In this document: in pieces, positions 1 to 64,000 of the stretch
How the letters are laid out: each line of letters opens with the position of its first letter
Numbering within the stretch: the stretch's first letter is position 1
DNA from: Physcia stellaris
Lineage: Eukaryota; Ascomycota; Lecanoromycetes; Caliciales; Physciaceae
Length of the DNA stretch: 64,000 nt
Assembly (NCBI GenBank): GCA_018902385.1
Contig: JABSSW010000008.1
Location: 1-64,000, forward strand
Reading direction: 5' to 3'
Position numbers and translations under genes: made by a program
Notes under the pieces: generated by a model
Database searches by the model: none
What the model was told of the DNA's origin: nothing
Seen by the model: only the letters and a program-made list of their open reading frames with translations

Positions 1-3000
1 TATGTTTTGTTTTCTGAGATTCACACAATGTCTGTTATTTTCAATTCAATCGATCAATATCTTGTTTCGACATCGATGAGTAATCGACTAAGAAAAGTAC
101 TGACTCTATAACGTGACGAAAAAAATATTTGCTTGATTCGAAAAAGACTTTTTTGACATAATATAGCATGACATCGAATTCGAACTTTTTGCTAGCATTC
201 AAGTCAATGAATAACTGGCGTTTGAAATTCGAATGAACTAGATAAAAAAGTTTTGTCAAGACGATCTGCAAAGCATCGAATGAAGTCAATTTTTTTGTTG
301 TAAAATGTTGTACGCGTGTCTTCGAGAAATAGACGCGTTTAACATTTTTTGCAATAGATTCGTTACGCAAAAGTTTCGTCTTTCTGTTTTGTAATGATTT
401 GAAAATGTCAACATAGTGAACAATGTAATCACGTAATCAGTCAGTCAAGTCAAAATACGTTTCGAATTGTCGAAAAATGCGAAAAAATCGAAATTTGACA
501 ATTGTTTTGAGTTTTTTTTCGAACGTGATTAGATCGAGTGAGTCAATCTTCTGATCGAAAAATGAAATTGATGAATAGTTCAAAAAAATCTTGATAGACT
601 TGATCGAAATGTTGTTTTTGTTTAGCACTGAGAATATTTTGCGCAAATGAACTTCGTGTTCGATTTTTGTACGAGAGAATACTACTATATCGTTCACATA
701 AGCTTTGACAAAATGACGATATTCGCGAAACAGTCGATCAATTTGACGCTGCACGTACGTCGATGAGTTTTTGTAATTCATGACGATCACGTTGAAGCTC
801 TTCTGATTTTTGTGATTAACAACAGTAAGTTTGTGTCGATCATTTGAATGAACTCGTCATTGATAAAAGAAAACTGAGCAATCAATGATTGATATGTAGT
901 CGCAATTTCGTATTGCGATTATGATATCTGTCTGCAATGATAGCGAATATGCGTCAGATTGTGTTATGACATTGAAATTTTTGATGTTTATAATCACACG
1001 ATTTTTTTTTTCGTCGTCAACGTTCTTTCAAACGCAGAAACAAGAATAGAAAAATGACGTTGACTGATTAATTCAGAACATTCGATCAATGCGATGCAAA
1101 TCGTCGAAAATCTTGTTTATCAATTTTCGATTTTTTGCATTCAAAGAATACATTTTTGTTTTCTCTGTTACACGCTTTTTTCAGTCACTTTTCAATGATA
1201 TTTTCATTCAATTCTCTTTCGACATTTCGCCAAAGTCGATATTCTGTCAGAGCGTCGAAAACTTCTCAACGATCTTGACGAATGAGTTTAGCTCGTCGGA
1301 ATTATAAACGATAACATCGTTAAACAAAACGATTTCGATCAACGAAGTAAAAACGTCTGTAAAAGATTTTTCGAAATCGCTATCATCGATTTTAACTGTG
1401 AAAGTTTTTTGCAACTCAACAACTGACATCGAAACTTGTGACAAAATGATTATAGACGATGTGACGACTGATGCTTGTGACAAAATGACTAGCGACGATG
1501 AGATAACAAACGTAGTCGAAAAACTATTATCGATTGCAGCAGCGACAGCGTAAATCACGACGCAAACGAAAATGAATTTTTTGAATCAATCATTTTTGTG
1601 AGTGAATTTGAATTTCTTGACGACTAGATATCTGACATCGTCGTCGTCGGTATCGATATGAAAATCACTAGAAAAGTCAATCTCAGATATTTTGTTTAGT
1701 CGAAAATTTCGAGAAATCATGACTGAAAATTTCTTATCGTTGCGTACAACAATAGATTTAATAAACGCGTCAACGAGATGTGCGTACAAAATGAAATTGA
1801 GACTGTCATTCGACTCAAACAAAAAATTTTTTGTAATCGACAATTCAACATGATGAACGGCGACGATCATCTCGACACGTGACGAAATGATTGTAATTTT
1901 TTTGAAATGAATCGATCGTTGAATCGCCAACTTGAAAGAGCGTACTTTCAATGATATGATTATGTCGATATTATCTATCATTGCGTGTCTTTTAATCATA
2001 TCGATAGCGAAACTTTCGAATTCAATGATGTCATTGTTTAGAAGCATGTTGACTTTCAAATTGTCAACGAAATGAATTTCGCGTTTGAACAACGACGTGA
2101 TCTTCTGATCATTCTTTGTGTCAAACATGTGAATATCACATATGGCATATTTTCAGCTTTCATGTCGATTAGTGCTTAGATCACGAATCTGGAGTGACGA
2201 AATCATGATACGAATTGAAATATTGAATGTTTGTGTTTTGAAGAAATTTCGATTCATAAATGAAACGTTAGCATCGATGTTCAGACACACGTCTTCTGAC
2301 ACGACGACTACGACAAATGAAATTTTGATTTTGACGTAATTTCAGTCACGAAATTCGTATTTCGTGTCAATATTTGCGAACGAGTCGACGTTAAAGCGAA
2401 TAATGATAGATTCAGACGAAACAAATGAGTTCGTAAGTTCAGCAGACGTGACGATTTTCGATTGATTAAATTCGTTGATTTTTTTCGTAACATCGATTGT
2501 AAATGGACTGACATTTTTGACAAAATAGATTTCGACGTCGTTAAAGGATTTCGATTTTTCTGAAAAAGTCAAATTACAATCAGCACGAAAGTGACGATGT
2601 AATTCGTTGTTAAATGTGAAAATCTTTCTACATCGACGACAGTGAAATAGCGATGACTTGATCACTATTACTGACGCAATGAAATTGACGAAAATTTCAT
2701 TTTTTTGATTCGAATTGTAATAATTCAGATTTTCGTTCTCAGTATAGTAATTTTCATGCTTTTCATTGTGAAAGTTTTTCACAAATTTCTTTTTTTCGCT
2801 GTTATTTTGATCGACAACAAAAATTTTAGCTTTGTCGTCACGATTGTCAAATTCGTTTCGATTATTTTGTTCTGTGTCGTTTGCTAGTCGACGTTGTGAT
2901 TGATTTTTGAGCTTGAAATTTGACGCGTTTTCGGAAGTCAATTGCAAAAACTGTCTGTCAACTGACAAGACAGAAGCGACAGATGCTTTTTGAGATGCGC

Positions 3001-5165
3001 TTGAGAACTGATACTGAAATTTCTGATATTTTTGATAAGCATTATTTTGAAACGTCGAATTCTGATACTGATATGAGTTGTAATTTGATGATGATCAATA
3101 CTCATACGAAAAGTAAAAAAATTGAAGATCGTCAGCGTCAAACTGCTGTTGAAAATCGTTTTGTCGTTCACGATTCTGTTTATTGATTTGACGTTGTTTA
3201 TCGATCTGATCGAGTTAAAGTTGACGTGCTGAATAGATCTATGAACAGTCATTTTCTGTCAGATACTAATTTTGACGTCAAGTGAGTCGAAAAATGAGAT
3301 AAAAATGATAGTCGTAATTGACTCAAATATTTGCATCTTGAAGTTAAAATTCAGATTATTTCACGCCATAATTAGCTGATTGTAAATAGAATTGAATTCG
3401 ACGATTTTAGAATGACGCATGATGTTTTGTACGTAAACTCTAGACGTTTTATCATTGCGAACATTTTGCATGATGTATTTTTCAATCTGCAAATTCTTGA
3501 GAGTTTGTGAATCACGTTTTTGAATCGACGAATCAAATCACGACATCGTTGATTCACTGATGCATCACGAAACATATTTTTCTCAATTTCATTTAATTTC
3601 AGTGAATGTCAAATGAAAGCATCATCGCGTAAACATTCGACAACGAGTTCACGCACTTTGTGATCAAACGAATCTTTTTTCAGATTTTTAAGTCGATCGA
3701 TGAAAACGAATACATTTTTGTAATAGATGTGTCGATCAACGTTGACAATGATTTTTTTATTCTTGTCATTTTCACGACGAGAATCAAAAAAATCAATATT
3801 TTTGAATTTTTCAGAACTGACTTATCGTCATCAGCGTCAGTCGCAACTTCATTCGAAGAATCAGAATCAGAAGAACGTCGATCATCACGTTCATTGTTGT
3901 CTTCGACGTTATTTTGCTGCAGACGTTGAAGTTGTGCTGTAAAATCGACAGATGCTTGAGTAACGATTGCAGTGATCGTTGCTGTAATGATTGTTTGAAT
4001 AGTCGAATCAAACTGATCTTGATTTTGACTTTGCTTTTGATCAAACATGACAAAGTCAATGAATTGTGTGTAAATAGTTTTCTCAGTTGAGATATCACGA
4101 ATGTTGACAGAATTGAAATCAAATGCAAAATCGATCGACGTGTTTGACGTGATAATAGATGAGTAGTTGAATGTTACAAACGAAAGTGTGAAATTGGAAA
4201 TCTGAATTTTCGACACGCTATTGCGTCGAAATCTTCTTGAAGAAAAAGCATCAGACGATATTGATGAAATTGACGAAACTGACGTTTCTAGTTTGAATAG
4301 ACGAGAAATCGAAGATGAAGTCGAATCACTGAATTCTGAATTGATTACAACTGAAAATTTGGTCAGAAAGCTTCGAAAGACGTTCGAGTTGCGAAAGCGT
4401 TCGATATCAAGACGAAATTGAATCAAGACGTTCTGAAACGAAACGACGTCGTTGATTCACTGAAATGAATAAACAAAATCGCTGATTCGAGTTCTGAGAG
4501 ATTTGAAAATTTTAGCGATCAAGATTTTCATCGTACGTCGATCAATATCGTCGAGTAACGAGCAGAAAACGTGATTGATTTGCAGAAAGTCGTAGATGAA
4601 TCACGCAAACTGAATGATTTCGTTGAAAATTGACGTCAGAATGAATTACAGATGATTTGTTGTGAAAGCCTTTCTGTTGACTCGTACAATAGACAAAAGA
4701 AAAGTCTTTCACAGACTGATAATGAAAGATTGATAAAACGAAAGATAAAATAGAATGAGATGAAAGTTTTTCACAGTCAGATGAATAGAATTGACGTAAG
4801 ATTTACAGCATCAACGACATCAAAAAAGCGAAAGCGACAGAAAATAAGATTCAAAAAATTGACAGATTTGCGTACAATGCATTGCAAAGTTGACAAAGTT
4901 TTGATGATGTTGTTGCAATCAATGATGCAAATAACGTTGATGTGATAAAATGATGTTATCAAATTGTCAAAAACAATGTGTGAAAGAGTGTAAGAAGTTT
5001 AATTGCTAATTTTTCGAAAAAGTTTCGAAATATATACTGTAAAGCTATGTGACAAATGATTTGTCTTTCAACGACAGACACGTTTTCATCTCAGATTTCG
5101 TCATTGACAGTCGTCAGACAGATTTTCGTTTCATAGCCGACAAGCTAGTCTGCAGACTTCTAACA
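1..5165 (-). mobile_element. Gypsy-1: degraded Ty3/Gypsy LTR retrotransposon, 3' end beyond the window
   Basis: Minus-strand open stretches appear in Gypsy order when read from high to low coordinates: a gag-like polar, Ser/Asp/Gln-rich stretch (about 4426-3680), a stretch with a Cys2-His2 finger-like motif (within 2968-2342), a possible protease region (about 2128-1247), a reverse transcriptase palm-like stretch with the family hallmark region (about 790-437), and an RNase H-like stretch (about 370-41). The integrase and the 3' LTR would lie outside the window. A putative 5' LTR lies at 4954-5165. It is a broken fossil with many breaks in every domain. It is less mutated than its right neighbour: CpT/ApG still occur, while CpC is almost gone. 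This suggests a younger insertion, apparently into the Gypsy-2A fragment, which begins abruptly inside its integrase. Family assignment rests on domain order and motif resemblance only. Confidence 0.8.
4954..5165 (-). repeat. Putative 5' LTR of Gypsy-1 (212 bp)
   Basis: On the minus strand this interval begins TGTTA and ends TAACA, a perfect 5-bp terminal inverted repeat of the TG...CA type. It contains a TATATA-like box (around 5030), and its outer edge (5165) coincides with the abrupt change from CT-containing to CT-free sequence. The partner LTR is outside the window, so this is inference from termini, position upstream of gag and composition. Confidence 0.45.
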
Positions 5166-5174
5166 GATTGAAAT

Positions 5175-7420
5175 AATTCGTGACGTTCACGATTAATTTT
5201 TTTATGCACATTCGAACATGAATCGTATTGAAAAATTCATTAAACGTTATTATTATTGATTTAATATAAAATTATTTATCAAACGTTATATTCGTAATTG
5301 TCACAAATGTTAACGATCAAAATTTTCACATGATGATCGTTATGAATTGTTAATTTTATTGTCGATTTTTAATCAACGATAAATTGATATATCGATGAAT
5401 TTCATAATTGAATTATTTGATTTCAAAAACAATAATGTCATTTGTATTATTATCGATCGTTTAATTAAAAAACGTCATTACGTTTTTTGCGTGATTGATG
5501 ATAATAATTTAACAATTCAAATTTGTGTCAAAATATTGTTTTATTATGTATTTCGTATTCATAAATTATTTTCATTTATTATTTCAAATCGAAATGATCA
5601 ATTCGTAAATCGCGTTTGAAAATTTTTTTGTAAACGATTAAAAATCAAATGTAAATTGTTCATTGTTTTTCAATTTAAAATCGACGATCAAATCGAACAA
5701 ACGAATCAAAATATCGAAATTCGATTGCGTTTGTATTGCAATTATCGTCAAAACGATTGAATTGATTGAATAAATATCATGAAATTCGTTGACAATAACG
5801 ATATTTTAACAATCATCGAATTCATTTCATTTTTTATTAATAAAAATTATTATTTTCGAATGATTTTTGAATCAAATTTAAATAATTACGAAATCATTAA
5901 AAAACGTTTGTTGATTAAACAAAAAAAATTCATTGTTAAAAAAATGAATCGTATTATCGAATACGTCAAAATCAATATTGTTGATACAAAACAAAAAATG
6001 ATTGTTCGAATCAACAAATTTTGTTTTTCGATAAATTTTGAAATAAAAAATTACGTTTGATTGAATCGTTGTTATATAAAAACGATTCGTTCGTCAAATA
6101 AATTGAACGACAAAAAATTGAATTCATACAAAATAATCAAAAAAAAATCTCGTTTATGAATTGAAATTTTTCGATAATATGCATATTCATTCAATTTTTC
6201 ATTTTTGATTATTAAAAAAAAATTTAAAAATTCGTTGAAAAAACAATATAACGATTTTTCAAAATCAATTATTGCAAACGAAATGTTTGAATGAAAATTC
6301 GATAATATATTACAATTTCGATATCATTATTATCGTTTTCAATATCGTTACAAATAATCGAATTGAAATTTTCATAATCGAATTTGATATTATGTCGACG
6401 ATAACGAATTTCAAAATGTTCAAAACATCGTGAATATTTTTCACGAAATTAATTCAAAAACAACGAAATTTGTTTTACGAAATGATTAAATTGTAAATAT
6501 CGTTTATAATCGATCAAAAAACGTTAACATAAATTCGTTACGATTTATTGTCAAATTGATTCAAATAATTTTTGTTTCGATTTTTTGTTTTTATATTATT
6601 TCGCGTTATTTATTGTCAAAATTTACGTCGTATAAAAAATTGAATTGTATCAAAAATATTTTCAAAAATTGTTGTCAAATTTTATTGAACAATAAATAAT
6701 GTAAAAAACGTGTCATACAATGATATAAATAAACAACAAATTGTTAAAAATTTCGAACATTTACAAATTCGTTAACAAAATTTTCAATTGTTTATTAATG
6801 ACATGCGAAATTATTTGTAAAATTCGTTCAAAATGTTTGTTTTTCAAAAAATTTAATATATATACATTTCGTTGAATGCAATGTACGAATCAATTATCGT
6901 ATATGCGATAATATCGACGCGTTAATTTTGATAACGAAAATTTTATCGACATAATTAAATTGTTCGTTTCGTGATATCAATTTGATATTGCAAAAAATTT
7001 CAAAATTGTTAACGCGTTAAATCGAATTCGCAATTGTTTGTTTATTAATGTTCGTTGAAATTATTTTTGACGAAACATATAAATTGATTATTTTTCAAAA
7101 TATTCATTACATTCACGTTTTGTCGTATGCGATGTACACACAAATTTTCGTATACGCGAAAATATCAATGCGTTAAACATTATTACGATGATTTTATTAA
7201 CATGATCAAATTGTTCATTTTATCGTAAATCGATTTGATGTTTTCACGAATTTTGACGAATCGATTTCGCGAACGAAATCGATTTCACAATATTTCGAAT
7301 TTATTTTTTCATTTTATCAATTATTCAATTCAACGTCATTCAACAACGCATTTAAATTGCGCAAAACGTTGATCGAAAAAAAAATTCAATTGATCGTTTC
7401 GAAACGAAATTGAAAAAAAA
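5175..7420 (+). mobile_element. Gypsy-2A: 3' part of a chromodomain Gypsy element (integrase, chromodomain, tail)
   Basis: Plus-strand stretches at 5395-5619 and 5779-6060 resemble the catalytic core and C-terminal part of Ty3/Gypsy integrase, and a chromodomain-like segment follows at about 6290-6480. Nothing upstream of the integrase core is present, because the element is cut at its left by Gypsy-1. The core region resembles the integrase of Gypsy-2B (23.98-24.36 kb), so both appear to be copies of one family. Composition is saturated: in 5341-5640 I counted 27 C, 13 followed by A, 14 by G and none by C or T. The part from about 6.5 to 7.4 kb has no recognisable domain and contains an internal tandem duplication. 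It is broken, with many breaks. Confidence 0.75.
6781..7260. repeat. Degenerate tandem duplication, period about 250 bp
   Basis: Two adjacent stretches align along most of their length, for example the CGTATAYGCG motif at 6898 and again at 7149, each followed by a similar AATATC...GCGTTAA stretch and then an AATTGTTC motif. The copies differ mostly by transitions. They lie downstream of the Gypsy-2A chromodomain, so they may be duplicated 3' non-coding or LTR-type sequence. Confidence 0.6.
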
Positions 7421-7429
7421 CGAAAACTA

Positions 7430-9000
7430 ATGTGACGAACGTATATCGAATTCAATATTTGACAAAATTAACATCGAATTAACATTGTTATTTTATCACA
7501 TCGAATGTTAAAATCGAAATTCGATTTGACGCATTCAAAAAATCAAATTTTTTACATATGTTTTTACAAATTTTTATGTATTTATTTTTCATTTCGATAT
7601 TCTCGTGTAATTATGTAATAATATTATATCATTGCATAGCATTTCACAATCGATTTTACGAAAAATTAATATTTATCATATTCGTTTCGCGTTTGTTTCA
7701 TATCATTGTCATTGATTTCATTTTAATTATGTTTGACGAAATGAATATTGTTATGTTCGCAATCTGTAAACATTCTCGTCGAATTTCATTGATTTTCGAC
7801 AAGAACATTTATGAAACGAAAAAATGAATCAACGCATTATTGAACAAATTATTAATCGTCGATTGAAAAATGTTTGAAATTATAATTTTCGATCGTGATT
7901 CAAAATTCATATCGAATTTTTGACAAATGTTTTTCATCAAATTAAGCACGAAATTGCTAATTACAATGACATATCATTCGCAAACGAATGATTCGTCAAA
8001 ACGAATCAATCAAATTGTTGAAATTGTTATCAGATATTTCGTCATCGAATTTTCGAATATCGATTACATTTTAATTTTTTTTGCAATTCAAACGCAATTA
8101 AACAACACGTTTAACATCGTTACAAATTTATCATTTAATAAAATCATATACGAATTCAAAATCAAAAACGCGATATCGAATTTTATCGAAATTAACACAA
8201 CAAATGTACAGAACTTGTCAACGTAACGCATAAAATATCAACGAAAAATTGTCGATGTTACGAATTTTGCGATTGTCAAAATCAAAATATATTATAATTC
8301 ACGTTATATTTTTATTCGATTAAAACAAAATGAAAAAATTTATTTATAATTTAACAAAAATTACAAATTGTTTGACAAATCAAATTCGAAATTATTTCAA
8401 TAACGTTGCGAATCATTTCGAATTTTTGAACGCATCGAACGTTTCGCGTACAAATTGAAATTGTCATCAACATAACGAATTCATTTCGTTGTGTTTATTG
8501 CACAGTTCGAATCAATTTTTGTCGAAATTGATTTTTACAATCGTTCGCGTTTTCATTATTTTGATTTCATTGAAATCGAAAACGATACGAATCAGTACAA
8601 ATTTTATGAAATTGAAAAACTAATCGAAAAACGAATTAAAAAGTACAACAAAATTCTCGTAATTCAATATCTAGTCAAATGAATCGACTATGAATCGAAA
8701 TATAACGAATAACGATTTATTTCAAAATTGAACAACGTCACGAATTTCATTGAACAATATGAATTCAATCATTCGAATGATTTTGATGATCGCGACGACG
8801 AAAAAAAACGAAAAAATAAATAAATTGATGCATGATATGATTACGCATAATGATAAAACATGAAATTCAATGAAAACATTGATTTTTTTTTTTTTTGATT
8901 GACAAATTGTTATAACGCAAAATCAAATTAAATAATTTGAAATTAAATCGAATATTTTTGCAAAACATTTGACAAGAATTCTGTCATCGTTTCATATTAA
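7430..9000 (+). mobile_element. Gypsy-3: integrase and chromodomain tail of a second Gypsy family
   Basis: Plus-strand stretches at 7558-7827 and 7927-8226 resemble a Gypsy integrase core of a lineage distinct from Gypsy-2, with the region around the catalytic Asp and the following His-Ser-Gln segment recognisable. The stretch at 8491-8682 and just beyond (to about 8766) resembles a chromodomain, as found at the C-terminus of chromovirus integrases. No gag, protease, reverse transcriptase or RNase H is seen, so this is a 5'-truncated remnant. Composition is saturated (C only before A or G, with rare exceptions). It is broken, with many breaks. The right limit is a guess. Confidence 0.75.
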
Positions 9001-9759
9001 ATGAATGATGATCAAACAATTGATTCGCAATTATTGTACATAAATTGACATTTTGTCGTTCATAATTTTTAAATCAATCAATTCAGACTTTACGCATAAC
9101 ATATTACAACAAATTGTTCGCACGAATTTTTTGATATATAAAACGATGATAACATTACGTTTGAATCGTGATTATCGTTTAATATCGTATTCATTGAATA
9201 TACGTTTCGTACAATTCAATGATACAATTAAATTTCGAAATTTGAATCGAAATTCGTTATTGTTGTTCGATGAAATTATTTTGAATTGTTGTTCGATAAC
9301 GATAATTTTCACGAAAAAAAACGAAAATAATATTTTTTTATTAACAAAAATTTATCAAAATTTCATTGATTGATGCAATCGATTGAAAATTCAAAAAATA
9401 TTAAAAAAAAATTGTATTAATTTTTTTAATTTTCAACATTTCATTAACGAAAATATAAAAAAATACAAAATAACGTAAATTTTTTGTTTTGTAAAAACAA
9501 ATTTTATTCGATTTTTTTTGTTTATTATCGCATGTGAAACAAAAAATTTAACAAATATCGAATTAATAACAATTTATTCGATGTTGATAATCGTAAATAA
9601 CAAAAACGAATTCGAAATTTCGAATTATGTTAATATTACAAAAATCGATGTTTCACATATTGTTTTTAATTTTTTGATATTATTTTTCGCAACAATAATC
9701 ATGTCGTTTGACATTTATTGTTTTTTTACAAAAACGATGTGAATGTTATCATTGCATAT
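9001..9759. other. AT-rich stretch with no recognisable content
   Basis: The stretch has the saturated mutated composition. The open stretches at 9053-9373 and 9518-9742 on the plus strand match no family I recognise and are probably chance openings. It could be the 3' tail of Gypsy-3 or flanking DNA of the large inverted repeat. Confidence 0.5.
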
Positions 9760-12700
9760 AATTCAATTTTTGACATAATAATTAATATTATTTAATAAAA
9801 TGCACGTTTTTTTAATGTCGAAACAAAAATTATTATCGACATCAACGTTGTTATCGTTCAATTCAATGACGAAAAATGACAAAAAATGATAAAATTGATA
9901 AAAAAAAACGACACGATTCAAAAATATTTCACGATTTTTTTGTCAAAAAAAATCGAAAAATTCGTTGTTAACGATATAATTATCGACATTATCGTTTTCA
10001 TTTTCGTATTTGATTTTATCGACGATTTTATCATCGACGTCATATTTTTATTTTCGCATTTAATTTTGTCGACGATTTTATTATTAACATTATATTTTCA
10101 TTTTCGCATTTAATTTTGTCGACGATTTTATTATCGACGTCGTATTTTTATTTTCGCATTTGATTTTGTCGACGATTTTATTATCGACATTATATTCAAA
10201 TTAATGAACAACGAATAAAATTTATTGTTTTACATATTATTGTCGACATGATGTCATCATTGTTCAATTATTGATTTCAAAATATTGAACAAAAAAATTT
10301 GTTTTAACACGTAATTTACATTCGCGACGACGTTTTGATCGCGCAATATGTGAATATATTCGTTTTCGAAATTGTTTTTTTCAAAAATTTGTTTTATCAA
10401 TTTTCGAAACATATTTTTAATTACAAAATAAACGTTCAAAATTTTATCATTGAAATAAATTTGATTTGATACAAATGAATTTCATTGTTATTATCGTTAA
10501 AAAACGTTATTATAATGAATTTTTTTCGCATAATCGCATCGAATAAAAATGTCGCAATTATTTATTTATTTCAAATTTTTTGTTTTTTGTCGTTGATATT
10601 GACATTATCAAATTGCGTTTACAAAAAAATGTTATAATTATTATTTTATTCAAATCAAATTCGCGATTCAATGATTTACAATTGTATGTAATTGATTCAA
10701 ATATTTAATGTTTAACAAAAAAAAAAAATTTATTTTTTTTATTATATTTATTTTTTCATAATAATTGTATTTATAATAATAATATTCGAATCGATCGAAA
10801 TGTTAATACGAATTGTGATTTCGAAAAAAAATATAATTCGAATTTGTTTGAACAACGATCGTTTGTTGACGTTATTTTCGAATTTGTTCATGTTTTTTTT
10901 TTTCAAATCGTTGATACGAATTTCAATCGTTCACAAATTGTCGACGATTTTAATTTTTTTTATAACATTGACGATTTGAATTCGATAAAAAAATATCGAA
11001 ACACAATTTTTTTTTCGTCGTTATTGACATTTAATTCATGAATGATATTGAAAAAAACAAAATCGTTTGATATTTGTATCGATCAATCAAAATTTGTATT
11101 CGAATTCGCAATTCGATCGATTTCGACGAAACGTTTACACAAAAATTAAAAAAAAATGATTGAAACAAAAATCATTAACGACGAATCAATCATTTCGAAT
11201 TGACATTGAATATCGTTTAATAATCAACAAATTCGAAAATTAATATAAACGTTGATAATTGATATGTTTATAAATTTCATGTCAAATTTCGAATAAATTT
11301 TGTTGAATAATATCAAAAAATTTTACAATCAAAAATTCAAAAATAAAAAACATTATAATAAATAAAAAAAAATTCACAATTCGAAAATTGAAAATAAAAA
11401 ATATTAAAAAATATGTGAATTGAATTTGTAAATGAAATTTGTAATTTGATTGATATTTTTTAAAAATCAAAACATTTGAAATATGTAATCGTTTTTATAA
11501 CAAAATAACAAATTCGCGAATTATCACGATGCGTCAAAACACGTTAATGATATAAATATTTCAAAAAACAACAAATCGTTTTTAACGTTAAACGATACGA
11601 ACGTTAAACGAAATAAATTCAATCGCATAAAACACGTTAACGATCAAAATATTTTTTTTTATTTCAACACGATTTAACAATCGAATTAAAAATTGAAACA
11701 ATTTAATTGAAATTAATTCAATCGAACGCGATTAATCGCGTTTAATCGATTTCATTTAATTTTTTTTGACGAATGCATAAATATCGTTGCATTTCATTTT
11801 CATATTCGTCGATTTTTATTTAATCGTTATACGAATATATCAACATTTCGAATTCGAAAAAAAATTTATTGCATTGTTACACAACGTGCAATTCAATAAT
11901 TAAATTCGACATTATTCGCAAATTCATATATCAATTGTTTGTTTAATTGATTATTTGACGTATTCGTGCAAATGCGAATTACATGTCAAAAATATCGATT
12001 ATAATAATTATTTTCAATGTTTTTCGTGAAAAAATTTGAAAAAAATTGAACGTGAATTATTGAACAAATGATCGTATTCGCATTAATTTAAAAATAAACG
12101 AAAAAACGTACAAAATAATATACGTTTTTTTGAAAAAAAAAAAAAAATTGATTAAAAATGAAAAAATTGAATGACAAATTTAATTATGTTAATATCAAAA
12201 AAAATTGCAATCGATTTTTATTCAAAAAAAAAATATTTTACAATATTCGAAAACGTTGATTTCGCATAAAAAAAAAACATGTTTGTTTTATTGAATTCAA
12301 AAAAAATCAAAACAATTCAAAAAAAAAAACGATACAAATTTAATATCATTAAAAATTTCATGCAATAATAATTTTATTATAAAATTTTATCAATTCAATG
12401 TCGTTTTCGATGCAATTTTTATTTTTTTCGAAAAAAAAATTTGTTATAACGAAATGTGTCGATCAAAAAACATAATTTTTTCAATTTTTTTTTGTAAATA
12501 ATCACGATAAAACATTTGAAATTTAATAAATTTGTATAAATATTGAAAAAAAATATAAAAATGAATTTCGAATTGAAATTTATACATTGCGAATTATATG
12601 AATTAAAAAATATCAAAAATCAACGATGCAATTTTTTTCGTTTTTAAAAAATCGCGATTTTCGAAATGTATTTTTATGAATTTTATTATTTGCAATTTTT

Positions 12701-13246
12701 ATTAAATCAAATCAAAATAAATTATCAATACAAATCAATAAAAATCGAAAAAAAAAACATTTTTTGATTTAACGATTTGTATTAAAAATTAATGTAACGA
12801 ATTATAAAAACGATCGAATTTTACAATTTTTTAAAAAATCGACATTTTAATCAATTCGATTAAAATATCGATTGCATTAACATTAATATTTGAATAATAC
12901 AAATTCGCAACAACAACAAATTTTTTATTTGTTCAATTTTTTTCGTTTTTAATTCATTTTTCAATTCATTTTTTATTTTTTGTTTTTAATTCGTTTTTCA
13001 TTTTTTTTATTCGTTTTCAAAAATTTATTTTCGTCAACAATTCATTTTTCATTTTCAGTTTATTTTTCGTATTTAAATCATTTTTCAAATTATTTTTTTG
13101 TTTTTTTTTTCATTGTTCATTTTTTTTTCACGATTTGTTTCGTTTTTTTCGATTTATAAAAATCGAAAACGAAAATTGAAATAAAAAATATATTCAAATA
13201 AAATAAAAAAAATTGACAAAAATTGAAAATATAATTGAAAACAAAT
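9760..13246. repeat. Left arm (about 3.5 kb) of a very large inverted repeat
   Basis: The reverse complement of this interval matches 17185-20713 along its length. Anchors I checked are 9844-9861 with 20612-20629, the translated stretch at 10257-10439 (-) with 19993-20193 (+), 11282-11470 (-) with 18939-19124 (+), about 12541-12650 with 17752-17865, about 13021-13090 with 17341-17410, and the inner end 13237-13246 with 17185-17194. The sum of paired coordinates stays near 30,431 and drifts by about 40 through the minisatellite. The arms differ mainly by transitions at CA/TG. No protein domain is recognised in the arm. It may be one copy of an unknown transposon or a long terminal inverted repeat. 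Confidence 0.88.
9975..10195. repeat. Minisatellite, 50-bp unit, about 4.5 copies (left arm)
   Basis: The unit core GACGATTTTA starts at 10021, 10071, 10121 and 10171, exactly 50 bp apart, with a partial copy before it. Each unit carries a GTCGAC or similar site followed by TTTTATTATCGAC and TTTTCGCATT. The corresponding array in the right arm has units of about 57 bp, so the two arrays have changed length independently. Confidence 0.9.
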
Positions 13247-16200
13247 CGTCGAAAAAAATGTTCGATTGATTTTGACGTTTGAAATTTGTTTCGAATCGTT
13301 TAATCAAATAGTCAAAAAAATTGTATTTTTCAAATTGTTTCAAATCAACAACGTTTCGTCAAAAACAAATTTCAAAAATTGAAATTTGTTTTAAATCGTT
13401 CATTGTTGATTCAAAATTTATTTTTGAAATATTGAATTGTTTCAAAATGTTTCAAAACGCATCAAATAAATTCATTTTTTTTCGCATAATTTTTGATTGA
13501 TTTTTTTTTTGTTTTTTGTTGATTGTTGTTCGTTCAATTTGATCAAAAACAATCATGTTTTCAAAAATTATTTGTTTTTTGATGAATTCATTTTTTTTTT
13601 TTGTTTTGAATATTCAAATCGTTTTTTTTTTTTTTTAATATCAATCAAAATCATTGACAATTTGTTTCGTTTTTGTCGTATCAAATATTTTTTATTTTTT
13701 TTGATTTCGCGTTTGTTTTGAAATTTTTGTTTTAAAATGATCATTAACGTCATTTTTATCATTGAATTTATCGATTCGTGTTAAATTACAATTAAATTTT
13801 GATTGATTGTTTTTATCAAACACGAAATGCAAAATTTGTATTCAATATATATTAAAAAAATAATCACATTTTTTGCATCGTTATTGATTTTTCGAAACGT
13901 TTTTTATAATTCATTTGCAATTTTTTTTTTTTCATTGAATTGTAATTTTCATTCGTTTTGATAAATCAAAATTTTCGATGCAAAATATATTCAAATATTT
14001 TTTCGTTTTGTACATTCATTTTTTTACATCATGTTTGTCAATTCAAATCGTAAAAAACGTTCATTTTTGATCGTTTTGTTGTTCAATAAAATGATAAATT
14101 TCATTTTTTTTTTCGACGATTCGATTTCAAAATTTGCGTTTTTTATATTTTGTTATTTATAATTGAACAATAAACACATTGACATCGCATATGTGAATTC
14201 GATTTATCAATTTTTCGACACGTTTTTCAATTGTTTCGTTTTCGTATTGAATTCGTTTTTTTTATTTTTTGTTTTTTTGTTTTCAATGAATCGACATTCG
14301 AATTTTCGACAATTGATATCACGCGATCATTGTTTGTAAAAAATTTGAAAACAAAACGAAAATTCGAAATCGTGTCAATTTTTTTTTTTCAAAAAATATG
14401 ATATGATATTGTTATAATTGACATTAATTTTTCGATTAACGAATTCATCGATCATATTCGAATTATTGATATCAATTTGAAAATTGTTTGATATAAAAAC
14501 GCGTGAAACAGTTTTTTTGTTGTTTCGCAAAATTTTGATCGTTTCGATGAAATAATCACATTTCAATGAAATGATTTTTGAAATTTCATTATTTTTTGCG
14601 TTGATTGTGATTCGATTTTTGATTTTGTTTTGAAAATATTTGCAAATTTCGTTTTGAACACGAAAATTCAAATTTTTTCAAATTAACATGTAAAATTCGT
14701 AATTGTTTGTTGCATGTTAATAATGTAAAAAATCGAAATAACACGTAACATATTTTTCATCGTTAAATTTTCGAATATCATGTTTGTTTTTTTATTATTC
14801 GCGAAATATTTTTTAATCGTATGATGTATGATTGTAATTACAAAAAATATCATAACAAAACGAAATTTATTGAATATGTTTTTGATGTACATTTGAAAAT
14901 CGAAATCTTTTTTAAAATTTTTGAAAAATATGTCGTAAATCGCGATATTTATAATATCGACGATAAATGAAATAAATTACACAACATTTGTTAATTTTTA
15001 TTGTAATAATTGACACGCATTTATTTATTTTCGATTCAAAATTTTCGTAATTAAAACGAATGAAAACATAATTGTGTAACAATTTCGCAATCAATTGATG
15101 AAAATTGACAATGATTTCGAATTTATAATACGAAATCATTATGTTTTTAATTTTGTAAATTGCATTAAATCGAAAAATGTCGATTAAATCGTACATTTGT
15201 GTTGACGTTAATGTATTTGCATATTTTTTATGTAAATAATTTTACGATTCGCGTTTCGAAATTTTGCGATACATTCATGATTTTCGAATATCGTTTTATG
15301 TTGCGTTCAAACATTCGTTTGCATTTTTTTTACATTTTCAAAATAAAATCGTTGATCGCATCGAAATTATATTTTGTTCAAACGTTTAATTTGATTTTGA
15401 TATATTCATTGAATATTAATGTTTGAAAATTAAAAAAAATTCGTTTTATCAAATATGCATATTCATCATTAATTTTTTTTTTGTTTTTTCGTCGTTTAAT
15501 GATTTTTCAATATTATCGTGTTATTGATATTTTTTTCGAACATTTATGTAACAAAAAATTTTGTCGAAAAAAATGTCGATTTATATCACGTCGATATTTT
15601 CGATTGTTCGTTTTTGATAAAAAAATGAAATCGTTTGATTTGTTTCGATTTGATGTCGATTGTTTTTTCACAATTAATATAAAAATGTTGAAAATATCGA
15701 TTGATATCGAAATTTTAAATTGTAAATGATTCAATACGTTGTTGAATTATTCATGAATAATTTGATTTACAACAATTGTCAAACGTCGTTTTGATGTGAT
15801 ATTCATGTTTTTTTTTTCGAATTTTTATTGTTGTTGTCGTTTTTTGTATCGATTTCGTCGTTCGATATATTTTTGAAATTATTCGAAATAATTTTGCGTT
15901 TTTTGAATGATTTTTGTACGTTTTTTTTTGCGATTGTATTTAAATGTATTTTGTTATGTGCGTGCAAATAATCAATTTGTTTTTAAATTAACAATATCAT
16001 TTGATTGAACAATTTAATTCATGATCAATTAATTGCAACATTGATTGTCGCAAAAAAAACAATTTCGAATATCGATTGTGAATGTTGTACGTAAAATTTC
16101 GTATTGTCAATTTTCGCGTTTTTGATTCGATTTAATTTATTTGAAATTATTGAATTAATCAATCGAATCAATCGTGAATCGAAAACATTATATTGAATTT

Positions 16201-17184
16201 TAATATAAAAATATAAAAATTGAAAAACAAATGTGTTACAATCAACGCGACATCAAATAAATATCAAAAAAAAAACAATGCAATTTAACGCGAAACGTTT
16301 TTAATTGTGATTGACGAAATTGATTGAACAAAATTTTTGTCGTCGATTAAAACAACGATTGTTTGTTTTGATCGTCAAATTATTTTGTTGTTTAACGTGT
16401 TTCGCGAAAATTTAAATTTATTTAATTTTTAACGTGTTTTATCAAATATACGAACGTGTCGTTTATTTTTCGTTTGATTGTTTGTATTTTGCAAAATTGT
16501 GCGATTGAAATCAAATAAATTGTTAAAACAATTTCAAATGTATTAAATTATTATTTATATCAAACATGATTTTTTTTGCGATCGAAATGTTCGATTATAA
16601 CGATCAACATCGAAAAAAAAAATAAAAACATCGTTTTTCGTTATATTGATATTCATTTTTTTAACATAATTTTTTTTTTCAAATTTCGAATTCAAAAATT
16701 TCAATGAACGATAAATGAAACGACGTCAATAATATTTATCGCAATCGTTGTTTTTTATGATTTGTATTTTGCGATATTTTTCGAAATATTCAAAATTAAA
16801 AACACAATTGCGAAAATTGACAAATCGTCACAAACATTTGATCGCGACAATTCAAAATTTTCGCAACACGATTGTTTTTGATGTTAAATTGAAATTCGAA
16901 ATATAACAAAATATTCGAAATAAAATCAAATCAATTAACGTCGTATTTCGATCGCATTTGAATCGATTTGAACATTTGTAAATTGTTTTCGATCGTGTTC
17001 AATGATTTCAACAACAATTGAATGATATCAAAAATAAATATCGACAATGTTTGAATACGATTTATGAATCGTGCGATCGCGAAAATTTTCAACATTCGAA
17101 TACGATTTTCGAAATTTTCACAATTGACGTAATTGCAAAAAATTATATATTGTTTGACATCGAATCAAATTTGCATTAAATTCA
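13247..17184. other. Loop (3.94 kb) between the inverted-repeat arms
   Basis: This is unique sequence with the same saturated composition, bounded by the inner ends of the arms. Several modest minus-strand open stretches (14375-14671, 14683-14892, 14912-15196) lie head to tail. This could be a decayed coding region of the element that carries the repeats, but I recognise no domain. Long T and A runs are common (for example around 13500-13720). There is no sign of host genes. Confidence 0.5.
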
Positions 17185-17317
17185 ATTTGTTTTCAATCAC
17201 ATTTTCAATTTTTGTCAATTTTTTTGATTTTATTTGAATATATTTTTTGTTGCAATTTTCGTTTTCGATTTTTATGAATCGAAAAAAACGAAACAAATCG
17301 TGAAAAAAAAATGAACA

Positions 17318-17510
17318 ATGAAAAAAAAAACAAAAAAAAAATTGAAAAATGATTTGAATACGAAAAATGAATTGAAAATGAAAAATGAATTGTTGACGAA
17401 AAATAAATTGAAAACGAATAATAAAAAAAATGAAAAACGAATTAAAAAAAAAAATGAAAAAAAAATGAAAAATGAATTGAAAACGAAAAAAATTGAACAA
17501 ATGAAAAATC
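17318..17510 (+). repeat. A-rich degenerate short tandem repeat (about 18-bp unit)
   Basis: Imperfect units resembling GAAAAATGAATTGAAAAC follow one another. The plus-strand translation is almost only Lys, Asn, Glu, Leu and Thr. The mirror copy lies at about 12920-13110 in the left arm. It may be the mutated remnant of a low-complexity acidic or polar coding repeat. Confidence 0.65.
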
Positions 17511-20229
17511 GTCGTTGTTGCGACGATTCGCACAACGATATTGACGTTAATGCAATCGATATTTTGAATCGAATTGATCGCAAAATGTCGATTTTTTGAA
17601 AAATTGTGCGTCGATCGTTTTTATAATTCGTTACGTTAATTTTTAATACAAATCGTTAAATCAAAATGTTTTTTTGATTTGCATTGATAATTTATTTTGA
17701 TTTGATTTAATAAAAAATTGCAAATGATAAAATTTATAAAAATACATTTCGAAAATCGCGATTTTTCAAAAACGAAAAAAATCGCATCGTTGATTTTTGA
17801 CATTTTTCAATTTATATAATTCGCAATGTATGAATTTCAATTCGAAATTTATTTTTACATTTTTTTTTCAATATTTGTACAAATTTATCAAATTTCAAAT
17901 GTTTTATCGTGATTTTTTCAAAAAAAATATTTGAAAAAATCATGTTTTTTGATCGACACATTTCGTTATAAAATTTTTTTTTCGAAAAAAAAATGTGATT
18001 GCATCGAAAACGACATTGAATAAATGAAATTTTATAATAAAATTATTATTGCATGATTTTTTTGATAATATTAAATTTGTACGTTTTTTTTTGCAATTGT
18101 TGTTGATTTTTTGAATTCAATAAAACAAACATGTTTTTTTTTATGCGAAATCAACGTTTTCGAATATTGTAAAATATTTTTTTTTGATTGTAATAAAAAT
18201 CGATTGCAATTTTTTTTTGATATTGACATAATTAAATTTGTCATTCAACATTTCATTTTTAATCAATTTTTTTTTTCAAAAAAACGTATATTATTTTGTA
18301 CGTTTTTTCGTTTATTTTTAAATCAATACGAATGCGATCATTTGTTCAATAATTCACGTTCAATTTTTTTCAAATTTTTTCACGAAAAACATTGAAAATA
18401 ATCATTGTGATCGATATTTTCGACATGTAATTCGCATTCGCACGAACGCGTCAAACAAACAATTAAACAAACAATTGATATATGAATTTGCGAATAATGT
18501 CGAATTTGATCGTCGAATTGCACGTTGTGTAACAATGCAATAAATTTTTTTCGAATTCGAAATGTTGATATATTCGTATAACGATTAAATGAAAATCGAC
18601 GAATATAAAAATAAAATGCAACGATATTCATGCAATCGTCAAAAAAAATTAAATGAAATCGATCAAACGCGATCAATCGCGTTCGATTGAATTAATTTCA
18701 ATCAAATTGTTTCAATTTTTAATTCGATCGTTAAATCGTGTTAAAATAAAAAAAATTATTTTGATCGTTAACGTGTTTCATGCGATTGAATTCATTTCGT
18801 TTAACGTTCGTATCGTTTAACGTTAAAAACGATTTGTTGTTTTTTTGAAACATTTGCATCATTAACGTGTTTTGACGCATCGTGATAATTCGCGAATTCG
18901 TTATTTTGTTATAAAAACGATCACATGTTTCAAATGTTTTGATTTTTAAAAAATATCAATCAAATCACAAATTTCATTCACAAATTCAATTCACATATTC
19001 ATTAACATTTTTTATTTTCAATTTTCGAATTGTGAAAATTTTTTTGATTTATCACAATTTTTTTTTAAAATTTTTGACAATGAAATTTTTTGATGTCATT
19101 CAACAAAATTCATTCGAAATTTGACATGAAATTTATAAACATATCAATTATCAACGTTCATATTAACATTTCGAATTTGTCGATTATTGAACGATATTCA
19201 ATGTCAATTCGAAATGATTGATTCGTCGTCAATAATTTTTGTTTCAATCATTTTTTTTTTTTAATTTTTGTGTAAACGTTTCGTCGAAATCGATCGAATT
19301 GCGAATTCGAATGCAAATTTTGATTGATCGATACAAATATCAAACGATTTTATTTTTTTCAATATTATTCATAAATCAAATGTCAATGACGACGAAAAAA
19401 AATTTTGTATTTCGATATTTTTTATCGAATTCAAATTGTCAATGTTAAAAAAAAATGAAAATCAAATGTCGCGACAATTTGTGAACGATTGAAATTCGTA
19501 TCAACAAATTGAAACAAAAATTGAAAAAAAAAATTGAACAAATTCGAAAATGACGTTAACGAACAATCGTTGTTCAAACAAATTCGAATTACATTTTTTT
19601 TTTCGAAATCACAATTCGTGAAACATTTCGATCGATTCGAATGTTATTGTCATGAATACAATTGTTATGAAAAAATAAATGTGAAAAAAAAAAAAATTTT
19701 TTTTTTTGTTGTTAAACATTAAATATTTGAATCAATCATACACAATTGTAAATCATTGAAAAATCGCGAATTTAAAATTTGAATAAAATAATAATTACAA
19801 CATTTTTTTGTGAACGCAATTTGATAATGTCAATATCAACGACAAAAAACAAAAAATTTGAAATAAATAAACAATTGCGACATTTTTATTCGATGCGATT
19901 ATGCGAAAAAAATTTATTGTGATAACGTTTTTTAACGATAATCACAATGAAATTCATTTGCATCAAATCAAATTTGTTTCGATAATAAAATTTTGAACGT
20001 TTATTTTGTAATTAAAATTATGTTTCGAAAATTGATGAAACAAATTTTTGAAAAAAACAATTTCGAAAACGAACATATTCACATATTGCGCGATCGAAAC
20101 GTCGTCGCGAATGTAAATCACGTGTTGAAACAAATTTTTTTGTTCAACATTTTGAAATCAATGATTGAAAAAATAACATCATGTCGACAATAATATGTGA
20201 AACAATAAATTTTTTTATTTTTTTTATTA

Positions 20230-20445
20230 ATTTTGACAAAAAAATGAACGTCGATAATAAAATCGTCGACAAAATCAAATGCGAAAATGAAAATGTAACG
20301 ACGTCGATAATCAAAAAAATCGTCGACAAAATCAAATGCGAAAAAATGAAAATGTGACGTCGACAAAATAATAATTTCGTCGATAAAATCAAATCAAAAA
20401 AATCGAAAATAAAAAAATAACGTCGATAATAAAATTCGACAAAAT
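20230..20445. repeat. Minisatellite, about 57-bp unit, about 4 copies (right arm)
   Basis: The unit start CGTCGA recurs at 20264, 20321 and 20378 (57 bp apart), with a further diverged copy about 56 bp on. It is the mirror of the 50-bp array at 9975-10195, with an extra A-rich segment in each unit. Confidence 0.85.
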
Positions 20446-20713
20446 CAAAACGAAATTTGAAATCATTTTTCGATTTTCGACAATTAATCGTTAACAACGA
20501 ATTTTTCGAATTTTTAAAAATTAAAATTATTCGCAAAAAAATCGTGAAATATTTTGAATCGTTCGTTTTTTAAAAAATTTGAAATTTTCATGTCATTTTT
20601 CGTCAAACAAATTGAACGATAACAACGTTAATTCATCAATAATTTTTGTTTCGACGTGAAAAAAACATTCAACAAATTAAATGATTTGAATTTCATTCAA
20701 AAATTGAAAATTC

Positions 20714-23700
20714 AAAAATCAAAATTTTTCAAAACAATTTTTATTGTTTCGATTTAAAAATTTCGTTTGTTAAATCAATTACGTCGATTTTTCGTCAAAT
20801 TCAAAAACGATTATAAACATGATTTTTATCGATTAATTGATTGATTTAAAAACAAAATTTCATTTTGAAAAATTCGATTACAATTGAAAATTTTGTTTCA
20901 ACGTACATCAAAAATTTCAAAAACGTCAATAACGATAAATTACAAATAAAATTGAATTTTGATATCGATTCGAAAATTTGATTCGAAAAATTGACAATTA
21001 TACGTCAAAAACGCGATTGATGAATTTTTAAAAAAAAATTTATTCACGAAAAATATTTTGATTTTTTTCAAAAACGATTTTTAATCATTATTTGTACGTT
21101 ATCATTCAACGATAAAAAACATAAATTAAAAATTTTAATAAACATTTGATGCAATCGATTATGTATTTTTGATTAATAAAAAATCGCAATCAAATTTTCA
21201 ACGCAAATGTTTGAATATTTGAAAAATTCATTATTTTTATTGAAATCGAAATTATTGATTAAATTCGACGATCGAAATTTTTTTTTATAATTCACGCGAT
21301 ATATTTCAAATTGACGATAAAATTACATTTCGAATTGATTTTTTTTGTTAATCATTGATTTCGATAATCATTCGATAATTTTAAAAAAATCAAAATGAAC
21401 AAAAATCGAAATTATATTGAAATGATTTACGATAAAAATTTTTAAATCGTTCAAATGCAAAATCACGATAATATATTCAATCAAACGATGCAAATTCGTC
21501 ATTTAAAAATTTTCAAATCAAATCGTATAAAATGTATTTAATTGACGTGAAAATGCAAAAAATTATCGCAAAAAAATAATACAAAACACATAACGACGAT
21601 TGAAATTTCGATATATCGATTTTATCACGTTTCAAAATCAAATCATTATTTTTTGTTGTTGAAAACGAATTTGACGTAATTCGATTCGAAATGTTTCGAA
21701 TATTCAATAAATTCAAAAATCGATGACGACGATCAATCGTCAACAATTGAATCAAATAATTTAAAAATTGATATCACGACGATTACGAAAACGACATTCG
21801 TTAAAAAAAAATTGAAAAATCAACGCAAAAAACGATGAAAAACGAAAAAACAACAATCAAAATTTTCATTATTTTCAGAATTGAATTTTGACGATTCGAT
21901 GAATATCGCAATGATTGATACAATTTTTTTTTGTTTGTTGATCGATGTCAAAAATCGAAAACAAAAAATTCAATTTTTTTTCATTACGATCAATCAAATC
22001 GATTTCGCGTTCAAAATTTTACAAACGAATTTTGAATCGTTGAAAATTGTCGTTATAATTCAAAAATTTTTGAAACATGAATAAATCAAATCGATATTCG
22101 AACGCATCATGAAAAAAATATTAAAATATTTTCATCATTTATCAAAAATAATCGATTTTTAAAAAATTATTCAATTATTTTTTCATAAATTATACGATTA
22201 TAAAATCGAATTTTTGAACGATAACAATTTTTTATTTCGCAATAAAATGTGTTTTTTATTCGAATTCAAATTTAAAAAACTCAAAAAATATTTGAAAAAA
22301 AATTTGCAAAAAAAATTTATCGTATTTAATCAAACGACATATATTTTATTTGTTTTATTTGCGATTAAATTCGATAATCAATTACGTTTGAAAAAATTAT
22401 CGTTGATTCAATAATATAACGAAACGTAATCGATATTTTATTTTTTTGATCGAAAAAATTTTGATCAAAATTCAAAATTGCAAATATTTGATCAAATTGA
22501 ATATTATATCAATTTTCAATAAATTTCAAATGAATGAAAAACATGAAAAATTCATTACGTTCGTCATTTTTATGAAATCGTATAAATATCGAACATTACT
22601 TTTGAATTAATCAATGATTTTGCGAATTGACAACATTACATGAATAATTTTTCGTTCATTTTTTGAACGAGTTTTGTCAAATTTATTTGAATGACATATT
22701 CATTTACAAATTCAAAAAAAAAAAAACATATCGTGCACGTTCGAACAATATTGAAAAAATTCAAAAAGTCGATTTACAAATGAATATTGAAAAATGCGAA
22801 TTTTTTTAAAAAAATGATTTTTTTAAACGTTATATTTTCGATGAATGATTTTCGCATAAATTCAAAAAAAAATACAAATTATCGTTGATTGAACACAATT
22901 TATCAATTTCAAAAAAGTACAAATTTTCGTGAATTTCGTTAATTTTTATCGACGTTTCATTCGTGATTTTTCGAAAAAAATTAAAATTTTCATTCGAATG
23001 ATCAAAAAAATTCGTAAAATTCGAATGAATTACGAAAACAAAAAATATTTTCAATTTATTCAAAAAAACGATGATCGAAATGTTTATATTTGTCATTACG
23101 ATAAAATCAAACAAATCGTTTTAAAAATCGATTTTTCAAATTACGTCAATGCGAAAAAATTTCGCAATACGATGAAAAAATTTTTTTTTACATTTCGTTG
23201 TTTTTTACAGTCGAAACATGATTTTTCGAATGCAATTACGAAATTTATAACAAAAAATTATTGATTATTATTCGTTGTTTGAAACATTGACGTTCGAAAT
23301 TCGAAAACATTGAAAAATTCATAAAAATTTTCATTGATTACAAAAATTTGAAAATTTTCATGATTTCGAAAAAATTAATTTTTCGTCAAATTCGTTGAAT
23401 CGAAATTTTATCGAAATTCAACATCGTCATTCAATTTCAATTTGAAATTCAAAACGTTAAAATTGACGTTTTGATTCGTATTCGAATTCAAAATTTTTCA
23501 AAATTTTTTAATGACGAACATCAATATAAAAAACAAATATTGTTATTTCGAAACGATTCGAAATTCATGTTATCGAATTTGACGAATCAATTTACGAACG
23601 AATTTTCGTCGTCAACAAAACAAACGACGATTGCAAAACATATCGTGAAACATTTAATCAAAATTTCATTTTCGTGAATAAAATTAATTTACGCGATTGT

Positions 23701-24365
23701 CAAAAAAAAACGATATTTTATATTACAAAAATTGATTGTGAATGTTTGTTGATGTTTTTTTATTCGTTGATTTTTTCAAAAAAATTTATGAACTTTCAAC
23801 GTCAAATCATTTTGAATTTAATCGCATGAAAAATTTTTTACGTCGCGATTATCATCGATTCAATATGCGCAAAATCGTTCGTCGATACGTACGTAATTAT
23901 CACGATTGTCAACGAATCAAAATTTTTAAAAATCGCAAAAACGATTTATTTATTTTTTTGATTATATTTTTGCAACGTTGAATCGATATATCGATGAATT
24001 TTATTACGAAAATGTTTGACGTTCACGATCGTAACGTCATTTGCACGATAATCGACAAATTTAACAAAAAACGTCATTATACATTTTGCGAAAAAAAACG
24101 AAAACACGAATATTGAAATTATAACGAAAATATTAAATTTTTCAATTTACGTTTTTCGTATTTACGATTTATTTTTTTTATAACATTTGATCGAAATTTT
24201 TTCGTGTATTCATGTTGACAAGTTTTTGCAAAATGTTTTCAAATGTAAATTTTCACGATTTTTCATTTAAAAATTGATAATTTTTTCGAAAAATCAACAA
24301 AACATCGAAAAACAATTGCGACAATATTCAATTTGCAAAACGATTGAAACGTTTAATAAATTTTT
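20714..24365 (+). mobile_element. Gypsy-2B: degraded Gypsy pol (reverse transcriptase, RNase H, integrase N-half)
   Basis: Plus-strand domains appear in Ty3/Gypsy order: the reverse transcriptase N-part (about 22214-22430), a palm-like segment (about 22650-22760), the linker and RNase H (22929-23264 and beyond), the integrase His2-Cys2 zinc-binding segment (23742-23981, with a clear CQRIK-type segment), and the start of the integrase catalytic core (about 23985-24360). Sequence from 20.7 to 22.2 kb would hold gag and protease, but I cannot recognise them. The element ends abruptly inside the integrase where the less mutated stretch begins. The core matches Gypsy-2A, so these are probably two copies of one family. 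Composition is saturated. It is broken, with many breaks. Confidence 0.78.
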
Positions 24366-25630
24366 CTATAATAAAATATTTTGTAAATTCGTTTCGCGCG
24401 AATGATCGAAAAATCGAAAAGAATTGAATAAAATAAAATTCAGAATTCGTTGCTTAAAATCGATGTTTGATCAATATTTAATTCACGTTCTCAAATAGAA
24501 AAATCGATTTAATCTTTTTTCGATATCATCAAATTTTTGTATATTTCGTGTTGAGTTATTTGAAAATTTTTAATCGAACATGACAATTGCGTTTTTTCTT
24601 ATTTTTGTTTTTCAAAATTATAGAATTAAATATTGCGAACAAAAAAAATTCGAAAAAAATCGTTAATCGATTTTATATTGATGATGTTATCGTGTTTCGA
24701 ACGTGAATTTATTTTAATTGCATTTTGTCAAATTCGTCATCATAACAAATTCATTTTTCATTTTCATATCGCGTTTTCATTTTTTTTACATCATTTTCAT
24801 TTATTTGTATTGTTTTGTTTTTGTTTTCAAACATGTTTTCATTTGATCAGTTTGCGTTTGCTGTCAACGAACAGCAAAATCGACACACATTGTACGCAAT
24901 CAATCAAGTTCGTCGTTAACAATTCGCGATGTGAATGAATTTTTATGAAATTATCATTTTGTTTTTTTATTTTGCAGATTCAGCGAAAACAACGTTTAAG
25001 CGATTTTTTAACGATGTTATCGATATTGCTAACAACGTGCTTTCTAAAAAACGCGAAAGAAAAACAGAATATCGAAAAAACGTTTTTTAAATAATTTGAT
25101 CGCTCAGAGTTTTCTACAATTTTATTTTTTCGAATTTGTTGTTGTACGTTTTCGTCAAGAAATACGACGTTTTGAACGATTAACAAGTCAAAATTTTTTG
25201 TTTTTCAATTTCTATTTCAAGAAAACGATAATGACGACGATTTCGATTTATCTTTTGTTTTTTTCGAATATTGATTTTTCGATCACGATTTCGATTTCGA
25301 ATCTGATAACGAAACGAAAAATTTCGTTTTTTGACGACAAGCGAAGAAGCGATCAGTTGTCACGAAATAACAATATACGATCAATCAACAAAAGAATCAG
25401 ATCAAATGATCAGATTCGAATTCGAATCACGTTCGAAAATCAGAATCGAAAAATACGCGTGACAAATTTAAGTTTTGAATTTTGATTATTTCAGTGTTCG
25501 AAAATTGATACAAATATAATTTCGCACGTGTTTGAAAATTACGAATCGATGAAAACGTTTGTTTATTTTTGCAAAATTTATCGATATTTCGAAAAACGCG
25601 ATAAAAATTTCAACAAACAATATTGACATT
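24366..25630 (+). mobile_element. Unclassified, less mutated remnant, possibly gag-like
   Basis: From about 24,366 CpT and ApG reappear, as in Gypsy-1, and the stretch ends at the left LTR of Gypsy-4. Around 24,980-25,470 on the plus strand there is coding-like sequence with a basic segment followed by a long Asp/Ser-rich and Arg/Asn-rich segment. This composition is seen in some retroelement gag proteins, but I see no diagnostic motif. Its level of mutation suggests an age similar to Gypsy-1. It may be an insertion in Gypsy-2B that was later cut by Gypsy-4. It is broken. Confidence 0.4.
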
Positions 25631-25950
25631 TGTAAGATTCGTATTAGAAATAGTATAATCTAATGAATTATTGACATCAAAAATGTATAACTTGAAATAT
25701 AATATATTGATTTATTAATCGTTACAGAACAAATTACGTTTTGCAATTGTTTTTTATTTACATTTTATTTGTTCAATCGTACGAATTCGATCGATTTCGA
25801 CTGAAAATATGAACTTGTTGAATTTATCGTTGATCGAATTGTAAAATGATTGAAATTGATTTTTTTCGAAATCATTCGAATTTCGATAATCGAATTGCTT
25901 GACGAAATGCGAATCGCATTTTCGAAAATTTTGAATTTTTATTTTTTACA
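25631..25950 (-). repeat. Gypsy-4 left LTR (3' LTR of the minus-strand element)
   Basis: It is 320 bp, begins TGTAA and ends TTACA, and is a direct repeat of 31906-32225 over its full length. About 18 differences were counted by eye, with only one transversion. Most of the transitions (12 of 17) are in CT/AG context, 5 in CA/TG and none in CG. Confidence 0.93.
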
Positions 25951-25966
25951 TACGTTTTTTTTTTAA
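25951..25966 (-). other. Polypurine-tract-like site of Gypsy-4
   Basis: Directly inside the left LTR the minus strand carries a run of about ten A preceded by ATGTTA. This matches the expected position of a plus-strand priming polypurine tract next to the 3' LTR and agrees with the minus orientation of the coding remnants. Part of the original G content has probably been lost to mutation. Confidence 0.5.
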
Positions 25967-28900
25967 CATCGAAATTTTTGAAATCAACATGTTAACAGAA
26001 ATTTTGACGTATTTTGTTTGTTTTGATTTTGCATTGATTTGAAAAATCATTATGATCGTGATTTTCGCATTTCGAAATATTTTTGTTCGAATTCGATAAT
26101 CAATTTGCGTTAAAAATTTGAAAAAACATTTTTTTGAATAATTCAAAAAAAACATAATTTGATGAATCAATTGTTTGTTATTTTCATGATCGAATGTTTG
26201 ATTTCGTACAATTCACAATTTTCGATATGATAATTGACAATTGATTTGTTGACAAAAAATTTTGAATTCGAACATTTTTTTATTTTTTTATTTTTTTATT
26301 TCGAATATCAACATCGATATTATGAAAAAATGTGTAAACGCGATAAACGTTCATTAATCGCGATCGCATTGATATTCAAATTTCGAAATTTTTTTTTTAT
26401 TTCATTTCACATTTTTATTCAACGATTTATCGTTCGATCAAATCGAACAACAATTTTTGAAAATGTTTTTGACACGATTCATTTTTTATGCGTCGTAAAT
26501 TTTAAACAATAAATAACATACAAAAATTTTTGAAAACGAAAATGTGTTAACATGCAATAAATATTTCAACATTTTTTTCGTGATTTTCGATAATTTGTTT
26601 TTTTTTATTAATCAAATTTTTTTGAATTTTCGTTGTAAAATTGTCGCAAAATTTTTCGAAAATGTTTGACAAACGATGTAAATTTTCAAATCGCGTTTTT
26701 ATAATTTTTTCATTTTATCAAATAGTAAAAATCGAATTCGTTGTAAAATTTGTTTGAAATTTCATTTGTTTTGAAAATTTTGTTGTTTTTAATGATTTCG
26801 ATTTTTAAAATTTTTTCGTGATTTTTCGTTTTCATGTTTTCGTCGAATTCAATATTTTCAATTTGATACGAAAATTCAAAAAAAATGTGACGTATGTTTT
26901 TTTTTTTTAAATTGAATTTTTCGAAAAAAAAAACGTGAAAAACGTCGTGAATGCGTCAACGTTTGAATAAATTTAAACGATAAATTTGATTTTTTATATT
27001 TTTAAAATTTGAAATGATTCAAAAATTTCATTTCAGTTTTTTGTTTCGTTTAATTTTGATGTTTTTATCGTTCAAATTAACGTAATTTTCGACGTTATAT
27101 GACATTGATTTTGTACGTTCGTTTTGTACATCGTTTGTTGTTGTTGTGTTACGAATAAATTGTTTTTCAATATTCGAAATAATTCAACTAAATATTCAAC
27201 GTGTTTTTGCGAATTTGAATTTAATTTTTTTTTGTTTCATATTTTTTCGAAAAACATGCGAAACGAATATTCAAACATGATTTCGAACGAAAAATGTTTA
27301 TGAATGCGTGTTTGTTGTTGTTGTAAACGAATTCGATCATAAATAACAATTTCATTCAATCATTTTGTTCGAAATTGACGAAAATGCGAAAAAATTGTTT
27401 CATGACGTTGTTTATTCGTTCGATTTGTTTATCGATTTGAAAATGAAAAACGATTAACAATTTACGTTTGATTTTCAAAACATAACACAACGCATCGTTG
27501 TATTTAAATGTGAAAATGAAATTTTTGTCGATAACGATTGACGAAAAAAAATCGTAAAATCGAATGATTTCGCGAAATAAAATTTCGATCAAATTTTTTG
27601 CGAAAATTGTTTTAATCATTGATATATAATGAATAATTTTCGTTAAACAATTCACAATCATTAAAATCGAATCGTAAATCGTTTCATTTCACGTTTTATT
27701 TGAAAAAAATTTTGTTATAAAATTCATGAAAAAATCAATTCATTTAAATTCAAAAATCGAAAAAAAAAATTCGTCGTATGATTTGTGTCGTGCAATTTTG
27801 TTTCGTTTGCAAACGACGCATGTTTCACAATATTTTTGATTTGTTGTCGCATTTCAAAAATTTCGATAAAATTTTGATTCGATCAATAATATTTTCGACG
27901 TATCAATTTTCAACGTTCGTTCGATGTCGAAATAATTAACGAACGAATTATCGTGATTGACACGAATAACGTTTTCACGCAAATTTTTTGAAATGTAAAC
28001 GACGTCGTCGTAATACAAAAATTCATTTTTTGTGTTGTCAATGATTTGTTTTGTTTTCGAAATAATTAATTTTCGACATATTTCAAAAACGAATTGATTT
28101 TTATCGATCAAATTTCACGAACGAAATTCAACAATGAAAATGTTGATTCGTCGTTATATGTCGTTTTTTTCGTAAAACAATTTGTATTCGAATTTTGTGC
28201 ATTGCGCATTTAAATACAATCGTTGATTTTAACACAAAAATTTTTCATTTTATGAATGTCACGTTTGATTTTTGTTCAATCGAATGTTTTGAATTTTTCG
28301 AATTTTTTGAATCGAATATTTTCGAAACAACGTTGATTGAAATTCGATTTCGTTTTAAATTTTTTGAATCAAATGTTTTTGAAACAACGTTGATTAATTC
28401 GATTTTTAAATCATTTAAATGCGATCGACGTTTTATGTTATGTATCGCATTCATGAATCGTTTCATGACATATATCGCATTTATGATTTTGATCGCATTT
28501 ATTCGCATTTTTTCGAAACATTTCAAATTTGCGATCAATAATTTTTGCAATTGTTTCAAAATTTGACGATTGTTTTCGACGTTTTTTCAATAATTATTAT
28601 GTGATTAAATCGTTTTGAAAATTGATTAATAAAATTTTTGTTACCGAAACGATAATCGATTAAAAAATTATATCGATTCAATTTTTGAATTTATCGAATT
28701 TGACGTGACGACAATTTAATTGTGATCATAAATTGTTTCAAATTGCGATAATCAATAAAAACAAAAATTTGTTTTTTTGCGTTTTCGAAATAATGTTTTC
28801 ATTGTTTGAACGAAATCACAATAATCAACAATTTTTTGTCATGAATTTCGTAATAACATTCGATCGAAATCAATTTGCGCGAAAAATACGCAACAAAATG

Positions 28901-31900
28901 TCAATGATTTTCGTCGTTTTGTTGACATAAAATGATTTCGAAATTTTGTCGAATACGTCGATTTCGATTCGAATAACACGTTCGAAATCGAAATGACGTA
29001 AAATTGATATTTCGATAAATGTTTTGCGAAATCGTTTGAAAATTTTCAACGTTTCATTGATCAAAAAAATGTGAATATTCGATAATTTGTTGCGATTTCG
29101 ATTTTGATTTCGTTTGCGTTTACGAATATTTTTTCGAAATTTTTGCGATTTTTTTAACATAACGATCAAAAATTCAACAATTTTATTGAAATGTTTAATG
29201 AATCGTCGATAAAAATTAACGATATCGAAAAATTGCATGATGTCGAAAACGTTGCGAAATACAAATCATTGTTGAATAATTTCGATTTTTTTGTTTTGCA
29301 TTCGTATTTTTTGAAAAAAAAAACGACGAATTCAAAAAAAATTTATTTCGTCAACGAATCATTTGCATTTTTCAAAAACAATATATAATTTATTTTTTTA
29401 AAACGATCAAAAATTCATTTGATATCGTCGACATGAATTTCGACGTTTATCGAATAAATTATTATATCATTCAAATATATAATGACGTTAATATCGAAAC
29501 GAATCGTTAAAATTTTATTGATAAAATTTTGAAACGTCGTCGAAACGTTAATGAAATCGAAAAAAAATACGTTATATTCGAAATGATCATATCGAATACG
29601 AAAAATTGTTTTTTATTCGTTTTCATGTTTGATACGCAATCGATGATAAACAACAATCAAATCGATGTTGATATATTTGACGATTTTGTTGAATTTATTT
29701 AAATTTTCATCGATTAACGATAAAAAATATTTATTTTTATCGTGAAAACATTAAAATTTTTGTAATTCACACATAAACGTAAATTATCGTTTTTTTTGAC
29801 GAACAAAATGAACGTTTTTGCAAAAAATTGTGAAAATCGAATGAAATCGTTAATTAAATGTTTTTCGATGTAAACACGTAATATTCGAAATTCATTTTCA
29901 AATAAAAAATAAATTGATTCATGCGACGATTTTTTGTTTTTTTTAAATCAATAACATGATCGTTTGAATCATGATTCGATAATTCGTAAATTTTATTTTC
30001 GTTATCGAATTTTTCATACGTTTTCAAAATATCGAAAAACGTGATTTTAATATCGAATTTTTTTTCATTTCAATCAAAACAAATTTTATTTGAATTCGTT
30101 TTAAAACGTGCATTTCATGCATGTCGAATTGTTTGTCAATATACATTCGTACGAACATAAAATACGTTTCGATTTCGTTATCGATGACGTTTATAATCAA
30201 TTGTTTTGATTCGATGTTTTCGATACGATTCGTGATAAAAATGAAAATTTTTTTTGCAACGTCAAATTTTGATATTGTCGTCGTTTCAATTCATTTTGAT
30301 TTTCGAAAATTGTATTCAAAACATGTTTAACGTTAAATTTCAATTCAAATTCACGATCAAAAACGATTTTTCGAAAAAACGATTGATTTTTTTGACGTTT
30401 GACATTTCGAATTGTACGAAATAAACGTCATATGTTTTCAAACGATAATTGTCAATTGTTATTGCATCACAATTTAAAATTTCAAAACGACGAAAATCGA
30501 ATTTTTTCGCATAAACATGATTTATCAAATTAATTTTCGTTTTTGTATCGAATATTGTTTTCGATTCGTTTCAAATTTGATTTTTGTTTTGTATATTAAT
30601 TTTGATTTTGACGCATTTACGAATCACAAATTTTTTAAATTTTTTGCGTCGTTTTTTTTTGTTAACATGATTTTTGTTCATGTTTGAAAAAAACGACGTA
30701 TCGAAATCGAAATTCGAAAATTTTTTTTTTTAACGATTTGAACGAAAATCATCAAATCGATTAATTTTTTGATTGTTCAAAAATTTGATCAACGAAAATG
30801 ATTTTGTTTTTTTGTTTGTGCAAATTTCGATTTGATGATTTGATTTGTCACAATTTATACAATTATTTTTGTTTTGAATTTTTTTGAATTCGTTAACGAA
30901 TCAACGATACATTCGAATATTTTTCGATTTGATTGATTCGTGATTCGAATTGATTTTGTTAATATTTTTATTTTTTTATTTTTGAATTTCGCAATTTTGA
31001 ATTTTTCGTTTTCGTTTTCAAAATTGTCAATATCGAACGAAATTTTACGTTTTTTGAAATTTTTGAATTTTTTTTCAAAATTTGAACGTTTTTTATACGT
31101 TTGAATCGTTCAAACAATTTCGTTTTTGTGAAAATTTTTTTTTTTTAAAAAGTATGCAGCGAAATTTCAAACGTAATTCGTCACGAAAATCGTTGAGTTT
31201 TATTGTTTTCGTGAATTTGAATTCGAATTTCAATTCAGCAAACATATTTATTCGTTCGACATTGTAATTTTTAATCGATTGATTGTGATTTTGTTTGTGT
31301 TTGCGATATTTTTCAAAAAAATTCTGTTGCAACGTGATTGTTCGTTCGATATCGTTTTTCAAAAAATTTTGAATTCGTTTCAAATGTATTGTTTGTTTGA
31401 ATGAAAATCGATTTTTGCGTTTCAAAATTTGTTCGCATTGTTATTTGATTTAAAATAAATATCAACATATGCGATTTTGATTAAATTCGAAAATTAAATT
31501 ATGTGATTCACGTTGTTTTGCGTGAATTGATTTTTCATTTGTTTGCAATATTTTTTCACTTTTGTAATTTTTTTTTTTCATATTGATTCGATGTCGTTTC
31601 GATAATTTTCATGACGAAAATTTTCAAACAAAATCAAAAACAAAAATAAATAAAATAAAAACAAATGAAATAAAAATTACAAATTTCGAACGTTCAGTAT
31701 TTCGAATTTGCAATTTGATTTTTTTTTATAATTTTTTTCGATTTGTTGTTTGTAATAAATCAATCAAAAAAATACGTCAATATTTTCGACAAATTCAAAA
31801 AGCAAATCATTATCAGAGTTCGACATGATATATGCGAAACAACAAAATTGTATTTTGTTAAATATACACGAATGACATCATTCTGAAATATGATAGCGAT

Positions 31901-31905
31901 TAGAA

Positions 31906-32225
31906 TGTAAAATTCGTATTAGAAATAATATAATTTAATGAATTATTGACATCAGAAATGTATAATTTGAAATGTAATATATTGATTTATTAATCGTTAC
32001 AAAACAAATTACGTTTTGCAATTGTTTTTTATTCACATTTTATTTATTTAATCGTACGAATTCGATCGATTTCGACTGACAATATGAATTTGTTGAATTT
32101 ATCGTTGATCGAGTTGTAAAATAATTGAAATTGATTTTTCTCGAAATCATTCGAATTTCGATAATCGAATTGCTTGACGAAATGCGAATCGCATTTTCGA
32201 AAATTCTGAATTCTTATTTCTTACA
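31906..32225 (-). repeat. Gypsy-4 right LTR (5' LTR of the minus-strand element)
   Basis: It is 320 bp, TGTAA...TTACA, and is the partner of 25631-25950. It keeps CT at several positions where the left copy has TT, and the reverse also occurs. So each copy was mutated separately after insertion. Confidence 0.93.
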
Positions 32226-34904
32226 GATTACAACGATTTTTCAAATTTCAAAACAAAATATATTTACACAAATTCAAAAATTTCGATGTCGAAAAATATT
32301 GATCATTTCAAGAAATTTCGATGTTAAAAAAAAACGCATATAAAACATTCAAAATTCAAATCAATAAAACATTACGAATCGAATTTCGATAAAATTATAC
32401 AAACAATTCGATTATCGAAACGAATAAATTATGAAAACGATTAATTTGATCACGTCAACATCAAATTTTCGATTGAATTCAACAAATTCATATTTTCGAA
32501 TATGTTTCGAAATGTGTATACGATTGAACAAATTGATTAAATATATAATTGAAAATGTACAAATTAATTAATTTTGCAATTATTAGTTTAATCATACAAT
32601 CGTTTCTGTTATACATTTTTGATGTCACATTTTTTGAATTTTACATGCGTAACATTTATCGCGAAAAATTCGAACAATATGATTTTTTTCAGTCAAATTC
32701 GTATGAAATTTTTGTTTTTTTCGTGTAACACGTTTAATTGAATTCGTTTTCATTGTTTTGTGATTTGATGTTCGATAAATTTTGTTTATAATATATGATT
32801 CGCATTTATCGTGCTGTGAATCGATTTTTTCGAATTTGAAACATTCGAAATCATCGATAAAATTCATTGTTACAAATTTTTTGACATCGCGTAAATTGAA
32901 ATATTCAAATCGACGATGTCGTTGATTTTCAAAAAATAAAAATTTTCGCAAATCGTGTTTTAGTGACAAATTTTCACATATCGAAAATATATGAATTATT
33001 TTTTTGACGTATATCGATTATGAAAATTTTATCGTCGTTTTCATCAATGATTTTGAAACGATTTTTTTTGACAACGATTTCGCATAATTTTTTTTCGAAA
33101 ATATCAATAAATATGAAATTGTATTCGAAATCAAAAACGTATTCAACGTCGATAATGATGTTACAAATTCGTTTGTCGTCGATATTAAATTCGAAAATGA
33201 TAAATTCGATTTTTTTGATTGTTGCGAAATTTTTCAATTCGTGAAACAATTTTTTGTTGTAACACAAATAATTGTTCGTTTCGTTGTCAAAAAAAAATTC
33301 GAATTTTTGAATAAAATTGTCGATTTTGCGATACGTGTTGCACAATTAATTTGAAAAATGAAATTATTGAATCGAATACGTTTGATTTTGTTCATTGCAA
33401 AATGACGAAATGATGTAATTGAAAACGTATTATTTTCGAAATCTGAAAAAATTGAATTTTCGATTGAAAAATTTGATTTAAAAATCGAAACAATTGAATC
33501 AAATTTGATTCGTTTGATTTTATCGATTTTTTTTTATTTTGTCAATTTTGTTGATTGATACGAAATTGATTTTGTTTAATCAATTTACGATCAAATGTAT
33601 TTTGATTTCGTAAAATTTTCAATCAAAAATACGTTGAAATTTGTTATGATAAAAATAATGTAATTTGTCATAAATAAAAAATTTACATATTTCGCATAAA
33701 TCAATATCACGATTTTTTTTGTTTTTATTTTTATTTTTATTTTTATCGTTTTTCGAAAATTTGTTTCGATTGTTTTTGATTGTTCGAATTGAATTTCGAT
33801 TTTTTTTCATATAAATATTTCGTTTATTTTGATCGATTAACGTTTTGATCATTTAAATCGATAATCGATATTTTTTTCACGTAATTTGATTTCGTGAATA
33901 AAATGAAACATATACGAATTCAAATTTCTAATTAAATTTATACGAAAACGATTGTTCATAAATCAAACAAAAAAATTTCGTCGATCGCATTAATTTTATT
34001 TTTTATTTTTCAAATGTTTTGTTCAATCGTCAACGTTTTTGAAATCGACAAACGATTTGTTGCAAATTTTTTTTTTACAACGAAATCGATAATAATCAAA
34101 TCGATCGTTTCGTAAAAATTTTTGAATTTCAAAAAAATTTTCGTGTCGTTTTCATATTTTTGACGTGTGAACGAAATTTCTGTTTAAACGAAATATGCGT
34201 TGTTGTACAAATTTTGTTATGAACAATAATTTATTTTTTGTGATTTTTTTGTATTGTTTGTGTTTTGCGTCGTAAATAATTTGTTCAATTTTGATCATAA
34301 CACGTTCGATGTCGTTTTTTTTGCGTAAATTTGATTTCGCAAATGAAAATAATTTTTTTATTTCAAAAATGTAAAATCAAAATTGAGAAAATACGAAACA
34401 GAATTTTAATTTTTCGATTCACAAAATGAAATTGTCGATTTTTTCAATTTCGTAATTTTGTATATTTCAAAAAAAAATTTTATGATGTTATAGAAAGATT
34501 TCTGAATGAATTGAGAAATTAAAAAATGTTTTGTTGTTGAATTTGTGTGATTGCGTTGTTGAAATTTTTCGATTGCATTTTATTAAAACAATATATATAA
34601 AATCGATGATTTATTCAATAAATCGTGATTTTCAAATTATTAAAAACGAAAACACGATTCGAATTTATAATTTGTTAAAAAATTAAAACACATCGATTCA
34701 AACATTGAATTGATTGATTAATTAACAAATATTTAAATAAAAACATTGAATATTAATACATGCGACATATGCGATATATGCGATATGCGTTATTGATAAT
34801 TGAATTCTGAACAAGTGATTGGATTCTGAACGATCTGATCATCTGAATCCTGAATATCACGTGACTAGAATTCTGAAAGGTTCTGAATATTGCACATTCC
34901 AACA
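32226..34904 (-). mobile_element. Copia-type LTR retrotransposon fragment (gag end, protease, GAG-pre-integrase)
   Basis: Minus-strand stretches show Ty1/Copia order from high to low coordinates: a zinc-knuckle-like Cys-Cys-His segment (33852-33619), a protease-like stretch (33345-32974), and a GAG-pre-integrase and integrase N-terminal stretch with recognisable Cys and His positions (32969-32625). No reverse transcriptase is found before Gypsy-4 interrupts at 32225, so the fragment is truncated. The right edge is set at 34904, where the minus strand would start TGTTGGAA, a common Copia LTR beginning. Most of it has saturated composition, but the last 100 bases or so do not. It is broken, with many breaks. 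Confidence 0.75.
34560..34904 (-). repeat. Putative 5' LTR of the Copia fragment (inner end uncertain)
   Basis: The outer end reads TGTTGGAATGTGC on the minus strand and falls exactly at the transition to normal host composition. TTCTGAA occurs four times within 34805-34887, the sort of short repeats found in LTR U3 regions. The second LTR is absent, so the inner boundary cannot be placed. Confidence 0.4.
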
Positions 34905-36411
34905 GATCGTAGCACTACTTTAAGGAGATTTCGCCAATCATTAAACAATAAATAGCATGCAGTCTCTTACGATGGGAGGATTTCAATGTGACTACCCTAT
35001 GACCCTAGCCGTATTTATTTATCCAGTGCTGCTGTGTCATGTGACAAGCTGACTGACACGTTTTTGCATGCGCCAAAATAACGGTCAAGATCTTCTTAGC
35101 TAAGTTCATTTCGAGATTATCATCCATCTTCGTCATTCTGTCATCGTCTTCAATGCACTGCACCTCTGCTTCTTCCTCTCCCTCTCTCTAGTGTTTTCAG
35201 AAATCAGCGACCCAATCACTCACAGCAGTGAGCAGCCATCCAGTGAACCGACCTTGGTTTGAGGTAAAGCATTGAAAGCTGAACAATATTTTACAAGGAA
35301 CTTCATCTGTAAAGCCTTAATCGGTCATAGCGAGTTTCTAGGCTAAATCTGGCCAATAACGCACTTTGAAATCCAAGCTTCCAAGAGCTAGTTTCGAGAA
35401 ATGCACCTGATATGCTTTAGCACACAACAGGTTGAGATCATTGACTTGGGACCCGGGACTGTGTAGATGACGGGTACAGATCAATAAAACATAATTCAGA
35501 CGCCCCAATGTTTCTTTTTCTATGACCAGCTATCCTGCCAATCAGTGCTCGGTAAACGAGCAACCGAGGGTTTCAAGAGGCAAATTTCAACTAAGAGATG
35601 AGAGTGACTGGATCTGATATCGCCATGAAGGACGCAATTCTAAAATGGAAGGCAGATACTGGAGTTTTCGCATTAGATCATTGTTCCAAATCCTTTCTAG
35701 GCGGTGATATACTCGGCCGAACACTTCCATGAAACCGGGCACCCGAGGCAGACGTCTACTGAGCCATCGAGAAGAGGCTAAGCGGTGTATATTCCAAAGC
35801 GATTTACTTCAGTAGCATGCGGTAAGAGACAGGAGAGAGGTCCTAACGCATGAAGGCGTTCCCTGATTCCAGACACTTTCACTAGACGCAATGGGACTTT
35901 GGTCATGTTGCAGGAAGTCGAGCAATACGAACTGATGGGTAGAGTGCCCGGAACGATGATCGCTTTTCTAAGCATACAGGAGTCGGAGAGACCAACGCCG
36001 CTCAAAAGCGTTAAAACTCCTGATCGAGGTCAAGAGCTTTGACTTGCAAATTCTGGATCTCGACTCCTTACAAAATGCTAGGCTTTAAACCTAGAAAGGT
36101 GTTCGCGCTAGCTTTTATTTCACACATCAGTTCAACAAGAACACTAGAACGTGTAGGAAGTCTACATTTCGACACCTCTATACATAATGAAGATTTTGGG
36201 GGCATTGTGAACACCAGAGTGTCGGGCTTCATCCGACACGGAGTAGAGAACTCGCTTGAGTGTCATGACCACGGACTGAGTGTCGTTCTATATTATTTAA
36301 TTGAAATTCCCGTAAATATTGTAGTAGGTGTCCTTGCCATTATGATGAACTTTTTTTGTATATTCTTTTCGTCTTTCTTAAGCAGTAATTTGCACGACTC
36401 GCAGGAAAAGG
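34905..36411. other. Host intergenic sequence, no convincing gene
   Basis: Composition changes sharply to balanced host DNA. The open stretches at 35778-36005 (-) and 36039-36452 (+) lack recognisable domains and plausible splice context. The second overlaps the start of the next gene. The segment around 35100-35200 is pyrimidine-rich. I see no RNA gene. Confidence 0.6.
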
Positions 36412-37815
36412 ATGGAAAATTTATCAAGACTCGTAGAAGGTCTCAGAGTTAAAAATAGCCCCAATGAAGGAAGGTACAGACGACAGCCTGGATATGGAGA
36501 TCCGCTAGAAGCTGTGCAGAGTTTCGGTGCCCAAGGCACGACTCCACAGGGATGGAAAGGCGATTCCGACATTCAGAACCCGCAGCTGCAGATCTTGGAT
36601 CCTACTAGTCAAGAAATACCTTATCCACCATTTGATCTCGATAGTAGACTAGTAGGGTCATTCCGATCTCCAAGGACAGTCCCAGAGCATCTGCTCAAGA
36701 ATCTGGGGTTTCTTCCCAATGAACCCAGCTCGAAGTTGATAGCGGACCACGACCAGCCTCAGTCTCCAACTTCTGAGCAAGCGATTCAGGAAGGTGATGA
36801 GTCAGAATCGTGGATCACAACATCCCTTGATTCAACTCCAGATCTCTGTGAACACTCAGTAACACCAGTGCGAGTCGGAAGAAGAGGGTTCTATGATGGC
36901 CATTTCCAGATCGCTTTTGGTCATTCACTCTTGGGCAGCTCTATAGCGGATCTATCGGATGATAGCTTGGTGCCATCGTTCAACACCAACGGTACGTATA
37001 TACGGGCGTTCTGCAATCAAACGGTTCCACGGGATAGGGAAACTGACAGAGTCTTTGGTAGAATCGATTGTATCGAGCGAGAAGTTTAGTTCTCCGGGAT
37101 CCGGTATGTCGCCAAGCGCAAGGATTATTCCAGGAAAGAGAAGCTGATAGATTAATTCAGTATGGATACCGCCCCTGATCCCGAACCTGAAGACACCGGG
37201 AGCAAAGCCTCAGCCCTCGACTATTTCCCAAGAACGTCAGGGGTTAGCTTGCGAATCCCCAGAACAAGGAACTACAACATCAGACATCTCCCAACACTCC
37301 AAGCCCAAGCAGCAGCATGATACCCCACCACGAGGCTCAACCCTACCCTTCCAAACCGCCCCAGACCCAGAACGCCATTCCATAACCTCAATACCCGTAG
37401 ACTATAACAGACCTCCACCACCTCAGACAGCATCATTATCAATAGGAGGAAGCACCCTCAACTTTCCATCCCCACACACCCGAAACCGCTCAGAGAGGCA
37501 CGGGAATCAAAGCAACACCAACACCAAACCCAAAATAAAACACTCACAGAGGATAATCTCCACAAACTATCACATCCTCCAAACCCCGATAGGCGAATCG
37601 AAAACTGGCTAGAAGTCACAAATCTCAACGTCAACGAAGATATCAAAGAAGTTGAGGAGTCAGCAGTAGAGGAATCCTTCCCGATCTGGTCCAAAGCTGT
37701 CGTCGAGTCCCCCAGCGTCGGACGCTCCGCGCTGCGAGATATCACTAATTCAATGCAGCCGGGGTATTTGCGGAGGAATAGTTTCTGGCAGGATAAGAAG
37801 AGGGAGAGGGGCTGA
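36412..37815 (+). CDS. Hypothetical disordered protein, three exons, one apparent frame slip
   Basis: Function is unknown; no domain is recognised. The proposed exons are 36412-36991, 37062-37103 and 37161 onward, with donors GGTACGT and GTATGT, an ACTGAC branch site and a TTAATTCAG acceptor. They join in one frame. The sequence is rich in Pro, Ser, Gln and Thr, looks intrinsically disordered, and ends with a more acidic and then basic tail. The frame of exon 3 stays open to a TAG at 37610, while the better coding-like reading continues in another frame to the TGA at 37813. No GT donor occurs between about 37410 and 37612, so splicing cannot explain the switch; one missing base in that interval would. 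It could be a sequencing error at an A or C run or a real lesion. An alternative 3' intron with a GTGAGT donor at 37818 cannot be excluded. It is the first host gene beside the transposon block. Confidence 0.55.
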
Positions 37816-39300
37816 TTGTGAGTTGCTACCTCTGTTCCTGGTAAAAGCTACTCTTCATTAGCTGGAACCCTGCGAGATGTAAGCGATCTGGGACGGCCGG
37901 AGTGTTTGCGGAATTGCTAGACGCGAGAAGAGATCGATGGCCTCTGCTCTCGGAATACGGACTCAGATGTTTCTCTCTACGATTCAGGATCTCAACATCA
38001 TCTATCCATCAACCCCACCCAAATCCTGCACAATCTTTTCGTTCTCACTTCCACGTCGACTCTGCCCTCGGATTACGCAAATCAGAAAAGTACTACCTTG
38101 TTTCTCTCTACGTTTCACCATCTATCAACCCCACCCAAATCCTTCACCCTCTTCTCCCCCTCACATCAACCCTCAACCACTTCTAACCCCGACCCCCCAC
38201 TAAAAAAAAAGAAAAAGAAACGGGTGGAATACAGCTCCTTCCCCATGGAAGTCAAAACTCAATCGCTTCATCTTGTAAACAACATACCAAGAAAGCAGTC
38301 GGCTCGGAAAGAGAGAAAAAGAAAGAAAAAAAAAGAAGAAAGGAACATCATATTTCAACACCTCCTTTCCATTGAATATATCTTTTACATTAACCTTAAC
38401 CTAGTAAATAGTTAAAAGTAAAAGAATGAGCGTCCTTCGTGCGTCTCCCATCCCATCCCATCAAATCCAATCTCATGTAACATACACAGCAAACCTCCAC
38501 CCCCATCCCATCACCAATCCTCCCCCCCCATCATTCAGGCGAAAATATACAAAAACATCCCCCCCCAACAAACAGGCCCATGATCCCACAGCATAGAGAC
38601 GAAAAAGTAGAAAGAAAGCACAAACAACGAACCCAAAACAACTTTCGCCCCCGTTCCGCGATCCATGAAACCACAAGGATATGCGTCGACGGAACTGTAC
38701 CCGCCCATGTTTGCAAAAATCGTTCATGAACCATCAACGTCGTCCCTCATCCTTTCGCCACTCTATTTCACGATGATGTAATACGAGCTGATGGAGTGAG
38801 AAAATGAAAAAAAAAAAGAAATATCATATGTTACCAGATAATATTCTTTACATTACCCTATCAAAAACAAAAAGAATGAGCGTCCATCCCATCAATCCAT
38901 CAAACATACACAACAAACCCCTCCCCCCCCCCCCAAAAGAGGGAATGAATATACAAAACATGCCCCCTCCCCACCTCACAAACCCAACAAAAGCGACAAG
39001 AGGCAGAAGAAACCGAGAAACGGCTCACGGGAAAGTAAACATGTAGATAGTAAGCCCGCCTTCCCGCCAGCCCAATAGGAAAAATGGATCTTCTCCCCAA
39101 GCACAATCCAAAGTCAATGGACGCCCTCATTCAGCCGAGGCCGAAAGAACAGGAGAAAAAAGAAACAGAAAAGAAGCGCCTATATAGTTATCGCGAACCC
39201 GTTCATGAGACCCATCAACGTGCGTCAATCAACCATCCCTCGTCCGCGCGCATTCTTTACGATTGGATATTACTATAAGCTGGTGTAGGGAGAAAAGGGG
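37816..39300. other. Intergenic region: 3' flanks, C-rich and A-rich low-complexity tracts
   Basis: No gene is seen. The region holds the 3' flank of the hypothetical gene, then A-rich runs (around 38205-38225 and 38805-38820), C runs (38521-38530, 38561-38568, 38923-38934) and a tandem duplication that covers the downstream flank of the tea1-like gene. Open stretches here are low-complexity by-products. Confidence 0.7.
38310..39290. repeat. Degenerate tandem duplication (about 450-480 bp) downstream of the tea1-like gene
   Basis: The two halves share, in the same order, an A-rich tract, a TCTTTTACATTA-like segment, AAAGAATGAGCGTCC (starting in block 38421 and block 38871, 450 bp apart), a C run followed by ATATACAAAACAT-type sequence, AACCCAACA-type sequence, and GTTCATGA followed by CCATCAACGT (38721 and 39201, 480 bp apart). 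Divergence is considerable, so the duplication is not recent. It covers the likely 3' UTR of the minus-strand gene ending at 39301. Confidence 0.75.
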
Positions 39301-42300
39301 TCAAGTAACCACACTCCTCTGCTGCAAGCCTCTCCCCTCTTCTTCATCCTCATCACTACTCTCGTCCCTCAACGCACCAGGCATCCCCCTCGTCAAGCCA
39401 GTGACTTCGCTCTCATTGCTCTTCAGCGCGGGGCGCATGCCTGCACCACCACCAACAGCAGGAGCACCAACAGCGCTCTCACTCCCACTCAGACTGTCAT
39501 CCCTCACCTCCCTCCTCTCAGCCTCCTTCTCCCTCTCCTCCGCCTCAAGGCGCTTGCGCCAATTGGCGAGGCTATCACTCAACATGCCATCATTACTGAG
39601 CGCAGCGGAAGTAGGCGTGCGCTCGAAGTCGAATTGGGAGCTGGTGCGGTAGTTGCGGTGCGTGCCCTCCCAGTGCGTGCGCAGCGTTTCGAGCTCCGAG
39701 GCGAGGCTGTCCAGCGCGACGGAGTTGCGGTTATTAGTGGTGGTGTGGAGGAGGGGATCGGTGGGGGAGGCGCCGAGGTTGAAGGTTGCGTCGGTGGAGG
39801 TGCTGTCGTGAGCGCGGGTGGAGATGGAGCTCTGGTTGCGCGAGTGCGCGTTGTGGTGGCCGTTGGTCATCTGCTGCGATTGGCGGCGGTAGTTGGTCAC
39901 CGAGTTGCCGACTTGGTCCAGGAGGAGGGTGACTTTCTGCTCTGCGTCCATGGCGCGGGATTCCAGCATCGAGTTTTCGCTTTTCAGCTGGTCGAGCTCG
40001 GAGCGGGCTTGGTGTTGGAGTTGGGACATTTGTTGCTGCGCTTGATCGTTGTTGTGGCGGTAAAAGTCACGTTGCCGTTGGGCCTCGTACAGCTCCGACT
40101 GGACGCCTTCCATTTGGCGTTCGAGCTGGAAGACGGTGTCTTTGACGCTTTCTTGCATCTCGTCAATTTCTCTTCGGAGCTGTTGACGCTCTTGTTCCCA
40201 TTCTGCTGCTGCTTCTGGGTCGAGTGAGCGCTCCGATCGGGAATGGGCGCTGTCCAGTTCTTTCCGCAAGTCACGGTTCTCACCCTTGTATTTCTGAAGC
40301 TCGTCTTTCATCCGCTTGAGCATCTTCTCTGTGCCTTTGACGTAGTGAACCGCAGATTGGTAGTCTGCCTCAAGCTGCTCCAACTTCTCGCGATAGCCTT
40401 GATCGGCCTCTTGCATTCTTGTCTCAGCGGTGGATCTGGTCTCTTCATGTGCTCTCAGGCTATCCTCCAATTGCTGCTCTACATCTTTCAGACGATTCTG
40501 CTCGGGAGTATCCCGGCGAGAAGCACGGCTCGCACCTCTCTCATCCAACAGCTCTTTGAGAGCGTTGTGCTGAACAGTCAATGCGCTCGTATCACGCTGG
40601 TGGCTTTCAAAGTGCTGCAAGATGTCGTTGTGCTTGCTCTGAAGCGCTTGATGTTCTCGAACGGTGTCTTGCATTTGCTTCCGAACATTCAAGTTCTCAC
40701 GACTGGCCTGCTCCTGGTAAGCCTCCAGACCTGCGATACGCTCTTCAGCCCCACGGAGCTTCTCAGCCGCCGTATCAGCTTCGGTTTGGTGTTGGCGCAG
40801 CAGATTGTGAGCGTTCTCAACTTGCTGCTTTAGTAGCACCACTCGTTCCTCAGCCATAGGATCAGAGCGGGTGTCCGGGCTTCGCATTTTGAGTGTTTCG
40901 AGGCCAGAGAGCACAGCTGTTCGGTGGGTACGAGCCTCGTTAGCATGGTTTTCGGCCAGTTCTTCGGCATCTCTGAGCCTGCGGCTTGTCGCGTCGAGCT
41001 CTGCAGTTCTCTCTTCATGCTCGGCGCGGAGTTGCAGCAGTTTTTGTTCAAGATTTTCTCTTTGCCCTCGCTCTTCTTCGAGCTTTCTCTCTAGCAGCGA
41101 AGTCTTGTCGTTCGACGATGTCACAGCCTCATGTAAAGATGCAAACGTGACACTGTGTTGATTAGCATTCTCAAGCGCCTCGTCTAGTCTACGACTTAGG
41201 TCATTCTTATCGACCTCAAGAAGTTCAGCTCGAGAATGTGCTTCGGTCTTTTGCGTAGCATGATCCCGAGCTGCCTTGGAAGTTTCGTGCAGCTCTCTTC
41301 GCAGGCTTTCAAGCTCACCAGGATTGTAAGATTGTTCGAAATCCGCGACGCGTTTCTGTGCGACTTCAGCGGTGCCTTCTGCTAATTCTCTTGCCTGTTT
41401 CTCGGTCTGGATCTCTGCAGTCATGGCCTGGATGGTGGCACGAAGCTCGTTCTGCGTAGCAAGAGCAACGGCAAGCTTTCGACCAATGTCGCTAGAACGG
41501 TCTTCACTCTCCAGATCCCTCACACCCTCGGACTGAGGAGTATTAGCAACACTACCGGCTCCGCCATGAGCAGCAAGCTTGGCTTTAGCATAAGCTGCTT
41601 CTCGAATTGCGACATCTCTCTGCTGCTCAATTGCTGCTACCTCCTGCGCCGCAGCATTCACCCGAGCATCAAGAGATCCCTGCACCTCAGCAAGTTGCGC
41701 ACGCATAGTAATCAGAGCTTCAACGAGAGGTCGGTCATCGTCATCGAACGACTGTACAGCTTTGTCATGCTCAAGAAATGAATTTTCAGAGACATTCGGC
41801 TGATAGCCAGCTTCTCGGGCAAGAGCCAATTCCGACTCAAACCAAGCATTGCGAGTTCTGGCAGCTTCCAATTCGCCAATCAGAGCTTCCTGCTGATTTG
41901 CAAGCTCTTCAAGTTGCTGATGTTGCCGCATTTCCTCGGGATCAGGAATATCTTGACGCACAATGTTTCTTGATTCTTGATTCCGTGACTCTTGATTCCT
42001 CGACTCTTGGCGCATATAATTTCTTGAGGGTGGCGTCTCGTCAGCTCCATCGTCAAAAGGACTCGGTTCACGCGGCGGTTGTTGGTTTGGAGTAGGGAAA
42101 TTCTGAATCTCCTCATAAGAGTCCTCGGGCGCAGCCTGCCTTGAACGCGATCGGACACCACCAGCGTCCATGATTTGCGCTTCCTCAGGGTCTACCATCG
42201 GATTCATCATCTTCTGCGGCTGTTGAGCGGTTGGTGTTCGTCTGCCATTCAAGATCGGACTGACTGATCGATTATTGAGGGCTCCTCTTGGACTCTCGCT

Positions 42301-44390
42301 GGATATCGGTGATACCACTGGAGAGCCGTGTTCCTTCTCATAGGACTCCGTTCTCGACGTGTCTATCTGTTGACCGTAAGGGCTTCGAGCATCTCTTGTA
42401 GGCGTTCTGCTCCTCGATCCTGCAGACCCGGCACCCATCACAGGAGCAACACCATTTGGTCTTGGCTGGGGCGCTTGCTGCAATGGTGGTGGTCCTGGAC
42501 TTTGTGATGCTGCAGATCGGGCCATTCGAGATCCAGGTCCAGGTGGGGGACCCTGTGGCGGTGGGCCATGCGGCATACCGTGTGGGGGGCCGTTCATCAT
42601 ACTCATGTCTGGTCCCCTTGGGCCCATTCCTTGTACGGCTTCCCTATTGGTCAAGCTCTCACGAGACCCACTGAATTTCCTTCGTAACCCATCATTCCCA
42701 GGCACTTCTCGTGCTCCATCTCGCGGTATAGGACCACGAAGCTGAGGCGCTTGCCTCTCGGCGCTTGGTCGACGATTGCCAGGAACACGCTCACCGGTTG
42801 GCGTCTGTTGAATCTGCTGATCGTTCGGATACCTGATCTTTGCTGTATCCAACATGTAGACTAAGCTCAGCTCGCCAGCGTCTCTCGGCGCCGAGCTTGG
42901 TTCTCCAGCCAGCACAACTATTTGTTTCCCAAAAGCCGTCATGCTATGACCAGATCGAGGCGAAGGCGAGGGTCCCATGTTTTGGAAGGTATACCATCGA
43001 CGTGAGGTGATCCTGAAAGCTGCAAGATCTCCTAGGTCCGCCCCTTCTTCTGTTCGTCCTCCGAAAATGTACATGACGTCGCCAACCAGGGCGGCAGAGT
43101 GACCTTCCCGAGGTGCAGGTATATATCCAATGCAATCTAATTGGGTCCAAGTTATTGTACGAGGGTCATAAGACCAGACGTCATTGAACCACTGGGTTCC
43201 ATTTGTACCGCCGAACCTAGTCACAGTTAGACATCGATTGAAAAATTCCAATGCCTACTTACAGATAAAGCTTATCGTTCCAGCTAACAATAGTATGATT
43301 CGTTCGCGCAGGGGGTACCTGCCCCTCTGGCGGTCCTCCGTCATTTGAATTTTCAACGAGTATTTCCCACCGACTATTGGCGGCTTGAAGAGCATTGAGA
43401 TCGAAAGCAACCAAGTCATTGAAAAAGTAGCCTTCCACCTGTCCACCAAAGACGTAAATTTTAGAGCCTAGAATATTAAGTGTATGGCCATATCGTCCGG
43501 CTGGCCGTCGACCGGGAGGCATGGATCGTGACCAATGCCGGGTAGCTGGAAAGTCAGCACGTGCACACAGGACTTGGAAGAAGTCTTACATGTATTAAGG
43601 AGGTAAAGGGTATCATCCAACTTATCGCGATCGTCCATCTTGGTGTCTCCACCAAAAACGATAAAGGCATTCCCAACGAGTAAACTGGCGTGGCCGACAC
43701 GGGGTCCTGGTCCTTCATATGTCGTACCGACCGGATAGCAAGCTAGGTTGCCACCCCCAGCTTCAATCATCCACAGGTCGCCTTTTACGGTAGTACCATT
43801 CACCAATCCTCCCATCAGGTAGACGTCGCCTTCTTTGGAAGCCAGAGCATTGACAGCTGCGCCATACCGAGGAAATGGATTTGGTTGGGATGAGGTGAAT
43901 GTAAGGCGCCGCTGTGACCACGGATAGAGACTTGCTGGATTAGGTGGAGTTTGGGTCGCAGGTGCATTGAGGGCATTTCTCGGCGGGTTATACTGCTGGA
44001 GAAAGGAATGTCAGCCTCCAGTCGCATTCGCATAGGCTTGCCATCACCGTCGAGGTCGCATTCTGTAGAACTTTATGATAGTAAGCTATCGCAAAAACAT
44101 ACCTGTACCTCCGCTGGCCCTTCTCCACCCTGCACATCCTTTTCCCGTCCATGATCCGGACTGGGAGTTTTCCCACCCACACCATTAATAGAGTTCGTGA
44201 TGGAGTGGTTAACGCTACCTCCAGGTGTTTGTACCGGCGTTTGGCCTATTGCGCCAGGTTTGGCCTTCACCCCGTTAGGTACCAGCGACCCGGGACTCGG
44301 CGCTCCATGCCCATCTCTCGACGGCGGTACCACTCTCGTATGAGGCTCCTTGTCTTTATGTTTCTCCTTTTTGCCGAACAAGAAAGACAT
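39301..44390 (-). CDS. tea1: Tea1/KelA-type kelch-repeat and coiled-coil cell-end polarity protein
   Basis: Exons (minus): 44390-44103, 43995-43590, 43545-43263 and 43216-39301. All join in frame at GTATGT, GTAAGA and GTAAGT donors with CTGAC-type branch sites, giving 1,630 residues. After a basic, Pro-rich N-terminus (about 95 residues, beginning MSFLFGKKEKHKDKE), kelch blades run from about 100 to 470 with repeated VFGG, YIFGG and LYLFGG cores, each followed by a Trp or Tyr strand. A Pro/Gln/Ser-rich linker includes a short NQESR triplet repeat (around 41960-42010). From about 735 to 1,540 there is a long Glu/Gln/Arg heptad-rich coiled coil, followed by a Ser-rich tail. This architecture and length match Tea1 of fission yeast and KelA/TeaA-type proteins, which ride microtubule plus ends to cell tips and mark growth sites. 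The upstream neighbour is a HAD phosphatase gene on the same strand. The family call is firm; exact orthology is inferred. Confidence 0.92.
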
Positions 44391-45275
44391 CTTGAGTGCG
44401 CCGGTTGCGCCGCCTTAGTGCAGGTAAGGCAAATGTGGTTCAACCCAGGTGCTGCGACCGCGGGGGTTTGGTCTTCAGATTATTGGCCGTCTGTAAGAAT
44501 GAAGGCTTCGTTGCGATATTCGGATTCGGTCGTAAAGATTACAAGTTCAAGGACTATTTTCGTCAAAGTCGTGGGATCCCAGGGAGCCGCGGGTTCATTG
44601 GAGAGCACTCAGCTAATGAGGCTCAGCAGCGAGACCGGGGGCGCTCTCCTCCTGTCAGTAAAGATAGCACAGCGAGAGGGATTGCGCAAATGATGGATGC
44701 GCATCTGGTATGAAGATGAAGATACTGGTGGGATATAGATCTGTGAATATGGTGGGATTAGGTGGAGGAAGGAGGTTGCGGGTTGAATGGGGGGTTGAGG
44801 TGAGTGTTCGGCAAGCAAATGGAAAATGATTTTCGTCTGGGAAATCCGGATCTTTGCCGTTCCTGGTTTTTTATCTAGCTCCGTTGAGCCCCAGCCATCT
44901 GTGTTCACCCAGAGCCAATCATACAATTCAATCCCCTTCTACTATCCCTTTACTGTCACTCCAAACAACAAGATGAAGTACAAATACACAAGGGGAGATT
45001 TCACCGACACTTCATAACTACGTTGTTCTAGTGTACCACCGAGTGGGTGCAGCACCGGTGTGATGTTGGTTCAGGGGTCGATATGGTCGAATTCGAGTCT
45101 GGCTCGCCTTTGTCGATGTTTCACCATCCTCAAACAGTCTAGCCCTTCTGTCTAATTCTAGGGGTCTCGCTTCCGAAATCGAAGATCACGAGATCCAGCA
45201 CTTGGGCATCAAAGATATACTCAGACTTCAGCAGCGCTCTCTATAAACCACCAAATCTACCAAGTACCTACCTAT
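44391..45275. other. Promoter region of the tea1-like gene and 3' flank of the HAD gene
   Basis: About 885 bp hold no supported gene. Open stretches such as 44151-44693 (+) overlap the first tea1 exon on the opposite strand and show no domain. A pyrimidine-rich leader is not obvious. The tea1 leader and promoter should lie just right of 44390. Confidence 0.6.
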
Positions 45276-46199
45276 TCACCAAACACTCCTCCCCAAAATC
45301 TTCCCCTCCAAAACCAAACACCCACTCGCCACAACCTCCTCGAAGTCCCTCGCCCACCACAAAACCCTCTCCTCCCCAGTCTGCACCTCCCCAAACTCCC
45401 CCACCCAATACGTCCCAACCCCCGCTCTGCCCAAAACCTCCCTCAACTCCCTCTGCTCGCTCCCAAGTGCGCCCTCGTCTCTCACCACAATGCCCACGTC
45501 CGCCTCGAGCAAGCACTCCAAATCCGTCACGGAGTCCCCAACGTAGATGACCCAAGGCTTTCCCCCTCCCCCTCCCTTTTCCGCAGCCACAAGCCCCCGC
45601 AAGCACCGTAGTTTATCCGCCGCGACATACAGCCCCTGCTCCCCCGCTTCGCCTAATAACACATCATTACAAACGACATGAACGCCCATCTCCCCACCCA
45701 AGACACCATAGATCCAAGCCGGGCTCCAGGCTACGCTGAGGACGTGGACCTGCGCTCTTCTTCCCCCATTCTCAAACCCCTTGCCCCCATCCCCTCTCAC
45801 CCCCCTCCTAACCACCACCCTCCCATCCCCCACAGCCCGCTTCCCCGCCTCCCTTATCCCCTCCTCCGTCACACGTACAGCTTTGAACGCCTCGACGCCG
45901 CGCAAGAAAGAGGCGCGTTCGATGGCGCGGAGGCTGTTGTGGTGGGATAGTGCTGTAGCTAGAGAAAAATGGGTGTGAAATTGGGAGGAAAGGGGGTTAG
46001 TAGCGTGATATTGCTCCAAATCAGCTACATACGCGGCCGCGAGAGCATCTGCTGTGGCGGGTGGGGCGTTGGTTGGGTTGGGGGGGGAAGCGCAGTGGAA
46101 GACGGTGGTTGGGATGGAGAGGAATTCGGGGAGGGTGGATGTGGTTGTGAGGGTGGAGTCGAAGTCGAGGACGAGGAGGAGGGGGTTGGGTTCGTGCAT
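45276..46199 (-). CDS. HAD-superfamily phosphatase-like protein
   Basis: A single exon encodes 307 residues. The N-terminus carries the HAD motif I, LDFDSTLT (nucleophile Asp12 and general acid Asp14), followed by a helical cap rich in Ala and His. A VLSVAWSP stretch near residue 155 fits motif II (Ser), and GDSVTDLECLLEAD near residue 220 fits motif IV with its metal-binding acidic residues. It resembles small fungal HAD proteins of the yeast Cto1 / PHOSPHO-like type, so a cytosolic phosphomonoesterase is likely, with substrate unknown. A Gly/Arg-rich insert (RRGVRGDGGKGFENGG) and a Gly run interrupt the core, probably surface loops. The coding strand is unusually GC-rich compared with its neighbours. 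No signal peptide or membrane segment is seen. The start was chosen as the first Met before motif I. Confidence 0.82.
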   Translation of the reverse strand: MHEPNPLLLVLDFDSTLTTTSTLPEFLSIPTTVFHCASPPNPTNAPPATADALAAAYVADLEQYHATNPLSSQFHTHFSLATALSHHNSLRAIERASFLRGVEAFKAVRVTEEGIREAGKRAVGDGRVVVRRGVRGDGGKGFENGGRRAQVHVLSVAWSPAWIYGVLGGEMGVHVVCNDVLLGEAGEQGLYVAADKLRCLRGLVAAEKGGGGGKPWVIYVGDSVTDLECLLEADVGIVVRDEGALGSEQRELREVLGRAGVGTYWVGEFGEVQTGEERVLWWARDFEEVVASGCLVLEGKILGRSVW

Positions 46200-47577
46200 T
46201 TTCCGTTTTCACGCGTATGTAGTTCGGTTGGTTTATTGAAGCCGCGTTTAAACGGTCGAAACGATTGTGGTGACACGGGATGCCGAACCTTGATAGCATC
46301 TCTCGTGCATGAAACTGTTCGCTAATTCTAATACCGACCTATTGGAAAGGTGATTCACTCGATAGAGAGCGATAAACATTTCATAATTCAGCATGCAAAC
46401 TTCACAGTGGCTGACAACCTCAATAATATTATTGAACAGAGAGTCGGAAGAAAATTGAAAAGTTGCTAGTATCATGCACAAACCCTCAGCCATATGAACA
46501 TTTGCCAAGCATTCACTGATCTCACTCGGTGACAAAGGAAATCAGAGACTCGGCTGGCATTGGGGTCTTTGTAAATAGCTATCTGCTGTCGAAGCTCGAA
46601 AACTAAGATCCACCATAGACGCACCACACGGCCAGCCTTCTTTCAACAAAAGACGCTCGAGGGGGGAAAGCTGAGAAAACACATGAGCAAGGCATAGCAG
46701 CATCATTACCACCCCGGAAGCCGCCCTATCAAATTCCATGCCTTCATAACCATAAGCTGGTAAGATATCCCCGGTGCGTGGATTGTAACCCCCCAATGCA
46801 ATGGGATGTCCATAGATTGCATTCGTACCGTGCATCAAGCTTCTCCACCTCCAGCCGCTGCGTCTCACATGTCACTCGCCGTTGCTATGCCTGCTCATAA
46901 GGAAATTCGTAGGGGGATCCTAAGGAATGGTGCTGGGGATGTGCTGGGGATTTTTGTGGTGAAATGTGATTATTGGAAAGGCCGTGATAAATTTTGCAGC
47001 GACAACGTTTTCGATGGTTGCTAGTACTTCCGAAGTGTTGAATGCTGATCCGGGTTCTGGTCGCAACTCGTAAGAAGTTGATAGTCCGAGTATAGTGCTG
47101 ACCAGCGGCGTGCCATTCATGAGCTAAGAATACTGTAGAACCATTCTTGATTCGGTGCTTGGATTGAACTGTAATAGTCCAAGCACATCGAGAAAGGTCC
47201 GGATTCTAAGCTCACGAGCCATCTATTGGAGGGTGGTGCCGATGCAAACAAAACATAAGGAGTGCAAGCCATCTAAGGGTAGTGGATGTAGATCCAGGAG
47301 TAATGCGTCGTAATCGAGATGGTCCAGCCTAGTATCCTGGCTTATCCCATCAACACCGAAACATCAATACCACGGATCTCGATAAGTAGCAGCGGGAGGA
47401 AATCCAGGACCAGGGACTCCCTTTGAGGCAGATCGAAGCCTAGCGTCGAGGACTGTAATTAGTCAGAATTCTTTCGCTTAACCCTCCAAAACGCCCAGCG
47501 TGATTCATCGATCAAACACCAAACGCAGAGGAGAGGAGTTCCTTACAAGGAACCATGGTCATTTATTGGCATAGAAC
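46200..47577. other. Intergenic region with two weak minus-strand open stretches
   Basis: The stretches at 46542-46868 and 46920-47120 (and 46248-46535) on the minus strand have host-like composition, but I recognise no domain and could not connect them with convincing splice sites. One (46542-46868) includes a Gly/Tyr-rich segment. They could be exons of an orphan gene or a decayed gene. Otherwise the region is the promoter of the HAD gene on the left and the 3' flank of CK1 on the right. Confidence 0.45.
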
Positions 47578-49037
47578 TCACATCCGATCACTTCCACCTA
47601 CTGCACGATTGGTGTCCGGGGTTTCGACGCCAGCACCAGAGGCGCCACGTTCAATGACCTTACGGCGCTGTGTAGAAATACCACCTAGTTTAGCAGTTGA
47701 GGATATGTTTCTAAGCAGCGGAGGAAGGAGGAATGACGGCTTTCGTACCTGCAGCGTGGCGACGGGCCGGCTTTTCTTCTTCTTCTTGGTTAGATTTCTG
47801 ACCATTACCGGCAGCTGCAATAGCCTGTGCGTTCTTTTGATACTTGTAGACGGTCCAGTCGAAGACATAATCATACTGGAAAGACTCGCGAACGAATAGG
47901 TCGCGGAAGATCTTACGTAGGTAAGAGTAATCGGGCTTGTCATCAAAGCGGAGGGACCGAGTGTAGTTCAAATAAATGGCAAACTCGTTAGGAAAGCCAC
48001 GGCAGAGCACCTCAGTTGGTGTGGTCATCTTCTTTTCCATGATACGATCATACTTTTGCTTCTTGGTAGCAGCCTTCAGTCCTTGCCATGGAAGAGAACC
48101 ACGGCAGAAATAGAGCATCACGTAACCGAGAGACTCCATATCATCACGGCGGGATTGTTCTGATACAGTGTCAGCATTTGGATATCCTTGTTCAGCTCTA
48201 AGGATACTCACCAACCCCCAAGTGAGTATTGATACTCGCGTACCGAGCGGTACCGGTCAAGTTCTTGTTCTCGCGGTATGGGATATGGAAATGGGTCTTT
48301 GGGTCGCGATATTTCTTGGCCAAACCAAAGTCAATAACATTGACCTGGTTGCCACGCTTGCCAATGCCCATCAAGAAGTTGTCGGGCTTGATATCGCGGT
48401 GAATGAAGGATTTGGCGTGAATGTACTCAATACGAGAGATGAGCTGGTCGGCCAAGAGCAGGACAGTCTTCAAAGAGAATTTCCGATTGCAAAAATTGAA
48501 CAAGTCCTCCAAACTTGGTCCAAGGAGATCAAGGACCATGGCATTGTAGTCACATTCTGTCCCGAACCAGCGAACGAAGGGGATGCCCACACCTCCAGCG
48601 AGTGACTTGTAGACACGAGCTTCATATTCGAGTTGAGGATGTTTGGCTTTGACACTTTCGAGTTTGATGGCAATCTCTTCGCCCGAGATGATATTGGTAC
48701 CAAGGTAAATATCACCAAAACTACCGCTGCCAATTTTACGACCAATTCGGTACTTGTTGCCCACACGGAGATCCTATATTGAAAAGTCATTAGTATAATT
48801 TCGACAGACCTATAGAGGAAACGTAGACCAGCCACCGCGGGCATCTTGGGCCAGTTCCAAAGCAGCGGCGAAAAGAGACAGCTTTGAGTATTGTCATTAA
48901 TCCGTGCCAGTGGAAACTCCAATGCTCTAATATAGTCCATGCCCATTTTGGGTTTCAAGGCTTCTCTTTCCACTTTGGATGCTACCCAGGAAGGCCCAAT
49001 ATCCAAGCTCAATGAGTGTACGTACCATTGTGGTCAT
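47578..49037 (-). CDS. hrr25: Casein kinase 1 of the delta/Hrr25/Hhp1 type
   Basis: Exons (minus): 49037-49026, 48773-48212, 48159-47749 and 47684-47578, giving 363 residues. The first coding exon is only 12 bases (MTTM), followed by a 252-bp intron and then [17 protein letters not shown]. The kinase domain shows the glycine loop GSGSFG (19-24), Lys41, HRDIKPDN with catalytic Asp131, DFG at 152-154, and the CK1-specific SIN in place of APE. TKKQKY resembles the CK1 nuclear localisation element. The short C-terminal tail is Gln/Glu/Gly-rich and ends GGSDRM, with no terminal Cys pair, so it belongs to the Hrr25/Hhp1/CK1-delta group and not the membrane-bound Yck group. In Neurospora the homologue (CK-1a) phosphorylates the clock protein FRQ; in yeasts it acts in DNA repair, meiosis and trafficking. 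It is single, essential-type and highly conserved. Long upstream sequence suggests a long leader. Confidence 0.96.
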
Positions 49038-51025
49038 TTTGACGTTGATTGCGTGCCGAACTCAGTAGCACAGCGTTGATGAGAGTTTGTTTGGTACGTT
49101 TGGAAGGAGGAGACGTTGAGGGAGGTTGTAGGTTGGAAGATCGAAGGTGGAGCTGATGAAATAGGGAGATACACTAGCTTGTGCTCAGATGTGTCAGTGA
49201 TATGACCACTGAAGTGAAGTGATGCGTTGACAGCAAGGCTGAGAGTAATAGAGGTGAAGTGACCGCAAGAGGTGTTGAGAATCAGCCGGACATTGTTTCC
49301 GGCCTTATTGAGGTGTTCAAAGAAAGGGTAGGCAAACACAACAATGAAAGGTTGCAGTCAGTGTAAGATGGATGAAGATGACAATGTTGGGCGGGAGGGA
49401 GTGAAGCAGACCTACCTGGGCTTGTGCACTCAGCTTACGGAATCGGTCAAACGATCAAAGAATGACCGCCTTGTTTTTGCCAAGTAAAGCGACCGCTACT
49501 TGTGGTTTGCCGATGACTGAGGATCGTGGGACGGTGTTTGTCTTGTTGCAGACCGGCAAGACTTGACCTGATGGCCTACGTGAGTAGGACCAAATGGAGT
49601 AGAAGTGGATTCTGGGAGGAGAAGGTGTTCGGTATCGGTGTGTGGTGATGAAGTGGGCAACGACTCCGAGCTTGGTACGCCGTACGAGGACTGGCTAACG
49701 TCCTTCTGTATTCTATTCCGCGCTAATCCCGAAACAGCACGTGGCTTCTGGGCCTGATGTGAAGGTGAAAAGCCCCTCATCTATCTCGGTACCGTCGAAA
49801 TAATGCCGCAATTTCCTTCCATCTATTTTGGTAAAGAAGTCATAGCTCCATTAAGTGCAGGAATGAAAGGCATTCACCTCCTATTTATTGATCATATATC
49901 CAGCTACCTATCCACGGTATTCGTTCCTATCTTTGACTGACTTTATAGAGAGTACTCAACGTAATTCAATCGAAGCCTACCTACCTACCATCGGCATCCC
50001 CATCAAGCATCTCTATCCAGATCGTCCCCCGCCATAAGATCCCTAACCCTTCAATCCCCCACTCCCCACCTCTCACAAAGAGCAAAAACCCACATACGGC
50101 GGTACCTTAATCAAGCAATCAATCTACTCCAAATTGTGCCTCACACCCGCCCCCTCCCTCTCCCATCACCCATCCTCCCAAATCCGTACACTCGTACGAC
50201 CCAAGCGAAAAAAGAAGGCGTCCCGGTGATCCCTAGCTCCGCAGTTCGTGGAAGGCGGCTGTTGGTTCATAACGCTTGCCCTTTCCTCCCGCCGCAGCGC
50301 ATCATGCACCGCTGGCGTGCACCGCGCTGATTCGCCTATCGCTTGTAGCACCACATATGCGAGAACGGTGGCCACTTCTTGGGGAACTTTAATCTCCTTT
50401 TTTCTCCTCTTTTCGCACTGCACTCCTACCTAGCTGTTCCAAAGGAGGTTTAGTAATTTGATAGCTAAGGCTGGAGTAGATGAGGTCAGTAATTATCGTA
50501 CCATTGAGCCGCTTCCGAGATGACCATCTATGGCGGTGATGAGATGTCTGTGCTGGGACGAAATTTCGCGTAGATTGAGATTGGCTTACTAAGTCCGTTG
50601 GAGAATGGCGATCGCAACAGGCAAAGGGCACATACAGTACATGATCGATTACGTGGTATCTAATCTATGTAGCGTACCAATTGAAGATCCGAAGCTCTTG
50701 CAGATCGAACTTTTACCTCTGGGTCATTCTGCTAATAATGTGCAAGCATGAAGCTCACTTGAACAACTTTCGACTGCTGAGAGAGTGAAGCAGATTCTTC
50801 AAGTACCTGCACCATCATGACCATGTGAGTTATATGAGCAACAGAGCGTATATTCAGTGCTGTGGGGGGGAAAGCCTCATAAAGGCCCTGTAATGTAATC
50901 GATGTTTAATAACTGTTCACCAGTGTCAGCAGAACCATGATTTCAAAGTGTGGCCATCATACCATGAAAGCGCTTCACCAGTCATTCACTTTACCCCTTA
51001 CTGTTCCGTTCACTTCTGCCCATCT
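49038..51025. other. Intergenic region: likely long CK1 leader and promoter, 3' flank of the next gene
   Basis: About 2 kb hold no supported gene. Minus-strand open stretches at 49034-49339 and 49496-49780 precede CK1 and may be upstream reading frames or chance. A CCCTAACCCT element (50041-50050) resembles a telobox, about 1 kb upstream of the CK1 start. C-rich tracts lie at 50040-50165. Nothing else is recognised. Confidence 0.55.
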
Positions 51026-53308
51026 TCAGCGAAGTCGACGAGCCATGATCTCACGTCCACCACGTCTATCCAGCTCCTCAAATACCGTGTACCTCCCTTC
51101 ATGGTAAGTAGGCCGATACCGAGGATCCCGTCCGACCCTTGACGGCGGTGAGCCCCAATCCCCAAAGTAGCTGTTATTTCCTCCAGGACTCTTGTCGATG
51201 CACCACTCGGGCACACGGGCGAAGCGGCCAAAATAATCGTCATTGCCTGATCCGTCGACGTAGCTTTGGAGGTTAATCAAAGATGCCTATTACTTTGACG
51301 TCAGCGTCTGCGATTTGGTTAGATCCAGGGACCAGAGCATCCGCCTACCTTGAGAAGATGAGTCATACCCTCACTATCCACAGATGATCCAACGGTGCTT
51401 GCTTTCTTCGAGGAGCGCTCGGACCCGATAGCTGCGAACGACGATCCAGTGCGGCCACTTGGAGGGCTGGACAAAGACTCCATGGAGTCGGCTTTACTGC
51501 GGCGAGTCGGCGTGGTGGTAGGCTGGCACTGAGCTTCGTTGATCTGATCCATGTGAATACGAGAGAGACCCTGCGCACGGTTGTCCGTCGTCCACCAACG
51601 CTGGAGCTCGTCAATGGGACGTCCATTAGACTTAGACTGTTGTGCTAGTGAATAAATGTATTCATTGCCTTGAGCGAGCCCAGGTGGAAAGGAAGGAGGT
51701 TGACGCCAGTCAGGGTCATTGTAGCGTGGATTATAAATATCCACCGGACGGTCCTTCCAAGGCAACGGATCGCTGTTGGAATTAGCAGTCCCATCAAGGG
51801 AAGATGTCGAGCTACGAAGAGCTCTAGGATCGTACCTAGTCTTCAGACTCTCCTTGTCAATCTCGTACTGCCCCATGTTCTGCTGATTTGAGCCTCGAGA
51901 CTGGGTACCAGTCTGGCGGGTTACGGGGTCGTAGAGCACGGTGCGGGTTGAGGTAGGGAGATTGCCTTGAGCTTCGGAGACCTTGACCATCTCTTCTAGG
52001 TTCTGCAGCAGCATCTCTTTCTTGCTCGTGGTCGAGAAGCTAGTGTAAGGCTTCGGGTCTCTCTGATACGCATTGACGCTTGTGTTTTTGTTGCTTTGCT
52101 TGGGGACAGCTGGAGCAGTAGCAGATTTGGCATCGGTGTGCCGCTTGACGTGACCAGAAGGTGACGGAGCATTCATTGAAGGCTGAGTTGACTTTGGGAA
52201 ACGAAAAGTAAAGTCCATAGTGCCCTTGACTGTAGGCAATGACTGCTTTTGTCCTGGAAGTGCACTTTGTTGCCCCGAGGGCATCAATTGCTGCTGCTGC
52301 TGTGGACCATGGGATGGGTTCGAGGGCACTCGGTAGCTTTGTGCTGGACCGCCAGTGGACTGTCCTGAAGGTTGTCTGTTCGCCTGAGCAGTGCGCATAG
52401 CCAACTGATTGACAGTCTCCGTGAATGGATCCTCATTATGAATGTACTTTCCTTGGGAGGTTGAAGCAGCCAACGTGGGTGGCTTTGAGCTCGTACCTGA
52501 GGGTCCCACATTCGGGTTGCGTGAATACATATTCGACGGAATGTTCTCGTTCGACTGATTCAGCGCACCGGATGGGTTCTTGGTAGACATGCCAAAAGGC
52601 TTAAATGAGGGAGCATCTGGATCCCACTGGATCGAATCAAACAGAGCATGAACACTTGGAGGGAATGATGTCTGGATGGAGGTGAGGCGTTTTTCGTATT
52701 CAGGCATCGGCATTGGGGAAGTTCCGATGGGATCCACTGAGGGGGCTCGCTTATCTTCATTCTCAGTGCTACGATTACTTTGCCTCCTCATAGCGCCAAG
52801 CAGTGGTCCTTGTTCGAGTTTCGCGTGTTGGTTGATTGCTTTCTTGGACAATGGGATTTGCGAGGTGTTTTCGTCGTCAGAAGAATCAGGTATGTCTTCA
52901 AGGTTCAATGTCTTCCAGCCGCGAGTGCGGGAACCCCTATCAGTCTAAGATTAGCTTTTTCAATCTCTGCCATTAAATTAATGCAATTGAATGCATGTGC
53001 TTTCCTGTCTAATGGTAACAGCGAAGTGTACCTCGTGTAGACCATAGACGGGGAAGACGAGATTAGAACGCGTACCCACGACGAGATTTCACGAATTTCA
53101 GCGCACCAAGCGACAACGGCTCAATATCGGGAACCTCGTTACGACCCTCAGCTTCTTGCGCCTTTTGCTTGTTGGCTCGAGCAGCATTGAGCTCAGCTTG
53201 TCGAGCTGCGGCAGCGAATGTTGTTCCTGATGTCAAATTGGCCAGGCTAGCTGGCGCAGCAGAGGACATACCACCGCCTCTACCCGTACGGGGTTGGTAT
53301 CCAGCCAT
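51026..53308 (-). CDS. Conserved-looking disordered hypothetical protein
   Basis: Exons (minus): 53308-53076, 52936-51349 and 51286-51026 join in frame (donors GTACGC and GTAGGC, acceptors ending ATAG, a GCTGAC branch site), giving 693 residues. The start is the first Met after an in-frame upstream region without support (MAGYQPRTGRGGG). Features seen are an N-terminal Ala-rich amphipathic stretch, an acidic IPDSSDDE motif, long Ser/Pro/Gln/Asn-rich disorder including a Gln run (about 52285-52300), a short helical segment ending in MVKVSEAQGNLP, a segment with YDPRALRSS and DPLPWKDRPVDIYNPRYNDPDW, and a charged C-terminus ending MARRLR. The aromatic, Pro-rich islands in otherwise disordered sequence suggest short binding motifs. 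I do not recognise the family. It lies between CK1 and the glycine-rich gene, on the same strand. Confidence 0.75.
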
Positions 53309-54685
53309 CTCTCCTTTCCGGACTTGCTGAGATAAAGAGGGTCTCCGGAAGACTGTCTCAGGGGACCCTTTATTGCTCGGAGGATCTCCTTGATAAGGAT
53401 GGTCGACCACCTTGATGTGTGAAAAGGGGATCATGGATGGTGTTCCAGAGGTCTGAGTCGCAAAGCAGGTTCTTGTCGTGAGCGATCGAATGTTTAGCTG
53501 TGGTGTCCCAGATCTTGTGGTGCTCTCGTCCTGCAATATAGAGAAAGGTGTAAGCTTCAACACCAGCAGAATAGCTTGAAATTTTACCCCTTTTCTGGTT
53601 GAGCCGATCGGTCCTCGCCTCTGCACTTGCGAATGCCAGGCTTGCTGAGGTGTCAATTAACTCGCTATTTGTGAATTGTTGATCTGTTTTTGCATCAAGG
53701 GAAAGGGGTATGGCGGCGTTGTCCTGGAGCTACATGCCTTGCAACGCGTTTACATATAGGAGCCGAAATTTAGCCTACCTACGCTCCTTCTTGCGGACAA
53801 GAGCGGGGGTACTGTGTTGTTTCAATCAGGGGACACTCTCGAACAACTGATCGCTTCAACGGTCAACAGCACTCTTCTACGAAGTCTATTACCAGGGAAA
53901 CACAAACAGCACATATTCTTTGCCATTTACAAAGAAAGCAGCGTCTTCTTTTCTTGCCACAACAGCTCATACGAGAGTAGCTCCTTCTATCAAACTCAAT
54001 AAGACAGCAGGGGGGCGCAGATACAAAGAAGATTGCATGAGAAAGACATGCTCGATACCCGCCAATCCCATTGTCCACGATCCACAGTATGCATATTGAT
54101 GCGTGTAGTCTTTGCTGGCATGTAAAAGTGTCGACGTGTAGTTGCTGGGTCATGAATATTCACAAAGCCTTGCCATCACCAAGCCTGCTGTTACTGTTTG
54201 CCCCTATGCTTTGTCCTGCAGCTTGCCATTTTGTCGGAGAAATAACCTTTGACCGTGATGATGTTACGGGCGAGCTATTGCGTAGCATGTTCTCCGTACA
54301 GAGTGTAACTACGTTCCAATAATGGAGAGATCGAAAGGATTGACTCTGAATTTGACGTCCACCCCAAGCACGAAAAGCTAAACTACTTTAGGGTTTTGTC
54401 AAATTGCCCATCAAAATTCGGTAGGCCCGAGCCGTGAACCCGTCCGCACATCCCAGATCTCAACCTGTCCTTGTACTCCAGTTGAAGCAACTTACTGATG
54501 TATGTATCAGAAGCATCTCTACTCATGGCTGTGCACAGGCAAATTATGAGTTGATCATGCATTCGTTGATAAGGATATCTCCAATTTTCTATGTACAGCA
54601 AGCACGGTTAACCATGCGTGAGCGACTCCGTACCACACCACTATCTCTCTTCCCCGTAGTCATAACCTATTCCAGGTGTACCGAT
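53309..54685. other. Intergenic region, no gene recognised
   Basis: The region holds the promoter of the disordered-protein gene on the left and the 3' flank of the glycine-rich gene on the right. The upstream in-frame extension at 53309-53656 lacks support as coding. A TTTAGGGTTTT element (54388-54397) matches the telobox core. Short open stretches at 53814-54002 and 54434-54823 show no domain. Confidence 0.6.
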
Positions 54686-55711
54686 CTAGACATTGGGGTC
54701 GAGCTTGTTGGCAGTCTCAGTGTGGTGAGCACCGCCATGAACAATGTCTTCTACGGCACCCTCCGCACGACGAAGACCACCCTGACCGCTGGAACCATAT
54801 TCGCCGGATCCACCCAGACCTGAGCGGTCGGAACGGTCGTTGTCGTAGCCAGAACCTGAGCCCAAACCAGTGCCAGTGGAGCGGTCATTGTCATAGCCTG
54901 AGCCTGAGCTCAAGCCAGTGCCAGTGGAGCGGTCATTGTCGTAGCCTGAGCCCGAGCTCAAACCAGTACCAGTGGAACGATCGTTGTCGTAACCAGACCC
55001 CGATCCAAGCCCTGAGCCGATGCCAGACCCAGTGGATCGATCATTACCGTACCCAGACCCTACTCCACCGGTAGTGCTATCATCATAACCTGATCCAGTG
55101 CCACTACGGCCAGTGCCACGAGTGTTGTCATCGTAACCAGAGGAGCCAAGTCCTGAGCCCACACCACGTCCAGAGCTGCTGGTATTGTCATCATAGCCGG
55201 ATGATCCTACACCACGACCAGATGCTCCAGTGGTGTCGTCGTAACCAGAGCCGGTGCCGGTACGGCCAGAGCTCCCAGTGGTATCATCGTAGCCCGATGA
55301 ACCGTGCTTTGAGCCAAGGCCGTGGCCAGTGCTTCCAGTGGTATCATCATAGCTAGAGCCAGAGCCCAAGCCAGTGCGGCCAGAGCTGCCAGTGGTGTCG
55401 TCGTAGTTGGATGAGCCAAGGCCGGTGCGGCCGCTAGAGGTATTGTCATCGTAGCCAGAGCTGCCGTAACCGCCGCCAGTGGTGCCAGTGCGTCCAGTAA
55501 GGTCGGATTCGTTGTTATTGTAGCCCGCGCTGCTATCGCCGCGGATGCCACGCTCAGAGCCAGTACCATAATCTACATTCTTACTTTAGCCAAATACAGG
55601 GTTCAGAAAGACGGTGAACTCACCGCTGCCACCCTGATTGGCAGCTCTAGCCTCCGGGGTATTCTTCTCACCCGAGAGGGCATCCTTGACCTTGTTAAGC
55701 ATTCCAGACAT
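54686..55711 (-). CDS. Glycine/serine/aspartate-rich repeat protein, hydrophilin (stress-protein) like
   Basis: Exons (minus): 55711-55624 and 55572-54686 (donor GTGAGT), giving 324 residues. The N-terminus MSGMLNKVKDALSGEKN forms a short amphipathic helix. It is followed by about 270 residues of tandem Gly-Ser-Tyr-Asp-Asp repeats with Arg-Thr-Gly spacers, including four near-identical 16-residue units (GSGYDNDRSTGTGLSS). It ends in a non-repeat tail RRAEGAVEDIVHGGAHHTE. Very high Gly, full hydrophilicity and no signal peptide fit the hydrophilin/DDR48-like class, whose members protect proteins and membranes in drought, heat or DNA damage. The exact role is not known. The 16-residue units repeat at 48 bp with very few differences in DNA (54830-54990), a sign of recent expansion. 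Repeat number is likely to vary between strains. A cell-wall glycine-rich protein is less likely without a signal peptide. Confidence 0.85.
54810..55000 (-). repeat. 48-bp tandem coding repeats, about four units
   Basis: GCGGTCATTG recurs at 54881 and 54929 (48 bp apart), with flanking units before and after. The units encode 16 residues each and differ at few positions, so they are younger than the rest of the repeat region. Confidence 0.85.
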
Positions 55712-56435
55712 GATTGTGGATTGGGGGGTTTAGTGATAGTAGTGTAAGGTGATAATAGTGAGTTTTGACTTCTGATCAAGAAGGAATTGGTCAATTGATG
55801 ATTGTGGAGTTGGAATGCTGTGGGAAAATGTGGTGGGGAGGGAGAGAGAAGAGGGGAGGTCGAAGGTTCTTAAGTAGTACGGAGTACTGGCTATGGTGTA
55901 ATTGGTACTAGGTATGAGCTGCAACTTCCCTGTGAATTGACCAAAACTTGGCAGGAGGTGTGTTGATTCCATTCAGGTACGATGAGTTGCAGCTACCCTG
56001 GCGGCATTTGTGGAGCACACTGACGTACCACCTACCCCTCATGCCCCTCTAATTGACCTCCGAACGTGGGGAATATCACTAGACCCTGAAGAGACAACTC
56101 AGCCACAACGCCACACTCGTAAACGCCGATCATTGAGTGAATCAAGGCCAGGAGGAGAAAACAAGCAGGAGAATGTTCTCATATCGATTCTACTTACTCA
56201 ACTCGGAATGATCAACCTGTTCCGACCAAAATACAATAAATGAGCCTTCCGACAATCCTGTGCTCAGCCCGTATATGGCCTAACAAACCCTGCTTTTGAT
56301 GAAGCCGTATTGCAGCATGGCTAAATATACTTGTTCCCAAACAAGGTCAACGATATATGAGCCCCTTCAGCATACTCTCCAATCATGCTGAATCTGAAGT
56401 CCACAACCTGATTCGTCAGACGTCAACACACAAGC
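55712..56435. other. Intergenic region between the glycine-rich gene and the aquaporin
   Basis: About 720 bp contain the promoter of the glycine-rich gene and the 3' flank of the aquaporin. The plus-strand open stretch at 56010-56243 has no Met start and no domain. Nothing else is recognised. Confidence 0.65.
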
Positions 56436-57855
56436 TCAGACAAGTGTGTCATTAGTCATGTTAGTCTGCTTCGTGGTTGCACCGAAATCGTGGGCTGAGG
56501 GGGCCTTTGCCTCGCTGCCAGTATTCTCTGCACTTCCTTGGCGGAGTGACTCAAGATCATCGGAATCTTGGCCGGGGTTTGCCGTCTCGTATTCAAGGAT
56601 CTTGATGAACTTGTAGAAGCCAGTCGCGAGCAGCGCTCCTAGTATTGGACCGACCCAGTAGATCTGACAACGAGTCAGCTGGCGATCTTCTGCATCAGAC
56701 ACGCTTTCTAACCCAGTGGTATTTGTAGAACGAATATAGAATGACACAAGGGCCTAGTGCGCGTGCAGGATTAACGGAACCACCAGTATGATAGACACCT
56801 CGAACTCAGTCTTAGCGAAGCCCAGCGACCATGAGGCAGTGGCATACCGGTAAGTTCGGCAATAAAGAGCGACAGCCCTATCCCCACTGGCGCGATGAAG
56901 GTAGCTTTATGCTTCTCTGCAGCAAGCATGAAGATTGTGAAGACAAGTTGGGCGGTGAGAAACATCTCTATGAAGAGTCCTTGGGCTGTTGAAGTTCCAC
57001 CGCCTAGCTCGGTCCGGATGACGAGTGGTCCAGGGAACAAAGCGCTGACAACGCCAGCTATGGATAAACTGGAGGTCAGCATTCTCAACTCGAGTAAGCA
57101 TTGGTAAGAAGTCTATTGCATGTAATCGATTCCTTGGCGTTGTCTATTGAGACTATAGACAGCGGAGGAGGAACGAAGAATGTCTGTTGAACCTACCTGC
57201 TGCGATCGCACCAACCAATTGCGAGATCACGATGAGAACACCACGAATCCAAGTGATAGCTCCGATTAGGCACATACCAAGTGCAACCCTATGAGAAGAT
57301 TAGCGAGCTCAATTCTTGGCATCCATAGCATAGAAACCGACGCCGGATTGAATAGACCACCTGAGATACGGAAGAAAACCTATTGTCGATAGAATCAGCA
57401 CGTCGATGGCCCGGTTCTCATAGGACCTTTGACCTACCCAAGCATTGACAGCAAGGGAGAAGCCAAAGCACAAGCTGATGTAAAGCAATTGGGCAGGATT
57501 GGGGCCTTGGCCGACTGTCGTGACTGGAGCCCGACCCTGTGTCTGTGTCTCGGTGTTGGTAGTCTTTGCGACCTGACTATTCGTGGTTCCGGTGTCAGCA
57601 AGCCCATCCTCTGGCAAGTGATGAGCAACGAGATAGGTTTCTTGAGCCAATCACTCCCGCGAGTCTTTTTGAGCTCATTTGGAAGGCTAGGTGGAGAAGG
57701 AAAGACCGAAAAAACACGTACGTTCCAGAAAAGGCAAAGAATAGGAAAAGAAAAGTTCCTGTAAACTCCCCGCTCATGGCAACTATGTGATTACGGACGC
57801 CTTGGGAAAGACTACCCAAGAAGGGCAACCGATTGGAACCTACAGAGCCTGCCAT
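56436..57855 (-). CDS. Aquaporin (MIP family water channel), seven exons
   Basis: Exons (minus): 57855-57722, 57576-57438, 57379-57342, 57288-57197, 57057-56848, 56798-56713 and 56663-56436. All phases agree and the product is 308 residues. The two half-helix motifs are intact: SGGLFNPAV (Asn102-Pro103-Ala104), encoded by the 38-bp third exon and the next, and [12 protein letters not shown] (Asn214-Pro215-Ala216-Arg217). Hydrophobic segments give the usual six membrane helices, and the C-terminal tail is long, acidic and Ser/Thr-rich. Arg217 after the second NPA is the selectivity-filter arginine. The first half lacks the usual His before Phe-Asn-Pro-Ala (Leu here). This is an orthodox-type fungal aquaporin moving water, perhaps also H2O2, across the plasma membrane. 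Glycerol transport cannot be excluded. Its promoter is shared with the divergent RING gene (about 1.2 kb). Confidence 0.93.
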
Positions 57856-59021
57856 TACTCGATGGAGGCGTAGTCCTGACCGTTAAGATACTCTTTGATT
57901 GCGCTGGTGATTTCCAGTGGCGGTTGCTGCCGACTTGCACGATCTGAGATTTGCTGGGAGGAAAAGGTTGACGTAGCGAAATTATGGACGATAAAGGAAA
58001 GTGCACTCATGGCTCTCTTCACCCACGTCAGAGAACAAATGACGACTCTACGACGTATGAAAATGTGTAACAGAGGGATTATTTGGTAGGTGGATAATTC
58101 AGCACAAAGGTGACTACTGCAACTTTCCATGTGTAATACGTGATACTCATATCTTTTCGCTGAGGACGAAAGTGGAAGACTCCCCTACTTCATCTTTATC
58201 GATGCTTCACTGGTTCAACTGATTAGGACAGCATTAGACTAGTTGTGAAACCAGGAGACGACTACGCTTTCAAGTGGGATTCGTGGATCCCAAATCATGC
58301 AAGAAGATTCTTGCGCCGTCCACATGTACTACTATTTCGACATTTCTGTGTCATGGGTTGAAGCTCAGTAGGAAAAGGCTCATAAGCTTGAGACGAACCA
58401 ATCTCATCTTGTTTGAGTAGCTGCCAACGGTAAAAGAGCCTCTTCGACCTCACGATAGATGTGCCATATGTACCCATCGAATCGAACTCAATCACGACTA
58501 TAACTGTAAGGCAAGGAAGGAACCGAAGATTGTGATCAAACAGTGCCGGTCTCCTGTGGTAATAAAACGCCTCAGGACTGGTGGTTCCAGTGATCGAACT
58601 GGGATTTCAGCACAGGAGGGGCTCGTCTGTGGCGACCAAAATGTAAAGCTTACTATACTGTGTAGCTTGTCTTCGATGTTTAACAGCGAAGATGGATCAA
58701 GGTAGTACATAGAGATGCCCAGTATCTAAAATCACTCACAAAATATGTGGGGTGTGTAGATTAGTACGCTAGCTAAGCGCTTTGCCGCGGCACGATTGGA
58801 TCATGGACATGGAAACGAATGATCATCCACCGCCCATGTCCGAAGCTCACACTCGCCACACTCGCCATTCCTACCTTTCCTTGTTCAATGTTGCCTCCTG
58901 TTGTCGTACACAACGTTGCTCACAATCATGAGCGGAACTCTTGTATTCGCTAGCTCCTAGCCGAGACCAAAATTCCTACGAGGCTGCTTGGTTCACCTTA
59001 TTCTTACATCCTCCTACTATC
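57856..59021. other. Shared divergent promoter between aquaporin and RING gene
   Basis: About 1.17 kb hold no gene that I can support. The region is pyrimidine-rich before the RING start (58840-58900, repeated CTCGCCA). A T-loop-like string near 58590 does not form a tRNA. Common regulation of the two genes is possible but unproven. Confidence 0.6.
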
Positions 59022-61715
59022 ATGCCTCCAGCCCGCCCTGTTCTCGTACTCCTCGGTATTGTCGCCTTACCGACCCTTTTCACCTTGTTCTCGCTGCTAA
59101 GTGCGCATCCTGGGCGCGACTCTTCAGCGGGGGACACTACATCTCAGCGGGGTTCCTTTCGTTCCTTCTTTTCCTTTCATACTCCGGCTTCCTTATTTCC
59201 TCCCGCTGCAATAATAAGCTTGACCGACGATAATTCTACGTTCTTCCTTGCCCGACCTGCCGACTTCGGTCCTCGTCTCATCTCGAATGGTCTCAGTGGG
59301 CAGCTCTGGGTTGGAAGCGGATTTGGGGACGATAATGTGAGGAGAGGAGGAGCAGCGACAGGACCAGAAGGAGAGCTTGGATGTAGTGATGTTCCAGGAT
59401 GGGAGGACGGCGACAAAGAAAGACATGGAGATGTCGGCTTAAGCGGATCGAAATATCGAAGGACTGGTCTTCCGACATCCGAAGCAAGCAGTGTGGGAAA
59501 TACGATTACAAGAGTACATGCGGAGGATACAGCAGAGGTTCTATCAGACAAATCGGACCCTTCCGGGTTAGCAACAATATCTGGCACCGACGACCATCTT
59601 CACTTTCCCCTACCGGACTCGCAAGTCTCCAAGCCTTCAATATCTGGACAGCGGCAACAGCATGCCTCCTCTGCTGAGGAACATGCCGATATCCAGTCTC
59701 TGCAGGAGACCGCAGAAATCACCGGTAAGATAGTGCTGCTGAGTCGAGGCGGATGCGGCTTTCTCGAAAAGGTAAAATGGGCGCAAAGACGGGGGCGGCC
59801 GCCTTGATAGTCGGAGACGATACTCGAGGTGGCGCCCTTGTGACGATGTACGCGAGAGGAGACACATCTAATGTAACCATACCTTCCTTGTTCACATCCC
59901 ATACAACAGCGCACCTTTTGTCGTCGCTCATACCGCCGGAAAGCCCGGACGAGGACGACTTTGAAGCTGACACTGAGTCCGAACCGGGTACTTTGAAGCC
60001 ATTAGCAGATGGTGATAGACCCACTTTCACTGCCTCCGTCAAGGAAGCTAGATTTACATCAGCGCCCCAAGGCCGTCGGATACCTGTGAACCCCAACAAC
60101 AAAGCTTCAAACCGTCGTAAAAAGAATCCAAAGAACGCTTCGGGAGTTCGCAAGCAATCTATTTGGCAGAAGCTTGGTTTTAGCAAGGTACCAAGCGATC
60201 AAGGGTTGGATGAAGATAGTCGCCGGCCTCCCAGCAGCGGCCGCTTGAGCTGGGTCAATGAGAAATTCAATGATGAGCTTGTTCTGGAGAAGAGAAACAG
60301 TCGCAAACTTAAAGCCACTCAGCAGCCGCAAGCAAAGTCTCGGACGTCCTCAAAAGGTCAACATGCTCCCGGCGATGGTTTTGAAATTGGGATTCAAGAC
60401 TGGCGTGACCCGGATCTTGTTGCAACCAAAGTCGTTGAGGCAACTGAAAATTCCAAGTCAAAGCCATTGGCAGCAGTGGCAACTCCATCAAAGTCTGGAA
60501 TTTCCAATGAACACGAACCTATATTGACTCCAGATGGCAAGAAAACTTTCGCTGGTGGAAGCATTACACCAGGAAGTGGCGAGTATGGCCAATTTCCGAA
60601 ACCCTCACCGATCGAAGATGAGGAAAAAGATGACAGCTGGTTTGGGCATGCTTTGTGGGGCGATGATTCTGAGTACGCCACGGACGATGACGACAAGCTA
60701 CAAATGGCTTCATCCCACCTACCGCAGGGCACCAAGCAGTCTCTTCCTGACCAGGAAGAACATGAAGGTTTGTGGGTAACCTTGACACCCACCACAATGT
60801 CGACTACTCCTTTCTTTGACACACTACTTGTCCTGATTGCAAGCCCTCTGATCACCCTTACCGTTGTATACGCCCTTCTGCTCCTTCGCTCCCGCATCCG
60901 AAGACGACGATGGCGAGCCCCGAAGTCGGTTGTTGAGAGGCTCCCAATACGGACATATCAGACCATGCCCACATCCTCTACCACATCTTCTGCAAGGATG
61001 GCAACTCCCTTTACCTCTTCTCCAACCTCGCCTTTGCTTCAGAGCAGGGCTCAGTCAATCCATTCTCGTTCCAGGGCTCAGTCCAAGGTTGGTTCGGAAA
61101 TGGGTGACCGTCTATCTGTATCTCTCGACAAGGCGACTGCTCAAGCAGCTGCGCAGAGTCATGGAAAACTCGAACAAGCAGTCGCCAAGAAGAAGAAGTA
61201 TAGAGGAAGACAGATTGAGTGCGTCGTCTGTCTGGAGGAGTATGTGGAAGGTTACAGTCAAGTGATGAGCCTGCCGTGTGGTCATGAATTCCACGCGGAA
61301 TGCATGTAAGTTGCCTCGTTATCTTCAAGAGAATCTTCGAACTGACGTACCCTTCAGCACGCCATGGTTGACTACGCGGCGTCGTACATGCCCAATATGT
61401 AAGAATGATGTTGTCCGCTCCATGGCTCGATCTTCAAATGCAGCAGAAGGCTCGCACTCCAACACTCACTACCACGGTGTGTCGCAAGGGGACGATGTGC
61501 AAGCTTTGGCGGCTGAGACTACGAATGAGTCCCCATCAGCCGCAATCCCGATTCCTCGTGACAACAATGACATTGAGAGAGGGGATGATATGGCAGACAC
61601 ACTGGTCGAAGATCAGTCTGGACGAAGGGGCTGGAGAGGGCTAGCTTCATTGAGCCTATCAGCATTCAGCGGCGAGGCTGCCTGGCGACAGGCTCAGGCA
61701 GACCGAAATCGGTAA
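59022..61715 (+). CDS. PA-TM-RING E3 ubiquitin ligase-like membrane protein, one apparent frameshift
   Basis: Exons 59022-61305 and 61358-61715 (donor GTAAGT, ACTGAC branch site). The start is Met at 59022, giving a signal peptide (MPPARPVLVLLGIVALPTLF). A protease-associated domain follows, with a long Gly/Asp/Ser-rich insertion and then RGGCGFLEKVKWAQRRG. Next come an acidic and basic disordered region, a transmembrane helix near residue 600 and a RING-H2 near 733-776 (CVVCLEEY, CGHEFHAEC, TCPICK). PA-TM-RING proteins sort and ubiquitinate membrane cargo in endosomes and vacuoles. At the G run 59791-59795 (five G) the PA-domain frame is lost; one more G would restore it and give about 880 residues. 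The intron, the RING and the downstream frame are intact, so a sequencing or assembly error in the homopolymer is the likeliest cause, with a real null allele possible. A GTAAAA...ATAG pseudo-intron there gives the wrong frame. Confidence 0.85.
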
Positions 61716-62118
61716 CGGCTGTCTATGAAGAATGATTCCTGAACGGTTCATGTTTTGAGTATTCGTGTACTAAGGGAGTTTTCAACACCGGCATGATAAG
61801 CGGCGATACCTGTATAGCATTGTATAGGCGTTCTCTACTGAAACGAATTGTCCGACCAAAAGTAGGCATTCCATATTACTTGAAATTCATTGTCTAAGCC
61901 GCTTTGCCTTTCACGATATTTTCGGCTGTAAGATCACTATTGTCAAGCAACAGCCATACGCAGCGTTGTTTGCCTTGGTCTTACAGCTACAACCCTAAAC
62001 GATTAGGGTTCAACAATCGCATGTGACGATGTGCTGCCAACAAATATTTCTTGGACTTGGATTTTTGGGCTCTAACGTTCGCCTCAACCAATATCCCTAA
62101 TACTATCGGCAGTAAACC
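61716..62118. other. Intergenic region and promoter of the RRT8-like gene
   Basis: About 400 bp contain the 3' flank of the RING gene and the promoter of the next gene, including an inverted telobox. No gene is seen. Confidence 0.7.
61991..62010. promoter_or_regulatory. Inverted telobox (AACCCTAA ... TTAGGGTT)
   Basis: A perfect 8-bp inverted pair, AACCCTAA and TTAGGGTT, is separated by four bases, 109 bp upstream of the start at 62119. A further CCCTAAT occurs at 62095-62101. Teloboxes bind Myb/telomere-repeat-type factors in fungi and plants, and a palindromic pair would suit dimer binding. The function is inferred only. Confidence 0.55.
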
Positions 62119-63256
62119 ATGGCGGACAAAGTCAAGGAAGTTGCCAAAGAGGAGGCTGATCGCATCAAATCACTCGCAGTAGAAGCAGCACGCTCTGCAG
62201 CCTACCTTTACCCTCTACGTGTATGTTCCTCCCATGACTGCTCCGAGACCATCCTCTTCCGCAGAAGATCCTTGTACTCACTTGTGGAATAACCTCTGAC
62301 CCTTTTGCTTCTAGGGTATCGCATATTTTCTATCACACCGAGACCTATGGCGTCCAATGACCTCCAGGCTCGCGCCCACGGTCTCTCTAGGCCTGGGAGT
62401 CACGACCTTCATGTTTGTCTTTACGTATTTGCCGCAAGCTGCAGGTATGTTCCCACGAGGCTCTCTTCCCCGTTCGTGATTGCTCTGAGTAAGCCCGAGA
62501 GACCTCATACTTGCATCAAGCTTTGAGGACAAACGCGTAAACCCAATACTCGCGCAAGAACCGAAATGCTGACTCTGGTATCCTCTTCTTACAGTCATGG
62601 CATTCACCAGCGGTCCCTTGGCTGCTATTAGCGCTGCTCTTCTCGTCCTCAGCGAGAGCTCCACCCTCATGACGATCCTTAGCAAGACTTTCCTCATTGA
62701 AGATGCCCTGGTTGACACGTTTGACGGAGTACTGGTCTCCCAAAATACAACGAATCTCGTCTCGGGAGGACGGCAGATCAAGTCAGGTGGTGACTCTATT
62801 GCGAAGCTTGGGAAGCTTGTCAAGAAGCCGTTTGCCAAATTCACCCCCAAGGCGTTGATCAGATACGTGATGTACCTACCTCTCAACTTTATACCGGTGG
62901 TGGGGACCGTTATCTTCGTGATATTGCAAGGAAAGAGAGCAGGACCCGCCGCTCATTCGAGATACTACCAATTGAAGGAGTGGAACAGTCATCAACGGCA
63001 GAAACATATCGAGGAGTATAGGGGCGCATACACCAGGTTAGTGATTTAGCACCTTCAAGGATTCTTGCTGATTCTGACACTTGATAGCTTCGGTATTGCC
63101 GCTGTCTTACTAGAGCTGATCCCAATCGCCTCCATCTTTTTCGCTTTCACGAATACTGTGGGCGCCGCACTGTGGGCAGCCGACATTGAAAAAGGCAACG
63201 TAACTAACGAGGGAACGGCACCGCGCTTGAGGGAACAAGCGAAGAAGGCCGAATAG
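62119..63256 (+). CDS. RRT8/EI24-like multi-pass membrane protein
   Basis: Exons 62119-62220, 62315-62444, 62595-63036 and 63088-63256 join in frame (donors GTATGT, GTATGT and GTTAGT), giving 280 residues. A charged N-terminal helix (MADKVKEVAKEEADRIKSLA) is followed by GIAYFLSHRDLWRP. Several hydrophobic segments come next (TVSLGLGVTTFMFVFTYLP, GPLAAISAALLVL, YLPLNFIPVVGTVIFVILQG, LLELIPIASIFFAFTNTVGA), with a central loop rich in Asp, Gly and Ser, and a basic C-terminus ending EQAKKAE. The pattern matches the fungal outer spore wall protein RRT8/LDS family (EI24-like), whose yeast members sit on lipid droplets or the prospore membrane and aid spore-wall assembly. In filamentous fungi the role is less clear. 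The promoter carries an inverted telobox. The start is the only Met that precedes the conserved segment in frame. Confidence 0.85.
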
Positions 63257-64000
63257 ATACCATGGGCGCTGGTACTATACTTTGTGCATTGCACACGCGG
63301 GCATTCTGAATAAGTCAACCTGTCTGTTATAGGCTGTTGAATTGAGTTTGCATCCTAGTTCTAGCTGCGAATTCCCGCAGAAGGTGATTATAATAAGGCT
63401 AGACTATTGACAGTGGAGAGCTGCTGAAGCTGACAGGAGATTGCTCATCGGGCTTGAGCAATGAATTATGCCTAAGCACGAAAAGCAAAGCCAATAGGAG
63501 CCCAGTGGGACTTCACGAGTTTCAGGCATCTTCGAGCCATTCGTCTTCGCACCCACGTGATACCAATATCTTCGAATTACCACCTCTCACTGAGCGACAT
63601 TTGACCATGTTTGGACCTTGATGATAGAGTAAGCTCGTTCGGAGCATTTCCCTCAAGGAGCTGCTAGTCGCCTATATCACGTGATTGATCGTGAACAAGG
63701 CAGATCATGATTGGGGATGGCATTCTCGTTCGGTATCATCGAGGTTGTACCTGCTTTCGATGAAGAGAGTAAGCGCCGCACATGGCTAGCAACGTGAAGC
63801 AGGCGGCTGCTTGCACTCACTTCCCTTCTCTTCAGTCACGTGTTGTGTAACCCTCATTAGACGAGTATCAATCACGGACCGAGGTCAAGGCCTGAACCGG
63901 TCTCGCCTGTCGAGGTAGGAAGGCACAACAATGACTGTCGCGCCTTCCGTTTATTACTTTACTCTACCTCATTTCTGAAACCCTCCTCCCCTATCCAATA
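63257..64000. other. Right-edge intergenic region with E-boxes
   Basis: No gene is seen. The region holds the 3' flank of the RRT8-like gene and probably the promoter of a gene beyond the window. It contains three CACGTG sites. Confidence 0.6.
63554..63842. promoter_or_regulatory. Cluster of three CACGTG E-boxes
   Basis: CACGTG occurs at 63554-63559, 63678-63683 and 63837-63842. The middle one sits in the 10-bp palindrome ATCACGTGAT. Three in 290 bp is well above chance for a six-base word in balanced sequence. bHLH factors of the Cbf1/Ino/SREBP kind recognise this core. The target gene is likely beyond the right edge. Confidence 0.45.

What the first reader, a model, noticed from the sequence alone, without database searches (positions are those of the whole stretch)
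5175..34400. RIP-like mutation with an unusual context order: CpC and CpT lost first, CpA and CpG kept
In 5341-5640 I counted 27 C: 13 before A, 14 before G, none before C or T. The same holds line after line over most of 5.2-24.3 kb and 25.9-34.4 kb. Neurospora-type RIP attacks CpA first and raises TpA; here CpA/TpG are the survivors. The RIP indices that score CpA loss and TpA gain would read this block as unaffected or weakly affected. The signature points to a deaminating or methylating pathway (a RID-type enzyme or another) with preference for a pyrimidine 3' of the C. Loss is seen on both strands (GpG and ApG vanish too), so transcription-strand bias is not the cause.
Basis: partly seen in the sequence, partly recalled or inferred. 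Interest (0 to 1): 0.8.

Follow-up and report, generated by a model that had tools for sequence, protein, structure and literature searches.

The report
Fungal repeat mutation sparing CpA, CpG
A 30-kb stretch of what looks like fungal DNA, made up at least partly of repeats and mobile elements, has lost almost every C that stood before a C or a T, on both strands, while C before A or G was largely kept; this looks like a repeat-mutating defence with a target order opposite to the textbook one, and the usual detection indices do not see it here.

Summary
In 5166-24300 there are 0 CC/GG (474 expected from base composition) and 37 CT/AG (1656 expected), while CA/TG (2171) and CG (1025) exceed expectation, equally on both strands. 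One 23.5-kb stretch has no CC or GG. The gene-bearing flank is normal. A four-rate C-to-T model applied to the flank reproduces the 16 dinucleotide frequencies of four blocks; CpA-first and context-free models fail. Stretches mutated to different degrees show the order: CpC lost first (1-5165, a Ty3-type element), then CpT, CpA weakly, CpG hardly. The most similar repeat pair agrees: CpT differs at 12 of 15 sites, CpA 5 of 34, CpG 0 of 36. RIPper thresholds flag 0 of 57 windows. Best explanation: a RIP-like, repeat-directed C-to-T hypermutator preferring a pyrimidine 3' of the C, in a filamentous ascomycete (taxon inferred). Enzyme, species and genome-wide extent could not be tested. CpT bias beside CpA is published; no passage I read has CpC first with CpA spared. 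One listed paper naming CpC (Ramichloridium luteum) could not be opened.

The parts
1..5165 (-). Ty3/gypsy-type LTR retroelement, cut by the window edge; its 5' end (TGTTAG...) lies at 5165 on the minus strand. Early stage: CpC almost gone, CpT about one third lost, CpA and CpG intact
   Evidence: RVT_1 E 2.5e-8 at 440-856; PDB Ty3 and RT/RNase H chains; counts; rates; codon effects
5166..24300 (.). saturated block, GC 0.22: no CC/GG, 37 CT/AG
9762..13246 (+). arm 1 of an inverted repeat, 88.6% identical by BLAST; carries the T or A at 140 of 182 transition differences, so it is the more mutated arm if all are C-to-T
17185..20708 (-). arm 2 of the same inverted repeat
24300..25900 (.). intermediate stage: CC/GG 0, CT 19, AG 32 (0.24 and 0.42 of expectation)
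25631..25950 (+). 320-bp dispersed repeat, copy 1, ends TG...CA (LTR-like; no target-site duplication found)
   Evidence: 17 of 18 differences to copy 2 are C/T or G/A
31906..32225 (+). 320-bp dispersed repeat, copy 2; a diverged inverted copy adjoins at 32226-32627
25951..34800 (.). right part of the block, mostly saturated; sharp edge near 34,800
34900..64000 (.). unaffected gene-bearing flank, GC about 0.50; 35001-64000 served as starting sequence for the model

Best explanation
The block is repeated and transposon DNA that has been through repeat-directed C-to-T hypermutation of the RIP kind, by an enzyme or pathway that reads the base 3' of the cytosine and prefers a pyrimidine there: CpC > CpT >> CpA > CpG. 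Steps shown: (1) loss of C by transition on both strands, confined to 1-34800 in this window; (2) the 3'-neighbour order, from stages of saturation and, for CpT, CpA and CpG, from repeat-copy comparison; (3) reading frames of the Ty3-type element emptied of Gly, Pro and Trp codons. Steps inferred: that the host is a filamentous ascomycete; that duplication itself is the trigger; that a DNMT1-family protein (RID/Masc1 class, possibly DIM-2 class) or a deaminase does it; that it happens before meiosis.
For: Counts and edges. A four-rate model fits the 16 dinucleotides of each of the four blocks tried (1-5165, 5166-24300, 25951-31905, 32628-34800) with misfit 0.00007-0.00089, against 0.059-0.128 for context-free and CpA-first models; fitted rates CC 3.17: CT 0.63: CA 0: CG 0 in 1-5165, and CT 4.20: CA 0.23: CG 0.005 in 5166-24300. 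320-bp repeat pair: 17 of 18 differences are C/T or G/A; CpT 12 of 15 sites differ, CpA 5 of 34 (Fisher P 2e-5 against CpT), CpG 0 of 36 (P 0.02 against CpA). Inverted repeat: CpA 120 of 392, CpG 23 of 343 (P 3e-17). In 1-5165 TCA and TCG rise to about twice the flank while CTA and CTG fall, so it is the first C of CC that changes. Gly 0.0%, Trp 0.0%, Pro 0.1% of 1078 residues in six open stretches of the element, against 6.9, 1.0 and 6.5% in four flank ORFs.
Against: Only one window; the genome is not held. Most of the block has no second copy found inside the window, so repeat targeting is shown only for parts. CpC change between copies is never seen directly because CpC is saturated; its first rank rests on composition. 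The model starts from flank DNA, and the true starting composition of the elements is unknown. Two of the four diverged repeat pairs do not show CpA above CpG (4 of 12 against 3 of 7; 9 of 18 against 12 of 20). No strand clustering of events was found in the inverted repeat (P 0.31), a trait recalled from Neurospora RIP. 103 of 285 differences in the inverted repeat are not C/T or G/A, so old divergence is mixed in. The host's identity as an ascomycete is inferred.
Confidence: 0.85

Rival explanations
1. Canonical RIP with CpA first, as in Neurospora and Leptosphaeria, seen late after saturation.
For: C-to-T on both strands in a block with repeats, AT-rich with sharp edges.
Against: CpA/TpG are above expectation and TpA is at 0.47; the constrained CpA-first model misfits by 0.059-0.128 against 0.00007-0.00089 for the free one; the least mutated stretch, 1-5165, has lost CpC and, by the fit, no CpA.
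Confidence: 0.01
2. Decay of methylated CpG, or loss by general AT-biased drift.
For: Low GC.
Against: CpG is the best kept context: 1025 in 19.1 kb (54 per kb) against 1548 in 29.6 kb (52 per kb) in 34401-64000, fitted CpG rate near 0. Drift without context misfits.
Confidence: 0.01
3. A deaminase or damage reading the 5' base (APOBEC-like, UV at dipyrimidines).
For: CC and CT are both dipyrimidines.
Against: TpC is raised, not lost (86.1 per 1000 in 1-5165 against 72.3 in the flank; o/e 1.41 in 5175-24300); a 5'-C rule would raise CTA/CTG, which fall.
Confidence: 0.02
4. Methylation-shielded deamination: a general cytosine deaminating step acts on repeats, and 5mC at CpG and CpA protects those sites, so CpC and CpT are lost.
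For: In Zymoseptoria Dim2 strains TE cytosines are methylated at CG (about 43-61%) and CA (10-22%), little at CC (3-8%) and almost never at CT (passages of PMC8016269): the kept and lost groups match the methylated and unmethylated groups.
Against: The CC/CT order does not match (CC is the better methylated yet lost first here); a different species; in Zymoseptoria itself mutation falls on CA; no methylation data here.
Confidence: 0.1
5. Sequencing or assembly artefact (for example chemically converted DNA).
For: The voids are extraordinarily clean.
Against: Both strands are affected equally (CT 17, AG 20); the flank is normal; graded stages and repeat copies with private changes in both directions exist.
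Confidence: 0.01

Closest known systems
Repeat-induced point mutation (RIP) of Neurospora crassa and other Pezizomycotina (RID/DIM-2)
   Same: C:G to T:A transitions on both strands, AT-rich blocks holding repeats, genes nearby untouched
   Different: Here CpC and CpT are hit and CpA is largely spared; TpA is low. A survey of 1,239 fungal genomes concludes that RIP-like defences share a CpA preference (section 9 of PMC12543289)
CpT-biased RIP (Botrytis, Sclerotinia, Magnaporthe, Colletotrichum truncatum, Anisogramma; N. crassa Tad1 and rDNA)
   Same: CpT to TpT is a main class (passages); one survey calls CpT to TpT the dominant form in its alignments of RIP-capable control genomes (passage, PMC7882544)
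   Different: There CpT goes with CpA loss: species with CpT in Amselem's table also have CpA, and the C. truncatum families labelled CpT have TpA/ApT 1.61-1.67 and substrate index 0.08-0.12, against 0.43-0.48 and 1.22-1.45 here. CpC is not named as a leading target in the passages read
CpG-biased RIP-like mutation (Microbotryum, Rhizoctonia, Tuber)
   Same: Context-dependent C-to-T change, in transposons for Microbotryum and Tuber
   Different: CpG is the best preserved context here
MIP of Ascobolus (Masc1)
   Same: Acts on repeats via a RID-class protein (passage)
   Different: Methylates without mutating; here the bases are changed

Membership tests
RIP | C:G to T:A transitions, both strands | tested here: met
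   17 of 18 differences in the 320-bp pair and 182 of 285 in the inverted repeat are C/T or G/A; strand balance
RIP | restricted to repeated DNA | tested here: inconclusive
   Repeat pairs and a retroelement lie in the affected part and the flank is clean, but most of the block has no second copy found within the window and the genome is not held
RIP | CpA is the preferred target, TpA rises (canonical form) | tested here: not met
   CA/TG above expectation, TpA/ApT 0.43-0.48, 0 of 57 windows pass the RIPper thresholds
RIP | depends on RID (or DIM-2) in the sexual cycle | not testable with these tools
   No genome held
RIP | runs of same-strand changes (recalled) | tested here: not met
   94 adjacent same-strand pairs of events against 90.1 in shuffles, P 0.31; old, saturated copies could hide it
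CpG methylation decay | CpG depleted | tested here: not met
   CG o/e 4.33, density as in the flank
APOBEC/UV mutation | 5'-pyrimidine context, TpC lost | tested here: not met
   TpC raised

The most novel reading that the evidence does not exclude
A fungal lineage has a repeat-directed mutator whose specificity is the inverse of classical RIP: it reads a 3' pyrimidine (CpC > CpT), leaving CpG and most CpA as a methylatable scaffold, so that repeats are inactivated mainly by erasing Gly, Pro and Trp codons rather than by making stops from Gln codons; either a retargeted RID-class enzyme or a deaminase shielded by 5mC at CpG/CpA. Genomes with this system would be scored RIP-negative by TpA/CpA indices.
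Probability: 0.5. Interest if true: 0.85.

Novelty: new variant of a known kind. Interest (0 to 1): 0.72.

Why it matters
RIP surveys that use indices rest on loss of CpA and gain of TpA. This block, with 23.5 kb free of CC and GG, scores as no RIP in every one of 57 windows. If the pattern holds genome-wide, the presence or absence of RIP across fungi should be recounted with all four CpN contexts, and enzymes with opposite 3'-base choice become available to find what sets RIP specificity, a question that is open as far as I know.

Tried and rejected
Canonical RIP, CpG decay, drift, 5'-context deamination, UV and artefact were considered as rivals and rejected on counts and fits. The 320-bp pair was first read as the two LTRs of one element; no matching target-site duplication was found, so it is treated as two dispersed copies. 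Strand clustering and copy clustering of events: none (P 0.31 and 0.20). Relatives of the retroelement were sought in viral contigs with two of the six open stretches used: 6 and 11 pattern matches, 0 confirmed. tRNAs and Rfam families: none. Copies of the Ty3-type element elsewhere in the window: none by tblastn with the six stretches. Of five stretches scanned only 440-856 passed a Pfam cut-off (RVT_1); 2345-3094 gave a sub-threshold C2H2 finger (E 0.36), and 44-436, 3683-4456 and 1589-2152 nothing. The HAD-like flank ORF had no PDB match. An extended context hint in 1-5165, CTA/CTG kept more often (7.5 and 12.2 per 1000) than simulated (5.7 and 9.2) and CTT/CTC less, is too confounded by composition to claim. 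Weak leakage of CpC loss into the flank at 34801-35400 (CC/GG 38 against 52.8 expected, sum of two rows) is suggestive only.

In-frame stops of the retroelement were tested for the predicted TGG-to-TGA change. In minus frame 1 from 3095 to the left window edge 12 of 13 stops are TGA (12 of 12 down to position 41, then TAA at 35), against 131 of 201 in the other two minus frames of 1-5165. The P of 0.006 was computed for 12 of 12 only; with 13 counted it is about 0.03 by hand. The range was chosen after seeing the stops, because the long open stretches lie there; over the whole of frame 1 only 29 of 42 stops are TGA, no different from the other frames. So this test is weak. In one search the CpC rate in the saturated blocks (5.9, 18.4 and 49.3) is not identifiable, and 24301-25950 and 31906-32627 were not fitted.
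Full report
What is there. 1-5165 is a Ty3/gypsy-type retroelement on the minus strand: RVT_1 at E 2.5e-8, PDB matches to RT/RNase H and Ty3 chains, element end TGTTAG at 5165. 5166-34800 is an AT-rich block of GC 0.17-0.27 per kb with several repeat pairs: an inverted repeat of about 3.5 kb, a 320-bp repeat with ends TG...CA, and smaller ones. 34.9-64 kb is ordinary gene-bearing DNA of GC about 0.50, with a kelch/coiled-coil protein, a HAD-like protein, PA-domain and RING-finger stretches (probably one gene) and a protein kinase by Pfam (the coiled coil is my reading of the sequence), and 19 intron-like patterns in a loose scan without a chance control. I infer a filamentous ascomycete from this gene set and the element type; no call identifies the species, and no whole genome is held.

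The observation. Counts over all 16 dinucleotides confirm it. In 5166-24300, CC/GG is 0 against 474 expected from base composition and CT/AG is 37 against 1656, while CA/TG is 2171 against 1655 and CG 1025 against 237. Strands are balanced: CT 17, AG 20, CA 1108, TG 1063. The longest stretch without CC or GG is 23.5 kb (from 5138) and the longest without CC, CT, GG or AG is 7.0 kb. The edges are sharp: at 5165, where the retroelement begins, and near 34,800.

Order of loss. The window holds different stages. In 1-5165 CpC is almost gone (16 of 296 expected) but CpT is only about one third lost (402 of 577); in 24.3-25.9 kb CpC is 0 and CpT at 0.24-0.42 of expectation; in the rest both are nearly gone. 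In the 34 one-kb windows of 1-34000 CpC is at or below CpT relative to expectation, except 28001-29000, where a single CC/GG remains and no CT/AG. A simulation that starts from the 35-64 kb flank and lets C change with a rate set by the 3' base alone reproduces the strand-symmetrised frequencies of all 16 dinucleotides of each of four blocks to within about one percentage point. The fitted rates are CC 3.17, CT 0.63, CA and CG 0 in 1-5165, and CT 4.20, CA 0.23, CG 0.005 in 5166-24300. Thus CpC is about five times CpT, CpT about eighteen times CpA, and CpG hardly moves. Context-free and CpA-first versions misfit by 0.059-0.128 against 0.00007-0.00089. The starting composition is an assumption.

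Independent evidence from repeat copies. Six pairs were analysed. The most similar, 25631-25950 against 31906-32225, is 94.4% identical and 17 of 18 differences are C/T or G/A. Among sites with C in at least one copy and a shared 3' neighbour, CpT differs at 12 of 15 (6 in each copy), CpA at 5 of 34, CpG at 0 of 36 (Fisher tests). In the inverted repeat, where CpC and CpT are exhausted (one CpT site, differing), CpA differs at 120 of 392 and CpG at 23 of 343; 103 of its 285 differences are of other types, so it is old. The four other pairs are 64-82% identical in the alignment and noisy: CpA against CpG differences are 13 of 30 against 3 of 23 (there also CpT 5 of 5), 17 of 36 against 11 of 45, 4 of 12 against 3 of 7, and 9 of 18 against 12 of 20; the last two do not show CpA above CpG. 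No pair shows CpC directly, since CpC is saturated.

Which C of CC changes. In 1-5165 TCA and TCG are 38.5 and 29.6 per 1000 trinucleotides against 19.5 and 16.2 in the flank, while CTA and CTG fall from 10.5 and 17.0 to 7.5 and 12.2. So the C with a pyrimidine on its 3' side changes, and TpC, the APOBEC and UV target, accumulates.

Consequence for genes. CpC change on the two strands turns Pro codons (CCN) and Gly codons (GGN) into others and TGG into TGA, but leaves the CAA, CAG and CGA codons from which classical RIP makes stops. In six open stretches of the retroelement Gly is 0.0%, Trp 0.0% and Pro 0.1% of 1078 residues, against 6.9, 1.0 and 6.5% in four flank ORFs. The stop test is weak: 12 of 13 in-frame stops from 3095 to the window edge are TGA, but 29 of 42 over the whole frame, as in other frames (see Tried and rejected). 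The six open stretches are 112-258 codons long.

Detection. With the stringent published index thresholds (seen in passages of PMC7882544) 0 of 57 one-kb windows of the block are RIP-positive, and 0 meet either of the looser thresholds; TpA/ApT is 0.43-0.48 and (CpA+TpG)/(ApC+GpT) 1.22-1.45 over three affected parts.

Comparison with what is known. Fifteen papers were opened, all but one as passages only. Amselem et al. (PMC4352252) report CpA, CpT and CpG signatures, species with CpT also having CpA, and tie CpA/CpT to RID/Masc1-class genes. RIPCAL (PMC2621366) notes CpT change in N. crassa Tad1 and S. nodorum; rDNA of N. crassa has raised CpT change beside CpA (PMC5555474). PMC7882544 says CpT to TpT was the dominant form in alignments of RIP-capable controls. 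C. truncatum (PMC6180176) and Anisogramma (PMC10998396) have CpT and CpA; Phialocephala has CpA (PMC5148876). Monilinia has CpA with CpC-to-TpT double changes (PMC8959702). Rhizoctonia is CpG-biased (PMC4014442). Badet and Croll (PMC12543289, outline, passages and section 9), over 1,239 genomes, conclude that RIP-like defences share a CpA preference. Passages of PMC11969663, PMC7296669 and PMC11315935 gave nothing on CpC or CpT. None of the passages describes CpC first with CpA spared. Ten paper searches were made; Gladyshev and Kleckner 2017 is not held, and Clutterbuck 2011 was not looked up. The last listing shows PMC5602860 (Ramichloridium luteum genome) naming CpC 3 times; it could not be opened, so priority is not settled.

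Mechanism. I commit to a RIP-like repeat-directed C-to-T mutator with a 3'-pyrimidine preference, most likely a RID-class DNMT1 relative with altered base choice. A DIM-2-class role is possible: a 2026 review gives DIM-2 a CpT preference (passage, PMC13297926), whereas in Zymoseptoria Dim2 methylates CG and CA and hardly CT (passages, PMC8016269). That inverse match suggests the bolder alternative that methylation at CpG and CpA shields those cytosines from a deaminating step; it fits the lost and kept groups but not the CpC-over-CpT order.

Verdict. It works like RIP; it fails the canonical CpA test, so it is described as a RIP-like variant and not filed as canonical RIP.

Noticed in passing
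9971-10196 and 20254-20410: A minisatellite of 50-bp units (4.5 copies) inside one arm of the large inverted repeat, with an array of 57-bp period in the other arm.
   Followed up: no
32226-32627: A diverged inverted copy of part of the 320-bp repeat and its right flank directly adjoins copy 2, a head-to-head arrangement at 32225/32226.
   Followed up: partly
54830-54991: 48-bp tandem repeat (3.4 copies, 87% matches) within an open stretch at 54689-55585 on the minus strand, in the unaffected flank; no Pfam match.
   Followed up: no
24300-25630: A segment with CpC fully lost but part of CpT kept, lying beside saturated stretches; it may be a younger insert.
   Followed up: partly
1-5165: Residual CT is kept more often before A or G than the model predicts and less before C or T, a hint that the second 3' base also matters.
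   Followed up: partly
5166-24300: CpG stays at about the flank's absolute density (54 per kb) inside DNA of 22% GC, giving an observed/expected of 4.3.
   Followed up: yes
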